Below, in pieces: positions 1-64,000 of a stretch of 64,000 bases of DNA. Positions within the stretch are counted from its first letter, which is position 1. The number at the start of each line of letters is the position of its first letter. A program made the position numbers and the translations under genes. This stretch comes from Calothrix sp. FI2-JRJ7. Lineage in GTDB: Bacteria; Cyanobacteriota; Cyanobacteriia; Cyanobacteriales; Nostocaceae. Location: the NCBI GenBank assembly GCA_019359675.1, contig JAHHGX010000091.1, positions 1 through 64,000 on the forward strand, given 5' to 3'. The notes under the pieces are model-generated. The model ran no database searches. It was not told where the DNA came from and saw only the letters and a list, made by a program, of their open reading frames with translations.

Positions 1-2
1 TA

Positions 3-119
3 GATGAATTAAAAGAAGCTGTCTGGAAACAGCTAGATAAATTTACTACTTCTCAAATACAATCTATTGCTGGATGGAATTTTATTTTAGAGGCTTTATT
101 TGTATCAGGCTTTTCGTGA
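3..119 (+). pseudogene. C-terminal scrap of a transposase (IS630-like)
   Basis: The frame enters from the left edge and ends at TGA 117-119. It encodes 38 residues ending in AGWNFILEALFVSGFS, which resembles the C-terminal tail of IS630/Tc1-type transposases of cyanobacteria, where a GW/GY-F-ILEAL pattern closes the protein. The DDE catalytic residues would lie outside the window, so I cannot tell whether the element is complete. No terminal inverted repeat is obvious just downstream. The family assignment rests on the tail motif only. Confidence 0.45.
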
Positions 120-192
120 AATGGTATAATTGGTGTATATAAGAGAAAATAGAAGTATTGCGACCCTTATAATAATGAACTAATTACTAGCC

Positions 193-510
193 ATGACTGA
201 AGCCAAACCAACTCGTACTGTACGTCGAGGACGCATTTTCCCCGAAATCCAGTGGACAGAAGAACAATTTGCCGAATGGGAAGCGGAGGGTGAGAAATTT
301 TATCAACGTTGTAAACCCATTTTTGATAAAGTTAAAGCTGAATTGATTGAGACTCATTATAATTGGTTTGTTGCGGTTGAACCAGATAGTGGGGAGTATT
401 TCGTTGATAAAGATTTAGAAGTTGCTTCACGTGTATGTCGTGACAAACATCCTGATAAAATACATTATGCTTTCCGAATTAATGAAACAGGGGTTTGCGG
501 TACAATATGA
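193..510 (+). CDS. Small conserved hypothetical protein, partner of a retropepsin-like gene
   Basis: This 105-aa soluble, acidic protein has no signal peptide or membrane segment. It opens with a basic stretch (TRTVRRGRIF) followed by PEIQWTEEQFAEWEAEGEKF, and the middle contains NWFVAVEPDSGEYFVDKD. Its stop overlaps the start of the next gene by four bases (ATGA, 507-510), so the two are probably co-translated. Pairs of this kind, a small protein followed by a retroviral-type aspartyl protease-like protein, recur in cyanobacteria. Whether they form a toxin-antitoxin-like unit is unknown. No clear Shine-Dalgarno sequence precedes 193. I do not recognise a biochemical function. Confidence 0.65.
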   Translation: MTEAKPTRTVRRGRIFPEIQWTEEQFAEWEAEGEKFYQRCKPIFDKVKAELIETHYNWFVAVEPDSGEYFVDKDLEVASRVCRDKHPDKIHYAFRINETGVCGTI

Positions 511-872
511 CGATTGAAGGTAGATTTGGTGATGAGGATGCGTTAATTTTCGAGGTAGCACTTATTGATGACCAAGGATTAGAGCTACAAACTGATGCAA
601 TGTTTGATAGTGGCTTTTGATACTGGTTAGCAATCGATAGTCAAGATATAAGTGCTTTTAATTGGGTTTTTATACGACGGCAAACAATGGAAACTGCACG
701 TGGAAATTTTAGGTTTAGCATTTACGCAGGTAAGATAAAACTTGATGGTAGTGAATATGACATTCCTGTTCACGTCGGTCAAGGTTTATCTGAAGTTTTA
801 CTTGGGCGCCAATGGCTAACAACTCGAAGGTTAGTAGTTGATATGCCCCAACGTTTACTAACTTTGGGATAA
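507..872 (+). pseudogene. Retropepsin-like aspartyl protease, interrupted by an in-frame TGA
   Basis: The frame begins at ATG 507, overlapping the upstream stop, and reads MTIEGRFGDEDALIFEVALI, then FDSGF, where the D-S-G is the single catalytic motif of retroviral-type aspartic proteases. TGA 618-620 follows directly. The same frame continues without another stop (YWLAIDSQDI, then YDIPVHVGQG and LLGRQWLTTRRLVVDMP) to TAA 870-872. Intact relatives continue from the DTGF/DSGF motif through WLAID to the LLG-QWL motif, so both halves belong to one protein of about 121 residues. An internal ATG at 687 could start only the C-terminal half, without the active site. A simple nonsense mutation is the best reading. 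Confidence 0.8.
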
Positions 873-1500
873 TAGTGAAGCTGTGGATAAATTATAAAAA
901 ATAATCCAGCTTTTTAGTTTATCCACCCAACAGCATCCTATACATTTTTAGAGATTATATCATTCCAATATAAAAGGCGCCCTGATAATTTAGAAACGTG
1001 TCCATTGCTTAAAAAAGCAAATCAGCAACTGTGATTTTTTACAACTTATGCACGGATTGCTATAGACCATATATAGCAACGGCGCCGTTTCATTGACAAA
1101 ATCTGTATTCTTGCATTACGTACATTATTTATAAAATTCCCACGTTGTGAAGACGTGATATATCACGTCTCTACATTCAGGCATTTTTTACAATTCACAA
1201 ATATATTACTGCACAGGCGAAGAAGGCCTATGCTACGGTCTCAGTCTTTATCCGTTACATCCGTTAGATCCGTTGCCAATTACTCCAACTTCACGAAATA
1301 ATGTTTTTGCCCTTGTAGTTTCTTAATAGATGCGACATGCTAACCAACGTATATCGCATACCTACAGTACGTAAGTTGATTAAGGTGCATTTTCCTCATG
1401 CATCCAAGCATTCTACCTGGGTTGTGAATAGAGTAAGTACATCTCTATACGCGGCCCTTTTTTCCACTTAGAATAAACGTGCTACATAAGGAAAATTATC
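873..1500. other. Gene-free stretch with hairpins and repeats
   Basis: No gene is supported here. A hairpin follows the pseudogene at once (arms GTGGATAAA 883-891 and TTTATCCAC 918-926) and could act as a terminator. A copy of the 28-bp GTAGAGACGT palindrome family lies at 1147-1174. Near 1248-1277 CCGTTAnATC is repeated as a short degenerate tandem. Two GGCGCC sites are present. The end of the stretch holds the leader of the gene starting at 1501. Confidence 0.6.
1147..1174. repeat. 28-bp palindromic repeat, GTAGAGACGT family
   Basis: Right arm TATCACGTCTCTAC matches the family arm; the left arm (GTGAAGACGTGATA) differs at two positions from the perfect complement. Other copies lie at 9070-9097, 19188-19215, 19909-19936, 35940-35982 and, inside a gene, 49410-49437. 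Confidence 0.8.
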
Positions 1501-2166
1501 GTGGAAACAGACTTACTCGGTTTAGAAATTAGTAAGGGGGAACTCAGACGTTTAACAGGGTTTGACCCAGACGAGGTATTTCGACCCTCAATAATGCGCG
1601 ATAAAAAGAAGCGCTTAGGATTTATTGGCAACGAGCTAATGGTAGCTTTAGCGTTAACCCCGCTTATAGTCGGATTTATTTATGCTTTTCTAATATTACC
1701 CACCATCGGTACATCTATACCGCTAGCATTAGCTTTGATTATTATAGTACCAATAATAGTACTACTTGGACGCTGGTTCTGGCGCCTAAAAACATGTCCA
1801 AAAGTTGTAACAGTACTTTTAGATGAAGTCGATAGATACCATGCAGTAATCCAATCAATTCATATAAATGACCAACTAGCAACATCAGGAAACAAAACTT
1901 CACATATCGAAGACCGGGAAAAAGTTATATCAGGACTACAGTTAATTCGCGAAGATTTGCTACGGGCATTAAAAACTGAACGTATTTTGCGGGATAATAA
2001 AGAACTGCTTGCAAATAATCAAGAATTATCTATAAATAATTTATCTAACCTGCAAGCAATGCAAGTTAGTACAGAAGCGAGCGAATATGCTCAAGTTCTT
2101 AATCAATCATTACAGATTGCTATCGACGTGCAAGCAGAAATTAGAAAACTACAGTCGCAGCGTTGA
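1501..2166 (+). CDS. Two-TM membrane protein with C-terminal coiled coil
   Basis: This 221-aa protein starts at GTG 1501, seven bases after AAGGAAAA. Two hydrophobic segments lie at about residues 47-68 and 74-96 (LALALIIIVPIIVLLGRWFW closes the second). The rest, from about 105, is helical and charged, rich in leucine, asparagine and glutamate (RDNKELLANNQELSINNLSN) and probably coiled coil in the cytoplasm. The architecture suggests a membrane-anchored scaffold or sensor. I do not recognise the family. It ends seven bases before the DUF1537 kinase gene, so the two may share a transcript, although no functional link is evident. Confidence 0.75.
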   Translation: METDLLGLEISKGELRRLTGFDPDEVFRPSIMRDKKKRLGFIGNELMVALALTPLIVGFIYAFLILPTIGTSIPLALALIIIVPIIVLLGRWFWRLKTCPKVVTVLLDEVDRYHAVIQSIHINDQLATSGNKTSHIEDREKVISGLQLIREDLLRALKTERILRDNKELLANNQELSINNLSNLQAMQVSTEASEYAQVLNQSLQIAIDVQAEIRKLQSQR

Positions 2167-2173
2167 GTAAAAA

Positions 2174-3490
2174 ATGACAACCAAACCTAAAATAATCGTT
2201 CTCGATGATGACCCAACGGGTTCACAAACTGTCCACAGTTGCCTGCTTTTGATGCGCTGGGATGTGGATACTTTACGTCTGGGTTTGCACGATGATTCAC
2301 CGATATTTTTTGTGTTAACTAATACTCGGTCTTTAACTCCCGATGCTGCTGCTGAGGTTACAAAAGAAGTTTGTCATAATTTGAAAATTGCCATTGAAGC
2401 AGAAAATATTGAGGATTTTTTAGTCGTCAGTCGTTCTGATTCTACATTACGGGGACATTACCCTATCGAAACTGACGTTATTGCCTCTGAACTTGGCCCC
2501 TTTGATGCTCACTTTTTAGTACCTGCGTTTTTTGAAGGTGGTCGCATTACCCGTGACAGTATACATTATTTGATTATTGATGGGGTTCCTACTCCTGTTC
2601 ATGAAACCGAATTTGCGCGCGATTCGGTCTTTGCTTATAGTTATAGTTATTTACCCAAGTACGCTGAAGAAAAAACCAAGAGTAAAATACCAGCAGATTC
2701 TGTAGAAAGATTTTTACTATCTGACATTCGTGCAGGTAGTAAAGAGCGCTTAAGGAATCTTAATAATAATCAATGCTGCGTAGTCGATGGTGAAACTCAA
2801 GCTGACTTAGATAAGTTTGCCCAAGATATTTTATCCACAGCAAGTCATGGAAAACGCTTTTTGTTTCGCAGTGCTGCCAGTATATTAACCGCACTCGCTG
2901 CTTTACCACCGCAACCAATCGGCGCCCAAGATATGGCACAGTATGTACGTTCCGGTAAACCTGGTGCTGTTATTGTCGGGTCACATGTTAAAAAGACAAC
3001 TCAGCAATTAGAAAAATTATTACAAGCTGAAGGTATTACTGGGATTGAAATAGATGTAGCAAAGTTAATTAATAATGGAAACGAAGCGGCACTTTTGTCT
3101 GATACTTTACAAAGTATAGGCGCCGTACATTCAGAAGGCAAAACTCCTGTAATATATACTAGTCGTACTGAACTCACTTTCCCTGACGTTAAAACTCGAT
3201 TAGACTTTGGCGCCAAAGTTTCCAATTTACTAATGGATATAGTCAGGGGGCTACCTTCCGATATAGGATTTTTAATTAGTAAAGGTGGAATTACGTCAAA
3301 TGATGTTCTAAGCTCAGGTTTAGCTTTAACATCCGCGCGGTTACTAGGTCAAATATTGGCAGGTTGCTCAATGGTGACTACTCCAAACGACCATCCGCGA
3401 TACCCAAATCTACCAGTTGTGTTGTTTCCTGGTAATGTTGGTGATGACTCAGCTTTGGCTACAGTTTATCAAAGACTTAGCAAAGTCTAA
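2174..3490 (+). CDS. Four-carbon acid sugar kinase family protein (DUF1537)
   Basis: This 438-aa protein has the two-part layout of the DUF1537/four-carbon acid sugar kinase family. The N-terminal substrate-binding part has VLDDDPTGSQTVHSCLLLM (residues about 9-27) and the signature SRSDSTLRGHYP (about 86-97). The C-terminal nucleotide-binding part has AVIVGSHVKKTTQQLEKLL and FLISKGGITSNDVL near residue 370. Characterised members phosphorylate 3-oxo-tetronate or tetronate-type acid sugars using ATP. The usual partner genes (an aldolase and a dehydrogenase) are not adjacent, so the substrate is uncertain. It lies seven bases after the upstream membrane protein. The stop is followed almost at once by the 87-bp tandem repeat. 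Confidence 0.85.
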   Translation: MTTKPKIIVLDDDPTGSQTVHSCLLLMRWDVDTLRLGLHDDSPIFFVLTNTRSLTPDAAAEVTKEVCHNLKIAIEAENIEDFLVVSRSDSTLRGHYPIETDVIASELGPFDAHFLVPAFFEGGRITRDSIHYLIIDGVPTPVHETEFARDSVFAYSYSYLPKYAEEKTKSKIPADSVERFLLSDIRAGSKERLRNLNNNQCCVVDGETQADLDKFAQDILSTASHGKRFLFRSAASILTALAALPPQPIGAQDMAQYVRSGKPGAVIVGSHVKKTTQQLEKLLQAEGITGIEIDVAKLINNGNEAALLSDTLQSIGAVHSEGKTPVIYTSRTELTFPDVKTRLDFGAKVSNLLMDIVRGLPSDIGFLISKGGITSNDVLSSGLALTSARLLGQILAGCSMVTTPNDHPRYPNLPVVLFPGNVGDDSALATVYQRLSKV

Positions 3491-3500
3491 AGAAACCAAG

Positions 3501-3740
3501 AAACCAGGTTTCTATGCCAAATTGTCATTGTTATTACAATATCTCAAAAAGGAACCAGGTTTCTCAGGCGCCTTTAAAAATCTACAGAAACCTGGTTTCT
3601 ATGCCAAATTGTCATTTTTATTACAATATCTCAAAAAGGAACCAGGTTTCTCAGGCGCCTTTAAAAATCTACAGAAACCTGGTTTCTACGCCAAATTGTC
3701 ATTTTTATTACAATATCTCAAAAAGAAACCAGGTTTCTAC
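3501..3740. repeat. Tandem array of an 87-bp unit built on an AAACCAGGTTT palindrome
   Basis: About 2.7 copies of an 87-bp unit occur, with TCTAYGCC landmarks at 3511, 3598 and 3685. Each unit carries AGAAACC-(T/A)-GGTTTCT at one edge, a core around GTCATTTTTATTACAATATC, and GAACCAGGTTTCTCAGGCGCC. Because 87 is a multiple of three, two frames stay open across it and yield repetitive, spurious ORFs. Related single copies occur at 47603-47669 and inside the MITE at 51174-51290. The array ends about 60 bases before minC. Confidence 0.9.
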
Positions 3741-3799
3741 TATGCTAGTAGCAGGATGCCTCTGGTGCGTTCAAGAAGTGTTTTTTGGCTGGTGTTAAT

Positions 3800-5194
3800 A
3801 TGGCTTATGATTCTGCTACTCCTAATTTAGAATCAAATTCTAATAATTTTGAACCAGCACAAGTATATCAAAAGGAATTTGATGAAGATATAAATCCGGT
3901 TCTCCCAGAAGCAGAACTAAATACTGTGCTGCATTTTATTTCTAGTCCAACTGTTGATGACGGTAATCACTTTATCTCTAGTTTGGCAAATCCTGAAACA
4001 CTTGTAGCTTCTGGCAACGAACAAAAGTTAGAAGAAAATAGCATTGTTGTGGAAACAAGTATTCCAACATACCTGTCTACCCCAGTTGCTGAGTATAAAG
4101 TAGATTCACTACTTGATGATAGAGAGGTAAGGATGACGAGCAACGTAAATTCTGATGTTGTTTACAATACTCCAGTACCATTAGAAACAGAACAACAACA
4201 ATTAGATACTCCCTCTCAAAATACAACAATAGTAGAAGCTGAATTACCTTCTGAAGACCTTCCTATTTCAGTATTCGAGCAAAAACAATTACCTCCTCCT
4301 GGTAGTGAAGAAGTTGTGCAAGCAGATAGTTCCGAAGAAAAATCGGAATTACCTGTTGAAGATACTGTTGAATCCGGTATTACTTCTAACTTGAATCTTG
4401 ATGAAGATATTACATCGTTAGATTCGTTACCAAAACCTGTTCCCAATCGTAATGTTCAGGTACAGTTTAAAACCGAAGCCGAACGACTGGTAATAATTTT
4501 GCCAAAAGAGTCGCAAATTAGTATTAGTGAGTATAGTTGGTCAGAAATTTGGCAACAGCTTAAGCAGCGTTTAAATGGTGGTGACCGTTTGCGTGTAGCT
4601 AATACAAGTGTACATTTAGTCGCTGGTGATAGATTACTCGATGCGAGACAACTCCAAGAGCTTGCCGAATCTTTAAAAGAAGTAGAACTTCAATTAAAAT
4701 CTGTAGCAACGAGTCGAAGGCAAACTGCTGTAGCTGCTGTCACTGCTGGTTATTCGGTGGAACAACTGCAACTGGCGCCCAAAATTTCTTTTTCGGAGGA
4801 GAAAAATGTTGTAACTCCTTCAGCAGAACCGCTATATATGGAGATGACAATCCGTTCGGGTGTAGAAATTCGTCATCCTGGTACTGTTATTATTTTAGGA
4901 GATGTTAATCCTGGTGGTATTGTAGTTGCTTCGGGCGATATTTTAGTTTGGGGTCGTCTGCGTGGAGTGGCTCATGCTGGTGCCGATGGCAACAGCGAGT
5001 GTTTAATTATGGCGTTACAAATGGAACCAACACAGCTTCGTATTGCCGACGCTGTGGCACGGGCGCCGGAAAAAGCACCAACACAATTTCATCCCGAAGT
5101 GGCATATGTTACATCAGGAGGTATTCGTATCGCCAAAGCTGCTGATTTTTCAAGATTGAGTAAGATTAGTCAACAGCCATTAAAAGTAGAGTAA
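3800..5194 (+). CDS. minC: Septum site-determining protein MinC with long acidic N-terminal extension
   Basis: MinC inhibits FtsZ ring assembly away from midcell in complex with MinD at the membrane. The C-terminal beta-helical domain is clear from about residue 348: MTIRSGVEIRHPGTVIILGD, then PGGIVVASGDILVWGRLRG and QLRIADAVARAPE. The MinC N-terminal-like domain begins near residue 217 (NVQVQFKTEAERLVIILPKE). The first 210 or so residues are acidic, low in hydrophobics and probably disordered, an unusually long extension for MinC. I chose ATG 3800; a TTG at 3785 is in frame just upstream and cannot be excluded. minD follows after 129 bases and then minE, the usual order. Confidence 0.92.
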   Translation: MAYDSATPNLESNSNNFEPAQVYQKEFDEDINPVLPEAELNTVLHFISSPTVDDGNHFISSLANPETLVASGNEQKLEENSIVVETSIPTYLSTPVAEYKVDSLLDDREVRMTSNVNSDVVYNTPVPLETEQQQLDTPSQNTTIVEAELPSEDLPISVFEQKQLPPPGSEEVVQADSSEEKSELPVEDTVESGITSNLNLDEDITSLDSLPKPVPNRNVQVQFKTEAERLVIILPKESQISISEYSWSEIWQQLKQRLNGGDRLRVANTSVHLVAGDRLLDARQLQELAESLKEVELQLKSVATSRRQTAVAAVTAGYSVEQLQLAPKISFSEEKNVVTPSAEPLYMEMTIRSGVEIRHPGTVIILGDVNPGGIVVASGDILVWGRLRGVAHAGADGNSECLIMALQMEPTQLRIADAVARAPEKAPTQFHPEVAYVTSGGIRIAKAADFSRLSKISQQPLKVE

Positions 5195-5204
5195 AAAAAA
5201 AGAA

Positions 5205-5249
5205 AAGGATAATTAACAGGTAAAAAATTAATACTTAATGATTATCCTT
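5205..5249. terminator. Hairpin between minC and minD
   Basis: Arms AAGGATAAT (5205-5213) and ATTATCCTT (5241-5249) can pair, preceded by an A-run directly after the minC stop. It could attenuate read-through or protect an mRNA end within the min cluster. There is no T-run, so a full intrinsic terminator is doubtful. Confidence 0.4.
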
Positions 5250-5323
5250 AGTGCTTCTTGTTTTATACTTCTTATTCATACTTCGGTATATTGTTTGAGT
5301 CTTAAATCGAGCGCGCTTTTATC

Positions 5324-6130
5324 ATGACTCGGATTATTGTTATTACCTCCGGTAAAGGAGGAGTGGGTAAAACCACGGTTTCAGCTAATTTAGGGATGGC
5401 AATAGCCAAAATGGGGCGACAAGTAGCACTCGTCGATGCTGATTTTGGGCTACGAAATCTCGATTTACTCCTTGGCTTGGAAAATCGCATTGTTTATACT
5501 GCGGTTGAGGTATTGGCACGCGAGTGTCGATTAGAACAAGCTTTGGTCAAAGACAAACGTCAACCGAATCTTGTACTTCTACCTGCTGCACAAAACCGTA
5601 GCAAAGAAGCAGTTACACCCGACCAAATGAAGTTGTTGGTGAATGCGCTAGCACAAAAGTATCAGTATGTAATTATTGATAGTCCTGCTGGTATTGAAAA
5701 CGGATTTAAAAATGCGATAGCACCAGCAAAAGAAGCTTTAATCGTCACAACTCCAGAAATTTCTGCCGTTCGTGATGCTGACCGTGTGGTTGGGTTATTA
5801 GAAGCACAAGGCGTTAAGCGCGCACATTTGATTATCAATCGCATTCGTCCAGCAATGGTACGAGCAAATGATATGATGTCTGTACAGGATGTTCAGGAAC
5901 TACTAGCAATTCCTTTAATTGGTGTAATCCCTGACGACGAGCGCGTAATTGTCTCGACTAATCGCGGTGAGCCTCTTGTGTTATCTGATACTCCATCCTT
6001 AGCTGCAACGGCGTTTGAAAACATCGTTCGTAGATTGGAAGGGGAAACCGTAGAATTTCTTGACCTTGACTCGCAAAGCGAAAACATCTTTGCCCGACTC
6101 CGCAAGCTGTTGTGGACAAAGATTATTTAA
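5324..6130 (+). CDS. minD: Septum site-determining ATPase MinD
   Basis: This 268-aa ParA/MinD-type ATPase binds the membrane in its ATP form, recruits MinC, and is released by MinE. The deviant Walker A motif is SGKGGVGKTTVSANLG (residues about 9-24), followed by VALVDADFGLRNLDLLLGLE and VIIDSPAGIENGFKNAI (Walker B region). The last residues (NIFARLRKLLWTKII) form the amphipathic membrane-targeting helix. Length and start match the family. It sits between minC and minE, and minE starts 30 bases after its stop, so co-transcription is expected. The sequence looks intact. Confidence 0.97.
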   Translation: MTRIIVITSGKGGVGKTTVSANLGMAIAKMGRQVALVDADFGLRNLDLLLGLENRIVYTAVEVLARECRLEQALVKDKRQPNLVLLPAAQNRSKEAVTPDQMKLLVNALAQKYQYVIIDSPAGIENGFKNAIAPAKEALIVTTPEISAVRDADRVVGLLEAQGVKRAHLIINRIRPAMVRANDMMSVQDVQELLAIPLIGVIPDDERVIVSTNRGEPLVLSDTPSLAATAFENIVRRLEGETVEFLDLDSQSENIFARLRKLLWTKII

Positions 6131-6160
6131 TACTTCCACCCTTGCACTTTCGCAGATGCA

Positions 6161-6460
6161 ATGATTCTCGAATTTATAGAACGTCTTTTTTCCCGCAGTA
6201 ACGATACCAGTCGCAGTGAAGTCAAACGTCGCCTGCAACTGGTAATTGCTCATGACCGTGCTGATTTAAGTCCTCAAATGATAGAGAAAATGCGACAAGA
6301 AATCCTTGAAATTGTTTGTCGCTACGTGGAAGTAGAAACCGAAGGCTTAGAATTCTCGCTCGAAAGTAATCAACGCACTACTGCTTTGATTGCTAATTTG
6401 CCTATTCGTAGAGTCAAAGACCCCACTTCTGAAGAGGAAGCCAGTAGCGAGAAAGTTTAA
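6161..6460 (+). CDS. minE: Cell division topological specificity factor MinE
   Basis: This 99-aa protein stimulates MinD ATPase and drives its release from the membrane. It opens with the amphipathic segment [20 protein letters not shown], followed by the anti-MinCD helix/strand region [20 protein letters not shown] and the dimerisation part [20 protein letters not shown]. The C-terminal tail after LPIRRVKD is acidic and slightly longer than in short MinE proteins, as is common in cyanobacteria. It is the last gene of minCDE and converges on the psaJ-like gene, with a G-rich palindrome in the gap. Confidence 0.95.
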
Positions 6461-6487
6461 ATTAATAAATTTGCTTTATATTCTTAG

Positions 6488-6513
6488 CCCCCCTTATCAA
6501 GGGGGGTTGGGGG
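6488..6513. repeat. C6/G6 palindromic repeat with trailing G-tracts
   Basis: CCCCCC-TTATCAA-GGGGGG-TT-GGGGG forms a strong hairpin. On the G-rich strand it has G-tracts close enough for quadruplex folding. The same family occurs at 40280-40351 (two), near 42043-42060 (degenerate), at 63609-63640 and at 63693-63722. Here it lies between the convergent minE and psaJ-like genes and may serve as a bidirectional terminator. Confidence 0.8.
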
Positions 6514-6522
6514 ATTAACTTC

Positions 6523-6672
6523 TTAGGGTAAAGGATGAAACAAAAGGTCAGGGAAGAAGTTATTAAATACTGCCCAAATAGTAAAAGCTACTGATACCGA
6601 TACTACAGCCAGAACAGGCGCCAAAGATAAATAGCGCGAGAAGAATCTTTTTTGATCGTCTGTCTTTTGCAT
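6523..6672 (-). CDS. psaJ: Orphan photosystem I subunit IX (PsaJ-like), 49 aa
   Basis: PsaJ is a small single-helix subunit at the edge of the photosystem I reaction centre, next to PsaF. This 49-aa frame reads MQKTDDQKRFFSRYLSLAPV at the N-terminus, then a hydrophobic helix at about residues 19-37, and ends NNFFPDLLFHPLP. The Y-L-S-x-A-P-V segment and the FFPDLLFHPL tail are the PsaJ signature. The start is supported by GGGAGG six bases upstream (minus strand, 6679-6684). In cyanobacteria psaJ normally follows psaF; neither psaF nor psaL is here. The helix is less like canonical PsaJ (VSVSVAFTIWAVF), so this is probably a divergent paralog. It is convergent with minE. Confidence 0.85.
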   Translation of the reverse strand: MQKTDDQKRFFSRYLSLAPVLAVVSVSVAFTIWAVFNNFFPDLLFHPLP

Positions 6673-6978
6673 AAGTTTGCCTCCCTTATTCAATGCCTAA
6701 ATTTCAGTGTAATTATTTACACAAATCAGAAATATTTCAAGCATTAAATTAAGATAATTAATTTACAATTTCTAGATTAGCTATTAAGTTTTGACGTGAC
6801 CTCTAACTTCAGCCGTGAGTAAAGCTATATTTATTGATTTTTTTTTATATATAAATATATCTATCGTAAACTCTATAATAAGTCCTTAGACTGAAGAATA
6901 TTTTATTCCTACTAGGTTTACTGTCAAGTTGCGTTAGTCTTTAAGGGGAGTATAAAAAATGACGAAAGCTTTATATTA

Positions 6979-8226
6979 ATGATTACATCAAAAGGTTATA
7001 ACCAAGACTTTGAAACTTTGTTGGACTACCTTAAGCAAAAGTGCGCTTGTGATTTGACTTTTTACAAGCGTGATTCATTGATGCGACGGTTTGAACGTCG
7101 GATGCAGGATTTAAAAATTGATAGCTATACGAACTACTTGCGATATTTGCAGGGACATGCTGAAGAGTACACTTCCCTGCTCGACACCATCTTAATCAAC
7201 TTCTCTCGTTTTTTTCGCAACCGTGATTGCTGGGATTATTTAGCTAGCACAATCATTCCTCAAATTATCAAAAATAAAAAACCGCAAGAAAAAATTCGTA
7301 TTTGGAGCGCAGGTTGTGCTTACGGACAAGAAGTTTATACGTTGCTGATGTTATTGGTAGAAGCTTTGGGCATTGAGCAATATTTACAAAGAGTACAAAT
7401 TTTTGCCACGGATGTAGATAGTGCCGCACTCAAACTTGCGCGAAAAGGTAGTTACAGTCAAGACGAGGTAGTGGGAATTCCAATCGAGCTACTTTCTAAA
7501 TACTTTGAGAAAGACGAAAAACGCTACATTTTTGACTCAAAACTACGCTCTACAATCGTTTTTGGGCACCATAACCTGGCTATTGATGCGCCAATGTCCA
7601 AAATTGACCTGCTCATGTGCCGCAATGTCCTAATTTACTTCCACTTCAAAACCCAAGCAACTGTTTTTGTTCGCTTTCATTTTGCTTTAACAGATAAAGG
7701 CTTTCTTTTTCTAGGTAATGCAGAAAACTTAACAAACAAAAATATTTTTATCCCTGTTAGTTTAAAGCATCGTATTTTTGCTAAAGGGGAAAAGCTCACG
7801 TTAGAAGACCACCTGTTGATACAAACTCAAACTCCTCGAACAAAAGTACTTGACCCTTTAACTATCCAAGTCTTTGTCTGGCAAACAGCCTTTGAGAAAA
7901 GTCCATTTGCCCAATTGGCAATTGATATCAAAGGTTGCCTAATTATAGCTAATGACCAAGCTAACGCGCTGTTTGGTTTGACTTACACCGATTTAGGCGC
8001 CAAACTGCAAAATCTACAGATAGGGCAAATTATAAAATCATTGACTTTGCTCAAGCACTTAAATCACGAGCATCGCGCGCTCCACTTGCAAAATATACAA
8101 TGGGTAACTAAAATCGGCATCACTTATCTAGACATTCACATCAAACCAGTATTTAATGCCAGTGGTAAGCTCCTTGGCGCCAATCTCACTTTTGTTGATA
8201 TCACCCATTACAAACAGCCAGCGTAG
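6979..8226 (+). CDS. CheR-type methyltransferase with C-terminal PAS domain
   Basis: This 415-aa protein has a CheR N-terminal helical region (FETLLDYLKQKCACDLTFYK), then a SAM-dependent methyltransferase domain with IRIWSAGCAYGQEVYTLLML at about residue 105, FATDVDSAALKLARKGSY, and IDLLMCRNVLIYF. CheR enzymes methylate glutamates of chemoreceptors. The nucleotide-binding loop reads CAYGQE where classical members have C-S/A-x-GEE, so activity may be altered. From about residue 300 a PAS fold follows (FAQLAIDIKGCLIIANDQAN to LGANLTFVDITHY). No CheB, receptor or CheA gene is adjacent. CheR-PAS proteins without a receptor are often orphan signalling proteins; the role here is inferred. A short MTKALY frame at 6960 overlaps its start. 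Confidence 0.85.
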   Translation: MITSKGYNQDFETLLDYLKQKCACDLTFYKRDSLMRRFERRMQDLKIDSYTNYLRYLQGHAEEYTSLLDTILINFSRFFRNRDCWDYLASTIIPQIIKNKKPQEKIRIWSAGCAYGQEVYTLLMLLVEALGIEQYLQRVQIFATDVDSAALKLARKGSYSQDEVVGIPIELLSKYFEKDEKRYIFDSKLRSTIVFGHHNLAIDAPMSKIDLLMCRNVLIYFHFKTQATVFVRFHFALTDKGFLFLGNAENLTNKNIFIPVSLKHRIFAKGEKLTLEDHLLIQTQTPRTKVLDPLTIQVFVWQTAFEKSPFAQLAIDIKGCLIIANDQANALFGLTYTDLGAKLQNLQIGQIIKSLTLLKHLNHEHRALHLQNIQWVTKIGITYLDIHIKPVFNASGKLLGANLTFVDITHYKQPA

Positions 8227-8342
8227 TAACTAATTGAGATTTTCGTAAACAAGCGCCGGTTTTTCGGCTATAACTAGAATAATATAGTTAAATCATAGTC
8301 ATTACGATTATGATTTATTGTGAAACGCTGGGAAGTAAGGCT

Positions 8343-9056
8343 ATGGACTTGACAAACTCGAATACCGCAAACAATTTGGCTGAAGCTTTTGGTGGAGAAT
8401 CAATGGCTAATCGTAAATACCTATTCTTTGCGGAAGTGACACGTCATTTAGGTATGCATGAACTATCAAAGTTATTTCGTGAAACTGCACAGCAAGAAAC
8501 GGAACATGCATTTGCCCATTTTAGATTAATGCATCCAGAGTTAGCTGTAACAGATGCTGCATCATTAACACCCGAACAGAAAAAAGCAATTGCTGCGCGT
8601 TGTTTGGAGTTAGCAATTGAGGGTGAGACATACGAGTACAGTGTAATGTATCCGGGTTTTGCAGAGCAAGCGCGTACAGACCGAGATGGAAGTGCAGTCG
8701 TTGAATTTGAAAAGCAGCAAGCAGAATCTGTGGAACATGCTCAAACCTTCTGTAAAGCAGCACATAACTTTGGCTTGCTAACACACATCGAAAATCACCA
8801 TGCTCAACAGTATAGTGAAGCGTTGCGAGCATTAGATGGAGTGGCGCCTGCTACTAAAGCTAAAACAGGAAACCCAGCAACACAAAAATGGATTTGTCGT
8901 CAATGTTCCATGATATATGACCCAATAACAGGCGACCCAGACTCAGGTATTGCACCTGGTACACCGTTTGAAGCAATACCCGACGACTGGAAATGTCCAA
9001 TTTGCGGCGCCCAGAAAAAGCTCTTTGTTATATACGAAGAAGCAGTGGCAGGATAA
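8343..9056 (+). CDS. Rubrerythrin (diiron domain plus rubredoxin domain)
   Basis: Rubrerythrins reduce hydrogen peroxide at a diiron site, with electrons entering through a rubredoxin iron centre. The 237-aa protein starts best at ATG 8343 ([20 protein letters not shown]). The four-helix part shows the metal ligands in [15 protein letters not shown] and [14 protein letters not shown]. The C-terminal rubredoxin domain has two CxxC pairs, [11 protein letters not shown] and [13 protein letters not shown]. Length and domain order are normal. It is probably a single-gene unit; the stop is followed by a 28-bp palindrome and then the convergent end of the giant kinase. Confidence 0.93.
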
Positions 9057-9069
9057 TAAAACACGTCGT

Positions 9070-9097
9070 GTAGAGACGTTACATGTAACATCTCTAC
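9070..9097. repeat. 28-bp palindromic repeat, GTAGAGACGT family
   Basis: Left arm GTAGAGACGTTACA, right arm TGTAACATCTCTAC, one mismatch. It lies between convergent genes and just overlaps the stop codon of the giant kinase gene, so it may work as a shared terminator. Confidence 0.85.
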
Positions 9098-12000
9098 GAG
9101 GATTTTGATAAAATTACCGGGATGCGAATTATAAATTGTGTGCCTTCCCCAGGTGCTGAAATGCACTCTAAGGTTCCACTATGTTTCTGTGTAACTATTT
9201 GATAGCTAATACTAAGTCCCAAACCAGTACCCTTCCCTTGTGGTTTAGTTGTAAAAAATGCATTAAATAATTTCTGCCGTACAGCTTCGGTCATTCCTAA
9301 ACCATTATCACCAATGCTCATAGTTATCCAGGCATCTTGATAACTAGTATGGATAGTAATAATATTGTTAATTCTTTCGTATGATTTACCCTGGTTTGCT
9401 TCCTCTAGTGCATCAATGGCATTAGCAATTAGGTTCATAAATACTTGGTTGAGTTGTTGAGGATAACACTCAACGTGGGGTAAATCGCCATAATCTTTAA
9501 TAATTTTTATTGCAGGACATTCTGGTTTGGCTTTCAAACGATGGCTAAGTATCATCAACGTAGTTTCAATACCCTCATGAATATCGACTACACAACATAC
9601 ATCGCCATTATTACGAGAGAAATTACGTAGTGATTGCATAATATCTTTGATACGAACAGTACCTAGTTTCATTGATGAAATCATTTTGGGTAAATCTTCA
9701 AGTAAATACTCTAAGTCAATAGTTTCTGCATCTTCTAAAATTTCAGATGGTACTTCTGAAAAATGCTGTTGATATAGTTCGAGGTGGTGAATTAAATCTT
9801 CTATATATTGTTGGGCATGAGTTAAATTACCATTAATGAAGCTAACAGGATTATTAACCTCATGAGCAACACCAGCAACTAATTGTCCTAATGATGAAAT
9901 TTTTTCTGTGTGTACGAGTTGCGCTTGGGTAGAAGAAAGCTTTTCTAAAGATTCTTGTAGTTGCTGTGCTTTGTTTTGTTCAAGAGCATAAAGTCGCGCG
10001 TTTTCGATAGAAATAGAAACTTGAGAACTGAGTAAATTCAATATTTCTAACCTATCGGCGGTAAAAACACCTGTGGTAAGATTATTTTCTAAATATATAA
10101 TTCCTGTAAGTTTACCTTGATGAATTATCGGCAAACACAAGACTGATTTCGGTTGATTTTTGATGATATAAGGGTCAAAAGCAAAAACTTTAGAATGACT
10201 AGCATTTTCCAAAATAATATTTTTTTCGGTGCGTTCGACATAATTCAGTACAGAGAATGGTAAATTTGATACATCATTAAATTCATTCGTTGCTACTTCT
10301 ATTATCCAATTAGATTCACGCTTGCTAACCAAACACGCTTTTTGGGCGCCTGCATTTTCCTGTAAAATTATAATTAATTTATTAAGTAAACTAGGTAAAT
10401 TAATTTCACTGGAAAGCGTTTGAGATGCTTTAATAACAGTATGTAAATCAAGTAAACTTATTCCAGTTGTTGTGCTGACTGTACGAATAATGTCAGTTTT
10501 AGCTTGGTTGTTTATTTTGACTGCTAAAAATTTATTATATTTTTCTTCAAGCTGCTTAACTTTATTCTTCGCTCCCCATACAGTATAGCAATAGTGAGAT
10601 TGTAAAAGATAGTCTGTAGCAAGTCGGTTTCTACCCTTTGCAAAATAAAACTTAGCAGTTAGTTCTGTTGCCAAAGCTTCATTTTGCCGAAAACCAGCTT
10701 CTGTAGCAAGAGTAATTGCTTGGTCGTATAATTCCATAGCTTGATAATCTTGTCCAGAAATTTTAGCAACTTCTGCTTGAAGCAATAAATACATATGTTG
10801 ATAATTTTCCGGGGAATGCTTTGCCCAATGACTAAATTTTTCTAAATTTAGGCTAAGTTTTGTAAAGCTTTGCTCATTTTTAAATTCGGCGCCTCCTGAA
10901 GGGTTACAATAGGCATTGCTTAACGCAATACTTTGATGAAAGTAGAAAACCGGATTGATAAAAATTCCTTCTGCACCTTCTACACATTTTTCTGCAAGTT
11001 CAGCATACTCGACTGCTTTTGTATACTCACCATACCAATTACAAAGTACCAACTTATAAAGGTAAACAACAAAAATAGTTAACAAATCCGCAGAATTATG
11101 TGCAAATTCTAATACCTGATGTTCGTCTATATATTTGTTTGATAAGTTTTGTCGTATTGCATCAGGTTCTACTAAATTGGTAATTAGCTCTTTTGTTAAT
11201 AAATGGTAATTGAGCATATTCTTGTCAATTCTTTGCAGAGTAGAAGTAAAATCATCTGCAATTGCAGCAGTTTCTTGTAAAGATGTGTCTCCAAATAAGC
11301 ATTGCCAAATATAATTAACAGAGCAATAACCAGACCATTGATATGAACCTGTTTCTAAACCACTACTAAAACCCTGTTTTAGATAAGGCTTACATTGACT
11401 AATATGTTTTTTGTAGTGGAGAATTAAACCTCCCCACATATTAAAAAGATTAGCTTCTAAATCCTGAGTTTGTAAAACTTCATGTAATTTGAGGGCTAAA
11501 TTACCAAATTCATATCCTAACTCGACTTCGCCATGCCTAAACACCAAGGTAAAACTATAAAGCATATACCCAAATACGGAAATTGGGGAATTGCCATAAT
11601 TAATTGAAAGTTGAGTAAGTTTCTTGGCACAGAGGTGCAAGGCTTTAGAACCTAAAAAATAAGCAATAGGCCATACTTCCTTAAGAGTCCGTTGAGCCAT
11701 CAGCTTTTCAGGGTCTTGCATTTTTGGTAATAGAGCTAAACAAGCAACGTCGCGAACGCCTATCATTGCTTTTGTCGCCTGATGTTCTTTTAAGAGATAC
11801 CCCTCATTTGGGTAAGCTTCAAACTCGATACCCAACATTTGTAATGTATTTAGACCAACCTCATAGGCAGGAATCAAATTATTTTTCATGCGATAACACA
11901 TGATTTTATACTCGTTTACTTGACATCGTTCTAATAAAGTTTTAACATTGCCAAGCGCTACATCTAATACTGCCAAACCTGCATCATTATTGCCATTTAA

Positions 12001-14436
12001 ATATTCAGTTACACCTGTCTCTAAATAAAGGTCGAGCGTCAATGAATAATGTGTTTGCCAAGAATCAAACGGTAAACAACTAATTCCGATTTTCAGAAGT
12101 TTTAAAGCTGTTTCAAACGCAGAAGAAGATTTAGCTCGTTTACCTGCTAACAAATTTAATTCTGCTAATTGATAATGTTCTGATGGCGCCGTAATTAATG
12201 TCTGAGCAAGGTTCAGATGATTAACGATATCAAAAATCTTTTCTTCGAGTTCAGATGGTTTTGTATTACGCAATAGCATTTGTCCAACTTGTAAGTGTAC
12301 CTTCTGTTTTTCCGAAGCTGGAATTAACGTATACGCTGCTTGTTGAACTCGGTCGTGTAAGAACTTATAATCAACTTGGACTGCTGTCTGATAAAATGTC
12401 TCTAAATTAGACTGTTCCCAAACTAGAGGTATTTTATAATTATTGTTTAAAGGTACAACTAAACCTGCTAATAAGGCTGACCATAAATCTGCTGCTGTTT
12501 GTGTCAGAGATTGTTGACTAACTACAGCCAAACTATTTAAATCAAAGCAATTATTAATACATGAAGCTAATTTCAAAATTTGTCGAGTTGACTGTGGTAG
12601 TTTTTGAATTTTAGCAATCATCAAATCAACTACATTATCAGTGATATCTCGATTTTCAATTTGGTTAATATCCCACGACCAAGTGCTATTATTAATATTA
12701 AAGTTTAATAATGACTCTTGATAAAGTGATTTAATTAATTGATTTATAAAGAATGGATTTCCTTGAGTTTTGTTATATAATAAATTTGCTAAAGGTTTAA
12801 TTTCTATGGGAGAAGATTTTACTGTATCAATAAGTAATTGCGTGAGATGAGATACTGATAAAGCTTGTAACGTAATTTCTTCAACCTTCACTCCCGCACC
12901 TCGAATATCCTCCACAGTTAAAATAAAGGGATGGGTTTTGTTGACTTCATTATTGCGATAGGCAGCAATTAATAGTAAATACTGAGTTTCGGAGTCAGTC
13001 ATAAGTAACTGAATTAATTTTAACGAAGCAGCATCTGCCCATTGGAGGTCATCTAAAAATATTACCAGTGGATGTTCTTTGTTGGCAAAAACATGAATAA
13101 ATTGCTTAAATACCAAATTAAAACGCATTTGTGCTTCTACTGGTGCTAGTGGCGATACAAATGGCTGTTTCCCTATAATTAATTCGACTTCTGGAATGAC
13201 ATCAATAATAATTTGCCCGTTATTACCGAAAGCATTCAATAGCTTTTGGCGCCAATCTTGAATTTTTGCGTCACTTTCGGCTAATAATTGTCGCACTAAT
13301 TCGACAAACGCCTGAATTAGAGAAGCAAAGGGAATATTACGCTTAAACTGGTCAAATTTGCCAGAAATAAAATAACCTCGTTGACGAGTAATGGGACGAT
13401 GAATTTCATTAACCAAAGAAGATTTACCAATCCCAGAATAACCAGCGACTAACATCATTTGGGCGCCACCCAAACTAACATTAGTAAAAGCACTAATTAA
13501 TGTCGTAACTTCCGCTTCTCGACCGTAAAGTTTTTGAGGAATTTGTAGTTGATTTGACCAATCTTGCTGACTTAAAGGAAAAGGAACTATTTCTCCTGTC
13601 ATTTCTAATTGGCGAATACATACCTCTAAATCAGCTTTTAACCCATAAGCGCTTTGGTAACGTTCCTCCGCAGTTTTCGCCAGTAATTTCATCACAATTT
13701 CAGATATAATACCTGGCACATCAGGATTTAACTTGTTAGGAGGAACAGGAATTTGAGCAATATGACAGTGTACCAACTCCATTGGGTCTTGAAAATCTTT
13801 AAAAGGTAACTGAAGAGTCAGCATTTCGTAAAAAGTTACACCGAGAGAATAAAAATCAGTGCGGTAATCTAGGTCGCGATTCATTCTCCCGGTTTGTTCT
13901 GGGGACATATACGTTAACGTCCCTTCTAATTGGTTGGCGTTGCTTAAAGATGGTGTTTCTTTACTCAGTTTTGAGGCAATGCTAAAGTCTGTTAGTTTTA
14001 CCTGTTTTGTCTGGGCATTAATAATGATATTAGCTGGTTTGATGTCTTTATGAATGATGCAGTGAGTATGCAAAGATACCAGGGCTTGCGCTAGTTGTAC
14101 GGCAATGTTAAGAATATTTATCAGCGGCAACTTTGTTCTCGTTAGATATTGCTTAAGACTAATGCCCTCAAAGTCTTCTGCTACAAGTACAAGGCGATTT
14201 TGGTAAGTTTCTAATCCATAGACTTTAACTACCTGATCTAAGTCCAGATTTTCAGTAATTGTGTACTCATGCCGAAGGCGCGTAATCTCCTCTAAAGTTG
14301 GGTATTCTGCTTTCAGGATTTTCAGAATAACAGGTTGTTGTTGTGGTTGTGATAATCCTCGGTAAATTACTGTATTTAAGCCTTCGTAAATTACTTCAGT
14401 AATGTTATAGCCTGGAATCTTTAAACTGGAGAGCAT
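9094..14436 (-). CDS. Giant Ser/Thr kinase - AAA/STAND - GAF - histidine kinase hybrid (HstK-type)
   Basis: This 1780-aa multidomain signalling protein has four parts. (1) A Hanks-type Ser/Thr kinase at residues about 1-270, with HCIIHKDIKPANIIINAQTK and TDFSIASKLS; the DFG position reads DFS. (2) An AAA/predictor ATPase part with Walker A GYSGIGKSSLV near 332 and VIFLDDLQWADAASLKLIQL, followed by a long helical, TPR-like region. (3) A GAF domain at about 1320-1460 (FAFDPYIIKNQPKSVLCLPI). (4) A histidine kinase with H-box LVAGVAHEVNNPVSFINGN near 1524 and ATPase motifs DNGLGM and GKGTGLGLSISYQI. Such HstK-like proteins are typical of filamentous cyanobacteria. No partner response regulator is adjacent; the input is unknown. 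Confidence 0.93.
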   Translation of the reverse strand: MLSSLKIPGYNITEVIYEGLNTVIYRGLSQPQQQPVILKILKAEYPTLEEITRLRHEYTITENLDLDQVVKVYGLETYQNRLVLVAEDFEGISLKQYLTRTKLPLINILNIAVQLAQALVSLHTHCIIHKDIKPANIIINAQTKQVKLTDFSIASKLSKETPSLSNANQLEGTLTYMSPEQTGRMNRDLDYRTDFYSLGVTFYEMLTLQLPFKDFQDPMELVHCHIAQIPVPPNKLNPDVPGIISEIVMKLLAKTAEERYQSAYGLKADLEVCIRQLEMTGEIVPFPLSQQDWSNQLQIPQKLYGREAEVTTLISAFTNVSLGGAQMMLVAGYSGIGKSSLVNEIHRPITRQRGYFISGKFDQFKRNIPFASLIQAFVELVRQLLAESDAKIQDWRQKLLNAFGNNGQIIIDVIPEVELIIGKQPFVSPLAPVEAQMRFNLVFKQFIHVFANKEHPLVIFLDDLQWADAASLKLIQLLMTDSETQYLLLIAAYRNNEVNKTHPFILTVEDIRGAGVKVEEITLQALSVSHLTQLLIDTVKSSPIEIKPLANLLYNKTQGNPFFINQLIKSLYQESLLNFNINNSTWSWDINQIENRDITDNVVDLMIAKIQKLPQSTRQILKLASCINNCFDLNSLAVVSQQSLTQTAADLWSALLAGLVVPLNNNYKIPLVWEQSNLETFYQTAVQVDYKFLHDRVQQAAYTLIPASEKQKVHLQVGQMLLRNTKPSELEEKIFDIVNHLNLAQTLITAPSEHYQLAELNLLAGKRAKSSSAFETALKLLKIGISCLPFDSWQTHYSLTLDLYLETGVTEYLNGNNDAGLAVLDVALGNVKTLLERCQVNEYKIMCYRMKNNLIPAYEVGLNTLQMLGIEFEAYPNEGYLLKEHQATKAMIGVRDVACLALLPKMQDPEKLMAQRTLKEVWPIAYFLGSKALHLCAKKLTQLSINYGNSPISVFGYMLYSFTLVFRHGEVELGYEFGNLALKLHEVLQTQDLEANLFNMWGGLILHYKKHISQCKPYLKQGFSSGLETGSYQWSGYCSVNYIWQCLFGDTSLQETAAIADDFTSTLQRIDKNMLNYHLLTKELITNLVEPDAIRQNLSNKYIDEHQVLEFAHNSADLLTIFVVYLYKLVLCNWYGEYTKAVEYAELAEKCVEGAEGIFINPVFYFHQSIALSNAYCNPSGGAEFKNEQSFTKLSLNLEKFSHWAKHSPENYQHMYLLLQAEVAKISGQDYQAMELYDQAITLATEAGFRQNEALATELTAKFYFAKGRNRLATDYLLQSHYCYTVWGAKNKVKQLEEKYNKFLAVKINNQAKTDIIRTVSTTTGISLLDLHTVIKASQTLSSEINLPSLLNKLIIILQENAGAQKACLVSKRESNWIIEVATNEFNDVSNLPFSVLNYVERTEKNIILENASHSKVFAFDPYIIKNQPKSVLCLPIIHQGKLTGIIYLENNLTTGVFTADRLEILNLLSSQVSISIENARLYALEQNKAQQLQESLEKLSSTQAQLVHTEKISSLGQLVAGVAHEVNNPVSFINGNLTHAQQYIEDLIHHLELYQQHFSEVPSEILEDAETIDLEYLLEDLPKMISSMKLGTVRIKDIMQSLRNFSRNNGDVCCVVDIHEGIETTLMILSHRLKAKPECPAIKIIKDYGDLPHVECYPQQLNQVFMNLIANAIDALEEANQGKSYERINNIITIHTSYQDAWITMSIGDNGLGMTEAVRQKLFNAFFTTKPQGKGTGLGLSISYQIVTQKHSGTLECISAPGEGTQFIIRIPVILSKSS

Positions 14437-14642
14437 TATTTCACCTCATGTACTGCGTTCACTATTTCTAGAGTTCCCACAGCACAAGTGAAAGTCTTAT
14501 ACTACATTAAAATACATAATAATTACTAGTACCGTGCGGCGTAAATACGCCTACCATTTTCAAAGGCTGCAAATCATGATTTTTTCAAGGCTCGTAATGG
14601 TGGGTTTATTTCCGCCGTCGTATACTAGTTTTGGGGAGTTGG

Positions 14643-14701
14643 CGCCGATTTTAAATCTGTCTTACTCGCACCTCTGTGTACTCTGTGTCTCTGTGGTAAA
14701 G
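14643..14701. repeat. Dispersed CTCTGTG-type repeat reading into a gene end
   Basis: CGCCGATTTTAAATCT is followed by CTTACTCGCACCTCTGTGTA and CTCTGTGTCTCTGTGGTAAA. The first part recurs at about 61948-61970, and the CTCTGTG part recurs at about 59033-59056. The repeat supplies the last dozen codons of the adjacent hybrid kinase gene (FTTETQSTQRCE, stop at 14662-14664). Confidence 0.7.
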
Positions 14702-17700
14702 AGAATTTTATCGGGTTCTGTTTGAGCAAGTGGAAGTACGATACTAAAAGTAGCTCCTAGTCCGACTCCGGGACTTGTGGCTTTTACAGTTCCTCCATGA
14801 AGCTCAATAATTTGTTTGACAATTGAAAGTCCCAACCCCAAACCGCCTGCATTGCGTCTAATAGAAGAATCTTCCTGCCGGAAACGGTCGAAAACGTAAG
14901 GCAAAAAATCAGGCTTTATGCCAATTCCTGTATCACTAACTGTAAGGGATACGCGCGAGTCTATCTTAGAAAGTGACACTTGTATCTTTCCGCCTTCAGG
15001 GGTAAATTTAATGGCATTGGAAACAAGATTCCATACTACTTGTTGCAAGCGATTTGAGTCTCCTATAATAGAAGCACTCAAAGCATCCAAAACTGTTTGA
15101 AGTTGTATATTCTTTGCTTGCAAAGTTGGAAGGAAGGATTCGATAGCAGCTTGAATTACTGAGTTAAGATTAATTTCCTTAAAGTCGAGTCGAACTTTTC
15201 CCGACATTATTCGGCTCATATCAAGAAGGTCTTCGATAATTTGCGCTTGCGCTCGTGAATTTCTTTCAATTACCTCAAGCCCTTTTTTGAATTCCGCAGG
15301 AACAGTCTTTTGCTTACGTAAAATTTGTGCCCAACCAAGGATGGAATTAAGCGGTGTCCTTAGTTCATGAGAAACGGTTGCTAAAAATTCATCTTTGAGG
15401 CGCCCAATTTGCTCGGCTTGTGCGCGGGCAACCTGTTCACTTTCTAAAAGTGCTTCACGGCGTGCCTCTAGCTCTTTACGCTCAGTAATATCATGTAAAT
15501 TAACAGAAAGTCCATCGACAGAAGGGTAGGCAAACACTTCCAGCCAACGATTAGAAAAAGGAGATAATACTTCAAAGTACACAGCTACTTGCTCACGCAT
15601 AGCTTTGTAATACTGCTCCTCAAAAGCACTTCCCTTAACCATCTCAAACTCTTCCCAAATAACTTTACCAAGTAGCTCGGAGCGGTCTTTACCTAAATAT
15701 TCCTCACATCGACTGTTTATATAAGTAAAACGCCACTCCCGGTCAAGACCATAAAAAGCATCGGTTACTCTTTCAAGAATTGTTGCCCGAAGTTTCACTG
15801 CTTCAACTTCAATTCTTGAATTTGCAGCTTCCTGCCGTAACCGTGATGTTTCCAAAGTTGCTTTCACACGAGCCAAAAGCTCCCGCGCGCTAAAAGGTTT
15901 TATTAAATAATCGTCTGCTCCCGATAAAAGTCCCTCGACACGCGACTCTTCACCCGCGCGAGCCGAAAGCAGCACAATTGGTACACAACTAGTACGTTCA
16001 TCTGAGCGCAACTGAGCAAGAAGACCAAAACCGTCGAGTTTCGGCATCATCACATCACTTAGTACAATATCTGGCAAATGTTCACGAGCATATGCTAAGG
16101 CTGCTTCCCCATCTGCCACGGCAATAACTTCATATTGTGTACATAGAAGTTTTCGCACATACTCACGCATATCTGCATTATCGTCCGCCAGAAGCACTTT
16201 TGCTCGTGGTAGCTGTATTTCATTAAATTCTGCTTCTTCGACATCCTCTACATTATCTGCCAACCACCCAAGCGCTTCTTCAACAAATGCGTCTGACCGA
16301 ATGTTTGTTTGGTTAAGTATACTCTCACTAACAAGCTCGTTATTTTTAAGGTGTTGCTTACCGCATGGAATTGAGACAGTAAAAGTACTTCCTTGACCAT
16401 AGACGCTTTGTACTTGTATGGCGCCACCATGAAGTTGTACTAGTTCTTGTACAAGCGCCAGCCCAATTCCAGTTCCTTCATGTGTTCGACCTTGGGTTTC
16501 TTCAATGCGGTAAAAGCGCTTAAACACATTTTCAATTTCAGACTCAGGGATACCACAACCTGTATCTTGAACGTGTAACTCAACGTTTTCCCCAACTATG
16601 TATTGTTTAACACCAATATGTCCAATTTGAGTAAACTTAAAAGCATTTGAGAGTAAGTTAAGAACAATTTTCTCCCATTTATCTCGGTCTACATACACAT
16701 GTTCTTTTAAAGGTGGACAATCAACTATAAGCTGTAATCCTGCTTTCTCAATTGTAGACCGGAACACGCTTGCAAGGTCTGTAGTCAGTGCCGCCAAATC
16801 TGTAAGCTCATAAACAGATTGCATTCGGTTAGCTTCGATGCGCGAAAAATCTAGAAGCGTGTTAACCAGTTTAAGCAACCTTAAACTATTACGATGAGCA
16901 ATCTTTATTCGTTCTGTTTGAGTTGGTGTGGTTTCCGGGTCTTGGAGAGCATCCGACAGTGGCCCCAACATCAACGTTAATGGAGTTCTAAACTCATGGC
17001 TAACGTTCGAGAAGAAAATAGTTTTTTCCCGGTCAAGTTCAGCGAGCTTCTGCGCGCGTTTGCGTTCTTCTTCGTGAGCTTGAGCATTTCGCAAAGCGAC
17101 AGATACTTGACCTGCAAGTAGTTCGTAGAACGAAGTATACCCTTCATCAAGCGCGCGGTTAGGACTAATTCCAGCAACCATAACCCCAAGAGGCGCCGCA
17201 GTACCTGAAGAAGCGATAGGCATTACAAGCGCCGCACGCGTTGGTTCGTTCCAAGGTCCCCCTGGTAATAATTGATGCTGGTCTATATTTTCAATTAAAA
17301 CAGTTTCACCCTTATAAGCTTGTTCAAGCGACCATATGTCATCTTTTTGAGGCGCCGATATATCAAAAGTAACCGGGATAATATGCTCGGCATCGGCAAC
17401 CCTTACCATACTTTGGAGTGTGAGAGTTTTTCCATCAACAGAGCGAAGGTAAATTAGCGCAAACGGCACATCAAGCGGGTGTTCTGCTATCGCTGCTGCA
17501 ACAGAGTGACACGTTGTTTCTACACTTTGTGTCTCACCAGCTTTAGATGCAAGGTCACGAAGCAATCTTAACCTGCGGGCGCCTAATACCTGCTGAGTCA
17601 CCTCACTACAAACGCAGAACATCCCGACTACTTGCCCGTCTTCATCCGACTCTGGAGCATGAGAAAGGCTAAAATAAGATTCTTCACGGTAGCCTGAGCG

Positions 17701-18063
17701 CTCCAAAACTAACATTTGTGCCTCAACCCAGTTTGCTACCCCCGTTGTCATTACTTCATCAATCATGGGGCCGAGCGTATCCCACGCTTCAGCCAACGTA
17801 ATTCTTATATCAGTACCGAGAGCAGCAGGGTGCTTATCACCGATAAGTTTTGAATAAGCATCATTATAAAACTGAATTAAATGAGGCCCCCATATTAAAA
17901 CCATTGGGTAGCGTGAAGCCAAAAGCGTTTTAACAGTGCTTTTAAGACTTTGCGACCACGTTTCAACCGCACCAACAGGTGTACTATCCCAGTCGAAAGC
18001 ACGCATACGCGCCCTCATCTCGCCTTGTCCTGGGAAAAAGTTTAATTGATGCTCATGGTTCAT
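14662..18063 (-). CDS. Hybrid sensor kinase: PAS-GAF-HisKA/HATPase-REC-PAS-HisKA/HATPase
   Basis: This 1133-aa soluble hybrid kinase contains two complete kinase modules. In order they are: a PAS-like N-terminus (MVLIWGPHLIQFYNDAYSKL); GAF at about 165-325; first kinase with H-box FFSNVSHEFRTPLTLMLGPL near 358 and DTGCGIPESEIENVFKRFYR; receiver domain from about 626 (VLLADDNADMREYV) with the phospho-acceptor in DIVLSDVMMPKLDGFG; PAS near 771; and a second kinase with FLATVSHELRTPLNSILGWA near 894 and GLGLGLSIVKQIIELHGGTV. No transmembrane helix is seen. The last residues, FTTETQSTQRCE, are encoded by a dispersed repeat. With the kinase hybrid downstream and the cyclase upstream it makes a minus-strand signalling block, but the spacing argues for separate transcripts. 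Confidence 0.92.
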   Translation of the reverse strand: MNHEHQLNFFPGQGEMRARMRAFDWDSTPVGAVETWSQSLKSTVKTLLASRYPMVLIWGPHLIQFYNDAYSKLIGDKHPAALGTDIRITLAEAWDTLGPMIDEVMTTGVANWVEAQMLVLERSGYREESYFSLSHAPESDEDGQVVGMFCVCSEVTQQVLGARRLRLLRDLASKAGETQSVETTCHSVAAAIAEHPLDVPFALIYLRSVDGKTLTLQSMVRVADAEHIIPVTFDISAPQKDDIWSLEQAYKGETVLIENIDQHQLLPGGPWNEPTRAALVMPIASSGTAAPLGVMVAGISPNRALDEGYTSFYELLAGQVSVALRNAQAHEEERKRAQKLAELDREKTIFFSNVSHEFRTPLTLMLGPLSDALQDPETTPTQTERIKIAHRNSLRLLKLVNTLLDFSRIEANRMQSVYELTDLAALTTDLASVFRSTIEKAGLQLIVDCPPLKEHVYVDRDKWEKIVLNLLSNAFKFTQIGHIGVKQYIVGENVELHVQDTGCGIPESEIENVFKRFYRIEETQGRTHEGTGIGLALVQELVQLHGGAIQVQSVYGQGSTFTVSIPCGKQHLKNNELVSESILNQTNIRSDAFVEEALGWLADNVEDVEEAEFNEIQLPRAKVLLADDNADMREYVRKLLCTQYEVIAVADGEAALAYAREHLPDIVLSDVMMPKLDGFGLLAQLRSDERTSCVPIVLLSARAGEESRVEGLLSGADDYLIKPFSARELLARVKATLETSRLRQEAANSRIEVEAVKLRATILERVTDAFYGLDREWRFTYINSRCEEYLGKDRSELLGKVIWEEFEMVKGSAFEEQYYKAMREQVAVYFEVLSPFSNRWLEVFAYPSVDGLSVNLHDITERKELEARREALLESEQVARAQAEQIGRLKDEFLATVSHELRTPLNSILGWAQILRKQKTVPAEFKKGLEVIERNSRAQAQIIEDLLDMSRIMSGKVRLDFKEINLNSVIQAAIESFLPTLQAKNIQLQTVLDALSASIIGDSNRLQQVVWNLVSNAIKFTPEGGKIQVSLSKIDSRVSLTVSDTGIGIKPDFLPYVFDRFRQEDSSIRRNAGGLGLGLSIVKQIIELHGGTVKATSPGVGLGATFSIVLPLAQTEPDKILFTTETQSTQRCE

Positions 18064-18206
18064 ATAGTATATTGTGGTGCGTTGCGCGCGTCGCGTTACT
18101 TAACCTTACATTAACTATTTTAATTTTAACTTATCAGAAATAAGTTTACTATATATTTATAGTAGTTGGTTTCGTTGAAATTAGGTATAACGATAGCTCT
18201 ACCTAC

Positions 18207-18839
18207 TTACAATTTCATTTCCACAACCATCATTCTCCAAATTACATCAAAATTAAATTTTGCAGCACGCTGAATATTAAAATTTGCAGATGTTAGTAAC
18301 TTGTGAAATTCTGCTTGAGTGTAGCAGCGTTTATGAGCAGAATTAAAGCTTTTTAGATATAGGTCAATTAAACGGCAAAAAAAGTAGTCTTTACACCAAT
18401 CTAAAATAAATACTTTTCCATCGGGTTTCAATACGCGCTTCATCTCAGCTAATGCGGCAACTGGGTCATCAAAAAAATGAAAAGCACTTGCAGAGACAAT
18501 TATATCAAAGCTGTGATTTGCAAATGGTAAACTAGAGGCGCGTGCTATTTGAAAATAAATATTAGGATATAAATTAGAATTAGCTATAAATTTATTCTTC
18601 GCAACAAGTAGCATCTGCTCAGAAATATCCACACCTGTAATATGCTGCTTAGGATTATCGCGTAATATTAAACTTTCAAACTCACCCGTTCCACAGCCAA
18701 CATCTAATACTGTATCTTGCGGCGAAATATTTGCCCAATTTTTCAGATAAGTTAGCGTTTTATTAATGTAGCTATTCCAACGCAGGTCATAAATATTAGC
18801 TATATTATCGTATTCTTGGCGAACTATGTTTTCCTTCAT
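18207..18839 (-). CDS. Class I SAM-dependent methyltransferase
   Basis: This 210-aa protein of the UbiE/COQ5-like methyltransferase group has motif I VLDVGCGTGEFESL (residues about 45-58), the acidic-loop region ITGVDISEQMLLVAKNKF, motif II SFDIIVSASAFHFFDDP, and motif III MKRVLKPDGKVFILDW. The substrate cannot be told from sequence. The C-terminal part after KRCYTQAEFHKLLTSA is typical of small-molecule methyltransferases. It lies 13 bases downstream of the YnfA-family gene on the same strand and may be co-transcribed with it. Confidence 0.85.
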   Translation of the reverse strand: MKENIVRQEYDNIANIYDLRWNSYINKTLTYLKNWANISPQDTVLDVGCGTGEFESLILRDNPKQHITGVDISEQMLLVAKNKFIANSNLYPNIYFQIARASSLPFANHSFDIIVSASAFHFFDDPVAALAEMKRVLKPDGKVFILDWCKDYFFCRLIDLYLKSFNSAHKRCYTQAEFHKLLTSANFNIQRAAKFNFDVIWRMMVVEMKL

Positions 18840-18852
18840 AAATATAACTTTA

Positions 18853-19179
18853 CTAGTTCCGAGGTGTGTACATCATAATTAACACGCCTATGAGTACAAT
18901 ACTAGCACCCAACCAGTCAAACTTATCCGGCGCCACTCCGTCAACTTTCCAACCCCATATAATAGATAAAATAATAAAAATACCACCGTATGCAGCATAC
19001 GCACGTCCAAAATTAGCAGGTTGTTTTGTAGCAACAAACCCGTATACAGTGAGCAATCCTGAACCAAGCAAAGCTAGAACAGGACTTTTACCTTCGCGCA
19101 ACCACAGCCAAACTAGATAACCTCCACCTATTTCACATAATCCAGCAATAATGAAATAAAAAACAGAATTAATTAGCAT
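18853..19179 (-). CDS. YnfA/UPF0060 family small membrane protein
   Basis: This 108-aa integral membrane protein has four hydrophobic segments, starting [20 protein letters not shown], then [33 protein letters not shown] and [20 protein letters not shown]. The E-I-GGGYLVW and GRxYAAYGG motifs are diagnostic of UPF0060/YnfA, which belongs to the small multidrug/DMT-like transporter group. Substrate and direction are not established. Length is normal. The methyltransferase gene follows 13 bases after its stop, and a GTAGAGACGT palindrome lies just upstream of its start. Confidence 0.92.
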
Positions 19180-19187
19180 TATTAAAT

Positions 19188-19215
19188 GTAGAGACGTGAC
19201 ATGTTACGTCTCCCT
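19188..19215. repeat. 28-bp palindromic repeat, degenerate GTAGAGACGT copy
   Basis: Left arm GTAGAGACGTGACA; right arm TGTTACGTCTCCCT has diverged at its end. It lies directly upstream of the YnfA-family start codon, in the leader. Confidence 0.7.
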
Positions 19216-19237
19216 CCCCTACGTCAATTTCCTATTA

Positions 19238-19846
19238 TTAACGTTTTTTTATAAACCACGCAGCAGTTCCCACAACACCCAACCCTATAACAACTGGTAA
19301 CGCAATTGATAGAACATTAGTTCCTTCTGGTTCTGTTGAAGCACTGGCGCCACTTACTTTCTGTGCTTGTTGTGGAGATACTTGAGGGGAGGGTGTTACT
19401 TTTTCTCCGGTTGCGACTGTAACATCATAATTCATGGTGAACGCCCGAAAATCACCTTCGGTCTTGGGAGTACAATTTAACTCTAACTGATAAAGACCTA
19501 CTGAAGGAAAAATAATATTGGCGCCGGGAATACCTTGATATTTTTCTGCGTTGATAGCTTGAACGCTTGGTTGAAGGATAGGTTTATCAGTGGGTTTGCG
19601 AGGTTTTGAGAAAACTGCCATATTACAGTTTGCTTCATTAAGAGGTAATATTTTTCCTCCTTTGCGAGTTAGTGCGACCCAAGCTCTCGCTGTTTCCCCA
19701 GCTTTAGGACTATGGTTTGGTTCAACATGCCAAAGACCTGCTATGTCTCCTTTTACCTGAATGTTGTGGGCAGCAGCGGGAGAAATTATGGAAGCTAGAA
19801 TAATTATCCAGCTTAGATTTCTAGTTAAGTTTGGCAGAGGCAACAT
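19238..19846 (-). CDS. Secreted, C-terminally anchored protein with beta-sandwich-like domain
   Basis: This 202-aa protein has an N-terminal signal peptide (LSWIIILASIISPAAAH, cleavage likely near residue 26). A domain of about 120 residues begins HNIQVKGDIAGLWHVEPNHS and contains AGETARAWVALTRKGGKILP, CNMAVF and FPSVGLYQLELNC. A low-complexity linker (SPQVSPQQAQKVSGASAST) and a C-terminal membrane helix ending WFIKKR follow. The first histidine after cleavage and the sandwich-like strand pattern resemble CopC/YtkA-type periplasmic domains, but I cannot assign metal binding. The topology suggests a periplasmic domain tethered to the inner membrane. No adjacent partner points to a pathway. Confidence 0.7.
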   Translation of the reverse strand: MLPLPNLTRNLSWIIILASIISPAAAHNIQVKGDIAGLWHVEPNHSPKAGETARAWVALTRKGGKILPLNEANCNMAVFSKPRKPTDKPILQPSVQAINAEKYQGIPGANIIFPSVGLYQLELNCTPKTEGDFRAFTMNYDVTVATGEKVTPSPQVSPQQAQKVSGASASTEPEGTNVLSIALPVVIGLGVVGTAAWFIKKR

Positions 19847-19908
19847 AAGATTTTATTTGAAAAATCTCACATGCCAAGTTTGATGTCAAAAGACGTGCTG
19901 TCATAGTT

Positions 19909-19936
19909 GTAGAGACATTACATGTAACGTCTCTAC
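19909..19936. repeat. 28-bp palindromic repeat, GTAGAGACGT family
   Basis: Left arm GTAGAGACATTACA and right arm TGTAACGTCTCTAC, one mismatch. It lies between the cyclase stop and the next minus-strand gene, in the position of a terminator for the cyclase. Confidence 0.85.
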
Positions 19937-19953
19937 ATACGGGTAATGTAAAT

Positions 19954-22536
19954 TTATTTGTCTTTGAATGTCCAAACACCTTCGTCCCAGTCAGCATCTG
20001 AAGGTGGACTTTGTAACCAGTGGTTACAGCGTCGCACGTGAAGCATTGCTGCATGGTCGTGTGGGTTTAGTTCTAAGGCTTTACTAAACTCTGACTTGGC
20101 GAAGGTGAATTGACGATTTAGGTAGTAATGGCGCCCTTTATGATAATATTCGATTAAATCTAGTCTTTTACTATCAATTGGGTCAGTACGTAAACCTACT
20201 AGTTCGTATATTGCGACTGGTTCGTTTCTACCTTTAACACGAATGTAATCAAGTTCGCGTGCCCAAACATGGTCTTGACATGGTTTATAAGTATTATCAC
20301 TGATAATAATGTCACAACTGTAGTGTTTACTAACACTTTCTAGACGTGAACCTAAATTTACACCGTCACCAATTGCAGTAAATTCCATTCGTTTACTTGA
20401 GCCAATATTACCGCTAATAACAGTGTCAGAGTTAATACCTATACCAATGTCAATACGAGGTTTACTGATGGCATGGCGCCGACGGTTGAACTCGCGTAAA
20501 CGTTGACGCATTTCTAACGAGGTTTGCACTGCCATCCAGGCATGTTGTTCGAGCGGTAAAGGTGAACCAAATACTGCCATTATCGCATCACCGATATATT
20601 TATCAAGAGTGCCTTTATGCTTAAATACTGCTTCAACCATTGACTCGAAGTATTCGTTCAACATACTCACGACTTCTTCAGCTTCGAGGTTCTCTGTTAA
20701 AGTCGTATATCCGCGAATATCAGAGAATAGTATCGAAACATCTTTTCTATCTCCTCCTAACTTCGCATCATCAAGTTTTAGTAATTCTTCCGCTAACTCT
20801 TGTGTCATGTAGCGGTACATCGTACTCTTGAGACGCTTTTCATCGCTGATGTCTTCCATAACTACCAAGGCGCCTCGAACTGACGAATGGTCGGTAGCAT
20901 CAGCAATAGAATTAATCGATAAGTTAATACTATGTTCTTCGTTATCACCCATTACTAGGGTCTGGTCTGGGTAATATTGCTGGCTTTGCTTTCTATCGTC
21001 TGCATGTAAAGCGTCGTGACACCACTTGCTAAAATCTCCTTTTTTGATACTAATAACGTCGGTAACAACTCTTCCTTCCAAGCGGTCAAGAGTATCAATT
21101 CCCAGTATCTTTTTAGCACTTTCGTTTGCCGCAATAATATTTCCGGCTTTATCGGTGGAAATTACACCGTTAGAAAGACTGCGTAAGATATCGCGCTGCA
21201 TTTGCTCTTGCTGCTTAACAGTATCGAACAACTTCGCGTTTTGTAGTGCTACCCCAGCTTGGATATTAAATGCTTCCATAAATTCTTCGTCGTTACGGTC
21301 GAAGCTAGCTTGGAAACATTCAGGAGCTTTGGGCCAGTCTGCAGGATTATAGTTAGGAAAATCTCCCGATTTCTTTTTATTGACTAACTGCGTAACCCCT
21401 ATTAACTCTTGATCCGCGTTAAATACAGGCATACATAACAAGCTACAAGTACGATAACCATTTTGTTGGTCGAGTTGCTTGGCTGTACTAGAGTCAGGAT
21501 GTTCATATAAATCGAACATGATATTTAAAGTTTTGCCAGAGGCAGCAACTTGTCCAACAAAACCCTTCCCAAAAGGAACGCGCAATTCTTTCGTTGATCC
21601 GTTAGCTTGAGAAATTTTTGTCCATAGCTCGCTCTTCTCACGGTCTAATAACCACAGCGTGCTGCGGTCAGCGTTCATTAACTCTTTTGCCTCATCCATT
21701 ACCCGTTTTAGGGTTTCTTCTAAATCTAAACTGCTTTGACTCAGTGATTTTATCGCTTTCATCAATGCTGCTGCTGCACGCTGTTTTTGTGTTGCCACAT
21801 AGAATGAGCGCGAAGATTCTAAAATTAACCGGATAGACAGGGCAAACTCTTGAAATAGTTGTTCAGATGCCTCTGTAAACCCGCGCATATCAATTCGCTC
21901 TGATAAAGGCGCCGTTTCGCGCTGCTGCGGTTTTAATTTATTTAGTAACTGTACTACTGCAACTAATTGCCCTTGCTCGTTGAGTAATGGTAATGCCAAC
22001 ATTGTGTAGGTACGGTACCCCGTGCGCTTCTCCTGTTGCTGCGCGAAATACGAGCGCGGGTCATCATAAAAATCAAAAGGGATATTAATAACTCTTTTAT
22101 ATGTGGCAACTTCCCCAGCAATACCTTTATTTGCTGGAACCCGAATTTCTAATGAACTGGCGCCATCTCCTTCAGCAACAATAGACCAAAGCTCTTGCTT
22201 TTCTTCATCTAATAAAAATATTGTCGTTCGGTCTGCCCCCAATAGCTCACCTGTTTTAAGCGTAATAGAATGCAACATCTCTTTCAAGATTGTCTCAAAC
22301 CCCTGCGAATCAAGCATCGATAGAGTTTGATTGACAACCACTAGCTTTTGCTCAACCTCCGTGACAACCTGTTTAAAAGTGTCTTGAGTTAGCGGCGCCA
22401 AAAAGGTAGAAATTGTTCCCTGCCGTTTAGCAAGGGCACCCACAGCAGCATTTTCTGGCTGCAAGTCGCGGTTAATATTGTCAACACCAATTGTTAAATC
22501 GGCGGTACTACCGCAACTAAGTTGTTCAACAGACAT
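19954..22536 (-). CDS. cyaB: Adenylate cyclase, GAF-GAF-PAS-class III catalytic domain (CyaB1-like)
   Basis: This 860-aa soluble protein makes cAMP from ATP and is likely gated by cyclic nucleotide binding to its tandem GAF domains. GAF-A spans about 77-225 (VPANKGIAGEVATYKRVINI), GAF-B about 265-430 (VPFGKGFVGQVAASGKTLNI), PAS about 450-570 and the cyclase about 590-790. Catalytic features are visible: metal aspartates in SILFSDIRGYTTL and in YIGDAIMAVFG; the adenine-selecting lysine in LDKYIGD and threonine in MEFTAIGD; and the transition-state region GDGVNLGSRLE. A TPR-like tail follows. Domain order and length match Anabaena CyaB1 closely. Nothing suggests damage. Confidence 0.93.
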   Translation of the reverse strand: MSVEQLSCGSTADLTIGVDNINRDLQPENAAVGALAKRQGTISTFLAPLTQDTFKQVVTEVEQKLVVVNQTLSMLDSQGFETILKEMLHSITLKTGELLGADRTTIFLLDEEKQELWSIVAEGDGASSLEIRVPANKGIAGEVATYKRVINIPFDFYDDPRSYFAQQQEKRTGYRTYTMLALPLLNEQGQLVAVVQLLNKLKPQQRETAPLSERIDMRGFTEASEQLFQEFALSIRLILESSRSFYVATQKQRAAAALMKAIKSLSQSSLDLEETLKRVMDEAKELMNADRSTLWLLDREKSELWTKISQANGSTKELRVPFGKGFVGQVAASGKTLNIMFDLYEHPDSSTAKQLDQQNGYRTCSLLCMPVFNADQELIGVTQLVNKKKSGDFPNYNPADWPKAPECFQASFDRNDEEFMEAFNIQAGVALQNAKLFDTVKQQEQMQRDILRSLSNGVISTDKAGNIIAANESAKKILGIDTLDRLEGRVVTDVISIKKGDFSKWCHDALHADDRKQSQQYYPDQTLVMGDNEEHSINLSINSIADATDHSSVRGALVVMEDISDEKRLKSTMYRYMTQELAEELLKLDDAKLGGDRKDVSILFSDIRGYTTLTENLEAEEVVSMLNEYFESMVEAVFKHKGTLDKYIGDAIMAVFGSPLPLEQHAWMAVQTSLEMRQRLREFNRRRHAISKPRIDIGIGINSDTVISGNIGSSKRMEFTAIGDGVNLGSRLESVSKHYSCDIIISDNTYKPCQDHVWARELDYIRVKGRNEPVAIYELVGLRTDPIDSKRLDLIEYYHKGRHYYLNRQFTFAKSEFSKALELNPHDHAAMLHVRRCNHWLQSPPSDADWDEGVWTFKDK

Positions 22537-23135
22537 AGTTAGCTTTTGATATAGGATTTGATAATTAGAAATGTTTAACGGGTTGTTTAACTATTTGATT
22601 TCATGTATACGAGTGTTGTTTTTAGCAACAAGTACCAATCTCCACAGTGTAATCTTTCTTTCATCCAAGCGTCATTACTTAAGTAGGGTACTCGTGATTA
22701 ACATAATAGTACTTAAGAACTAACTCTGTCTTACTGAAATATCATGATTTGTTGACATTTTAATTTGTGCCTCCTTAAAGAATTAAATAGCTTGTCACTT
22801 TGAACTGAACACCGTTCTAATAGATGGAGTTGTAGACGACTCAGGTCAATATTTGGTATTTTGGCTATATTTACAGTGTTCCCAACGCCAAAGTAAAACT
22901 AACGCTCAAATTGCATTTTTCTCTGAATACATAAATTAAATTAGACTTTAGCTCTATTCAAGGGATACTCATTTTTTGGTAGAGATATTAATAGTAATAT
23001 CTTTAATAACCTTTATTTTTCTTTGAAAAAGCTTGAAATGCGTACTTTTGCTTACACATGCCTTCTTTGTTATTGTGAACCACCTTCGGTACTCCGTAGG
23101 TTAATTTGTTTTTTTAAATAGTATCAGGTGTAAAA
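22537..23135. other. Divergent intergenic region between the cyclase and adaptor genes
   Basis: No conventional gene is seen in these 600 bases, which must contain the promoters of both flanking divergent genes. The notable content is a very short minus-strand frame with a strong Shine-Dalgarno sequence (22720-22758, listed separately) and a pair of CTTAAGTA-rich inverted motifs near 22677-22717. The stretch 22860-23120 is AT-rich with nothing recognisable. Confidence 0.5.
22720..22758 (-). CDS. Candidate 12-aa leader peptide upstream of the adenylate cyclase gene
   Basis: On the minus strand AAGGAGG (22770-22776) stands 11 bases before ATG (22756-22758), opening a 12-residue frame MSTNHDISVRQS with stop TAG 22720-22722. 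The Shine-Dalgarno is better than that of most genes in the window, and the frame lies in the probable leader of the cyclase about 185 bases before its start. It could be a translated uORF that tunes the leader mRNA. It could equally be chance in an A/G-rich stretch. Confidence 0.25.
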   Translation of the reverse strand: MSTNHDISVRQS

Positions 23136-24884
23136 ATGGAATACTCTGATTCTTCGGGTAATGTAGAACAAGCAGATCCAAGCCAAAGCATAACTAACAC
23201 CTCCAACTCTCAAATCGTTGTTGCAGAGCGAGGTGTGCTTGTTGTCCATCCTCAACAAATATCGCATCTACAAGTATTATCGAAGCCGAAGTCACGTAAG
23301 CTAATGCTTGTAAGTTTACTTTCTACTGGCGCCGTTGCCGTTTTAATTGGAGGCGCCGTTCGGTGGCAATATGCTTTAACTCACGAAGTTACGGATAAAG
23401 CTTATGTAGCTACAGATACATATGCAGTTAATACAAGAATTCCAGGTCAGGTAGTCAGCGTCACTGCCACCGAAAATCAGGTCGTCAAAAAAGGTTCGGT
23501 TTTAGTCAAACTTAACCCCTTAGAATATCAAGCCAAAGTTAAACAAGCCCAAATAAGTTTAGAACAAGCTCAACAGCAAGTAAAAAAAGCTACAACAAAC
23601 CGAGATACAGCAAAAGCCAAAATCAAAAATCAATCGAAAATACAAATACCAGGTAAGAATGACGCGGCAGTAGTTGCGGCACGCTCACAACTGAAAGCTG
23701 CTCAATCTGAGTTAAAGCCTGTTTTTGCAGCTTTTGCTAAAGCCGAACTTGATTACGAGCATTTTGTCAAGCTGCACCAATCAGGAAATACACCCCTAAA
23801 AATCCTTCAAGACTCTAGAACCAAGTATGACAATCTATTCAAACAACATAATTCCTCAATCGAAAAAGTCAGACTTGCACGAACAAAATTAACAACAGCG
23901 CAGCAAAACTATCTAGATGGACAAATAAAGTCAGCGCAACAGAAAGTAGAAGATGCTCGTAAAAGCTCTCAAGAAGCAAAAGCTAAATTACAGCAAAAAT
24001 TGGAGTTAGATAGTAAAAAATTACTATATGACAAAGCCAAATTACAGCAGAAAATGCAAGAGGACAGTAAAAAAAGGCAAGAAGAACAAACCAAGTTACA
24101 GCAGAAAATAGAGCAAGACAGTAAAAAAGTACTGGAAGCCCAAGCTAAATTAAAGAAAAAACCAAATCAAGCTCAAACATCAAAATCAAGCGACCAGCAA
24201 AAACTTGAAAAATTACAAGCTGACCAGCGAAAAGCCGAAAAATTACAAGCTGACGAATTGAAAGCGAACCAGCAAAAACTTGAAAAATTAAAATTAGACC
24301 ATCAAAAAGCTCTTATTCAGCTAGATAAACAATTTGCAGTAAAACAAGAGCAGCAGAACAAAACTATTACACGTTTAACAACACAAAAACAAGTAGTCAC
24401 ACAGCAAGCAGAAGCAGAGTCACTGGTCTTAGACTACGAAAAAAGTCAAATCTACTTAAAAACGGCACAAACTGGACTAAAGCAAGCTCAAACGCGATTA
24501 AAAAACGCGGAGTATCAGCTTTACTACACCAAAATAACTGCTCCCAACAATGGGCAAATCAATATTAAGCGCACACAAGCTGGACAAAAAGTTGAACCAG
24601 GACAAACTTTAATGTCGCTTGTACCGCAAAAACCTTGGATAGCTGCTGACTTTGAAGAAGAACAACTAAAAAAAATCAAACCAGGACAGTCAGTGCAAAT
24701 TCAACTCAAAGCTTTAACAGATAAAACCTTTACAGGCAAAGTGCAATCTGTACTACCACCTTCCAAAGCTCAATATAATCACCTGCGTCCACCTGTGAAA
24801 ATTTCATTTGACCCTAAAACGCTAGGCAAATACAAGTTACTCATTACACCAGGAACTCCTGCCTCTGTAAAAATAGAACTTTAG
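23136..24884 (+). CDS. HlyD/EmrA-type membrane fusion protein with extended coiled coil
   Basis: This 582-aa periplasmic adaptor of a secretion or efflux pump has one N-terminal membrane helix at about residues 54-76 (LMLVSLLSTGAVAVLIGGAV), a lipoyl-type half motif (PGQVVSVTATENQVVKKGSV), a very long helical hairpin (about 135-470), the second lipoyl half (YYTKITAPNNGQINIKRTQA), and a beta-barrel (ADFEEEQLKKIKPGQSVQIQ). EmrA-like proteins are usually near 390 residues; the excess is in the hairpin, which contains three in-frame 18-residue repeats of the form AKLQQKxxxDSKKxxxxx and further KLEKLQAD-type units. No inner-membrane pump or TolC-like gene is adjacent. Confidence 0.88.
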   Translation: MEYSDSSGNVEQADPSQSITNTSNSQIVVAERGVLVVHPQQISHLQVLSKPKSRKLMLVSLLSTGAVAVLIGGAVRWQYALTHEVTDKAYVATDTYAVNTRIPGQVVSVTATENQVVKKGSVLVKLNPLEYQAKVKQAQISLEQAQQQVKKATTNRDTAKAKIKNQSKIQIPGKNDAAVVAARSQLKAAQSELKPVFAAFAKAELDYEHFVKLHQSGNTPLKILQDSRTKYDNLFKQHNSSIEKVRLARTKLTTAQQNYLDGQIKSAQQKVEDARKSSQEAKAKLQQKLELDSKKLLYDKAKLQQKMQEDSKKRQEEQTKLQQKIEQDSKKVLEAQAKLKKKPNQAQTSKSSDQQKLEKLQADQRKAEKLQADELKANQQKLEKLKLDHQKALIQLDKQFAVKQEQQNKTITRLTTQKQVVTQQAEAESLVLDYEKSQIYLKTAQTGLKQAQTRLKNAEYQLYYTKITAPNNGQINIKRTQAGQKVEPGQTLMSLVPQKPWIAADFEEEQLKKIKPGQSVQIQLKALTDKTFTGKVQSVLPPSKAQYNHLRPPVKISFDPKTLGKYKLLITPGTPASVKIEL

Positions 24885-24899
24885 GAATGCGCTCGTATT

Positions 24900-24940
24900 A
24901 AGCACTAAAGTGCTTCGCTTGGACAAGCACTAAAGTGCTT
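24900..24940. terminator. Two copies of palindrome AAGCACTAAAGTGCTT between convergent genes
   Basis: A perfect 16-bp palindrome occurs twice, at 24900-24915 and 24925-24940, nine bases apart. It lies between the convergent adaptor and TPR genes, where it could stop transcription from both sides. Confidence 0.6.
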
Positions 24941-24957
24941 AGTACAGTACGTAATAA

Positions 24958-26544
24958 CTAGAAATTTAAACTATCTATAGACGTTTCGATTTCTATATCT
25001 AAAATTCGCTCACGTGCGTTTCTATATTCAACCAACTTACCTTCACTATAATACAAATCTACTGCCTTGTTATAATCTTCTACAGCAGCTTGCTTATCAC
25101 CTAACTGACTATTCACATCACCGCGATAAAAATAAGCTTCCGCATCTGAGGGATTAATTTTAATAACTTGAGTGTAATCTTCAACGGCGCCTCTAAAATC
25201 ACCATTCTCATATTTTGCGTTTGCACGGTTAAAGTAAGCGTTAGCATCACTGATATTAAGCTTAATAGCTTCAGTATAATCAGCGACTGCTCCAGTATAG
25301 TCACCGACTTCATAGCGGGAATTTCCACGGGTTTTAAATTCTTCTGAGGTATTAGGAGTTATTTCTGTTGTCGTAATTGGAGTTATTTCTGCTGGCAAGC
25401 TAATATTGGCATCTGGATTTAACTTAATGGCTTGCGTATAATCTTCAATGGCGCCTTGATTATCTCCAAGATGTGAACGCGCATAAGCACGGTTAAGATA
25501 CGCAAAGGCATCGTGTGGATTAATACGAATAGCTTGAGTAAAATCTACAATGGCGCCTTCACAATCTCCAATTTGATAACGTGCCAATCCACTTCTTTGA
25601 TAAGCTTTTAAATAGTTCGGATTAATATTAACCGCTTGCTGACAACTGTAAATGGCGCCTTCATAATCACCAAATTGATACTTTGCCGTAGCAATTTTAT
25701 AATAAATGTCAGCATTATTAACATCTATTTTTAAGGCGCCGTTATAAGCAATAATTGCCGCTTCATAATTCGCACGCTGAAAACTATCATCACCATTTTG
25801 GATGTACAAATGCACTAAAGATTCCGAACTATGCTGTGAATCTGGTTCGTGTTCGTACTTACCCTGTTCGCCACTCGATATATATTGATAAACAGGTAAC
25901 TTATCGCGGTTAGAGTGATAAGTCGCTAAACTAGAGCCAGAATTTGAAAGTAACTGTTCTAGATAACATACCAAACCACCACCATACATCAACTGTTGGA
26001 TACCAAATGAAATTCGCCCAGTTTTGAGCTTAATCATCGCAGTAGGTAAAAACCCAGCTAACACCAAATTATATTCTGACTGTGCCTCGTTAATTTTCTC
26101 TTGAATCAAAACACAGACAATGACCGCATTTTTTGCGACTTCTTCTGAAGTTACCGACCACTTCACCGTATCAAAGCTACCACAACGTGATTTTACCTCA
26201 ACACCAATTAAAGGGTTAGCAGTCAAAGTAAAATCAACATTCCCATCTCCACCTAAATGCTGCTCGTAGTCCACCTCAGTAATAAAACCCGCAAGTCGTT
26301 CCTTGACAAGCTCTTCACCCAGCTTACCTTTTAAAAAACTTGTAAAAACATCACGAACAGGAGACACCCGTTTATACTTCTCTGCCATTCTCCAACAAAA
26401 ATTCCGCAGAGAATTTAATCGAGTCCCATCAATTTTTGTCAACTCGCTATGCTGTCCATCATTGGGACAATGCAGCAGCGAACCAGATGATAACCTGTTA
26501 ATAAAATCAGATTGAAGCCATCGCAGTACGGTAATCCAATCCAT
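24958..26544 (-). CDS. PD-(D/E)XK nuclease-like domain fused to seven TPR repeats
   Basis: This 528-aa protein has no signal peptide. Residues 73-130 carry the elements of a PD-(D/E)XK nuclease fold: a helix glutamate in GKLGEELVKERL (73-84), an aspartate in GDGNVDFTL (D104) and E116-x-K118 in IGVEVKSR. The rest of the N-terminal 220 residues is mixed alpha/beta with no other known motif. From about residue 240, seven TPR units follow (for example GDYEGAIYSCQQAVNINPNY and GDFRGAVEDYTQVIKINPSD), split by a Thr/Pro/Ile-rich linker near 375-395. TPRs mediate protein contacts; the nuclease-like part suggests DNA or RNA cleavage, by inference. It is monocistronic as far as I can see and convergent with the adaptor gene. 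Confidence 0.75.
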   Translation of the reverse strand: MDWITVLRWLQSDFINRLSSGSLLHCPNDGQHSELTKIDGTRLNSLRNFCWRMAEKYKRVSPVRDVFTSFLKGKLGEELVKERLAGFITEVDYEQHLGGDGNVDFTLTANPLIGVEVKSRCGSFDTVKWSVTSEEVAKNAVIVCVLIQEKINEAQSEYNLVLAGFLPTAMIKLKTGRISFGIQQLMYGGGLVCYLEQLLSNSGSSLATYHSNRDKLPVYQYISSGEQGKYEHEPDSQHSSESLVHLYIQNGDDSFQRANYEAAIIAYNGALKIDVNNADIYYKIATAKYQFGDYEGAIYSCQQAVNINPNYLKAYQRSGLARYQIGDCEGAIVDFTQAIRINPHDAFAYLNRAYARSHLGDNQGAIEDYTQAIKLNPDANISLPAEITPITTTEITPNTSEEFKTRGNSRYEVGDYTGAVADYTEAIKLNISDANAYFNRANAKYENGDFRGAVEDYTQVIKINPSDAEAYFYRGDVNSQLGDKQAAVEDYNKAVDLYYSEGKLVEYRNARERILDIEIETSIDSLNF

Positions 26545-26649
26545 TAGCGAGTTTTGCGATTTGGGTCTACTGGTTATTTTATTAACTAAGCAAACAAATT
26601 AAAAGCCATTTTATGATTTTTTTGACAAATCAGCTTAAATATGGCGTAG

Positions 26650-26707
26650 GGTGCGTGACGCTACTAAAATTTCGAAACGAAGCTAAAATCTCATAGCGTC
26701 ACGCACC
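26650..26707. repeat. GGTGCGTGA hairpin element that ends the antitoxin gene
   Basis: Perfect 14-bp arms GGTGCGTGACGCTA (26650-26663) and TAGCGTCACGCACC (26694-26707) enclose 30 bases. A related element lies at 30704-30763. One arm supplies the final codons of the adjacent antitoxin frame. Confidence 0.85.
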
Positions 26708-26895
26708 ATAACCAAGCATTTGGCAGATAACGGAAGATGCTCAATCCCACCTTGTGCCTCAATTACATTTTTAATTGCTTTACTTAAAAATTTAGGTTCA
26801 TTCTCTTCCAAAGCTACTTCAATATAAGCTGCTGCTTCCAAAGGGTCTTTTAGGTCTTGAATTAGTTTGTCGTGGTAACTTACACTTCTAGGCAT
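26683..26895 (-). pseudogene. Antitoxin of the addiction-module antidote family, C-terminus lost
   Basis: The 70-aa frame begins MPRSVSYHDKLIQDLKDPLE and continues AAAYIEVALEENEPKFLSKA to IEAQGGIEHLPLSAK. This is the N-terminal half of HigA-like addiction-module antidote proteins, which normally run to about 95 residues and end in a helix-turn-helix. Here the last residues (CLVMVRDAMRF) are encoded by the arm of a GGTGCGTGA hairpin, so the DNA-binding part is missing. No toxin gene lies beside it. It is divergent from the macro-domain gene, 28 bases away. Loss of function is inferred from the missing HTH. Confidence 0.75.
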
Positions 26896-26923
26896 GGTTA
26901 GATTATAAAAAGATATAAATATA

Positions 26924-27448
26924 ATGATTTCACATCAAGAGCGTATCATACTTGTTCAAAGTAACATCACTCAACTACAAGTAGACGCAATTGTCAATGC
27001 TGCAAATAGTTCTTTACTTGGTGGTGGTGGAGTTGATGGCGCCATTCACAAAGCAGCAGGAAGTGAGTTACTAACAGAATGTCGAAAACTCAACGGTTGT
27101 AAAACAGGTAAAGCCAAAATTACGAAAGGATATAAATTACCAGCGAAATGGATAATTCACACTGTTGGCCCAGTCTGGCAAGGTGGAAACCATAACGAAG
27201 ATGAACTTTTAGCAAGCTGTTATCTTCGCAGTTTGGAATTAGCAACAGAGTACGAAATTAAAACTATCGCGTTTCCTGCAATTAGTACAGGCGCCTATCG
27301 CTTCCCAATGGAGCGTGCGGCAAAAATTGCTGTAGCAGAGACAAGCAAGTTTCTCGAATCTAATCATTCACTCTCTCAGGTCATTTTTGTTACATTTGGT
27401 CAAGAGGCTTATGATTGTTATCTAAAAGTAATTCAGATGAACGAATGA
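26924..27448 (+). CDS. Macro-domain protein (YmdB-like ADP-ribose hydrolase)
   Basis: This 174-aa single macro domain has the ligand-binding motifs in order: [26 protein letters not shown] (here [20 protein letters not shown]), [13 protein letters not shown], and the phosphate-binding loop [19 protein letters not shown]. Enzymes of this group hydrolyse O-acetyl-ADP-ribose or remove ADP-ribose from proteins or nucleic acids. Length is normal and no extra domain is present, so it is YmdB-like rather than a two-domain DarG antitoxin. It starts 28 bases from a broken antitoxin gene on the other strand, and kptA, whose product chemistry yields ADP-ribose phosphates, lies about 9 kb away. Confidence 0.9.
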
Positions 27449-27511
27449 TAATACATAATTCTCTTATTAAGATAGGCGCCAGCATCTGTTACTTTTTTTA
27501 AGTAATATATA

Positions 27512-27600
27512 GGAACGGGCAAGGATGCCCATTCCACAATAATTAAGCATTCCACAATAATTAAGCATTCCACAATAATTAAGTATTCACAAGAATTAAG
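27512..27600. repeat. GGGC palindrome followed by an 18-bp tandem repeat
   Basis: A short dispersed palindrome (GGGCAAGGATGCCC with GGAA/TTCC edges, 27512-27535) runs into three copies of ATTCCACAATAATTAAGC (27531-27584) and a fourth degenerate copy to 27600. Relatives of the palindrome occur near 41832, 44895, 48216, 51910 and 58384. The tandem lies in the leader of purT. Confidence 0.85.
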
Positions 27601-27689
27601 TTGTGTAAATAATCATATATATTTTGTGCTTAAGCGCGCGCTCTATTGATTTAATGTCACTCGTAGATGATTATGAACAATTGGCGCCC

Positions 27690-28865
27690 ATGAATACTTC
27701 GATTAAGCTGCCCAAAAAATTGATGTTACTTGGTTCAGGAGAACTAGGTAAAGAGTTTGTAATTGCTGCACAAAGACTTGGTAACTATATAATAGCTGTT
27801 GACCGCTACGAGTCGGCGCCAGCGATGCAAGTGAGTAACGCGTGTGAAGTTATATCGATGCTGAGTGCCGATGATTTAGAAGCGGTTGTTAATAAGCACA
27901 AACCTGATTTTATTATTCCAGAAATCGAGGCTATTAGAACTGAGAAATTAGTCGAATTTGAACAGCGTGGAATTACGGTTATTCCAACAGCAGCAGCTAC
28001 AAATTACACAATGAACCGTGACAGAATACGTGAATTAGCTCATACAAAGTTAGGTGTAAGAACTGCAAAATATGCTTATGCTTTAACATTAGAAGAGTTA
28101 ATAACTGTATCTGATACTATTGGGTTTCCTAATGTCGTTAAACCTGTAATGTCATCTTCTGGAAAGGGACAGTCGGTTGTTAATGATAAAACCGATATTG
28201 AGAAAGCTTGGAATTATGCTATCGCAGGTTCGCGGGGTGATAGTCAGAAGGTAATTGTCGAAGAATTTATTGACTTTGATATCGAAATTACCTTACTTAC
28301 CATTAAACAATGGCAGGCACCTACTATTTACTGTGTGCCAATTGGTCATCGTCAAGAACGTGGTGACTATCAAGAGTCATGGCAACCTGCTGATATTTCT
28401 GAAGACAAAGTTACCGCAGCGCAAGAAATAGCTAAAAAAGTGACTGATGAACTTGGTGGCGCCGGAATTTTTGGTGTTGAGTTTTTTATCACCAAAGACG
28501 AAGTTATTTTTTCTGAACTCTCGCCTCGTCCCCATGATACAGGTATGGTGACATTGATTTCACAAAACCTGAACGAGTTTGAGTTGCATCTGCGCGCGGT
28601 TCTGGGTTTACCTATTCCAAATATAGAACAACTCGGCGCCTCTGCTAGCGCTGTTATATTAGCGTCTGAAAAGTCTGAGTCGGTTTGCTTTGAAGGTGTT
28701 GCCGAAGCTTTATCTGAACCAGACGTGGATATCAAACTTTTTGGTAAACCAACTGCACATCCTTATCGTCGCATGGGAGTTGCTTTAGCTAGAGCTGATA
28801 ATGTTCAAGATGCACGCGCAAAAGCCACGAAAGCAGCAAGTCTAATCAAAATTACGGATACATAA
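27690..28865 (+). CDS. purT: Formate-dependent phosphoribosylglycinamide formyltransferase PurT
   Basis: PurT makes formyl-GAR from GAR, formate and ATP in purine synthesis, an alternative to the folate-dependent PurN. From ATG 27690 the protein has 391 residues, the usual PurT length. In-frame starts further up (TTG 27624, ATG 27654) would add an unsupported extension. ATP-grasp features are clear: LMLLGSGELGKEFVIAAQRL at the start, FPNVVKPVMSSSGKGQSVV, VIVEEFIDFDIEITLLTI, and the metal site FFITKDEVIFSELSPRPHDT. The end is KPTAHPYRRMGVALARA. A hairpin just after the stop (28873-28902) is a likely terminator. Confidence 0.95.
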   Translation: MNTSIKLPKKLMLLGSGELGKEFVIAAQRLGNYIIAVDRYESAPAMQVSNACEVISMLSADDLEAVVNKHKPDFIIPEIEAIRTEKLVEFEQRGITVIPTAAATNYTMNRDRIRELAHTKLGVRTAKYAYALTLEELITVSDTIGFPNVVKPVMSSSGKGQSVVNDKTDIEKAWNYAIAGSRGDSQKVIVEEFIDFDIEITLLTIKQWQAPTIYCVPIGHRQERGDYQESWQPADISEDKVTAAQEIAKKVTDELGGAGIFGVEFFITKDEVIFSELSPRPHDTGMVTLISQNLNEFELHLRAVLGLPIPNIEQLGASASAVILASEKSESVCFEGVAEALSEPDVDIKLFGKPTAHPYRRMGVALARADNVQDARAKATKAASLIKITDT

Positions 28866-28872
28866 AACTAAA

Positions 28873-28902
28873 CACCGCTAGTTTCAATTAAACAAAGCGG
28901 TG
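28873..28902 (+). terminator. Hairpin after purT
   Basis: CACCGCT (28873-28879) pairs with AGCGGTG (28896-28902). A second hairpin, TTAGTTTG with CAAACTAA, follows at about 28928-28950. There is no strong T-run, so the terminator role is inferred from position. Confidence 0.45.
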
Positions 28903-29153
28903 AAAGTTGTGTCCTACGTAATTAATCTTAGTTTGCTTTTTACAAACTAACTAGCCGTAATTGCCTAGACACTTAACAAAATGGGAACACACTAAACACC
29001 GTATATATGCTTATATCTAAGCATTCTTTATAATATAACATCATAATAGCAGCATGTGTAAAGTTATCCCAAATAACTATTGCAATTTGTCATCTATCTT
29101 AATAAGTATTTTTGTTTTAATTAGTTGCAAATAAATTACTACACACTTTTTGC

Positions 29154-30656
29154 TTACCCCAACCGTAAATCTACACCAATGCGATGCGCGCAAGCAAATC
29201 CAGAAAAAGCGACTGCGTTTAAACCTTGACCAGGAAAAGTGCTGTCTCCTACACAATAAAGTCCGGGTACTGCTGTACGATTGAATGGCATACCCAGTAG
29301 TCCTGGCAATTTGCGACGTGGTATTGGCCCATACGTACCATCAGAGCGTCCTAGAAAACGGCGATGAGTACGAGGTGTTCCAATTTCTAGGTAATCTAAA
29401 GAGGCATCAAGTCCTGGAAAAATTTTCTCTAATCTTGTAATTATCCTATCTGCTGCGGCTTCTTTACGTGCTTCGTAGTCTGATTGTAATAATTTATCCC
29501 ACTCGTTTAACGAGTGTGGTGTAAAAGCGTGAATAATATGATAACCGTGTGGTGCCAAATCTGGGTCTAGTAATGTGGGTATGGAAACAAAGATTGTCCC
29601 TTCTTGTTCAGCCATATTTTGCCAATTTTCAAGCAAAATATGGTGACATTCTGTATTATCAGTTAAAATCTCCGCTTTCACTCCCATATGTAAACTTAAA
29701 AAGCTAGGAGATTTTTGGTACCTTTGTTGCCACTGATTTTCATTTGTTGGCACTTTTTCCTGAGTAAGCAACTTACCAAAGGTATCCCAACGAGTCGCAT
29801 TCGAGACAATTGTAGAAGCACGAAAAACATCACCTGAAGCTAGTTTGACACCAACAGCACGACCCTTTTCAACCAATATTTTTGTGACGTGCTGGCAGGT
29901 AATAATTTTTCCACCAGCTTTTTCTAAACCTTCAACAAGCGATAGTGCAATTTTCCCAACACCACCTTTAGGATAATTCACTCCACCATAATGACGGTCT
30001 GAAAAAACCATTCCTGCATTAATCATTGGTGTCATATCTGCTGGTACAACCGACCAACAGTAACATTCCATATCGATAAACCTTAATAATTCGGGATCTT
30101 TGATATATTTCCGCGCAATATCACCAGCGTTGATAGGTAAATATTTTGCTAAACCTAAACATGACTTTGGATGCTGCAAGAACGTTCGTAGCAAGTAGCG
30201 AGGTTCTTCCAACGATAGCAAGTCCATGCTGTTGAGATAGTTAAATACTTTCCAACATTCATCATAAAAACGGCGAATTCCTAAACGTTCGTGAGGAAAA
30301 TATGCCGTAATATTTTCTAAAAATGTTTGATAATCTCTATCTACCTTGACGTTTAGATTATTGGGTAAATGATAGTGAATTTGTACTCTATCTGGAATTG
30401 TTTCAAGGCTGATATTAACTGCATCTAGCGCGCGGGTTAGTAAATTTGTAGTACCTTTTCGTCCAAAACCAAAAATCATTGAGGCGCCTACATCAAATTT
30501 ATATCCTTCGCGTTCAAAGTAACCTGCACTTCCACCAGGTATAATGTAGCGTTCCAAAACAAGTACAGACGCACCTTTTACGGCTAATTGAGTCGCTGTC
30601 ACCAAGGCGCCGATACCTGAACCAATAATAATTACATCAAAGCGGTCATATGGCAT
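29154..30656 (-). CDS. crtH: Carotenoid cis-trans isomerase CrtH (CrtISO)
   Basis: This 500-aa FAD-binding protein of the phytoene desaturase-like family isomerises poly-cis lycopene to the all-trans form. The dinucleotide-binding motif is [20 protein letters not shown] at the N-terminus, followed by [20 protein letters not shown]. Later motifs are [20 protein letters not shown] and the C-terminal [20 protein letters not shown]. The pattern ([32 protein letters not shown]) separates CrtH from CrtP/CrtQ desaturases. The gene stands alone. Its upstream region holds a GGTGCGTGA hairpin and a candidate sRNA on the same strand. Confidence 0.92.
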
Positions 30657-30703
30657 ATAAGGGTTAAATCTTTCTCTATTAACTCATAACTTATGTTCCG
30701 AAT

Positions 30704-30763
30704 GGTGCGTGAAAGCATTTTATTTATCGTTCTATTGACTGATAGTTATGGCTTTCACGCACC
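30704..30763. repeat. GGTGCGTGA hairpin element upstream of crtH
   Basis: Arms GGTGCGTGAAAGC (30704-30716) and GCTTTCACGCACC (30751-30763) are perfect complements around a 34-base loop. It is the same family as 26650-26707. It sits between crtH and the candidate sRNA and is flanked by ATTAACTCATAACT-type direct repeats (near 30679 and 30774). Confidence 0.85.
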
Positions 30764-30793
30764 CTACTCATTATTAACTCATAACTCATAACT

Positions 30794-30865
30794 AAAAAAA
30801 GAGGGATGAGCCGCACTATAGCCGACCAATCCCGTCTGCCGTTCCTTAAAGAGAGGAGAACACTT
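30794..30865 (-). ncRNA. Candidate small RNA with CU-rich anti-Shine-Dalgarno segment
   Basis: On the minus strand a consensus-like promoter (-35 TTGACA, -10 TATATT) is followed after about 70 bases by an intrinsic terminator. The terminator stem is GGGAT paired with ATCCC plus, after one mismatch, GGTCG paired with CGGCT around a nine-base loop (30803-30833). It is followed by TC and then seven T residues (30794-30800). The transcript would carry the unpaired-looking segment GTTCTCCTCTCTTT (about 30848-30861), complementary to AG-rich ribosome binding sites. There is no ORF. Candidates such as Yfr1 also carry a CU-rich single-stranded motif, but this sequence does not contain the Yfr1 core. 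The start is estimated from the -10 position. Confidence 0.55.
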
Positions 30866-30872
30866 AAAGGAC

Positions 30873-30902
30873 AATATAACTTTGATTGAGAAAAAATGTC
30901 AA
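30873..30902 (-). promoter_or_regulatory. Sigma70-type promoter of the candidate sRNA
   Basis: TTGACA at 30897-30902 and TATATT at 30873-30878 (minus strand) are 18 bases apart (17 if TTATAT is taken as the -10). This is the best -35/-10 pair I noticed in the window. Transcription would start near 30865-30866. Confidence 0.6.
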
Positions 30903-31041
30903 TAAATAATGAAATATTTTTTCAATAAGTATGAAGGTGCTAGTTTTAGCTACCAGGAATATGCTTGAGGGAGTATGATGTGTTTCAATCAGCTTTATAC
31001 TCTGTCTTAATACAACTAAGGAGGAGCGCTTTTATCTAGTT

Positions 31042-31692
31042 ATGACGCTACAACTACGTGTTTATGTCCCACCCCACCCATTAATCAAGCATTGGTTAGC
31101 TGTAGCCCGCGATGCTTCGACACCTTCAGTGTTATTCAGGAGCGCCATTACCGAGTTAGGTCGTTGGTTGACTTATGAAGCAGCACGCGAATGGTTGCCT
31201 ACGATGGAAGCCACAGTCCAAACTCCACTGTCCACGTCACCTGCGACTTTAATAAATCCAGAAATCCCAGTGGCAGTGGTTCCGATTTTACGAGCAGGTT
31301 TAGGGCTATTAGAAGGAGCGCAAACTCTGCTTCCGCTTGCATCAATTTATCACCTTGGTTTGGTGCGCGATGAATCGACGCTAGAACCTTTGTGCTATTT
31401 GAATAAATTGCCAGAAAAACTTAATCCTCAAACACGAGTGTTAATTACTGACCCAATGTTGGCTACAGGTGGGTCAATTATGGCAGCAATGGCAGAACTA
31501 ACACATCGAGGTGTAGACCCTGCTCTAACACGAATAGTGAGTGTAGTCGCTGCTCCACCCGCCTTACAAAAATTGAGTGCTGCATATCCTGGATTAATAA
31601 TTTACACAGCTTGCATCGATGAGGGTTTAAATGACAAAGGGTTTATTGTGCCCGGTTTAGGAGATGCAGGCGACCGCATCTTTGGGACATAA
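31042..31692 (+). CDS. upp: Uracil phosphoribosyltransferase
   Basis: This 216-aa enzyme converts uracil and PRPP to UMP in pyrimidine salvage. Recognisable parts are the N-terminal VYVPPHPLIKHWLAVARDAS, VAVVPILRAGLGLLEGAQTL, the PRPP-binding loop VLITDPMLATGGSIMAAMAE, and the uracil-binding end YTACIDEGLNDKGFIVPGLG followed by GDAGDRIFGT. Start and length agree with the family. AAGGAGGAG lies about 18 bases upstream, somewhat far for a ribosome binding site. It is followed at 31778 by a small glycine-zipper protein on the same strand. Confidence 0.95.
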   Translation: MTLQLRVYVPPHPLIKHWLAVARDASTPSVLFRSAITELGRWLTYEAAREWLPTMEATVQTPLSTSPATLINPEIPVAVVPILRAGLGLLEGAQTLLPLASIYHLGLVRDESTLEPLCYLNKLPEKLNPQTRVLITDPMLATGGSIMAAMAELTHRGVDPALTRIVSVVAAPPALQKLSAAYPGLIIYTACIDEGLNDKGFIVPGLGDAGDRIFGT

Positions 31693-31777
31693 GCTACTAT
31701 GCAGCTATGGCTATGGTGACTATCTAGTTTGATAACGTCAGATCAGTCGCAGTTTTTTGTAAGACGGTAAAGAGATT

Positions 31778-32113
31778 ATGAGTCAACGTGATGGTTTTGC
31801 CGGTGGGTTTTTCGCCGGAGCAATTGTCGGTAGTGTAGTTGGTGGTGTTCTTGGCGCCCTGGTAGTGTCACGGCGCGACGAAATGCCCTCTGAAGAAATT
31901 CAGCAACTTGCCGAAACAAGAGAGGCAAAGAAAAAACATGCTGCACGCCGTCAACAAATTAAATTGAGCGATACTGAAAGCATGGAAACAGCTAGACGTT
32001 CGCTTGAAGATAAAATTGCCCAACTTAATGCCACTATCGACGAAGTTAGGCAGCAGTTAGGTAATGTAAACGGCGCCTCTGGTTCAGGGGAAACATCAGA
32101 AAGGACAGGGTGA
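31778..32113 (+). CDS. Small glycine-zipper membrane protein (YtxH-like)
   Basis: This 111-aa protein has a single glycine-rich hydrophobic segment near the N-terminus (GGFFAGAIVGSVVGGVLGAL, residues about 9-28), then RR and a charged helical tail (ARRSLEDKIAQLNATIDEVR). The layout is that of YtxH-like proteins: an N-terminal membrane zipper and a cytoplasmic coiled coil. No enzymatic motif is visible. Such proteins often sit beside envelope or stress genes; the next gene encodes a YggT-family protein. The C-terminus (NVNGASGSGETSERTG) is probably disordered. Function is unknown. Confidence 0.75.
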   Translation: MSQRDGFAGGFFAGAIVGSVVGGVLGALVVSRRDEMPSEEIQQLAETREAKKKHAARRQQIKLSDTESMETARRSLEDKIAQLNATIDEVRQQLGNVNGASGSGETSERTG

Positions 32114-32218
32114 AAAGGTGTAAATGACTAACCAATGGTAAATGACTAATACTTATTGAGTCGTTTACAATCGATTACAGGAATATCTGTTGACGTATCA
32201 TAGGACAACGAACTACAC

Positions 32219-32509
32219 ATGAGTTCTTCAATTGCATTACTCACCCAAACACTGTCAGTATTTATCCAAATATACAGCTACTTACTGCTGTTTCGGGTTC
32301 TTTTAACTTGGTTCCCCACTGTAAATTGGTATAATCAGCCTTTTTCGGCGTTAAGCCAAGTTACCGACCCATACTTAAATTTGTTCCGTTCTATCATTCC
32401 TCCTCTTGGTGGAATGGATTTCTCGCCGATTTTAGCCTTCTTGGCACTTAATGTTATCGGTAGTTTAGTTGGCAGTTTGGCAGTTAGCGCAGCTGCTGGA
32501 GCTTTTTAG
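32219..32509 (+). CDS. YggT family membrane protein
   Basis: This 96-aa protein has two hydrophobic segments, one at the N-terminus (LTQTLSVFIQIYSYLLLFRV) and one at the C-terminus (FSPILAFLALNVIGSLVGSL). Between them is the family signature LTWFPTVNWYNQPFSALSQV, then TDPYLNLFRSIIPPLGGMDF. YggT/YlmG proteins in cyanobacteria and chloroplasts are implicated in cell or nucleoid organisation and thylakoid biogenesis. Length and motif are complete. A strong hairpin at 32529-32562 separates it from the convergent next gene. Confidence 0.92.
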   Translation: MSSSIALLTQTLSVFIQIYSYLLLFRVLLTWFPTVNWYNQPFSALSQVTDPYLNLFRSIIPPLGGMDFSPILAFLALNVIGSLVGSLAVSAAAGAF

Positions 32510-32528
32510 CGTGTGCAGTAGAGACCAA

Positions 32529-32562
32529 AGAAACCGGGTTTCTACTTTTAAACCCGGTTTCT
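32529..32562. terminator. Bidirectional terminator-like hairpin, AAACCGGGTTT type
   Basis: AGAAACCGGGTTT (32529-32541) and AAACCCGGTTTCT (32550-32562) are perfectly complementary with an eight-base loop, between convergent genes. The arms are themselves near-palindromic and resemble the AAACC(A/T)GGTTT repeat family. Confidence 0.75.
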
Positions 32563-32566
32563 AGCA

Positions 32567-33055
32567 TCATTTTCGTACTTGGGCGCCAAACCCAGCAGCT
32601 TTAAACTGTTTGAGTTTTAAAGGTTCAGGTTGATTCGCAGCTACCGTAATTCTCATCTCAAAATCGCTAACACCAGGTGGAACTTCTGGAATAGAACCAA
32701 GACGGGTTCTGTTTTGCATCACAGGGTCATTGTTTTTATCATAAATACGCCCAAAAATATCCGCATCATAGACATACTTGTTTGTAGAGTTTTCAGCTTT
32801 GCCTGTAACTAAAAAGCAGTTTGCTGCCATAGTAGTACCACCGCTTGTTACAGAACCATCTCCGACTTCAGGAGGGCATTTATGGTAATCAACATCAAAT
32901 AGGCGAATTTGTGTTAATGCAATAGCTCCAGGACTAAAAGTCCACGATAGGACTGTAAATACACAGGTAACTAAAATAGCGGCGAGTGAGCGCGATAGCA
33001 TAAAGGGCACCATAAATAAATCCAACCATAGGTAAATTTTACCTTTTCGTGGCAT
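32567..33055 (-). CDS. Secreted conserved hypothetical protein
   Basis: This 162-aa protein has an N-terminal hydrophobic segment (LSRSLAAILVTCVFTVLSWT) after a basic start (MPRKGKIYLW), likely an export signal or anchor, with possible cleavage after FSPGAIA. The mature part has two cysteines (HKCPPEVGD and AANCFLVTG), which could form a disulfide, and continues VYDADIFGRIYDKNNDPVMQ. The end PEVPPGVSDFEMRITVAANQ looks like a beta-sandwich (FN3/Ig-like) strand pattern, as in envelope proteins that comment on residue-rich exchange surfaces. I recognise it only as a cyanobacterial hypothetical. It is convergent with YggT. Confidence 0.65.
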   Translation of the reverse strand: MPRKGKIYLWLDLFMVPFMLSRSLAAILVTCVFTVLSWTFSPGAIALTQIRLFDVDYHKCPPEVGDGSVTSGGTTMAANCFLVTGKAENSTNKYVYDADIFGRIYDKNNDPVMQNRTRLGSIPEVPPGVSDFEMRITVAANQPEPLKLKQFKAAGFGAQVRK

Positions 33056-33140
33056 CTGAAATTTATTCCTCTGGTGTTGGATACTACTGTTGCAGTTTTG
33101 TAATATTTAGTAAAATCAGAACTTCAGTTACTATTAACTT

Positions 33141-33749
33141 ATGACACCTTCGGAGATTGAGTCAGCCCTTATTGAAGCTTTCAGCCATTGTGATGCTTCT
33201 GGTATCCCGCTTTGCCATGAGCAAAAGCAAATTCTACTTCAAGTTGCTCTTGCAAATAAGGAATCTCCCAAGGACGGTTTTGACGATAACCCGCTATATG
33301 AATTATCCCAAGAGGAATTACAAGCTTTATTAAGCTTTATCAAATCTAAAGAAGCTCAAAATATATCTTGGAAAATTTTACTGCTTAATGATTGGTTACA
33401 TGGGCAAGATTCAGGAGAAGTACATTTTCTTCGCCAGCGTTATGGAGTACAATGGCTAAATCGCTTACAACCTCATCATTTTGATATTCTTGAAGTTACA
33501 CAGGCGCCTTTGTTAAAAGTCGGCGATAGTATCGAAGTTTGCAACGCACTTTGGGAATGGGTACAAGATAGTGGCCCATGTCAACGCGAATGGTTCCCAT
33601 GTACTGTTATTTATGTCGATGAAACTATAAATTTAGAAGATACATCTAGTGGTTGTATTATTCGCTTTGAAAACGGCGCCGAATATCATATCAGTGGTAT
33701 TTACGATTGGAACCGATATAATTGGCGTTGGAGTAAGAGTGGCTTATAG
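33141..33749 (+). CDS. Conserved hypothetical protein, 202 aa
   Basis: This soluble protein has no signal sequence or transmembrane helix. The N-terminal half is helical (MTPSEIESALIEAFSHCDAS, then LYELSQEELQALLSFIKSKE) and contains LLNDWLHGQDSGEVHFLRQR. The C-terminal half from about residue 120 looks like a small beta-barrel: LKVGDSIEVCNALWEWVQDS, then EWFPCTVIYVDE and IRFENGAEYHISGIYDWNRY. That reading suggests a nucleic-acid or protein interaction module, by inference only. Its last six bases overlap the end of the convergent transporter gene. Confidence 0.65.
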   Translation: MTPSEIESALIEAFSHCDASGIPLCHEQKQILLQVALANKESPKDGFDDNPLYELSQEELQALLSFIKSKEAQNISWKILLLNDWLHGQDSGEVHFLRQRYGVQWLNRLQPHHFDILEVTQAPLLKVGDSIEVCNALWEWVQDSGPCQREWFPCTVIYVDETINLEDTSSGCIIRFENGAEYHISGIYDWNRYNWRWSKSGL

Positions 33750-34655
33750 ATTTTTCTTTTTGCGGAATTGGGTTACTACGTCTTTGATGTCGCGTAATTC
33801 TCCTTCGACTAAATAGTTTAATTGTCGCATTTCCGATGCTGTGATTTTTCCACTTAGTTGTGATATGGCTGTTTTTAATTCTGGATGTTTTTTTAATGTT
33901 TCTTGGCGAATGATGGGTACTGCTTCGTAAGGTGGAAAGTAGTTTTTATCATCTTGGAGTACTACTAGACCGAGACGTGATATTTGTCCGTCAGTGGAGT
34001 TTCCTGCAATGAAATCTACTAGTTTCTGAGTTAACGCACGGTATATTAAATCTAAGCTCATTACACTTGGTCTTTCTCGAAACTGTAAATTATAGGTTTT
34101 GGATAAACCTGGGAAACCGTCTTCACGTTCTGCAAATTCATACCCAAATCCACCACGCCATTGTGGTGTATATTTTGCTGCTTCTGAAAGTGTTTTTATA
34201 TTGTATTTTTTGGCATCATCTCCGCGTATAATCATTGCAAAAGTATTCTCAAATCCCAAGGAGTCCATGACTTCGAGCTTAAATTTTTCAGCATACCCTT
34301 GTTTAAGGCGCCGATAAACTTCTTTTGGGTTATTAATCACTGGTTGTTTTAGAATACTAGTAAAAGCTGTACCAGTATACTCAATATAACCATCAATTTT
34401 ACCCGCTGTTAGCGCTTGATGGCAAACAAAAGAACCACCTAATCGAGGTTTACGTTCAACCTTTAAATTTGTTTTTGCTTCAATTTGTTGCGCTAGTAAT
34501 TCACCTAATATATCTTGTTCGGTAAAATCTTTTGAAGCAATTATTATATCTCTAGCGCCACCACTGTTTTGATTAGGGTTACAACTAGTTATAATTAAAA
34601 TTAAACAGCAAGTAAAAGCACAAATAAATAAAAATTTATTGAACTTCCAATTCAT
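33744..34655 (-). CDS. Osmoprotectant ABC transporter substrate-binding lipoprotein (OpuC/ProX-like)
   Basis: This 303-aa lipoprotein begins with a signal ending in the lipobox LIITSC (cysteine near residue 25). The mature part has the glycine betaine/choline-binding fold: IIIASKDFTEQDILGELLAQ, KTNLKVERKPRLGGSFVCHQ, KIDGYIEYTGTAFTSILKQP and FIAGNSTDGQISRLGLVVLQ. Such proteins deliver quaternary ammonium solutes to an inner-membrane permease and ATPase. It is the distal gene of a minus-strand set with a response regulator and a permease upstream. No ATPase gene is present in the set. Confidence 0.87.
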   Translation of the reverse strand: MNWKFNKFLFICAFTCCLILIITSCNPNQNSGGARDIIIASKDFTEQDILGELLAQQIEAKTNLKVERKPRLGGSFVCHQALTAGKIDGYIEYTGTAFTSILKQPVINNPKEVYRRLKQGYAEKFKLEVMDSLGFENTFAMIIRGDDAKKYNIKTLSEAAKYTPQWRGGFGYEFAEREDGFPGLSKTYNLQFRERPSVMSLDLIYRALTQKLVDFIAGNSTDGQISRLGLVVLQDDKNYFPPYEAVPIIRQETLKKHPELKTAISQLSGKITASEMRQLNYLVEGELRDIKDVVTQFRKKKNL

Positions 34656-34687
34656 TTATAGTCCTAACTCATAACGTAAAGGGTTAA

Positions 34688-35113
34688 TTAGTGTTTTTGA
34701 AGTAGTTGAATAATGGCGCTAATACACTCAACGGGGTCAACAGGTTTAGCAATGTGCTGCTGAAACCCTGAAGATAACGCTGTTTCTTTATCTGCTTCTG
34801 CTGCATAAGCTGTTAAGGCAATAGCTGGAACTTCACCCCCCTGCTCTTTAGGTAAATTTCTAATTTGACGGATAAGAGTGTAACCATCCATTTGTGGCAT
34901 ACCGATATCACTTAATAGTACATCTGGTTGCCACTGAGTAATCAGATTCAATGCTTCTACTGCACTTGATGCGGTTTGTATTTCTGCACCTTCTTGCTCC
35001 AGCATAAAAGCAAGTAATTCCTGTGAATCTTGGTCGTCATCTACGACTAAGATTCTCGTTCCCTGTAAGTTTGATAAGTCCGAGCTAATTGGGGGAGTTT
35101 GATTCATGTGCAA
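34688..35113 (-). CDS. Single-domain response regulator inside the transporter operon
   Basis: This 141-aa protein is one receiver domain with no output domain. Key positions are visible: acidic pocket ILVVDDDQDSQELLAFMLEQ, phospho-acceptor in DVLLSDIGMPQMDGYTLIRQ, the conserved Thr in IALTAYAAEAD and the lysine in HIAKPVDPVE. The receiver type is the one usually fused to or paired with hybrid kinases. It lies between the permease gene (143 bases upstream) and the binding protein gene (32 bases downstream) on the same strand, an odd position that splits the transport operon. No kinase is adjacent. Confidence 0.88.
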   Translation of the reverse strand: MHMNQTPPISSDLSNLQGTRILVVDDDQDSQELLAFMLEQEGAEIQTASSAVEALNLITQWQPDVLLSDIGMPQMDGYTLIRQIRNLPKEQGGEVPAIALTAYAAEADKETALSSGFQQHIAKPVDPVECISAIIQLLQKH

Positions 35114-35255
35114 TCTTAACGGGTATTAATGGAATTTTTAGCGTAAACATGGCGCCGTTCGTTCTTCTATAGCCTCACTTCAACGTTACCACCTTGGGAC
35201 GTAAACTTGATAGTATTTCTCTGATGAATACAAAAATACCTACTGTTCTCAAGCA

Positions 35256-35933
35256 CTAAGAGCTTTTGGAATAAATACTTAAGCGCTTCTCTAACAAACC
35301 AATTGCAAAATCAGCTATAAAAGCAATTACGGCTGCGGGCACGGCGCCTGCTAAAATTAACTGGTTATTAACCACAGCAATACCTCTAAATATAAATACC
35401 CCTAACCCACCTGCACCGATTGCTGCTGCAATAGTGGCAATTCCAATTGCGATAACCGTCGCTACTCTTACCCCAGCTAAAATAACATTCATTGCTAACG
35501 GTAATTCTACTTGCACTAACAATTCCCAGTCGCTCATTCCCATACCCCGTCCAGCTTCACGTACAGCACTATCAACTCCGATTATTCCCGTATAAGTATT
35601 TCTAATTATCGGTAAAAATGAGTACAGTGTTAGCGCTACAATTGCAGGAGTAGCGCCAATGCCACCTATTATTGGTACAGGAATTAATAAACCGAACAGT
35701 GCCAAGCTGGGAATTGTTTGTAATATATTAGCTATACCTAAAATCGGCTGCCTTAACATCGCTTTACGAGTAATCAAAATACCCAAGGGAATACCAATTA
35801 GCGTTGCTATCGTAATTGATATTCCTACCAAAACTAAATGCTCCCCAGCACGCTGTAGTATTTCTGAACCATATTTAATCAGAAAAAAGTCACCCATTGC
35901 GATTTTGATTTTTATTTGGGTACTGGCACCCAT
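35256..35933 (-). CDS. Osmoprotectant ABC transporter permease (OpuCB-like)
   Basis: This 225-aa inner-membrane protein has about five to six hydrophobic segments, for example HLVLVGISITIATLIGIPLG and LVLVGISITIATLIGIPLGI overlapping the first, then IGATPAIVALTLYSFLPIIR. The EAA-type loop that docks the ATPase reads VREAGRGMGMSDWELLVQVE, followed by LPLAMNVILAGVRVATVIAI. Together with the binding protein downstream it suggests uptake of betaine-like solutes. Full OpuC systems also need an ATPase, absent here. A GTAGAGACGT repeat lies immediately upstream of the start. Confidence 0.87.
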   Translation of the reverse strand: MGASTQIKIKIAMGDFFLIKYGSEILQRAGEHLVLVGISITIATLIGIPLGILITRKAMLRQPILGIANILQTIPSLALFGLLIPVPIIGGIGATPAIVALTLYSFLPIIRNTYTGIIGVDSAVREAGRGMGMSDWELLVQVELPLAMNVILAGVRVATVIAIGIATIAAAIGAGGLGVFIFRGIAVVNNQLILAGAVPAAVIAFIADFAIGLLEKRLSIYSKSS

Positions 35934-35939
35934 GACAAT

Positions 35940-35982
35940 GTAGAGACGTTACATGTAACGTCTTTACACGTAACGCCTCTAC
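35940..35982. repeat. GTAGAGACGT palindrome with an extra half unit
   Basis: GTAGAGACGTTACA (35940-35953) and TGTAACGTCTTTAC (35954-35967) form the 28-bp palindrome with one mismatch. A further right-arm-like piece, ACGTAACGCCTCTAC, follows to 35982. It lies in the leader of the permease gene. Confidence 0.85.
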
Positions 35983-36068
35983 CATGATATATTTTTTGGT
36001 TGTAAAACGCGCGTTGTTAAAACTTTTGTATTATTCTATTATGTGGCACCGTTACTATTTTGATAAAA

Positions 36069-36302
36069 TTAGTAAGCTGACACATGCTGTACTGCACCCG
36101 CCCCACTGTCAAACAGAACGTAATCAAGCTCGCTTTCAGTAAAATTGAACCCAAGCGTTGCTGCAAAATCGACTATTTTTTTCTTATCCCAACTCCAAAC
36201 CCCAAAGACACCACGAATACAGCAACCGTTATAGTACTGTTCGTATATATCTTGGTGAGAAGCCACAAAATCATAAAAAGCGTTAACTTGTTCTAAGTGC
36301 AT
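36069..36302 (-). CDS. Nif11-like peptide (possible RiPP-type precursor)
   Basis: This 77-aa small protein begins MHLEQVNAFYDFVASHQDIY and later reads KKIVDFAATLGFNFTESELD. That spacing, an N-terminal LEQVxxFY helix followed by an A-xxLGF-x-FTxxEL segment, is characteristic of Nif11-like leader peptides. The middle part (NGCCIRGVFGVWSWDK) is unusual and carries two cysteines. After the leader-like part comes YVLFDSGAGAVQHVSAY, in which a Gly-Ala-Gly stretch precedes a short tail. No maturation enzyme or peptidase-containing transporter is nearby, so a RiPP role is only a possibility; many Nif11 proteins are not precursors. Confidence 0.6.
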   Translation of the reverse strand: MHLEQVNAFYDFVASHQDIYEQYYNGCCIRGVFGVWSWDKKKIVDFAATLGFNFTESELDYVLFDSGAGAVQHVSAY

Positions 36303-36601
36303 ACCCTTGTCTCCATTTGTGCTATCTTGCGCTTACTATCAGCTACATTAGCTATCAGTGTAATTTCTGAATCGCTAACTCATTATCCAATGCAAAAACT
36401 TGTACTAAGGATAAAAAACCAGAAGTAAACGATAATTTTTTGTTCCCAGAGTTAAAATTGTTGGAATCTTAACAATTTACACTATATTCTAAGTATTCTG
36501 GCTGATTTGGCTGACAGTAGTTAATAAAGTTTTAAGATACAAATGATACTAACATACAATAGTTAGTCTGAAAACATACCTAGGGATGTTGGCTGTTAAA
36601 G

Positions 36602-37147
36602 CTAAGTTGGACTCAAATACTGAGGCGCCACGCTATCAACCAGCCATACGCCGTTATCTGAGCAGTAAAAGCGTATTCCGTGTGAATGCATTTTTGCAGC
36701 ATCAATTAGAAGTACTACTGGTTTACCATGTCTAGCTCCAACCTTTGTCGCGGTTTCAATATCTGCTGACAAATGTACATGATGTCGGGACATTTTTAAA
36801 AGTCCCTGTTCTAAAATTACATCTACAGATTTATGCCCGGTTCCGTGATACAAAACATCTGGAGGAACTTGCGGCTCTAATTGTAAATCTATTTCAACGC
36901 TGTGTCCTTGGTTGGCACGAATTAAGGTGCCTGTTTCATCGAATGAGTAGCGCTGTTTATCGTTGTTGGCTACTACTTCTTCTAATTCCTGTCTGCTGAT
37001 GGGGAATTGATGTTTTTTACAAGCTGCTAATAATTTATTTACTTCTACCCACCCACCTGGAGTAAGTTCGATACCTATTCTTTCGGGTTGGTGTCGTAAG
37101 TGTTTGCTTAGGTATTTACTGATTTTTATTAAATGTGTGTTGTCCAT
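36602..37147 (-). CDS. kptA: RNA 2'-phosphotransferase KptA/Tpt1
   Basis: This 181-aa enzyme transfers an internal RNA 2'-phosphate to NAD, giving ADP-ribose 1'',2''-cyclic phosphate and nicotinamide. Family features are the N-terminal ISKYLSKHLRHQPERIGIEL, then GGWVEVNKLLAACKK, YSFDETGTLIRANQGHSVEI, the NAD-binding VLYHGTGHKSVDVILEQGLL, and HHVHLSADIETATKVGARHG. Length and catalytic residues look intact. Bacteria lack the eukaryal tRNA splicing pathway, so the natural substrate is unclear. It stands alone on the minus strand. A macro-domain gene about 9 kb away could act on related ADP-ribose products. Confidence 0.94.
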   Translation of the reverse strand: MDNTHLIKISKYLSKHLRHQPERIGIELTPGGWVEVNKLLAACKKHQFPISRQELEEVVANNDKQRYSFDETGTLIRANQGHSVEIDLQLEPQVPPDVLYHGTGHKSVDVILEQGLLKMSRHHVHLSADIETATKVGARHGKPVVLLIDAAKMHSHGIRFYCSDNGVWLVDSVAPQYLSPT

Positions 37148-37289
37148 ATATCTATATAGTCTTTCTATAATATATATACTACAAGATAATACAAGATTGG
37201 TATTGTAAAAGTGAGTAAAGATTTTATCGCGTGTTACAGCAAGAGCGGTAAGTTAAAAATAATTCAACCGCGCTTATAGAGGAAGTATT

Positions 37290-37472
37290 ATGAGTTACCA
37301 GCGTCCGGTCATATTTATTCCTGAATCAACCCAGGATAGGCGGGTTTCGGAGATAGCCATTGCAGGACTCATAGTATTATTTGTAGTTGCTATTTACGGG
37401 TGGTTTGTATTACCTGATACTATACCTATGCATTTTGGATTCGATGGGCGCCAGTCTTTAGAAACGCGATAG
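37290..37472 (+). CDS. Truncated DUF1648-type membrane protein
   Basis: This 60-aa protein is preceded by GAGGAA at a good distance. It has one hydrophobic helix (EIAIAGLIVLFVVAIYGWFV) followed by LPDTIPMHFGFDGR, which is the DUF1648 signature (L/P-D-x-IPxHF-x-x-G). Typical DUF1648 proteins continue with one or more helices after this motif; here the frame stops eight residues later (RQSLETR), at a GGCGCC site. It is either a short stand-alone member or a truncated gene. The next gene is convergent and begins seven bases on. Confidence 0.6.
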   Translation: MSYQRPVIFIPESTQDRRVSEIAIAGLIVLFVVAIYGWFVLPDTIPMHFGFDGRQSLETR

Positions 37473-37478
37473 AAACAC

Positions 37479-38630
37479 TTAAATTTTGAGGAACCAACGG
37501 CGCCTATACATAGCATAAAGAATTACCCACCAAAATAAAACTATTGTGATGGCGAAAAATAAAGAACCGTTCATTGCTCCTGCCCAAGAAGCAAATAACT
37601 TTTCGTAAATCCAAGTGTATGTTGATGGCGCCTTTTCTCCGACACCAATTTGGGTTTTATTAAGTATCCTAGCGAACAAACCCGAACCGACGAATAGAAA
37701 AATTGCGTTTAACCCCATTACTTCTAAAGGGAAGCCCAAACGCTTTAATCTCCGAACTTCGATTAGTTCATAACATAGAGCTAGTAATAGTAACGCCCAT
37801 CCAGCGGTATATACTACATAAGAACTAGTCCATAGCTGTTTGTTTATAGGAAAGATTAATCCCCAGAAGTGTCCAATAATGACGCAAATTAAACCAAAAA
37901 TAGCAAGTTTAACACTAGTGCGGCTTTTTATCCCTTGAATACGTAGCCATGCACCTGTAAAATATCCAAACAAGACTGTGACTACAGAAGGTAATGTACT
38001 AAATAACCCTTCTGGGTCAAAGGGGCCTCCTTTAAATATATGTGTCCCCAAAATTAATCTGTCTATATAAGCTGCTAAATTTCCCTCTGGTGTCAGGTTC
38101 CCAGCACCATAACCAGGGACAGGAATAAGAAGCATTGCTGCCCAGTAGCCTATTAATAGAATGAGTGCTAATACCCTATTTTGGCGCCGTTTCAAATTTA
38201 AAACAGCGAAGCTAGCCAACATGTAAGCTAAACTGATGCGCTGTAAAACTCCCATAATTCGCAGCTTACCAAAATCTATAGGTATCCCTTTTAAGATTAA
38301 ATCTAAAAAAGGAGAGAAAATTGCCAATAATAAACCAAAACCGAACAGTAAAGCACCTCTCCTAAGAATACGCCAATAAACCTTAATATCTGGGCGATTA
38401 TCATCAGTATACTTGGCAAAAGAGAAAGCCATCGCCACACCCACAATAAACAGAAAAAAGGGAAAAATTAAATCTGTAGGGGTACAACCATGCCAAGGTG
38501 CATGTTCAAGAGGAGGGTAAATATATTTCCAACTACCCGGATTATTCACCAATATCATCGAAGCTATAGCAATCCCTCGGAAAATATCTAGGGAAACAAG
38601 ACGTTTAGTATTAGATATTAATTGTGCCAT
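37479..38630 (-). CDS. Heparan-glucosaminide N-acetyltransferase-like membrane protein (NagX/DUF5009 type)
   Basis: This 383-aa protein has about ten hydrophobic segments. The family signature is at the start: RLVSLDIFRGIAIASMILVN, then WHGCTPTDLIFPFFLFIVGV with a conserved histidine. Members resemble the lysosomal enzyme that acetylates the glucosamine end of heparan sulfate; bacterial NagX-like proteins are linked to amino-sugar use, but the substrate here is unknown. Other segments include GVLQRISLAYMLASFAVLNL and LEVMGLNAIFLFVGSGLFAR. It is divergent from the secreted GH10-like glycosidase gene (112 bases between starts), which would fit cell-wall sugar metabolism, by inference. Confidence 0.83.
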   Translation of the reverse strand: MAQLISNTKRLVSLDIFRGIAIASMILVNNPGSWKYIYPPLEHAPWHGCTPTDLIFPFFLFIVGVAMAFSFAKYTDDNRPDIKVYWRILRRGALLFGFGLLLAIFSPFLDLILKGIPIDFGKLRIMGVLQRISLAYMLASFAVLNLKRRQNRVLALILLIGYWAAMLLIPVPGYGAGNLTPEGNLAAYIDRLILGTHIFKGGPFDPEGLFSTLPSVVTVLFGYFTGAWLRIQGIKSRTSVKLAIFGLICVIIGHFWGLIFPINKQLWTSSYVVYTAGWALLLLALCYELIEVRRLKRLGFPLEVMGLNAIFLFVGSGLFARILNKTQIGVGEKAPSTYTWIYEKLFASWAGAMNGSLFFAITIVLFWWVILYAMYRRRWFLKI

Positions 38631-38741
38631 TTATGTTTATCGTGTAATAAATTTGTCAAAATCATTAAGTGTTATTTGTAGCACAGGCATCACGAACTGT
38701 GGATGTATTTTATTGTGCATGTATTTTATAGTTAAAATCTT

Positions 38742-40310
38742 ATGAACATCAAAGCTACTATTCTAAGCGGACTACTTCTTTTAACAGTTGCCTTTCCAGT
38801 CCAGTCCCAAGAAAAACAAGTGAAACCTACTCAATCAATAGACATACCCCCACCTCCAACCAGAGAATTTAGAGGTGTATGGGTTGCCAGCGTTGCCAAT
38901 ATAGACTTCCCCTCAAAACCTGGATTAACTACAGACCAACAAAAAGCGGAACTGATAGCTATTTTAGATAAAGCCGTACAGTTAAAGCTCAATGCCATAA
39001 TTTTCCAAATCCGTCCTATGGCAGACGCATTATACGCATCACCATACGAACCTTGGTCAGAGTTTCTCACGGGTAAAATGGGACAACCACCACTACCATA
39101 TTATGACCCTCTGGAATTTGCGATAACAGAAGCGCGCAAACGCGGTATAGAATTACATGTTTGGTTTAACCCTTACCGCGCAAGTCATATTCAATCTAAA
39201 TCAGAAGTGGCGCCAACTCATATAACTAGAACACGTCCCGATTTAGTTAGAAAATATGGTAAGTACATGTGGTTAGACCCAGGAGAAAAAGAAGTTCAAG
39301 ACTACTCGTTAAAAGTCATAATGGATGTAGTCAAACGCTATGATGTAGATGGCATAACTATCGACGATTATTTTTATCCTTATCCAGAACGAAACGAAAA
39401 GAAGCAAAATATAGAATTTCCTGACGAAATCAGTTATTCAAAGTATCTACGTTCCGGAGGTAAACTAAATCGTAACGACTGGCGCCGAGAAAACATTAAT
39501 ACATTTGTCAAAAATCTATATCAAGGTGTAAAAAGTGCTAAACCTTGGGTGAAAGTTGGCATTAGTCCCTTTGGTGTTTGGAAACCTGGATATCCTCAAC
39601 AAATATCCAAGAATGGGGGTTTTAACCCTTACGAAGAAATATATGCTGACTCTCGCAAATGGTTGACGGAGGGTTGGTTAGATTACTTTTCGCCACAACT
39701 ATATTGGAAAATTGAACAAACAGCACAAAGTTATCCTGTATTATTAAACTGGTGGAAAAGTCAAAACGTTAAAAATCGTCATCTTTGGGCATCAGTTTAC
39801 ACTAGTAGAGTTGGAAACCAAGACCGTCAAAACTGGAATGCTAACGAAATAGTTTATCAAATCAAAAGCACGCACGGTATACTTGGCGCCAGTGGTAACA
39901 TACACTTTAGTATGAAACCCTTAATGGAAAACCGCGCAGGAATCTCAGATTTATTATTGCAGAAAAGCTATCTAAGTCCAGCATTAGTACCAGCATCACC
40001 CTGGCTAAATAATACACTACCCTCAAAACCAATATTAGAAATTCAAAAAAACACAATTTCCAATATTAATCAACTAAGTTGGAAACCAACAGGTAAACAA
40101 CCAGTATCGCTATGGGTTTTACAAACAAAAACAGGAAATGAATGGAAGACAAATATCTTACCAGCCAATCAAAACTCATTTCCATTGACAGATGCTCAAG
40201 TTAACACAGTTGCCGTTTCTGGTATCACTCGTTACGGAATACAAAGTGCAAGTACTATTATCAAAATAAATAGTTTGATCCCCCCAACCCCCCTTAATAA
40301 GGGGGGCTAA
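38742..40310 (+). CDS. Secreted GH10-like glycoside hydrolase (DUF187/GHL10)
   Basis: This 522-aa protein has a signal peptide (ILSGLLLLTVAFPVQSQ). The catalytic (beta/alpha) barrel begins REFRGVWVASVANIDFPSKP and continues KLNAIIFQIRPMADALYASP, RGIELHVWFNPYRASH, YDVDGITIDDYFYPYPERN and WLDYFSPQLYWKIEQTAQSY. These are the signatures of the GHL10/DUF187 family, related to GH10 and suggested to act on peptidoglycan- or polysaccharide-type glycans. A C-terminal beta domain follows. The last residues (SLIPPTPLNKGG) are encoded by a C6/G6 palindromic repeat, so the native C-terminus has been replaced or extended. Confidence 0.87.
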   Translation: MNIKATILSGLLLLTVAFPVQSQEKQVKPTQSIDIPPPPTREFRGVWVASVANIDFPSKPGLTTDQQKAELIAILDKAVQLKLNAIIFQIRPMADALYASPYEPWSEFLTGKMGQPPLPYYDPLEFAITEARKRGIELHVWFNPYRASHIQSKSEVAPTHITRTRPDLVRKYGKYMWLDPGEKEVQDYSLKVIMDVVKRYDVDGITIDDYFYPYPERNEKKQNIEFPDEISYSKYLRSGGKLNRNDWRRENINTFVKNLYQGVKSAKPWVKVGISPFGVWKPGYPQQISKNGGFNPYEEIYADSRKWLTEGWLDYFSPQLYWKIEQTAQSYPVLLNWWKSQNVKNRHLWASVYTSRVGNQDRQNWNANEIVYQIKSTHGILGASGNIHFSMKPLMENRAGISDLLLQKSYLSPALVPASPWLNNTLPSKPILEIQKNTISNINQLSWKPTGKQPVSLWVLQTKTGNEWKTNILPANQNSFPLTDAQVNTVAVSGITRYGIQSASTIIKINSLIPPTPLNKGG

Positions 40311-40351
40311 AAACCTCTTCTTTCCCCCCTTAGTAAGGGGGGTTAGGGGGG
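40280..40351. repeat. Two C6/G6 palindromic repeats at the end of the glycosidase gene
   Basis: The first unit, CCCCCC-AA-CCCCCC-TTAATAA-GGGGGG (40280-40306), encodes the gene's last residues. The second (about 40324-40351) is CCCCCC-TTAGTAA-GGGGGG-TTA-GGGGGG. Both are in the family of 6488-6513 and 63609-63722. Confidence 0.85.
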
Positions 40352-40859
40352 ATTTTAGGCACCAATTCAAAAATTCATTTTGATCACAAACAGCGGCGCC
40401 AAGTTTACCAAAATAGAAATAGGTTGCCAGTGCCTAACTCGGTTTTGATGCATCGAGCGTGACAGCAAAGACGGAAATAGCGGATAAAACGTTACTGCTA
40501 ATAAAAAACAGAACGTCACTGACCACAGTAGCGAATAATATTTCATGACAAAAACAGCAAGCTTAGGCAAGTATAAATGTAAATTAGGTATATTAATTTA
40601 CTAGTGAGTGATAACACTGATTAGACGAAAGTGAAAAGAGGGTGACAGCCCTAGGGCATCTGCCATTGTAGGCTAAAGGATTAAACCAACTTCCGTATAA
40701 AGGCTTAAATAAAAGAATTTCCCATATCCAGCTGAAGAATGAAGCACTATAAGCTAATCAGAAGTGTACTAGAAGAGTAAGGCGTCACTGGAAAGCAGTC
40801 AAGATTAACTGTCAATGTCGCCCAAGTATAGTAGTAACTTAATTCGGAAGGGAACGTAA
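40311..40859. other. Region between glycosidase and Mn-catalase genes
   Basis: The left part holds the second C6/G6 repeat and a possible 59-aa minus-strand ORF (40367-40546; starts MKYYSLLWSVTFCFLLAVTF, one hydrophobic helix, no good ribosome binding site), which I rate as doubtful. From 40600 to 40859 lies a long leader of the catalase gene. It contains GAGGGTGACAGCCCTAGGGC, capable of local pairing, but matches no riboswitch I know. GAAGGGAA precedes the catalase start. Confidence 0.4.
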
Positions 40860-41816
40860 ATGTTTTACCACACCAAGAAACTTCAATATTTTAAGCCGCC
40901 CACAAAGCCAGATGCAGTTTATGCGAAGAAGATTCAGGAACTCATAGGTGGAACTTTTGGAGAAATGACTGTAATGATGCAGTATTTATTCCAAGGGTTC
41001 AATTGTCGGGGTCCAGCTAAGTATCGCGATATGTTGCTAGATACTGGTACTGAAGAAATTGGTCATATCGAAATGCTTGCAACAATGATTGCTCACCTAC
41101 TAGATAAGGCGCCTATCAAGATGCAAGAAGACGGAGCAAGTGACCCAGTTGTAGGAGCAGTAATGGGTGGTACAAATCCGCGCGATGTAATCATGGCAGA
41201 AGTAGCGGGAATGAACCCACAACATTTAATTGTTTCAGGATTAGGCGCCCAGCCTGCTGATAGCGTTGGTTATCCTTGGAACGGTCGGTTCATGGTTTCT
41301 AGTGGACACTTATTAGCTGACTTCCGCTCGAACCTTCATGCAGAGTCACAAGGACGTTTACAAGCGGTGCGGTTGTACGAAATGTCAGATGACCCAGGTG
41401 TAAAAGACACGCTTTCGTTTATGATTGCGCGCGATACTATGCACCAAAACCAATGGTTAGCAGCAATTGAAGACTTGCAGTCAGAAGGACTAGAAGACAC
41501 ACCAGTCCCAAGTTCCTTCCCATTACAATTGGAAAAACGCGAATTTGCATACCAATTCTGGAATCACTCCGAAGGAACCGAAAGTTCAGAAGGTCGTTGG
41601 GCAAAAGGTCCTTCAATGGATGGTAAAGGTGAATTTGAATATGTCGCCAACCCACAACCACTAGGACCAGAACCTCAACCTCCACAAGTTGACCCACGTC
41701 TGCACGGTACACCAATAGACCCCTCAATAAATACTACTACGATGTCATCACCTGGTGGTACATCGATGGCATCTGATGGAATAGTAAAAGAGATTGACAA
41801 ACGAAACAGACAATAA
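40860..41816 (+). CDS. Manganese catalase
   Basis: This 318-aa enzyme degrades hydrogen peroxide at a dimanganese site in a four-helix bundle. Metal-ligand helices are visible: IQELIGGTFGEMTVMMQYLF, then DTGTEEIGHIEMLATMIAHL (E-x-x-H), and the second pair LHAESQGRLQAVRLYEMSDD and MIARDTMHQNQWLAAIEDLQ. The C-terminal arm is rich in proline and disordered (LGPEPQPPQVDPRLHGTPID), a normal feature of long Mn-catalases. AAGGGAA lies six bases upstream of the start. It is probably a single-gene unit with a long leader. Length is within the usual family range. Confidence 0.94.
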   Translation: MFYHTKKLQYFKPPTKPDAVYAKKIQELIGGTFGEMTVMMQYLFQGFNCRGPAKYRDMLLDTGTEEIGHIEMLATMIAHLLDKAPIKMQEDGASDPVVGAVMGGTNPRDVIMAEVAGMNPQHLIVSGLGAQPADSVGYPWNGRFMVSSGHLLADFRSNLHAESQGRLQAVRLYEMSDDPGVKDTLSFMIARDTMHQNQWLAAIEDLQSEGLEDTPVPSSFPLQLEKREFAYQFWNHSEGTESSEGRWAKGPSMDGKGEFEYVANPQPLGPEPQPPQVDPRLHGTPIDPSINTTTMSSPGGTSMASDGIVKEIDKRNRQ

Positions 41817-42211
41817 GGATGTTTAACTATATTGTGGAACAGGCATCCTGCCTGTTCTTCATCCAAGGCGCCTATTTTTTATTCACGGCGCCTATTTTTT
41901 ATTTCGGGCGAGCAAAATATAGACTTATGTCATGCTGAGGTACGTTAACGCAGTTTTCCCGCTTTCTTAGCATCTTAAATATTTTGATTTATTATGTCAT
42001 GCTGAGGTACGAAGTATCTTATACCAATTTAATAAGAAATTAAATCCCCCCAACCCCCCTTAGCAAGGCAGGCTAAAACTAATAATATGCATTTTTATAT
42101 AAAAATGATCTAACCAATTTTAGAAATAGGAACTTACAAATAATAAGCTGAAATAAACCGGGTTTATACTCCAGTTTCACCATGTGAAACTGGAGTATAA
42201 TTATTTGAGGA
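41817..42211. repeat. Cluster of unrelated short repeats
   Basis: This gene-free stretch is almost entirely repeats. It has a GGAACAGGCATCCTGCCTGTTC palindrome-type unit near 41833 and two tandem units of GGCGCCTATTTTTTATT (41868-41905). Two copies of GTCATGCTGAGGTACG lie at 41929-41944 and about 41996-42011. A degenerate C6/G6 unit lies near 42043-42066, and a 37-bp hairpin at 42164-42200. The block GTTAACGCAGTTTTCCCGCT to CTTAAAT after the first GTCATGCTGAGG copy recurs inverted at 44762-44815. Confidence 0.8.
42164..42200. promoter_or_regulatory. Perfect 17-bp-arm hairpin just upstream of the Uma2 remnant
   Basis: TTATACTCCAGTTTCAC (42164-42180) and GTGAAACTGGAGTATAA (42184-42200) pair perfectly with a three-base loop. 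It ends 20 bases before the start codon, so it would sit in the leader or block an incoming transcript. The role is inferred from position. Confidence 0.55.
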
Positions 42212-42220
42212 ATGTTTACA

Positions 42221-42616
42221 ATGACTCAAGCAGTTTCAAAAACTATAACTGTAGATGAGTTTATAAAAAAATATGGCGATAACGAGCGTTACGAGTTAAT
42301 CGATAGAGAATTAATTGGCACAGAACCGACCGGACTAGATGAACAGCTTATTGCTTTTATTGGGCGAAAACTAAATGTGGAGATAGACCGACAGTATCCA
42401 GATTATTTTATTGTACGTGAGTACTGGATTGTAGATTACCTTGGCATTGGGGGAAGAGAATATATAGGTAAACCAAAACAACCAACAATTACAATCTGTA
42501 CCTTAAATCAGGATGAGTATCAAAGACAATTATTCCGAAATGAAGATACGTTTGTTTCAACGATTTTCCCAAATCTCCAATTAACTGCCAAACAAGTATT
42601 TGAATCAGCAAGATAA
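42221..42616 (+). pseudogene. Uma2 family (DUF820) protein with internal deletion
   Basis: The N-terminal part (TITVDEFIKKYGDNERYELI, then DRELIGTEPTGLDEQLIAFI) and the C-terminal part (YWIVDYLGIGGREYIGKPKQ, then FRNEDTFVSTIFPNLQLTAK) are typical Uma2 segments. In complete members they are separated by roughly 60-70 residues that hold the PD-(D/E)XK catalytic core (a PD motif and E-V-x-S/K). Here DYFIV runs straight into REYWIVDYLG, so the core is missing while the frame stays open. The protein is about 131 aa against about 190. ATG 42221 is preferred because GAGGA lies eight bases before it. Confidence 0.82.
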
Positions 42617-42774
42617 AATATTATCAATAATATGCTTTTACAATTTTTCGCTTCGTTCGCACCCGCATGGGATTAAAAATCCCCATGCTAATAGCGTAAT
42701 TCCATTAAAATGGAATGTCAGACGTAAGGTGGGCATTGCCCACCAAGACTTTTCTAAATTAAAACCAGCTAAGA

Positions 42775-43626
42775 TTATTTTTTCATATTAATATATTCCG
42801 CAGCTTTTTTCGGTGAGAGCTTGACGCTTGAGTTATTACTACGGATATAGAAAATCTCCTCTTCTTTACCATTTTTATCTTTCATTTTCACCCAAACAGG
42901 GTTTGGTGATGGCTGGACAGCAACTCGACATACATCTATACCACTTACTTGATGAAAAGTGATACGGAAGTGAGTACCAAATTCTTGTCCTATGTCCCTC
43001 AATAGCAGGTCATTGTTTAAAAACAGCATAAAACCGTCATTGTTCTTCTTTTTCAACGTTTGATAATCATTATCTAAACCAAGAGGTTTACCATCGTCGT
43101 CAATTCCAATAAATAAATTTCCGCCATTGGTATTTAAAAATGCTGCAACGGTTTTGACAATTTCATGTTCCATTGCTTTATCTTGCTTATTTTCTCGCAA
43201 ATTCCAACGTGCGGTAGATTTAAATTCAATTTGGTCATTCTCCCCTTGTTCAATTAATGCCACTATTTCAGTATCAAGAGACATAGGCACCAAACTACAA
43301 TATGCAGCTAAAGCATCTTGTTTAAATTGTTCTGGAACGATAAGGAAAGTACTGAGGATATATTCAAACTCTTCTTCAGTTAAACCATAGAGGTGAGCTA
43401 TGATTCCGTCAAGTTCAGCACGCAGCTTTGCTCTTTCGCTTTCGTCAGTGGCGCCGTTTGCATGGGAACCGAGTCCGACTTCTTGCGCTAGTTCATCAAA
43501 TTCAGGAGTAGTGCAGATGAGTTTTGCCGCGCGTTCGACTATTTCGCTGAAGTATTGGGCGCCTTTTCTGAACCCTGATAAATCCTCTAATCTATAACCA
43601 GTATATGTTTGGGTAACGCGCGGAAA
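42775..43626 (-). pseudogene. C-terminal fragment of an Eco57I-type methylase fused in frame to an AlbA_2 (Schlafen-like) domain
   Basis: The open frame runs from a stop at 43627-43629 to the end at 42775 but lacks an ATG or GTG in its first 110 codons. That part reads TYTGYRLEDLSGFRKGAQYF, FDELAQEVGLGSHANGATDE and IIAHLYGLTEEEFEYILSTF, the C-terminal signature of large Eco57I-like DNA methyltransferases. It then continues into an AlbA_2 domain (EIVALIEQGENDQIEFKSTA, FLNTNGGNLFIGIDDDGKPL) ending SVKLSPKKAAEYINMKK. A TTG at 43291-43293 or ATG at 43282-43284 could still start the AlbA_2 part alone (about 170 aa). The methylase catalytic domain is absent. This is the downstream end of a collapsed restriction or defence locus. 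Confidence 0.72.
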
Positions 43627-43732
43627 TTACTTAAGCTAATCAACACTGTACCTAAAACAGCCTACGTGAGTCAAATTTAAAAGTAATATTTGTAACAGAT
43701 ATTAACTTATTTTCAAGTAATAATACTATGCC

Positions 43733-44272
43733 TTAGCGGGTTAAAACGCAGTCGAAAAGTCTCCGGTTCAGTCCAGCTAAAGTTAAATTACTACTACCCA
43801 AAAATCCAACTATCGGACTATTGGGGTCATTGCGGTGAACGAGGTATAACTTAGCGTGAAGAGGATGAGCTAAAAACAGCTTGATAACTAATTTCTTTGT
43901 TTTGAGTTGATGACTTAAACGACGTAACCCTGCTTCATCCTCATTTGTAGGCGCCCCAATGGTAAGCTGGTCTTTAAACTCAGCAGCAATTTTCTTTTTG
44001 AAACGAATTATGGTGCTATTATCAAGGCGCCCTTCACTTGTACTAAGGGTAAATGCCGTATGTACCTCATCACTGGGTAAACCTTGCATTCCTACTAATA
44101 AACGACAACAAGATGTTTCCCCACCGATGTATTGCTCGATTAAATCGTCTAGTTTACGCCATCCTCTGAGGTTAAAGTAACCAACGCAAAAATCCGCGCG
44201 GTACGAGAGTTTGAGGGTGTCTCGCAAAATGGGAAGCAGTTGTAAGTCGATGTTGTCGAAAATGCGTGGCAT
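43733..44272 (-). pseudogene. N-terminal PLD nuclease fragment of a PLD-helicase protein
   Basis: The 179-aa frame starts MPRIFDNIDLQLLPILRDTL and has the phospholipase D HKD arrangement: HAKLYLVHR followed by GFLGSSNLTLAGL. The segment KVSYRADFCVGYFNLRGW-type (here KLSYRADFCVGYFNLRGWRK) is characteristic of the N-terminus of large PLD-helicase proteins found beside Eco57I-type methylases. The match ends at SNLTLAGL; the remaining residues (NRRLFDCVLTR) are out of register and a stop follows, with the entire helicase missing. About 105 bases further on is the methylase C-terminal fragment. A deletion of several kilobases between them is the simplest explanation. Confidence 0.78.
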
Positions 44273-44392
44273 GATTTCATACCCAGTGGTGCTTTACGAG
44301 TATAAACTTTTAGAATTGTTTCTACCACTCCGGAGGCGTTGCAACTTCTGCTACATCAACCTTCATCTTCAATTTCTACAGAAACGTATAAT

Positions 44393-44740
44393 ATGAGGCA
44401 CGAAATTCTAACTCTAGTAGGCAAAAACTGTATTACACTTGCCGATGGTCAAAAGGTATATGAGCTTATTTATCCAGAATTGTTGGCAGACCAACCTGTA
44501 GAACTTGACTTTGCTGGAGTCAAAATTTTTGCTGCTCCTTTCTTTAACTTTGCTTTTGGGCAATTGCTAAAGGATATTCAACTAGAGAATCTTAATCATC
44601 TTTTAAAGGTGTTTAACCTTAACCAAGTCGGGGAGCAAATACTCAAGTTAGTTATTGAAAATTCAAAGCCGTATTACTCAGACCCTGATTTTCGCAATAG
44701 GGTAGACCAAGTTATTACAGAACAAGCTAGTACGCTTTGA
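44393..44740 (+). CDS. STAS-like DUF4325 protein
   Basis: This 115-aa protein starts at ATG 44393 (MRHEILTLVGKNCITLADGQ) and contains VELDFAGVKIFAAPFFNFAF, in which the xLDFxGVxxxxxxFxxxxF pattern is that of the STAS-like DUF4325 family. Such domains often pair with a histidine-kinase-like ATPase or other regulator; none is adjacent here. It is divergent from the PLD fragment (120 bases between starts) and may have belonged to the same defence locus, but that is not shown. The protein looks intact, ending RVDQVITEQASTL. Confidence 0.7.
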   Translation: MRHEILTLVGKNCITLADGQKVYELIYPELLADQPVELDFAGVKIFAAPFFNFAFGQLLKDIQLENLNHLLKVFNLNQVGEQILKLVIENSKPYYSDPDFRNRVDQVITEQASTL

Positions 44741-44761
44741 TACTTCAAGCGAGTTAAGACT

Positions 44762-44870
44762 GTAATTTTAGATTTTAAGATGCTAAGAAAGCGAGAAAAC
44801 TCTGTTTACGTTCCTCTGTATGACAATAGGGTGTTAACGTTTTCAGATGCTTCGTTCCTCAGCATGACAA
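44762..44870. repeat. Composite dispersed repeat (AAGATGCTAAGAAAGCG ... CCTCAGCATGAC)
   Basis: TTTTAAGATGCTAAGAAAGC to TGTATGACAATAG and then CAGATGCTTCGTTCCTCAGC (44845-44864) with ATGAC. It is the inverted counterpart of 41929-41985 and shares its end with the two copies at 53804-53874. A GGGATGGGCATCCTTGCCCGTCCC-type palindrome follows near 44895-44921. Confidence 0.8.
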
Positions 44871-44927
44871 TAGTATATGGCTAATTATTCTTGTGGGATG
44901 GGCATCCTTGCCCGTCCCCCAATCCCC

Positions 44928-45506
44928 CTACCATGCTTCTGCCCAATATATTATTTCTGATGCTTGGGGATTTATTGCGACGCCGTAACTGTCACCGTGA
45001 TTCCATTGAAAATCTTTGCTGCCTTTATCATCGGCGCCTAATACCAAGATTTCGTAGTTAAATGGAAATGATTTATCAGTGGTGTCATCACTGGTATGGA
45101 AGAATGTTGTAGGGACACCGTTGGGCTTGTTGATATGCTCGTTTGTATCACCACCTCTAAATTTATATTTGGCTGCTTGACGATATTGTGTTACCAAAGT
45201 GGCTATCTTAGATTGTGGCTGTTTCATTCGTAATTGTAAAACGTTACCCCCCTGCATGTAACCAGGTGAGTAAACGAAGCGAACACCTGTAGCATCAGCT
45301 GGTATTTCAGTAGGAAAATGCTTTATTTGTAATTTATCTAACCATAATTTAGTTCGTACTTCTCGGTAACGCCCTGTGTCTTTGACTATTTGATTTTCCT
45401 GGCTTTTATCAAGCGCACGACTCAGAAAAAATCCTCCTCCTACTATCCCGATTCCTCCCAACGATATCGATAATACTGTAACTATTTTGACAAGACTCGT
45501 TTTCAT
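44928..45506 (-). CDS. Exported or membrane-anchored hypothetical protein
   Basis: This 192-aa protein has an N-terminal hydrophobic segment (IVTVLSISLGGIGIVGGGFF) directly after MKTSLVK, a signal anchor or uncleaved signal peptide. The remainder reads VRTKLWLDKLQIKHFPTEIP, DATGVRFVYSPGYMQGGNVL and YEILVLGADDKGSKDFQWNH, ending QASEIIYWAEAW. The pattern of short strands suggests a compact beta-rich periplasmic domain. I do not recognise a catalytic motif. No operon partner is visible; the next gene is the divergent autotransporter. Confidence 0.65.
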   Translation of the reverse strand: MKTSLVKIVTVLSISLGGIGIVGGGFFLSRALDKSQENQIVKDTGRYREVRTKLWLDKLQIKHFPTEIPADATGVRFVYSPGYMQGGNVLQLRMKQPQSKIATLVTQYRQAAKYKFRGGDTNEHINKPNGVPTTFFHTSDDTTDKSFPFNYEILVLGADDKGSKDFQWNHGDSYGVAINPQASEIIYWAEAW

Positions 45507-45767
45507 GCGCGTTGGGTAATTTGTAGAGTTTTGAAAGTCTTATTAACCAACTACTACCTAAATCAGTAATTTTCCGTATCTAGCTAGGGATATATTTATA
45601 AAACTTAATAATAAAATTGGTAATTTCCCTGAAGACAAGTCAAATCAACATCAAATCTTTATCAAATACTTAAGTAGTAAATAAAAACTGTAATTACAAA
45701 CACTTGTATGTTATATATGTGACTGGTATTTTTGAACACACGATAAATAAAAAAATAAGTAATAGCA

Positions 45768-47600
45768 ATGAGAAAGATATTCATTACTGCTTTATTGTTA
45801 AGCGCTTCAGTATTATCACCGATAAAAGCTTTCGCGCAGCAGTTCAATCAATATTTTATTTTTGGTGACAGTCTAGTTGATAACGGCAATTTATATCGTT
45901 TGACAGGAAATCAATTTCCCACGAGTCCGCCATATTTTCAAGGACGTTTCTCTAATGGCCCTGTGTGGTCAGAGATTTTGGGTTCTTCCCTTCAAATCGT
46001 TCCTGCCGCAAGTGTTAACTTTGCTGTCGGTGGTTCGTCTTCTGGTAATGTAAATACTTTGAGTGGTTTGCTCGGTGCCCAGTTACCATCGTTACCGTTT
46101 CAAATCAACACTCAGTTTAACCAGTTTACATCACAAACACCTCTTGACCCGAATGCATTGTATGCCATATCAGTTGGCGCCAATGATTACTTAGCGCGAC
46201 CGCTAATATTACGGGCTACTAGTTCGCAACCAGTAGTAAATAATATATCGACTGCGGTCAATACTTTAATAGATAAAGGCGCCCGTAATATAATAGTGTC
46301 GAATTTGCCGACATTAGGAAGTACACCCCAAGAGCAAGCGTTAGGGACTGCCACTGCCAGCACTAATTTAACTCTTGAGCATAATCGAAATTTAAATATC
46401 GCGTTGGGAACAATCGCTAGAAGTCGCAAAGACATTAATATTATTCCCTTAGATGTTAATGCTGTATTTACAGAAGTAACGGCAAAGCCAGATAGATTTG
46501 GGCTTACGAATGTTTCTGAACCCTGCTTTAATCGAGCAGTGGGTACATTATGCTCAAATCCAAATCAATATCTATTCTGGGATGAACTCCACCCAACTAC
46601 TCGTGGACATGAGTTAATTGCACAATATACTGCTGCTGTTATCAATGCTCCCAAGACCTTTATACCTCAAGGTGAAGTTGGTTTAAATTTTGCAAAAAGA
46701 CAAACACAACTTATCGACGCGCGTTTGCTAGCTTTACGCACTACTCCTACAACACCTGGTGATACAAACCGTGTGGGAGCTTTTATTAACGGTGATATCA
46801 ATTTTGGAGATAGAGAAACAACCAGCAAATATCCAGGTTATGACTTTACGACTTCAGGTGTGACTACTGGTGTTGATTATCGTGTTGCTGATAATTTGGC
46901 TGTTGGTTTAGCTTTGGGTTATGCAAGTAATGACACAGACTTAAAGCAAAACAGAGGTAGTATTGGTGTTGATGGTTATTCTATATCGCTTTACAGCAAT
47001 TACGTGGGAGATAGTTTCTACGTTAATGGAGTTTTGGGATATGGCGATAATGACTATGATATTAAGCGCACAACTAATTTTGATAGTCGCACTGCTATAG
47101 GTAAACCCAATGGAAGTCAATTTAATGTAAATGTAAACGGTGGTTACGTTGCAAAATCACAGAACGTTGCTTATGGGCCTACTCTTGGTTTACGTTATAA
47201 CCGCGTTAGCATAGATAGCTATACTGAAAAAGGCGCCGATAGTTTAGATATGAGAGTTAGCGACCAACAAGTTGACTCGTTTGTAATGAGTGTTGGCGCC
47301 CAAGCATCAATTAGTATAGATGCAGGTAAAGATAGTAAAGTCATCCCAAACGTGCGCGTGAGTTACGAACATGAGTTTGGTAATGATAATCGCACTATCA
47401 CCTCAGAACTTTTATCTCAACCTGGTATTCCCATGCGTTCGCAAACCCTAGAACCTGACCGTGACCGTTTTAGATTAGGTGCAGGAGTACAAGTTCTATT
47501 TTCGCGCAACGTTGCTGGAGCAATAGACTATGAAGCCGTAATTGGGCAAAGCGATTTCAGTGATAATACTGTAAAAGGAGAAATTCGCTATCAATTTTAA
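45768..47600 (+). CDS. Autotransporter with GDSL/SGNH esterase passenger
   Basis: This 610-aa type Va secreted protein begins with a signal peptide (FITALLLSASVLSPIKAFA). The passenger (about 25-300) has the SGNH blocks: FGDSLVDNGNLY (block I, Ser in GDS), VNFAVGGSSSGN (block II Gly), SVGANDYLA (block III Asn) and DELHPTTRGHEL (block V Asp/His). The C-terminal 270 residues form an autotransporter beta-barrel (VGLALGYASNDTDLKQNRGS to the final EIRYQF, with the terminal aromatic). The layout matches EstA-like outer-membrane esterases that display a lipase on the cell surface. Length is as expected and all catalytic blocks are present. Confidence 0.92.
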   Translation: MRKIFITALLLSASVLSPIKAFAQQFNQYFIFGDSLVDNGNLYRLTGNQFPTSPPYFQGRFSNGPVWSEILGSSLQIVPAASVNFAVGGSSSGNVNTLSGLLGAQLPSLPFQINTQFNQFTSQTPLDPNALYAISVGANDYLARPLILRATSSQPVVNNISTAVNTLIDKGARNIIVSNLPTLGSTPQEQALGTATASTNLTLEHNRNLNIALGTIARSRKDINIIPLDVNAVFTEVTAKPDRFGLTNVSEPCFNRAVGTLCSNPNQYLFWDELHPTTRGHELIAQYTAAVINAPKTFIPQGEVGLNFAKRQTQLIDARLLALRTTPTTPGDTNRVGAFINGDINFGDRETTSKYPGYDFTTSGVTTGVDYRVADNLAVGLALGYASNDTDLKQNRGSIGVDGYSISLYSNYVGDSFYVNGVLGYGDNDYDIKRTTNFDSRTAIGKPNGSQFNVNVNGGYVAKSQNVAYGPTLGLRYNRVSIDSYTEKGADSLDMRVSDQQVDSFVMSVGAQASISIDAGKDSKVIPNVRVSYEHEFGNDNRTITSELLSQPGIPMRSQTLEPDRDRFRLGAGVQVLFSRNVAGAIDYEAVIGQSDFSDNTVKGEIRYQF

Positions 47601-47602
47601 TA

Positions 47603-47669
47603 AGAAACCAGGTTTCTTCATTGAAATCTTGTAATAAAAATAATGATTTTGCGTAGAAACCTGGTTTCT
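47603..47669. repeat. Single-copy AAACCAGGTTT hairpin element
   Basis: AGAAACCAGGTTTCT (47603-47617) and AGAAACCTGGTTTCT (47655-47669) flank a core with CTTGTAATAAAAATAATGAT. The core matches the cores of the 87-bp array at 3501-3740 (read on the other strand) and of the element at 51174-51290. It lies directly after the autotransporter stop, where it could terminate transcription. Confidence 0.85.
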
Positions 47670-47773
47670 AAAAGTAATTTTGCATAAAAATCTGGAATCC
47701 TTCGGTAATAACTTGTGTTTATTGTTAAGTCTTTAACACAGTCGAACAAAGCGTATTTTCGCGGAGGATTCAA

Positions 47774-48202
47774 ATGGAGTTAGCCGTCGCGGTTCTTATG
47801 GCTATTTTTATTATTCATTACCCAAGCAACAATGGTCCAGCAAAGATTAAACGGCGCCGAACTGGATGTCCAGTAGTGGATGTAACTTTTAATGGTCAGG
47901 AGCAACAAGAAATGGTTGTAGATACAGGCGCCAGTATGACTACCATCAATAAAAAGACAGCAGATAATTTAAACATCGAGCCAGTCAAAGAAGGTTACTT
48001 TATCATGGCAAGCGGTAAAGTCGAAAAATATCCCATTGGCTTCGTCAAGTCCATCGAAGTTGGCTCAACTAAGGTAGATAATGTCGAGGTAGCTATTATT
48101 GCCAATAAAGAAACTGGTCTTTTGGGACAGAATTTCTTTGGTAAGTATGATGTTACGATTAAACGTGATGAGATTGAGTTTAATGAGCCATTGGATAAGT
48201 AA
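47774..48202 (+). CDS. Membrane-anchored retropepsin-like aspartic protease
   Basis: This 142-aa protein is preceded by GGAGG with good spacing. A hydrophobic N-terminal segment (LAVAVLMAIFIIHY) is a probable anchor. The protease domain has the single DTGA active site in EMVVDTGASMTTINKKTADN and the second hydrophobic-hydrophobic-G motif in TGLLGQNFFGKYDVTI. Family members act as homodimers in which each subunit supplies one aspartate; substrates in bacteria are mostly unknown. Unlike the broken copy at 507-872 this one is intact. No operon partner is evident. Confidence 0.9.
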   Translation: MELAVAVLMAIFIIHYPSNNGPAKIKRRRTGCPVVDVTFNGQEQQEMVVDTGASMTTINKKTADNLNIEPVKEGYFIMASGKVEKYPIGFVKSIEVGSTKVDNVEVAIIANKETGLLGQNFFGKYDVTIKRDEIEFNEPLDK

Positions 48203-48265
48203 GATTGTATCGGATGAGGGCAGAGATGCCCGTTCCACAAGATTTTTATTTAGTTGGCAAGTTGG

Positions 48266-51028
48266 CTACAGCCAGTTTCCTACTAGTACATAAGGCGCCC
48301 ACAAATAAGGATTTTCGTCATTCGCTAACACAGATACTTGAGCTAGTCGGAGGGCTTCGGCTTTTGGTACGTTAGTATTGGCTAAAGCTTGATAAAATTT
48401 AATCATGATTTCTGCGGTTGAATTATCGTCAACTGACCATAATGTTGCTAAAGTGCTACGCGCACCTGCACGTACAGCAATACCAGCAAGTCCTAATGTT
48501 GCACGTTTATCTCCAGTTGCAGTTTGACAAGCGCTGAGAACGAGTAGTTCAATAGGACGAGACTCACTTTGCTCACGTAACCGCAATAAATTATCAAAAT
48601 CTTTGACTTTTAATAGTTTTTCCCAAGCTAAGATAAAGGTTTTATCAGCGTTTGAACTAAATTCTCCGTGGGTTGCCATATGAACAACTGTGTATGGCAA
48701 CCTTTGAATTTGGTTTTGGACATTTGCTTTGGTAAAAGTTTGGTTGAGAAGTTCTTTACTATTGGGTATTGCAGATAGAATTTTTTGTAATTCTGCGGGT
48801 ACGTTTTCAAGTGAAGAAAATGAGCGTCCATCGACTTTCATCTGTTGACTTACCCCACCTGCTAAAGCATTTAACTCTTTTCTCTCCAAAGGTTTTGGGT
48901 CTATTAATTGTAAACCTGGCGCCAGACTAATGGCGTATTTCTGAATTAAATATTGTTTTTGCGTTGCATCATAGAGAACAGCCATAGGAATATTTCGCAG
49001 TGAACCATCTAAAACAAAAACCAAAGTTTTAATTTTTTGAGTTGCAAGCTCACTTTCCATTGGTTTAATCATCCAGCTATATACTTGCTGTGACAAATTC
49101 TTGATATCGTTAGTTCGGTCGGGTTCTCTCAACTTTTTCTGAAGTTGTTCTAAAACGTTTTCTACTTCTTCTAAAGGTTTATAAGTCGTGTAATGTCTGA
49201 GTTCAGGTTGATTGGGTAATTTAACAATAATTTCTAAGCGGTCTTTGAGAATAATTGGATAGATAACTGCTGCGGTCGGGTCTATTTTATCAACAATGTC
49301 ATCAATTTGTTTGGCTTTTGGCAGCAAACAAGCTTCACGAAAGAAATTTTCTAGTTCGGTTAATTGTAACCCTTCGATTGCTTCGCGCGCTAATTTTAAA
49401 TTATCTTGTGTAGAGACGTGATTAATCACGTCTCTACGTAATTGTGAATGTAATTGTTTTTTTGATTTTTGATTTTCTGGTTGTAAGAGTAAATCAACAA
49501 ACTGCCGATAAACAGGTTCAACGTTATCTCTGAAAGAAAATTGTACATCTGGATTTAATGCAACTAAATCATTACGTAAATCTTTAAGCGTATTTACTGT
49601 TTCTTTATACGAATTAATTGCATTTTCAATATCTCCCTTTGCTTTCAGTATATAACCTAATTGCCATTGCCACAAATAAGTGATATCCGTAGCGTTGTTT
49701 GCAGTAGCTCTTGCTAAACCTTGTTCAGTAAGCTTTTGCGCGCTATTTATATCTTTATTTTCTAAGTATAATGCACCTAGGGCGCCTAACGCGAAAGCTT
49801 GAGAACGCTTATCGTTAATTTTTTCTGCTTGTTGAATAGAAATAGCTAAACTTTGAGCAATTTCTTTCCAGCTAGGATTATTCGCTGCGGTAGCTTGTTT
49901 TAAGCATATTGAGTTTTGTGCTAAGTTGATTTGAGCATAAATAGCTGCTTGGCTAGGTGGTATTGTATTTAATTTTGTTTTTATTTGACTTGATAGTTTT
50001 TGTGCTTCTGACCATTGCTGAAGCTCTTGCTGAATATCTAACTGATTAAGTTGTGCTTGAACTTGTGTAAGTGGTGAAGTTGAAATATTAGCAGCTTCAA
50101 TGTAAGATTGCGCTGCTTGATTGTAAAATTGAATAGCAAGTGGATATTTAGTAAGATTTTGATTAGTTTTACAGCGCAAAGGTATAGACTGTTCGTAGGT
50201 AGTATTAATATCTTGTACAACTTCCCTTTTCCCTAAAGCTAATTGAGTATTGCCCAAACTAATTAAAGCAGCACTAATATGTGAAGGAGATTGTAATTTT
50301 GTGGCAATGTCTCTACTTTGTTGTAACATCTTAGTCGAGTTATCTAAATCACCAGTTAGTTGTAAAACATCACCTAAACTACGTAACGCAGTGGCTTTTA
50401 TAAGAGAATCTGGTTGTTTTTTAAGACGAGGAGATATTTCTTCTAAATTCGCACGCGCTTGACGATACATTCCTAAAGCTTGCTGGGCAATACTTTGATT
50501 AATTAAACAACGAGTTACACCAATTTCATTGTTTGCTTTATCGTAAGTGTTTGCAGCTAGTTTCCATGTATTTAAAGCTTTCTCTGCTTCACCTAATTCT
50601 AATTGTATTTGTCCTTGAATATCTAAACTTTCAGCAAATATTTCTAGTCTTGATACATTATCTACACGAACTTCTGATTTTGTTAATATTTCAAGACTTT
50701 GTGTAATATAACTTTCAGCTTTCTTTAATTCTCCAAGTTTCTTAGCGACTAGAGAGAGATTACTGAATGTCATTGCTTCCCCTAACTTATTACCCTCTGA
50801 TTTAAAAAGTTGTACAGCTTGTAGCAATATTGCATTTGCGCGGGTTAATTCTCCAGTTTCGTAGAGTTTTCGACCTTGTTCTACTAATGCTTGAGGATTT
50901 GATGAAATATCTGCTGCATGGGTAGGGGAAAGGGAATGAATATTACAGACCAATAATAATGTAACAAAAAAAATAAGTATTGTTTTGGCGCCGCTCGGCA
51001 GAATTTCTAAATTTATTTTCATTGTCAC
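48266..51028 (-). CDS. CHAT-domain protease with N-terminal TPR array
   Basis: This 920-aa exported protein has a signal peptide (ILIFFVTLLLVCNIHSLSPT) and a TPR region of about 450 residues (for example ARKLYETGELTRANAILLQA-like units). A CHAT domain occupies about 600-920. The caspase-type dyad is visible: histidine in VVHMATHGEFSSN and cysteine in LLVLSACQTATGDKRATLGL. CHAT proteins cleave partner proteins, and in cyanobacteria they are commonly encoded next to TPS haemagglutinins, as here (the broken gene 51038-51803 lies just upstream). Around residues 531-539 the frame runs through a complete 28-bp GTAGAGACGT palindrome without interruption. Confidence 0.9.
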   Translation of the reverse strand: MTMKINLEILPSGAKTILIFFVTLLLVCNIHSLSPTHAADISSNPQALVEQGRKLYETGELTRANAILLQAVQLFKSEGNKLGEAMTFSNLSLVAKKLGELKKAESYITQSLEILTKSEVRVDNVSRLEIFAESLDIQGQIQLELGEAEKALNTWKLAANTYDKANNEIGVTRCLINQSIAQQALGMYRQARANLEEISPRLKKQPDSLIKATALRSLGDVLQLTGDLDNSTKMLQQSRDIATKLQSPSHISAALISLGNTQLALGKREVVQDINTTYEQSIPLRCKTNQNLTKYPLAIQFYNQAAQSYIEAANISTSPLTQVQAQLNQLDIQQELQQWSEAQKLSSQIKTKLNTIPPSQAAIYAQINLAQNSICLKQATAANNPSWKEIAQSLAISIQQAEKINDKRSQAFALGALGALYLENKDINSAQKLTEQGLARATANNATDITYLWQWQLGYILKAKGDIENAINSYKETVNTLKDLRNDLVALNPDVQFSFRDNVEPVYRQFVDLLLQPENQKSKKQLHSQLRRDVINHVSTQDNLKLAREAIEGLQLTELENFFREACLLPKAKQIDDIVDKIDPTAAVIYPIILKDRLEIIVKLPNQPELRHYTTYKPLEEVENVLEQLQKKLREPDRTNDIKNLSQQVYSWMIKPMESELATQKIKTLVFVLDGSLRNIPMAVLYDATQKQYLIQKYAISLAPGLQLIDPKPLERKELNALAGGVSQQMKVDGRSFSSLENVPAELQKILSAIPNSKELLNQTFTKANVQNQIQRLPYTVVHMATHGEFSSNADKTFILAWEKLLKVKDFDNLLRLREQSESRPIELLVLSACQTATGDKRATLGLAGIAVRAGARSTLATLWSVDDNSTAEIMIKFYQALANTNVPKAEALRLAQVSVLANDENPYLWAPYVLVGNWL
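49410..49437. repeat. Perfect 28-bp palindrome inside the CHAT gene
   Basis: GTAGAGACGTGATT (49410-49423) is followed by its exact complement AATCACGTCTCTAC (49424-49437). It encodes roughly RRDVINHVST of the CHAT protein and keeps the frame. It is the only perfect copy of the family I found and the only one inside an intact gene. Confidence 0.92.
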
Positions 51029-51037
51029 TATACCTTA

Positions 51038-51803
51038 TTAATTTGAACGAACTCTATTATCAGACGTACAAGCTGAGACCGAACTGTTTATATTAATTAA
51101 ATTAGGCGCCGAAGCAATCAATTGCACTTCACCAAATTTATTTATTTTCCAAGCATTAACTTCTATTACTGATAGGACTTACGCTGCATAAACCTGGTTT
51201 CTACGCATTCATTGTCGCAGACAAATCGTCATTTTTATTACATGTTATCAACGAAGAAACCAGGTTTCTAGGTTTTTATGCGTAAGTCCTGGCTGAATTG
51301 TAAATTTTAGATTTTAAATCTTTAATTATTAATTTTTGTTTATTACTATTGACTTTTCTACTTTGTTCTGATTCCTTTGCAATACTTACCCAGTCAACTG
51401 TTGCTGTTTGATTATTACGAAGTGCTTCACGATGGCTAAATGGTAATCCCCCACGTTCAGTAATAATAAATGAATTACCCGTTGCCGAAGCACGAATTAA
51501 CCCATCTATATTAGATATAGATTTACCAGTAATTCTACTAATAAGATGTTGGATATCTAAAGAATTATCAAAATGAACGGTGGCGCCAGTTGGAACCGAG
51601 AAAGAACCAAAACTGTGAAATAAATTGGCGCCTGCCGTTGTTCCACCTTCGATAACTGTTACATTCCCCTGCTGACGAACAACAGTATTTCTGATTAGGG
51701 TTTCATCTGCCGCAATTTGTGCGATTGTTGGATTGGAAGAAAGCAGTGACAATAGATTGCTACCAGCTAGCCAAAATCCAAGAACATGCGATTTCATTGA
51801 CAA
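51038..51803 (-). pseudogene. TPS/filamentous haemagglutinin N-terminal protein, internally deleted and broken by a MITE
   Basis: The start (MKSHVLGFWLAGSNLLSLLS, signal-like) leads into a TPS secretion domain: NVTVIEGGTTAGANLFHSFG, FSVPTGATVHFDNSLDIQHL, ISRITGKSISNIDGLIRASA. Instead of the usual long repeat region, the frame jumps to a typical C-terminal segment (SFIITERGGLPFSHREALRN, then ATVDWVSIA). It ends in ARTYA, coded by the terminal repeat of a MITE at 51174-51290. Beyond the MITE the characteristic tail is still readable (IEVNAWKINKFGEVQLIASA) and stops at 51038-51040. So the gene has suffered a large internal deletion and an insertion. It lies directly upstream of the CHAT gene. 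Confidence 0.8.
51174..51290. mobile_element. 117-bp MITE-like element with AGGACTTACGC terminal inverted repeats
   Basis: AGGACTTACGC at 51174-51184 and GCGTAAGTCCT at 51280-51290 are perfect inverted repeats. Between them lie the AAACCTGGTTT and AGAAACCAGGTTTCT palindromes and the TCATTTTTATTACATG core seen at 3501-3740 and 47603-47669. The element interrupts the haemagglutinin gene. No clear target-site duplication is visible, and no ORF lies inside. Its transposase, if any, is not in the window. Confidence 0.82.
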
Positions 51804-51950
51804 ATAGAGACCTTAGTATTTATTATTTGATTACTTCGTATTTATTTTCTTGTACCTATTGCCTAATCATTCAATACTTAACTAAAGCCTAAGATTTACA
51901 AACCTCTTGTAGCACAGACATCCTTGCCTGTGCAGTCAACTTATAATAAC
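51804..51950. other. Short spacer with a GCACAGACATCCTTGCCTGTGC palindrome
   Basis: A dispersed palindrome near 51911-51932 has arms GCACAG and CTGTGC with AGGCA/TGCCT-type inner pairing. It is likely a terminator for the small minus-strand operon to its right. Confidence 0.5.
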
Positions 51951-52127
51951 TTACAACATCTGAACAATTTCACGAATTTTAGTAATCAAAAAATTCGTTT
52001 CTTCCAGATGATGCTTCTCTAACTCTTTATACCTCTCTTCCCAAGATTTCGTGACATCATCTTTATAACGCTTGACTTTTATCCACTTATAGGTATCTAA
52101 AATTTCTTGTTTCTCTTCTGGTGTCAT
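51951..52127 (-). CDS. Small charged protein, 58 aa
   Basis: ATG 52125-52127 opens a frame MTPEEKQEILDTYKWIKVKR, continues YKDDVTKSWEERYKELEKHH and ends TNFLIT-KIREIVQML at TAA 51951-51953. It is almost entirely helical and charged, with heptad-like spacing that suggests a short coiled coil. It begins 11 bases after the stop of the upstream gene, so it is probably the last gene of a four-gene minus-strand set (53325 down to 51951). I do not recognise it; the size and setting would suit an antitoxin or accessory subunit. Confidence 0.55.
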   Translation of the reverse strand: MTPEEKQEILDTYKWIKVKRYKDDVTKSWEERYKELEKHHLEETNFLITKIREIVQML

Positions 52128-52138
52128 ACTTATGTTAA

Positions 52139-52735
52139 CTAAAACTTGTCATCAGCTAGTTTACATATACTCACACTCATTTCGTCTATGAAACTAATTG
52201 CTTCGTTTACGTCATTAGTTGGGTTCATATACTGATTTAAAGCTTTTTCAGCTTGCAATTTATAATCTGGATATAACTCTGAGAACTTTTCAAAGATTAC
52301 TTGCATTCTCCTAGAATAAAATGCTTCATCAACCATCACTATACTCAAACATAAACGCAAAACCTTTTTACTTGCCCAACGCGCGCACTCCATTACATAT
52401 TTAGGGTTATTTCGGTCTTCTTCATCAGGTTCAAGAATACCTTTTCGTACACCTTCTAGCGTTTTGCGGTAATTAGCATTTAAAAGCTTTGCTAATTGTA
52501 CTCCTGCTGGATAAGATGAAAATGATGCAGTAATATCTTCACCGCAAATTAATACGCTGTCTGTTTTAAAAATAAACCTTAACCGTTCTGCGTTCGGATC
52601 ATTCAATTCTTTATCTTCTATACAGCTAATATCAAGAAGGGTAAGAGTTGGATATTTCGGTTCAAATTCATCTTGAATTGCCTTTTCCCATAATTCATCT
52701 TCATTGTTAGGCGTCCGCTTTAAGATGCAAGCCAA
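52139..52735 (-). CDS. Protein resembling the C-terminal part of a nucleotidyltransferase
   Basis: This 198-aa protein has no signal peptide. The segment LTLLDISCIEDKELNDPNAE, then RLRFIFKTDSVLICGEDI resembles the post-catalytic part of MNT-type nucleotidyltransferases, in which a hydrophobic LD-strand and a DSVxxxGED motif recur. The helical C-terminal half (MECARWASKKVLRLCLSIVM) also fits. The catalytic GSxxxGxxxxxSDxD motif that should precede it is absent. Its start overlaps the end of the upstream gene by 16 bases in another frame. It may be an N-terminally truncated relative or a distinct protein; I am unsure. Confidence 0.5.
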   Translation of the reverse strand: MACILKRTPNNEDELWEKAIQDEFEPKYPTLTLLDISCIEDKELNDPNAERLRFIFKTDSVLICGEDITASFSSYPAGVQLAKLLNANYRKTLEGVRKGILEPDEEDRNNPKYVMECARWASKKVLRLCLSIVMVDEAFYSRRMQVIFEKFSELYPDYKLQAEKALNQYMNPTNDVNEAISFIDEMSVSICKLADDKF

Positions 52736-53031
52736 AGACTAAAATAGCCCAGACCACGTTGAGTAGGTTTCCAACCTTTATCTAGAGCTAAAAGAATAAC
52801 AGATTTTACTAACGAGGGAGTAATTAGGCGCCGTTGTGCCCATCTTCTATATTCATTATCTTTATCTGAAACGTAAGTGTTATGATATTTAAAGCCTGCA
52901 TTCAGCCTTTGCCGAGAAAAATCGCTATGTTCAATAATTATATATAGGTAACCATCGCTTGGCGAGACAACCCATCTGTAAGTTGTTTCGTTCACAGTAA
53001 TTATTCGAGTTCCTTTTTTTGGAAGTCCCAT
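52720..53031 (-). CDS. Conserved hypothetical protein, 103 aa
   Basis: The protein starts MGLPKKGTRIITVNETTYRW and continues VVSPSDGYLYIIIEHSD, forming what looks like several beta strands. It ends with a helical part, RRLITPSLVKSVILLALDKG, followed by WKPTQRG. This strand-then-helix layout with a final GWxPxQRG motif recurs in short bacterial hypotheticals, often in accessory regions. No active site can be named. It starts three bases after the stop of the DUF2281-like gene and overlaps the next gene by 16 bases, so all three are likely translated from one mRNA. Confidence 0.6.
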   Translation of the reverse strand: MGLPKKGTRIITVNETTYRWVVSPSDGYLYIIIEHSDFSRQRLNAGFKYHNTYVSDKDNEYRRWAQRRLITPSLVKSVILLALDKGWKPTQRGLGYFSLWLAS

Positions 53032-53034
53032 AAG

Positions 53035-53325
53035 TCAATTTATCATTTTAAACATTCCTTGACCTTGTATATATTTTACAGGTAAAGCGTCATCTAATTC
53101 ACCTGGTTGCCAGTCTAATGGTTCATACTCACTAAGGTTTGATAAGTCACTTTCAAGCCAATTATTATCAATATCATCTCTTATAGCTTCGGAACTTGCA
53201 GGTGAAGATTTTTTTTGATGGTTTTGGCGCCAGTTTAAAAAATCTACAAAGTCAAGAACTTCACGTAGTTCGGTTTCTGGTATAATTTCTAGCTTTTCAA
53301 GTATTTTTGCTTTAATCAAATTCAT
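53035..53325 (-). CDS. DUF2281-like small protein (antitoxin-type)
   Basis: This 96-aa protein starts MNLIKAKILEKLEIIPETEL, followed by REVLDFVDFLNWRQNHQKKS. The ExLREVLDFVxFL segment is the hallmark of DUF2281/VapB-like antitoxins. The rest is acidic and low in structure (DNNWLESDLSNLSEYEPLDW), ending with YIQGQGMFKMIN. It heads the four-gene minus-strand set. The following gene is not a recognisable toxin, so the pairing is open. About 100 bases upstream lies a second, frameshifted antitoxin of the same type. Confidence 0.65.
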   Translation of the reverse strand: MNLIKAKILEKLEIIPETELREVLDFVDFLNWRQNHQKKSSPASSEAIRDDIDNNWLESDLSNLSEYEPLDWQPGELDDALPVKYIQGQGMFKMIN

Positions 53326-53424
53326 AGTGTTATTAAGTATTTATACGTCTTAGTTAGGCTGATTTAGAGCAATTATAATTTATCTAACGATGAAAATAGA
53401 AAATCGTTAATAATGATATTACTT

Positions 53425-53618
53425 TTACAAATCTCTCCATGCTTCATCCTCTTCAGATTGCAACCAATCTTTTACAAGAGACGATTCACTCATTATACTT
53501 ATCTCATTTTTTTTTGTAAGTGTCTATTTTTAATAATTTGAACAAAGTCCAAAATCTCTGCTAACAGATAGTCTGGTGTTTGTTCTATTTCTTTAAGTAA
53601 AAGGTCTTTTGTACTCAT
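53425..53618 (-). pseudogene. Second DUF2281-like antitoxin with a frameshift at an A9 run
   Basis: GGAGACAAA precedes ATG 53616-53618. The frame reads MSTKDLLLKEIEQTPDYLLA, then EILDFVQIIKNRHLQKK and hits M-R-stop just after a run of nine A residues (minus strand; plus 53507-53515). In the next frame the protein continues NEISIMSESSLVKDWLQSEE and ends DEAWRDL at TAA 53425-53427, the usual VapB-like C-terminus. One extra A would restore a 64-aa protein. It could be a mutation, a sequencing error at a homopolymer, or transcriptional slippage, which A9 runs can support. No toxin gene is attached. Confidence 0.75.
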
Positions 53619-53619
53619 T

Positions 53620-53902
53620 TTGTCTCCATAATAATTTATAGAAATATATGCACTAATCAACCGGGTAATTTATTACGTTTTGTATAATATATAACCAATA
53701 ATTGATTTTGCGATTCCGTTTCGCTTTGTTTTCATTCCATTCAAACTCCATAAAGCTTTAAGATTTGAGCTATTCTAAAAAAATGTTACAACTTTACAAT
53801 ATTGAGATGCTTCATTCCTGAGCATGACAATTAGTGCAAGAATGTTGGAGATGCTTCGTTCCTCAGCATGACACTATCACGGCTCACGACAATGAGTGAC
53901 AG
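53620..53902. repeat. AT-rich spacer ending in two GATGCTTCnTTCCTnAGCATGAC repeats
   Basis: GAGATGCTTCATTCCTGAGC-ATGACAAT (53804-53831) and GAGATGCTTCGTTCCTCAGC-ATGACAC (53848-53874) are direct repeats, each with a short inverted AGCAT-type core. The same unit occurs at 44845-44870 and, inverted, at 41929 and 41996. No gene is seen in the rest. Confidence 0.75.
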
Positions 53903-55636
53903 TTAAAATCCTAAGTCGGCTTTTGCTAATTCTGCTGCTGCGAATACTTCTTCGTCGTCTTTTTCTTCCCAAATTGGGTCTCCTATTTCGCGGTAGAATT
54001 GTTCATCGTATGGACGTGTACGCACAACTACTGGCATTGGTACTGCGTGACCTAGAATTAATGCTTGTTGTTTTGAGTCTAGTTTTGCTAGTACTGAGCG
54101 TAATGCGGTACCACCTGATACTCCTGTAAAGATTGCTTCAATGTCTTTTTCGTCGTTTAATAAAGCAGTAACGCGCGTACCAATTTGAGACATAACTTCA
54201 TTATCAATTCCCGATGGTCGCTGGTCTACTACTAATAGTGTTACGAAATATTTCCGCATTTCGCGTGCGATGGTTCCAAAGATGGTACTGGCAACAATAG
54301 CAGGGTCGAGGAAACGGTGTGCTTCTTCAATCGTAATTACTAGTTGAGTTGGTTTATCTGCCACGTTACCTGATTGGAGAAATTTCTCGGCTTTGGCTAC
54401 ATAATGTTGGTGAATACGACGTGTAATCATGTTTGTCACCAGCATGTACGATAACATGTCTGACTGCGAACCAAATTCAATTACTATGTTTTTGCCAGCT
54501 TCGAGAGTTTTTAAAATTTGGTTGACATAATTCTGTGGACATGCTGACCGCATGTATTTTAGGTTCTCCATCCGTAACAGTTTGCGCTGTAATGCGGTGA
54601 TGGAACCTTGGTGTCCACGTTTTTCTTCGCAAAATGTCTTGATTTCTTCGTTGGTCATGTTGATTAATTGAAGAATCCAAGATTTTCCAAATTCGGCAAA
54701 GAGTATATTCGCGTTATCGAGACTTGCTTCCGAAAGTCCAAGGTCACGACTGCAAAGACGAATATCTTCTACTTCGATTTGGTCGTAGCTAAGGTATAAT
54801 TCTTGAGCGTTTTGTACGCCTCGACGTTTTGTAGAAGCTGGGTCAAGGGTATATACTTCGACTTTATCGGGGAATAATTGCTTTAACCCTTTTACTGTAC
54901 TGTATTGTTTACCTTCGCAAACGGCTTGCCAACCATATTCTGAGTGCATATCAAATATAAGGTTAACCCCAGCATTTTTGCGAACTATCCCAGCTAATAG
55001 TAAGCGTGTCAAGAAAGATTTCCCGGTACCTGATTTACCAAATACACCGTTACTGCGTTCGACAAATCTATCTAAGTCGATACAAACCGGAACATCCATA
55101 TCTAATGGTTTGCCAATGGAAAAATTCTTGCGATGAATATCGTCTTCCCAACCAAAAACGCGACGAAAATCTTCTTCGGATGCTTCGTAAACTTGGCTGA
55201 AGTGACTGGGAATCGTTTTTACTGGTAACAATTCCATTGTTGTGCTGGTTTGAGGTTGAAACGATGCCAAACCTTTAAGTCCATTTGGGACTTCATGATT
55301 TGCAGATTTTCCATTTGTGAATGTTGGTTTTTCCTCAGCTTCGGGGGTGAACATTAACATCGGCGCCAGATTAATAGTGCCATAAGTACCACTACCTGCC
55401 AACACTTCACGTAAAAAACTATCTTCCCAATTTGGAGGATTTGCAATGATTCGTTGGTTAGCAAGACCGAGTGCAACATCAGTCAACATACAAAAGAAAC
55501 GCGACCGCATCCCCTGCACTACCAAAAATTTCCCGACACGCATATCTTCTACAGAAATATCGGGGTGCAAACGCACTTCTAGTCCACCTGTAAGCGAACC
55601 TTGAGTAATTGAACCTAACGGCTGTCCCAACTGCAT
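53903..55636 (-). CDS. HerA-like ATPase (DUF87)
   Basis: This 577-aa protein starts at ATG 55636 (a GTG at 55648 is also possible). The N-terminal beta-barrel-like part is GQPLGSITQGSLTGGLEVRL and IRV-type segments typical of HerA/FtsK relatives. The ATPase core has Walker A NGVFGKSGTGKSFLTRLLLA near residue 205 and Walker B LVITIEEAHRFLDPAIVAST. A conserved arginine segment follows (VVDQRPSGIDNEVMSQIGTR). HerA ATPases form hexamers that translocate DNA, usually with the nuclease NurA; no NurA gene is next to it here. The C-terminal VVRTRPYDEQFYREIGDPIW is normal for cyanobacterial members. Confidence 0.9.
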   Translation of the reverse strand: MQLGQPLGSITQGSLTGGLEVRLHPDISVEDMRVGKFLVVQGMRSRFFCMLTDVALGLANQRIIANPPNWEDSFLREVLAGSGTYGTINLAPMLMFTPEAEEKPTFTNGKSANHEVPNGLKGLASFQPQTSTTMELLPVKTIPSHFSQVYEASEEDFRRVFGWEDDIHRKNFSIGKPLDMDVPVCIDLDRFVERSNGVFGKSGTGKSFLTRLLLAGIVRKNAGVNLIFDMHSEYGWQAVCEGKQYSTVKGLKQLFPDKVEVYTLDPASTKRRGVQNAQELYLSYDQIEVEDIRLCSRDLGLSEASLDNANILFAEFGKSWILQLINMTNEEIKTFCEEKRGHQGSITALQRKLLRMENLKYMRSACPQNYVNQILKTLEAGKNIVIEFGSQSDMLSYMLVTNMITRRIHQHYVAKAEKFLQSGNVADKPTQLVITIEEAHRFLDPAIVASTIFGTIAREMRKYFVTLLVVDQRPSGIDNEVMSQIGTRVTALLNDEKDIEAIFTGVSGGTALRSVLAKLDSKQQALILGHAVPMPVVVRTRPYDEQFYREIGDPIWEEKDDEEVFAAAELAKADLGF

Positions 55637-55780
55637 GTTAATAAGCACATAATGTTCTCGATATATATTAAATCGAATTTTAATATAAATGTTAAAAAAT
55701 CAAGAAAAAATGTACTACAACAGAAAAAAGGGGTAAAGGGTAAGAGAAAAATGTTCTTTTCCTTTCCCCCTTCAGCTTGT

Positions 55781-56578
55781 TTAATCGATTTGAATTGAAG
55801 TTGGGGCACCACCACCAGAAATAACTGAGGTGTATGCTAAAGGTTTACGGTAGCGTGCGTACAAATTATCACGCCAAGTAAAAAAGCGTTCATAAGTTAG
55901 GCTATTTGCTAATTCGGGTACACCTTTGCCTCTTACACCAATTGGTAAATCTAAATAGTCACCTTCAGGAAATTTTAACAATATAGATAAACCTGCCACA
56001 GCGAAGTCGGCTAAAGTCGGCTCATCCCCTGTTAAATATGGACTATCCTGCAATATTAAACACAATGCTTCTAAATCTTGCTTCAAGTCTTCAATTGCAC
56101 TCTTAATCGCATCCTGGCTATAACCAACACCTATACCCAAAGCTTTAACAAAATCACTTGGTACCCCCTCTACCAATGTTCTTAAAATATCTGGTGTCGT
56201 TGTTGGTAGCAATGACTTACGTAAATACTGGTCTTGGCTAATGGCGCCAAAAAGTGCCTTTCTTCCTTTTATACCAATCGACTCGTCAGCCCATTCCTCC
56301 ATCATTAACGTTAAACCTCGACGCTTAGTATCCAATGGTATCAATGGACGGTCGGGATATACTGAATCTAGATATTTAGCAATCTCAGTAGAATCTACAA
56401 TATATCTACTGCCGTCTTTAAGTACAGGCACTTGCCGCTGTCCAGTTAACCGAAATAGGTCAACTTGCCCAACACCAGGTGTAACTTCGATTTTGCGGTA
56501 ATCTAGCCCTTTGTAATCGAGAATCAACCGCACCTTTTCTGAGTATTGCGAAAGTTCAAATTGGTACAATTCTAGCAT
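55781..56578 (-). CDS. Glutathione S-transferase family protein
   Basis: This 265-aa protein has an N-terminal thioredoxin-like domain with MLELYQFELSQYSEKVRLIL, where the S-Q-Y/C-S segment is the usual glutathione-site position, then RQVPVLKDG and DSTEIAKYLDSVYPDRPLIP. The C-terminal helical domain reads LCLILQDSPYLTGDEPTLAD, then FAVAGLSILLKFPEGDYLDL. It is longer than minimal GSTs, as is common for cyanobacterial members. The role (detoxification or stress) is inferred from family only. It lies upstream of the HerA gene on the same strand with 130 bases between. Confidence 0.88.
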   Translation of the reverse strand: MLELYQFELSQYSEKVRLILDYKGLDYRKIEVTPGVGQVDLFRLTGQRQVPVLKDGSRYIVDSTEIAKYLDSVYPDRPLIPLDTKRRGLTLMMEEWADESIGIKGRKALFGAISQDQYLRKSLLPTTTPDILRTLVEGVPSDFVKALGIGVGYSQDAIKSAIEDLKQDLEALCLILQDSPYLTGDEPTLADFAVAGLSILLKFPEGDYLDLPIGVRGKGVPELANSLTYERFFTWRDNLYARYRKPLAYTSVISGGGAPTSIQID

Positions 56579-57353
56579 TTTGTATTTCCTACTACTAGTT
56601 GACTGGTCGATTGTACAATTTTATCTATAATATGCGTTAGTCCAATTGACCATTATACTTTGCACTTATTTTTACAATACAACTATCGAGCGATATATTT
56701 ACCTTAATTGTAACGATTCAGAGTGGATAGATTATTACTGAGTTTATACACCAAAATACTAGATTCGCACTAATTGTAGACTGAAAAACACTTACACAAG
56801 CAATATTTTGCTTAAAAATGAAAATTATAGGAACAATTTCACACTTGCATCCGTCCTGTACAGTTCTTAATAGTTCAATACTATTTATGAACGTTATCCA
56901 TATATCAAAAATGCTCATTTTATGTATTATAGTTTACATACATACTAAGCTTTATAATGTGTTCGTGACCTATAAGACAAGCGTAGCAATGCTTTGAGAG
57001 CTTGGACAAATAAAAATTTAATTTACTTGTATAGAATATTACTTTAGATTGTATTGATTAATGCTTTATTATTTTTTCGTGGTAGCGAAAAATGCGAGGG
57101 GTAGAAATGACGTATTATGGTTTGGCATTGGATATAAGGGGTCAATTGGTTATATAATAAGCCTTGAGCTTCTTGGATTGCTTTTCAATCAATACACGTA
57201 CATCAAGTAAAAATATTGGTGTCTAAAATTTGTAGATTATGAATATAAGGCGTTTATGAGTAAAAATATTATTCTCAAAGTTAGATTTTGTGCGTAAAAA
57301 AATGTTATAAATTTCCTATGTAATGTGTGGAAATCTAAGCCAAATATAGATTT
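56579..57353. other. Gene-free AT-rich interval
   Basis: I see no gene, tRNA or repeat of the families listed. The apparent minus-strand frames here start within the fasciclin gene or lack any protein-like pattern. The right end is the leader of the fasciclin gene. Confidence 0.55.
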
Positions 57354-58292
57354 ATGAAGGTTAATAACAGCAATTTGCTGCCCTTTTTGGCTGGCGTAGT
57401 GGGAGTAACGGGCATTGGTCTCTTGATTAACTTGCCAGCAGGCGCCCAAAATAAACTCAATCCAGAACCCAGTATTTTTGCGGAGACAACCTACAACCGC
57501 AGTCAGCGTGTACTGACCAACACACAGTATGTACCGAGCGAACCAACACTCGATACAGAAAAGCAAAATTCCAAGAAAAAGAAAAGAACCCAACCAACTG
57601 CTCAGAATACAACTCCTGGAGCAAAATTAAATCCAGCCCCTAGTATTTTACAGGAGTGTCCTTACAACCGTAGTGCTTGTCCAGGTGGCGGCGCCTCTAG
57701 TCCAACTACACGACCTGCACCTGGTGGTGAAGCAACTCCAGAAACTTTACCAGCACCAGTACCAACTGAACCGAGTGTTACACCAACACCACCAGAAACA
57801 ACACCAAGTCCAGGTACTACACCAACACCACCAGAAACAACACCAGGTACAAAACCAGGAAGTCAAACCGACTCTAACAAAAATATTATTGCAGTAGCTG
57901 AAGCAAACGGTTCATTCAAAACCTTAACCCAAGCACTCAAAGCTGCTGGACTAACTGAAACTTTACAGGGTAAAGGTCCCTTCACTGTTTTTGCACCAAC
58001 AGACGCAGCATTTGCTGAGTTGCCGCAAGACGCAGTCAGAGACTTGTTAAAACCAGAAAATAAAGAAGTATTAGTGAAAATATTGACCTACCACGTGGTA
58101 TCAGGTCAAGTACTTTCCAGCGACTTAAAATCTGGCGAAGTGAAGAGTCTGCAAGGTGGGCCAATTGGCGTTAAAGTAGACCCATCTACTGGTGTAACTG
58201 TAAACGACGCTAAAGTTGTTCAACCTGACGTAAAAGCTAGCAATGGTGTAATCCACGTCATCAACAAAGTGATTTTACCTCCTGACCTCTAA
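57354..58292 (+). CDS. Secreted fasciclin-domain protein with Pro/Thr-rich linker
   Basis: This 312-aa protein has a signal-like N-terminus (LPFLAGVVGVTGIGLLINLP) ending near GAQ. Two related segments follow, LNPEPSIFAETTYNRSQR and LNPAPSILQECPYNRSAC, then a Pro/Thr/Glu-rich linker containing the repeat TPTPPETTPSPG. The fasciclin (FAS1) domain covers about 175-312, with IIAVAEANGSFKTLTQALKA, the H1-type GPFTVFAPTDAAFAELP, ILTYHVVSGQV and the H2-type SNGVIHVINKVILPPDL. FAS1 domains mediate adhesion or matrix contacts at the cell surface. A clean intrinsic terminator follows at 58343-58374. Confidence 0.9.
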   Translation: MKVNNSNLLPFLAGVVGVTGIGLLINLPAGAQNKLNPEPSIFAETTYNRSQRVLTNTQYVPSEPTLDTEKQNSKKKKRTQPTAQNTTPGAKLNPAPSILQECPYNRSACPGGGASSPTTRPAPGGEATPETLPAPVPTEPSVTPTPPETTPSPGTTPTPPETTPGTKPGSQTDSNKNIIAVAEANGSFKTLTQALKAAGLTETLQGKGPFTVFAPTDAAFAELPQDAVRDLLKPENKEVLVKILTYHVVSGQVLSSDLKSGEVKSLQGGPIGVKVDPSTGVTVNDAKVVQPDVKASNGVIHVINKVILPPDL

Positions 58293-58342
58293 ACAAAACG
58301 TAGGTTGGGTGGAGCTAAGAGCGCGTAAACCAACATCTTAAC

Positions 58343-58374
58343 AATCCCGGTATCATAAAAGTTACCGGGATTTT
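58343..58374 (+). terminator. Intrinsic terminator after the fasciclin gene
   Basis: AATCCCGGTA (58343-58352) and TACCGGGATT (58363-58372) pair perfectly with a ten-base loop and are followed by TTAT. A dispersed GGGACGGGCAAGGATGCCCA-type palindrome follows at about 58384. Confidence 0.85.
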
Positions 58375-58433
58375 ATGCATTCAGGGACGGGCAAGGATGC
58401 CCATCCCACAAGATAATAATAAAAACTTATCAA

Positions 58434-58934
58434 ATGGCAGAAACCATCAAGATTTACAACTCGATGGCAAAGTTTTATGTTTCAATGGGTGGCGCCTTAA
58501 ACCAAGAAGTAGATTTTACCATTCATCGACTTGAAGAAATTCATAGTGAGGCGCCATATAAATCTCCGCTTTTTCGTGCCAACTATTACTCAATAGTCAT
58601 GATTTCCAGTGGACAAGGACGATATATTGTAAATAGCCACTTTTATGATATGAAACCTTGTACTATTTACTTTAGCAATCCAGGGCACGTCAAAGGTTTT
58701 GAAGTTTATAAACAAGCTAATGGTTTCGTCATTACGTTTGCAGAGTCATTTCTCAAGCAATATGTACATGAAGAGATTTTTAACGAATTTCCATTTTTAA
58801 TAGCCGAAATCGTTCCTCCGCAATATCCAGAACTATCTATTTTCCAAAATTTTCACGACTTGGGAACTCAGCTTTTACAAGAATACAATAGTACGAGTAC
58901 TTATAAATTTAAAATTGTTCTGCGAAACAAATAA
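58434..58934 (+). pseudogene. AraC-family regulator lacking its DNA-binding domain
   Basis: The 166-aa frame matches the N-terminal cupin-like sensor of AraC-type regulators: IHRLEEIHSEAPYKSPLFRA, then NYYSIVMISSGQGRYIVNSH, FYDMKPCTIYFSNPGHVKGF and GFVITFAESFLKQYVHEEIF. It ends STYKFKIVLRNK, just where the linker to the two C-terminal helix-turn-helix motifs should begin. No HTH sequence follows in any frame that I could find; only a short frame at 58948 (MEAQEELYRLKEWVVNIKSN) lies beyond. The gene is therefore a truncated relic, or a stand-alone sensor domain, which is less likely. Confidence 0.75.
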
Positions 58935-59032
58935 AGAACTAATTAAGATGGAAGCCCAAGAAGAACTTTATCGATTGAAAGAATGGGTTGTTAATATTAA
59001 GTCTAATTGTATTGGTTAATATTGCTACCTCT

Positions 59033-59056
59033 TCTCTGTGCCCTCTGCGTCTCTGT
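59033..59056. repeat. CTCTGTG/CTCTGCG dispersed repeat
   Basis: TTCTCTGTGCCCTCTGCGTC-TCTGTGG is related to the repeat that ends the hybrid kinase gene at 14662-14701. Confidence 0.6.
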
Positions 59057-59099
59057 GGTAAAATAAATCACTTGTAACCACTGCACAGGTGCCGAATGC

Positions 59100-59675
59100 C
59101 TATGCAACAATTTGGCGCCCTCCATTTTTTAGCAGTAAGAAAACACCAACAACAATTAGCCAAATTTCCCACAACATAAACCCAATAGGCGCCGTTTCTA
59201 AAACAGGTGCGCGTTCAATAACTGTTGCAAAAAACTCACTTTGTCCTAAAATCCATAGTGGAACGCTTGCTAAACCCATCCACCCAACCCAAGGTTTAAA
59301 TACCGAGGATTGTAACATTGCTATTCCTACTCCTATTGTCCAGCCAACTAGTAGCGTTTGCCCTAACTGCTCACCAATTACAACACCACCATATTGATGT
59401 ACTGCTTGAAAAACAACGAGAACGGCTGCACGAGTCGAATCAGTTGCGGTTGGGTTAACATATATTTTGGCTAACGGAGGAATCACAAATACCCAACGCA
59501 TCAACCCAACAGCTTGAAGCACACCGGAAATAACACCCATTAATGTTGCAGTTGCCAGATAAGGTGTATCTTCGCGAGACAATAGTTTTTGCAGCAAAGT
59601 ACTAGCTGGGATGAACAACAAAGCTAATATTGCAAAGGCAAACCACGTTAAAATCAGTGCTGTCCAAGAGCATAT
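59100..59675 (-). pseudogene. DUF4386 family membrane protein, N-terminus missing
   Basis: The open frame begins directly after a stop at 59676-59678 without an ATG; a TTG at 59619-59621 is the only early start-like codon. It reads WTALILTWFAFAILALLFIP, then RAAVLVVFQAVHQYGGVVIG and WVGWMGLASVPLWILGQSEF, with four to five hydrophobic segments and the FQAxHxYxG motif of DUF4386. Complete members are longer and begin with an additional helix and extracellular loop. The C-terminal coding end (FMLWEIWLIVVGVFLLLKNG) is duplicated as a scrap at 61978-62052. Function of the family is unknown. Confidence 0.72.
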
Positions 59676-59747
59676 TTAAAGTAAAGTTAATAAATGTCCT
59701 AGTTATTATCAAAAAGTGTGCTAACTAACTTGCTAATCAGTATTTCC

Positions 59748-60386
59748 TCATAGCCAAATTGGCGGAAACAATCGATCAACTTCCAATCTCCAACCTGGCA
59801 AAGCAAGTTCTGCCTCCGCAATTTCTCCGCATCGATAAATAATAGGATTGCGGGGATCGCTCGACTGGTAAACTTTTATTAATTGTCCTCTAAGGACATC
59901 TACATCCCATACAACCAAAGTTCCAGCATCAAAGTAATCCACCCGCTTTTTAGCCATCTCTTTCTCAGCTTTTTCACCGTAATCAGTTTCACTTCTTACT
60001 TCTGCGGCAAAAATAGGCGCCCCTTCCAAAAATTTCCCCAGGTTTTCCGGAAGCGTTCCTGTAAAAAATGCAGCATCTGGACTAAACGATTCACGTTTAG
60101 GTAGATTTGTAGTAAATTGCTGCCAACCATTAGCAGATTCCCACCAAACGCTAACATTTGGGCGAACTGGCAAATTAACGATGTATCCTACATTATCTGG
60201 TAATCCATAACCACGCCGAGTTTTAAATCCATAATCGCGTAAGCTGCTATAAATTTCTCCCCCAGCAAACCCAGGTAGGAAACCTGTTGCTGCCATAATT
60301 ACAAGTTCTCCATTTACCAACTCGGCTTTTCCGTTATCTGGAACTCGGTATAAGTCTGCTATTTCGGCTGTGATTTTGAGACTCAT
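59748..60386 (-). CDS. Uma2 family (DUF820) putative endonuclease
   Basis: From ATG 60386 (MSLKITAEIADLYRVPDNGK) this 212-aa protein has the Uma2 fold: LVNGELVIMAATGFLPGFAG, the PD-type aspartate in ESFSPDAAFFTG, the E-x-R/K strand in FAAEVRSETDYGEKAEKEMA, and VDYFDAGTLVVWDVDVLRGQ. The family belongs to the PD-(D/E)XK superfamily and is greatly expanded in cyanobacteria; substrates are unknown. Upstream ATG codons (from 60440) would add an unlikely extension. Immediately upstream on the same strand is a dead antitoxin copy (60492-60707), whose toxin seems to have been replaced or lost. Confidence 0.85.
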   Translation of the reverse strand: MSLKITAEIADLYRVPDNGKAELVNGELVIMAATGFLPGFAGGEIYSSLRDYGFKTRRGYGLPDNVGYIVNLPVRPNVSVWWESANGWQQFTTNLPKRESFSPDAAFFTGTLPENLGKFLEGAPIFAAEVRSETDYGEKAEKEMAKKRVDYFDAGTLVVWDVDVLRGQLIKVYQSSDPRNPIIYRCGEIAEAELALPGWRLEVDRLFPPIWL

Positions 60387-60491
60387 AAATTTCAATTTGT
60401 TCTTATCTTCCAAGATATAAATTTTTATTATAACCGACAATTATATCTGTTTTAAGTTATGTATATAAACAAATACATAACTGTCTCAAAT

Positions 60492-60707
60492 TCATAATTT
60501 TTCATATTCTGCGTCATCAGGATTATCCAAAATTTTTTGGAAGGCTGGCTCGGAAAGCTTTGCCGCTGGAAAAGCTATGTCACCATCTGCATTTGTTACA
60601 TTTTTATCAAGAGAGTCTATAAACTCTTCAACCTGCAACAACTATTCAGGAAACAATCTACGAATTTTTTCAATTATTCTTTGTTCAATTGTGGTATCAG
60701 CTTGCAT
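60492..60707 (-). pseudogene. Dead paralog of the MazE-position antitoxin (in-frame TAG)
   Basis: The frame from ATG 60705-60707 reads MQADTTIEQRIIEKIRRLFP-E, then TAG (60642-60644), then LLQVEEFIDSLDKN and KLSEPAFQKILDNPDDAEYE-KL to TGA 60492-60494. It aligns residue for residue with the intact antitoxin at 62516-62734 (MQANSAIEQRVIEKLRRLFP, EFIDSLYIEN, KLSEAAFQKIWDNPDDAEYD), where the stop position is glutamine (CAG to TAG). No MazF-like toxin follows, in contrast to the intact pair. It is a duplicated module that has lost its toxin and its function. Confidence 0.85.
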
Positions 60708-60967
60708 TCTTAAAATTCTCCTTTCATGCATTTGTTGGTTCCTATTTGTTTATGTTGTTACGCACGCTGTATTCTCGCTACAGCTATAACAATATAACGA
60801 CCATCTTCTTTAAGTTGCTCGTAGCTTCGTTCCAAGTGATTTGATTCAGCTTCAGCAAACTTTTTCGGAGGGCATCCAGTTTTGACAGAAGCACTTAAAC
60901 TAAAGGCGCCTAGAGAGAAAAACCTTTTATCTGAGTAAAAGCTTTCTGAGAAAAGAATTCTCTTTTC

Positions 60968-61210
60968 TCAGGTAGAGCTTTCCCCCACTAGTCTTGAGTT
61001 TATTTCTTGAACCGCAAGCTTCAAAGCTTCGACTTGTCGATTTAGTTCGATGACATCAACACTAGCTTCAGCTTCGCCTATATACTCCTTAATCCATTCA
61101 AGCATTACCTCAGTGATGGTTTTACCTTCTTCAGCGAGCTTCTTGGTAAATTTTTCTTTTGTTAACGGGTCTACTTGAAACTGAATCAAAGTTCTCTCTC
61201 GTTTTGCCAT
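60968..61210 (-). CDS. Ribbon-helix-helix (CopG/Arc-like) DNA-binding protein
   Basis: This 80-aa protein starts MAKRERTLIQFQVDPLTKEK, the beta-strand and first helix of a ribbon-helix-helix fold, then FTKKLAEEGKTITEVMLEWI. A coiled-coil-like tail (VDVIELNRQVEALKLAVQEI) ends SRLVGESST at TGA 60968-60970. Such proteins are usually autorepressors that bind short palindromes; three GGTAATGGCA-type sites surround its start (61206-61320). After the TGA the same frame stays open for 69 further codons (to TAA 60758-60760), including KFAEAESNHLERSYEQLKED and GRYIVIAVARIQRA, which look protein-like. The gene may originally have been about 150 codons long. Confidence 0.75.
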   Translation of the reverse strand: MAKRERTLIQFQVDPLTKEKFTKKLAEEGKTITEVMLEWIKEYIGEAEASVDVIELNRQVEALKLAVQEINSRLVGESST

Positions 61211-61320
61211 TACCCAGAAACCTCCAAAACCTTATTTATATTGAAATTAACAATTTTCATTGGTAATGGCAATTATCATGACTTTTTGATTGACATGGTA
61301 ATGGCAGTGCCATTATCATG
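61206..61320. promoter_or_regulatory. Three GGTAATGGCA operator-like sites around the RHH gene start
   Basis: GCCATTACC (61206-61214, overlapping codons 1-3), GGTAATGGCAATTATCATG (61262-61280) and a near-perfect palindrome with arms GGTAATGGCA (61297-61306) and TGCCATTATC (61308-61317). The latter two share TATCATG edges. The spacing upstream of a ribbon-helix-helix gene is what autoregulation would predict. Confidence 0.65.
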
Positions 61321-61437
61321 TCATGTAGCAAAGCATTTATGCACGCCGTAGTCACCAGGCATGTGTTTTGTGCCTGTTGTACTAAGAAAACTTAAAACAT
61401 ATATCAACGCTGCGGTGTCGTGTTACCAGGAGTGCCG

Positions 61438-61638
61438 ATGAAACAATCTACTAGACAAGCGATGTTAGAGGCTTATAATTCTATGCAACCAATTATTGCT
61501 AGGTTGTATGCAGAATATGAGCAGGCGTTTGAAAATGAAGATTTTGCAGATGCTAGTTTATTAGAAGCAAGAGCCAATAAACTCTTTCAAGAAGCTGACT
61601 CAATACTACAAGTTATATTGGAGCATGAAAATGATTGA
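61438..61638 (+). CDS. Small helical protein, 66 aa
   Basis: ATG 61438 follows CAGGAGTGCCG, a fair ribosome binding site. The protein (MKQSTRQAMLEAYNSMQPII, then AEYEQAFENEDFADASLLEA) is acidic and helical, ending SILQVILEHEND. I do not recognise it. Its last bases overlap the start of the next small gene (ATGATTGA, 61631-61638), so the two are translationally coupled. The pair is divergent from the ribbon-helix-helix gene and shares the intergenic region with its operator-like sites, so the RHH protein may control both. Confidence 0.55.
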   Translation: MKQSTRQAMLEAYNSMQPIIARLYAEYEQAFENEDFADASLLEARANKLFQEADSILQVILEHEND

Positions 61639-61834
61639 AGAAGCAAAAGCGCTGGCAAGGCAAGCTAAAGAGCTAAGTCAGCAAGCAGTTAATTTAAATC
61701 AACAAGGAAAATACGTAGAAGGTCATCGCTTAATGCAGCAAGCGGTGGAAGCTGGAAAAAAAGCTAGCCAGTTGATTAATCAACCCAAAATTGAAAAAAC
61801 TTTAGCTGAGTTTGAGCAAATGGATCAAAGCTAG
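61631..61834 (+). CDS. Small helical protein, 67 aa, coupled to the preceding gene
   Basis: The preferred start is ATG 61631, seven bases after GGAG and overlapping the previous stop; ATG 61625 is too close to that site. The sequence MIEEAKALARQAKELSQQAV, then NLNQQGKYVEGHRLMQQAVE and AGKKASQLINQ has TPR-like helix spacing and is rich in alanine, glutamine and lysine. No function is known to me. With the preceding gene it forms a two-gene unit. Confidence 0.55.
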   Translation: MIEEAKALARQAKELSQQAVNLNQQGKYVEGHRLMQQAVEAGKKASQLINQPKIEKTLAEFEQMDQS

Positions 61835-61977
61835 AAACAATACAGTAAGCAGTGTCCAAGACACAATTATGAAATTAAGGAATTTGTGCAGCACCTTGCT
61901 GCATAAATTATTCATCTGATAGCTACAGGCGCCTAATTCCGGGAACTACGCCGATTTTAAATTTCTCTTACTCTTAT

Positions 61978-62052
61978 AGAGGCGCCCTCCGCTATTTGGC
62001 AGTAAGAAAACACCAACAACAAGAACGCCAAATTTCCCATAACATAAACCCT
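61978..62052 (-). pseudogene. Duplicated scrap of the DUF4386 gene C-terminus
   Basis: The bases GGCGCCCTCC followed by GCAGTAAGAAAACACCAACA match 59114-59170 closely and encode the same C-terminal residues, in part in a shifted frame (GVFLLPNSGGR versus GVFLLLKNGGR). It is adjacent to a CGCCGATTTTAAAT repeat (about 61948-61970) shared with 14643. No other part of the gene is present here. Confidence 0.7.
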
Positions 62053-62190
62053 CTTCTCTGTCTACAGACGCGATTATTAAGAGCGGGACACTACGTGAAC
62101 GCGTCTCTACGTGCCTAATAAGGTAAAAATATTTACTATCAAAATTAATGACATGAAGCACAAGTTCATCACCCGCTACCGGCAGATTGT

Positions 62191-62529
62191 TTAACCTAAA
62201 ATAGTTTTTAATAAGTTTTGTAAAGCCTGATAGTCAGGTTCTTCAAGCCGCCCTAACTTTTTTATCACAAGTTTTACATCAAGAGTTGTTAGAACTGGTT
62301 TGATAATTGAAGGCTTAATTAAACCAGCATATTTCCAATTAGTAATTGTCATTTCTCCAAAAGAACTTACTGGATTTGCTTGACTACTAACACCAATTAG
62401 TATCAAATCTAAGCGCTGAAGATGATAATCAGCAGAACTAACAACAATAGCTGGGCGCTTTTTCGTAGTAGTCTGGTCGGTAAAAGGGAAAGGCACTAAA
62501 ACAACATCACCAAATTCATAATTTGTCAT
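62191..62529 (-). CDS. MazF/PemK family toxin (endoribonuclease)
   Basis: From ATG 62529 the protein is 112 aa, MTNYEFGDVVLVPFPFTDQT, then KKRPAIVVSSADYHLQRLDL and PSIIKPVLTTLDVKLVIKKL. The GDVVLVPFPFTD and K-RPA(I/V)VVS segments are the MazF/PemK signatures; these enzymes cut mRNA at short motifs when freed from their antitoxin. The start lies inside the end of the antitoxin gene (14-base overlap), which supports coupling; an in-frame ATG at 62541 is less likely. The catalytic loop looks intact. Confidence 0.9.
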   Translation of the reverse strand: MTNYEFGDVVLVPFPFTDQTTTKKRPAIVVSSADYHLQRLDLILIGVSSQANPVSSFGEMTITNWKYAGLIKPSIIKPVLTTLDVKLVIKKLGRLEEPDYQALQNLLKTILG

Positions 62530-62734
62530 ATTCTGCATCATCAGGATTATCCCAGATTTTTTGGAAGGCTGCCTCGGAAAGCTTTGAGAAAGCTTTAGTT
62601 ATGTCACGGTCTGCATTTTCTGTATTTTCTATATAAAGAGAGTCAATAAACTCTTCAACCTCCAACATCTGTTCAGGGAACAATCGACGAAGTTTTTCAA
62701 TTACTCTTTGTTCAATTGCACTATTAGCTTGCAT
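62516..62734 (-). CDS. Antitoxin partner of the MazF-type toxin
   Basis: This 72-aa protein reads MQANSAIEQRVIEKLRRLFP, then EQMLEVEEFIDSLYIEN and ends AAFQKIWDNPDDAEYDKL. The N-terminal part resembles DUF2281-type antitoxins (LxEVEEFIDxL), and the acidic C-terminal end would wrap the toxin. It is upstream of and overlaps the toxin gene, the usual order. A second, inactive copy of the gene lies at 60492-60707, and the AGGAGAATTTTAAG-type leader is shared by both copies (62741-62750 and 60713-60724), showing a segmental duplication. Confidence 0.85.
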   Translation of the reverse strand: MQANSAIEQRVIEKLRRLFPEQMLEVEEFIDSLYIENTENADRDITKAFSKLSEAAFQKIWDNPDDAEYDKL

Positions 62735-62932
62735 TCTTAAAATTCTCCTTTCAAAAACACACTGTCATTGTACTCTCATAAGCGCGCGGATTCAATATTT
62801 AAGTAGTTGCATTGATCTGAAAATGGGTATTTTTGTCTTTTTATTAACAAAAACGTTGTTAAGTGTACTGAGATGGCGAATGTTAACTAACGACTTTACG
62901 CTAAGATTAAGCAAAGCTGTTACACAAATGCC

Positions 62933-63508
62933 ATGACTGCCATTACCATCAACTTTAATAATGTAGTCAAGCTTACCGACGACCAATTTTATCAATTGTG
63001 TCAGGATAATCCTGAACTCAAATTTGAACGTAATCAATGGGGACAACTGATAGTAATGCCACCAACAGGAGGAGAAACAGGGAAACGCAATGCCAAACTT
63101 ACCGCGCGGTTTGTACTGTGGAACGAACAAACCGAACTGGGAGAAGTATTTGACTCTTCAACTTGTTTTAAACTACCCAATGGTCCCGACCGTTCCCCCG
63201 ATGTATCATGGATACAAATAGACAGATGGAATGCACTTACATCTAGAGAACGAGAAAAATTTCCCCCTATTGCTCCTGACTTTGTGTTGGAGTTAATGTC
63301 TCCATCTGATAGTTTGAGTGAAACTCAAGCTAAAACGCGCGAATATATGTCAGCAAGAGTTAGATTAAGTTGGTTGATAGATAGAAAAAATCGTCGTGTA
63401 GAAATTTATCGCTTGGGGCAAGATGTAGAAATATTAGATTCTCCTGCAACATTATCAGGAGAAGATGTACTACCTGGTTTTGTTTTAGATATGAGGTTAG
63501 TGTGGTAG
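62933..63508 (+). CDS. Uma2 family (DUF820) putative endonuclease, intact
   Basis: This 191-aa protein has all family motifs in order: LTDDQFYQLCQDNPELKFER, VMPPTGGETGKRNAKLTARF, the PD aspartate in PDRSPDVSWIQID, the E-x-x-S strand in PDFVLELMSPSDSLSETQAK and the helical segment YMSARVRLSWLIDRKNRRVE. It therefore serves as an in-window reference for the internally deleted copy at 42221-42616. Members of this expanded cyanobacterial family are predicted PD-(D/E)XK nucleases without proven roles. No neighbour suggests a system. Confidence 0.9.
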   Translation: MTAITINFNNVVKLTDDQFYQLCQDNPELKFERNQWGQLIVMPPTGGETGKRNAKLTARFVLWNEQTELGEVFDSSTCFKLPNGPDRSPDVSWIQIDRWNALTSREREKFPPIAPDFVLELMSPSDSLSETQAKTREYMSARVRLSWLIDRKNRRVEIYRLGQDVEILDSPATLSGEDVLPGFVLDMRLVW

Positions 63509-63608
63509 TGGTAGTAGGGTACATTAGAATTTGGCTACAGAGACAACGCACGTGTATTTTGAAAACTAATGTTAGTACTGTTTGTTTAATGAAAACAGCC
63601 CAATTATA

Positions 63609-63722
63609 ATCCCCCCTAACCCCCCTTGATAAGGGGGGAACAAGAGGGGTTCGCGCTCTTTTTTTAAAACACTATAATAAGCCAATTCTTAGCCCCCCCT
63701 TATTAAGGGGGGGTTGGGGGGG
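63609..63722. repeat. Two C6/G6 palindromic repeats
   Basis: CCCCCCTAA-CCCCCCTTGATAA-GGGGGG (63609-63640) and CCCCCCC-TTATTAA-GGGGGGG-TT-GGGGGGG (63693-63722). Both strands offer multiple G-tracts. They lie between two convergent genes, and the right copy ends just before the stop codon of the last gene. Confidence 0.85.
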
Positions 63723-63723
63723 A

Positions 63724-64000
63724 TCAAGAAGCGCGCGTATACCTATGTTTCACACCTACAGGAAAGTATTCGGCATCACCATGTAATTTTAATGTAATTT
63801 GCGGCGCCTGATATTCGGCTGGTACATAGTTTGCAAATTCGCTGTTGAGGCGCCTTAGTTGTGTCAATATAGATGTTGTTATTGCTTGTTTTTTATCAAC
63901 GCTTGCTTCGATATTTGGCGCCAGTTCTACGGTAACTGTTAAATGTCTATTTTTGTCACTATCTTCAATTACTTGTAAAACAAATTTGCCTGTTACCCAT
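63724..64000 (-). CDS. C-terminus of an adenylate-forming enzyme (phenylacetate-CoA ligase / F390 synthetase-like), partial
   Basis: The frame enters from the right edge and ends at TGA 63724-63726. The 91 visible residues include VTGKFVLQVIEDSDKNRHLT, VTVELAPNIEASVDKK, LRRLNSEFANYVPAEYQAPQ and DAEYFPVGVKHRYTRAS. The tail of the form FxxYVPxExQxPxVxL-x-x-x-GDxEYFPVGVKHRYTR is one I associate with cyanobacterial CoA ligase/F390 synthetase-like proteins. The ATP-binding motifs would lie outside the window, so the assignment is tentative. Two GGCGCC sites fall inside the fragment. Confidence 0.5.
   Translation of the reverse strand, partial: WVTGKFVLQVIEDSDKNRHLTVTVELAPNIEASVDKKQAITTSILTQLRRLNSEFANYVPAEYQAPQITLKLHGDAEYFPVGVKHRYTRAS

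Follow-up and report, generated by a model that had tools for sequence, protein, structure and literature searches.

In seven related genomes, the iterated palindrome GGCGCC of Dulcicalothrix appears to be changed back unusually often when it mutates

Known iterated palindromes and the GGCGCC array

The replacement of HIP1 by GGCGCC, together with a deficit of GATC, is already known from Calothrix PCC 7103, where GGCGCC has been termed an "alternate HIP" (Elhai 2015, PMC4390886). In the account given there, GATC stands at 16% of expectation and a GATC restriction gene is present, solitary methyltransferases specific for words contained in HIP1 are found in HIP1 genomes, and the gain of a second GRCGYC methyltransferase is suggested to have been perhaps critical; a density of some 1000-2000 sites per million bases belongs to the definition of an alternate HIP. 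A GRCGYC enzyme, M.BsaHI, is described as methylating the central C (PMC2413257). The present analysis adds the spread of the array through a clade, a methyltransferase gene in 7/7 genus genomes, a D12 gene beside a DpnII gene in 7/7, and fitted rates of gain and loss.

The window, that is, the whole 64,000-nucleotide stretch analysed, contains 108 GGCGCC sites against 3.3 expected from composition alone and 5.2 under a first-order Markov model, with a mean gap of 590 bases and a variance-to-mean ratio of 0.78 in 1-kb bins. A sequence-only reading of the same DNA had counted about 107 sites against 4-5 by chance, and its further observations are reproduced here. HIP1 (GCGATCGC) is absent from the window; GCGCGC is enriched (20 copies, 6.3 expected at first order), as is CGCGCG (27 against 4.6); the immediate 5' neighbours of GGCGCC on both strands (n=216) are A 72, T 70, C 47 and G 27, i.e., there is no fixed flanking base. 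Sites had also been placed both in and between genes, and in 296 kb of the same genome the longest-ORF frames hold 203, 74 and 110 of the 471 sites, with 84 lying outside or at the edge of the longest-ORF calls. Beyond the window these levels do not return to normal: the whole genome (8.66 Mb) contains 1880 copies of TGGCGCCA and 31 of HIP1. An Rfam scan of the 64-kb window gave 0 matches.

Table 1. Features located in the window
Feature	Position	Strand	Detail
GGCGCC array	1..64000	.	108 sites, mean gap 590 bases
GATC avoidance	1..64000	.	17 GATC sites; HIP1 GCGATCGC 0; GGCC 15
DNA query for orthologous stretches in other genomes	9001..28990	.	identity of largest pieces
HlyD-type membrane fusion protein gene, ordinary host gene with sites	23136..24884	+	GGCGCC at 23328 and 23352
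HerA/HAS-barrel ATPase gene, ordinary host gene with site	53903..55648	-	GGCGCC at 55362

Composition or codon usage alone deserves practically no credence as the source of this abundance. In-frame Gly-Ala pairs do hold 203 of the 471 sites, but the third position of the Gly codon is C in 87.5% of cases before GCC, compared with 9.7% when another codon starting with G follows and 3.2% when GCA/GCT follows; GGCGCC is also present in the remaining frames and beyond the called ORFs. Codon usage as the cause is ruled out by these codon-matched third positions. Saturation would predict sites spaced more evenly than by chance, which was also considered and set aside: over eight blocks in 1-kb bins, the variance-to-mean ratio is 0.69-1.01 for GGCGCC and 0.80-1.30 for AAGCTT, too weak a difference.

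Distribution in the genus and the deficit of GATC

Seven genus genomes were compared, six of which match Dulcicalothrix/Calothrix records, Calothrix PCC 7103 (G005) among them. TGGCGCCA occurs 1082-2681 times per genome in 7/7, compared with 0-126 times in the 29 other family members searched; for HIP1 the corresponding counts are 31-163 and 535-7721. In samples of 136-200 kb and 228-312 kb, GGCGCC stands at 14-20 times its first-order expectation in all seven, at a density of 1.20-1.76 per kb. The largest orthologous pieces of the query in Table 1 are 93-96% identical in G006, G004, G005 and G002, 86-92% in G003 and 85% in G001. As the swap is found in 7/7 genus genomes, it persists in a clade: the array is clade-wide, not sporadic as Elhai 2015 argued. 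The comparison with sister genomes proposed in the sequence-only reading places its lineage-specific palindrome in all seven genus genomes, with few copies of TGGCGCCA in the 29 other family members searched. Taken jointly with the mechanism set out below, the assignment of GGCGCC to the genus Dulcicalothrix as its alternate HIP (sensu Elhai 2015) is slightly more likely than not.

The GATC count in the window is 17, as previously estimated, where 224 (composition) or 149 (first-order) would be expected. GGCC is also strongly depleted in the window (15 against 114 expected). In the samples of 136-200 kb from 7/7 genus genomes, GATC reaches 0.06-0.31 and GGCC 0.10-0.13 of the first-order expectation; in those of 228-312 kb the values are 0.07-0.35 and 0.11-0.13. 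A D12 methylase gene adjoins a DpnII endonuclease gene in 7/7 (85-100% identity), without internal stops; consequently, the pressure against GATC, proposed earlier as past or present and now matched by a deficit and a gene pair common to the genus, is probably current and not only past. An active restriction-modification pair of this type would make GATC-containing words costly, and the loss of HIP1 is probably due to it. One genome outside the genus, G015, counts against this cause: it also has the DpnII pair (methylase 62% identical), yet it contains 6202 copies of HIP1.

Loss and return of GGCGCC

At codon-matched target sites (n=238), the fitted rate of C to T change at the CpG is 3.51 (5-95% of 40 bootstraps 2.67-4.40) and that of T to C return is 27.6 (18.3-36.6), compared with 3.09 (2.58-3.92) and 0.78 (0.61-0.87) at control sites (n=846). 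In this model, the return at the GGCGCC CpG is about 35-fold faster than at codon-matched controls, with an ordinary C to T loss. At the outer positions, restricted to synonymous third codon positions, C to T is 0.31 (0.17-0.47) against 1.70 (1.01-2.24) in the control (20 bootstraps), i.e., loss is about five-fold lower; the T to C rate there (5.2, range 0-20) is too uncertain to be interpreted. Collectively, the seven genomes suggest that a mutated GGCGCC is unusually often changed back. Variable loss rates without restoration were rejected, since two loss classes with control-level return give a negative log-likelihood (nll) of 514.2 vs 471.0, 43 log units worse; with an extra loss class added to the free-return model, the nll is 456.8 and the return 38.5. 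A simple terminal-branch count speaks against this reading, with 1 gain (1.1 expected) and 49 losses (56.3 expected): fast restoration is deduced from the tree model rather than observed as numerous clean gains. In the c31 block of G000, two seeming gains of several bases were discarded; the sequence there differs by 17-33% from the six relatives, and they are taken as import or mis-assignment.

These 49 losses against one gain would also suit an array left over from a process that has ceased and simply decaying today, as would the presence patterns among five genomes, skewed to 5/5 and 4/5 (140, 101, 39, 18 and 16 of 314). Such decay is nevertheless very improbable. Of the CpG-transition words, 91 occur in one ingroup genome and 10 in all five, so that older branches carry no accumulated loss; in G003, alone on a long branch, the T fraction at target sites is 19/144, within the 6-17% range of the others; a stationary two-state model does as well as a free one (471.18 vs 471.01); and distant members keep, in part, a similar density (1.47 per kb in G003, 1.20 in G001). 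A three-state fit does favour an ancestral frequency above the stationary one (nll 2556.9 vs 2562.9), as would be expected of a slowly shrinking array, though the same holds for five control palindromes.

The rates would be explained as follows. A solitary, vertically kept GRCGYC-type methyltransferase would most likely methylate the inner C (GG-5mC-GCC), whose deamination would produce GGTGCC/GGCACC at a normal to high rate; the T would then revert to C at about 35 times the rate of codon-matched controls, and outer-base changes would be suppressed about five-fold, with the net effect that GGCGCC is kept at 1.2-1.8 per kb. That inner-C methylation with sequence-directed restoration fits the rates better than selection alone is part of the same joint judgement as the alternate-HIP assignment, and is favoured to the same slight degree. 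The sequence-only reading, which had invoked methylation or repair selection, is supported at the level of genes and rates by a GRCGYC-type gene in 7/7 and by CpG transitions that are rapidly reversed in the fitted model. The most likely engine would be a methylation-directed mismatch-repair bias toward GGCGCC: a T to C rate raised about 35-fold, an unchanged C to T rate and protected outer bases are the signature predicted by Elhai's GmeC-dependent repair model for one-off words. That such a bias, acting through a putative repair enzyme and involving neither MutH nor Vsr, actively restores GGCGCC throughout the whole genus is proposed only tentatively. MutH was found in 0/7 genus genomes and in 2/41 genomes in all; NucS matched in just one of the seven, G006 (E 6e-7), and in 5/41 in all. 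Weak selection for the sites may or may not help.

Selection could instead do all the work, with weak selection keeping GGCGCC for a function of the site (strand marking, segregation or recombination) and repair being unbiased. Such selection would reduce synonymous outer-position losses about five-fold, as observed; the sites occupy every reading frame as well as sequence beyond the called genes; and in another genus HIP1 is strongly retained (of 34 sites aligned across all five genomes, 26 are present in 5/5, at 4-9% divergence). This explanation is nonetheless rather unlikely. Selection strong enough to match the outer positions (a scaled S of nearly 2.8) would raise T to C only about 3-fold, to about 2, where the profile likelihood falls short of its optimum by about 38 units (508.7 vs 471.0), and C to T at the CpG is not reduced; the arguments from S and from C to T assume that recent T states are for the most part something other than polymorphism within species.

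Vsr over-corrects at Dcm sites in E. coli, and a comparable very-short-patch type enzyme specific for the T:G in GG(T)GCC would account for the fact that the accelerated change is exactly T to C at the likely methylated position. Its involvement is improbable: Vsr (PF03852) was found in 0/60 genomes, including the seven of the genus, in a search where the control matched in 5/14 and enzymes outside PF03852 are possible; no Pfam match was obtained for the conserved 153-aa protein that lies near the methyltransferase; and repair of this type would not account for the fewer outer-base losses.

The candidate methyltransferase and comparison with known systems

The search for a GGCGCC methylase, recommended in the sequence-only reading, led to an L018-type cytosine methyltransferase gene of GRCGYC type by homology, 81-100% identical in 7/7 genus genomes. 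A plasmid gene that adjoins hindVRP and is annotated M.HindV is 54.6% identical to L018 over 95%. L018 has the C5 motifs PPCQ and ENV; its R221, followed by G/A at 223 before TI, may correspond to the published GRCGYC target-recognition motif, depending on the counting offset. The flanks of the locus are common to 5/6 other genus loci, and the four scanned neighbours of the gene in the genome analysed gave no restriction-enzyme Pfam match. From homology, the enzyme is a predicted solitary HindV-like (GRCGYC) cytosine-5 methyltransferase, and all seven genomes would thus encode an enzyme able to methylate GGCGCC. A C to T rate higher at position 3 than at position 6 (3.5 against 0.31) hints at methylation of GGCGCC. 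A search for the HindVP endonuclease (PF09519) found it in 0/41 genomes, but its positive control matched nowhere, so this result is uninformative.

Outside the genus, L018-type relatives occur in 7/53 genomes (62-69% identity, E <= 1e-60), which contain 0-35 copies of TGGCGCCA each. Furthermore, the 16 non-genus cyanobacterial loci with a relative (66-72%; L192-L207, 16 of 80 loci fetched, 7.6-8.9 kb each) all hold 0 GGCGCC. Consequently, carrying the enzyme does not itself build the array. A second GRCGYC-type methyltransferase was not found in G001 and G004 (2/7 genus genomes) at E <= 1e-60; two enzymes are therefore not needed for upkeep of the array.

With its swapped word, Dulcicalothrix offers a natural experiment on the reason for the thousands of copies of a palindrome in cyanobacterial genomes. 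The replacement has endured in seven species, including those in which a single GRCGYC-type methyltransferase was found, and at its CpG it is apparently restored rather than protected; this makes the repair-bias model directly testable in PCC 7102, 7103 and 7716.

Compared with known systems, the genus shares with the alternate HIP reported for PCC 7103 the same word, the loss of HIP1, the GATC deficit, a GRCGYC-type methyltransferase and a GATC restriction gene, with GGCGCC far above expectation (14-20x), low HIP1 (31-163) and a density of 1.20-1.76 per kb; it differs from that report in extending to 7/7 genomes, in one methyltransferase sufficing in G001 and G004, and in the fitted rates. 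The likeness to M.HindV and M.BsaHI lies in the identity of L018 to the annotated M.HindV, the C5 motifs and a putative R-x-(G/A)...TI target-recognition stretch, the specificity being a predicted one; a difference is that, in the genome analysed, the four scanned neighbours of the gene include no restriction-enzyme Pfam match. The DpnII-type system is recognised here from its genes, with D12 next to DpnII in 7/7. Finally, GGCGCC resembles HIP1 in being a GC-rich palindrome present near once per kb, and differs in word and enzyme; in a single small control (29,048 shared columns, five genomes, 36 kb fetched per genome) HIP1 is the more stable, with 26/34 sites in 5/5 genomes vs 140/314 for GGCGCC.

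Abundance and distribution of the iterated words

In the window, GGCGCC occurs 108 times against a first-order expectation of 5.2, GCGATCGC is absent, and GATC appears 17 times, where 149 (first-order) or 224 (by composition) sites are expected; the hand counts of the sequence-only reading (107, no HIP1 and 17, respectively) were accurate. GCGCGC, also described there as seemingly enriched, is present 20 times, but CGCGCG (27) is more strongly enriched. The pattern is not confined to the window: the whole genome (8.66 Mb) holds 1880 TGGCGCCA and 31 HIP1. The GGCGCC array is real, genome-wide and clade-wide. Across 60 genomes (7 of the genus Dulcicalothrix, to which this genome belongs, 29 others of the family and 24 others of the order), TGGCGCCA ranges from 1082 to 2681 per genome in the genus members, compared with 0-126 and 0-317 in the other family and order members. 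HIP1 is reversed within the family, with 31-163 copies in the genus versus 535-7721 in the 29 others (fewest in G028, of 10.7 Mb). The combination of high TGGCGCCA and low HIP1 in all seven genus genomes, and its reverse in the 29, supports the lineage-specific word that had been proposed.

One genome of the same order but another family, G043, contains 317 TGGCGCCA and 2362 HIP1, and is possibly a genome with both words. HIP1 is unusually low in G028 (535), G042 (134), G053 (206) and G055 (673), where TGGCGCCA is scarce as well (68, 46, 2 and 2, respectively); other alternate HIPs may be present in these genomes.

Regarding other palindromes, GGCC is found 15 times in the window versus 114 expected, and in samples of all seven genus genomes its avoidance (0.10-0.13x) is as strong as that of GATC. 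CGCGCG is another enriched palindrome, 4-8x in all seven and strongest in Calothrix NIES-4105 (168 sites in 180 kb); three HIP1 relatives have 8 in 260 kb. TTCGAA is near zero both in the seven (0-1 per 136-200 kb) and in the HIP1 relatives G012, G009 and G010 (0 in 260 kb), and GTGCAC, GCATGC, GAGCTC and CCATGG likewise give 0-1 per genus sample. Overlapping 8-mers of the 7-base unit ACTCAGC are strongly enriched in PCC 7716 (loci L155-L157 and L095-L097) and NIES-4105 (L161-L163 and L101-L103), probably reflecting tandem heptamer repeats.

GATC avoidance and methyltransferase genes

A full-length DpnII gene is present in all seven genus genomes and in one of 34 others (G015), with weak partial matches in two more (G036 and G044); the adjoining D12 methylase is 85-100% identical across the seven. 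Since G015 carries DpnII yet has 6202 HIP1, DpnII alone does not remove HIP1. Most GATC sites in the genus alignment are recent, with 60 confined to a single one of the five ingroup genomes and 8 shared by the whole set, as expected if selection against GATC continues; together with the depletion in the window, this agrees with the suggested past or present pressure.

Coordinates of features in the own genome
Feature	Locus or contig	Position
D12 methylase and DpnII pair	L107	9057-10097 and 10184-11110
SLH-domain gene	L040	3422-3940
Two divergent stretches	L087, C31	~274-276 kb

PF00145 matches occur in all seven genus genomes (9-17 each, some of them pieces). The clustering covered proteins passing a motif filter from 46 loci, with part of the matches fetched and at least one gene (L045) missed by the filter. 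Its cluster 0 is of the M.HindV type: it matches a plasmid gene annotated as hindVM, which adjoins hindVRP, at 54.6% identity over 95%. The search for a methylase yielded a predicted GRCGYC enzyme in every genus genome: the main member (L018 type) is 81-100% identical across the seven, the best full-length match in HK-06 being 83% and a contig-edge piece there 97%. The own-genome copy of this main member is located ~80 bases downstream from a RuBisCO-like gene, with no match to restriction-enzyme families among the four neighbours scanned, and its flanks are common to five of the six other genus loci examined. A second gene, ~60% identical, is full length in the own genome, PCC 7716, NIES-4105 (two) and PCC 7103, is a 244-aa frame in HK-06, and was not found in C42_A2020_038 or PCC 7102 at E <= 1e-60. 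An SLH-domain gene near the methyltransferase measures ~680 aa in five relatives, but the own-genome frame has 172 aa.

Relatives of the L018 type (62-69% identity) are found in 7 of 53 other genomes, and these seven hold 0-35 TGGCGCCA. Among cyanobacteria outside the genus, each of the 16 loci that carry a relative at 66-72% (L192-L207) contains no GGCGCC and 1-12 HIP1. Consequently, carriage of the enzyme is insufficient for the array.

Loss and return of GGCGCC sites

Six genomes were projected by best BLAST pieces on three own-genome blocks (the window, C31 and C85) totalling 296 kb, the ingroup being five genomes ~4-6% apart, with NIES-4105 and C42_A2020_038 as outgroups. Two own-genome stretches (L087; C31 at ~274-276 kb) differ by ~17-33% from the six relatives and are likely imported or paralogous. 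GGCGCC is present in five, four, three, two and one ingroup genomes at 140, 101, 39, 18 and 16 sites (n = 314), and AAGCTT at 56, 18, 13, 9 and 24. In a small HIP1 control (five genomes, 29,048 shared columns), 26 of 34 fully aligned sites are in all five.

On terminal branches alone, the array looks to be in decay: the plain count over the first 184 kb gives 49 GGCGCC losses (56.3 expected), 35 of them CpG transitions, versus 1 gain (1.1 expected). Against decay, the CpG-transition words GGTGCC/GGCACC occur in one to five genomes at 91, 20, 5, 5 and 10 sites, so that losses seemingly do not persist. A three-state fit with free root puts the return rate of GGCGCC at 15.3 and those of five control palindromes at 0.16-1.42. 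The free root fits better than the stationary one (nll 2556.9 vs 2562.9), but as all five controls share this preference, it is not taken as shrinkage.

For the codon-matched test, 249 synonymous third positions qualified as targets, their C (or G on the opposite strand) completing a GGCGCC site, with controls matched by residue and following base; C/T-only or G/A-only sites were fitted (238 of 249 target, 846 of 1536 control; ranges are 5-95% of 40 bootstraps). All rates given here are conditional on branch lengths fixed from FastTree, on orthology assigned by BLAST and on genes called as longest ORFs. C to T is 3.51 (2.67-4.40) at targets versus 3.09 (2.58-3.92) at controls, and T to C is 27.6 (18.3-36.6) versus 0.78 (0.61-0.87). 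Four-state all-base fits point in the same direction (Gly T to C, 29.65 vs 0.60; Ala A to G, 14.89 vs 0.43-1.40). Fixing return at the control level with two loss classes worsens the fit (nll 471.0 to 514.2), while two loss classes with free return reach 456.8, with a return of 38.5 and ~1% of sites in the extra class. The T fraction at targets ranges from 6% (PCC 7716, PCC 7102) to 17% (PCC 7103), and young losses could be inflated by within-species polymorphism. At the outer bases, the loss rate is 0.31 (0.17-0.47) for 209 target sites versus 1.70 (1.01-2.24) for a sample of 900 control sites, with 20 bootstraps.

A normal rate of CpG loss combined with very rapid return and protection of the outer bases fits a model in which the inner C of GGCGCC would undergo 5mC deamination and a repair bias would restore the word. 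Maintenance by selection alone is hard to reconcile with these rates, because by arithmetic a strength fitting the outer bases would quicken return only about three-fold. Among repair proteins, Vsr was found in none of 60 genomes searched and MutH in none of the seven genus genomes, and NucS gave one match, in one genus genome.

Comparison with the published alternate HIP

This kind of swap is already published for one member of the same genus. According to Elhai 2015 (PMC4390886), Calothrix PCC 7103 lacks HIP1, has GGCGCC as the top overrepresented 6-mer among 97 genomes and GATC at 16% of expected, and encodes two GRCGYC methyltransferases as well as a GATC restriction enzyme that is potentially active. 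The same paper states that the methylated base was known for no GRCGYC enzyme, and its model names a repair bias of the kind described above, with GGTGCC as a source word. No later report of GGCGCC as a HIP was found in the accessible open-licence literature. Alternate HIPs are regarded there as sporadic rather than clade-wise, a view that fails here, since the array is present in all seven genus genomes. What is added is persistence across a clade, conservation of a single methyltransferase, presence of the GATC pair throughout the seven genomes and the restoration-rate signature.
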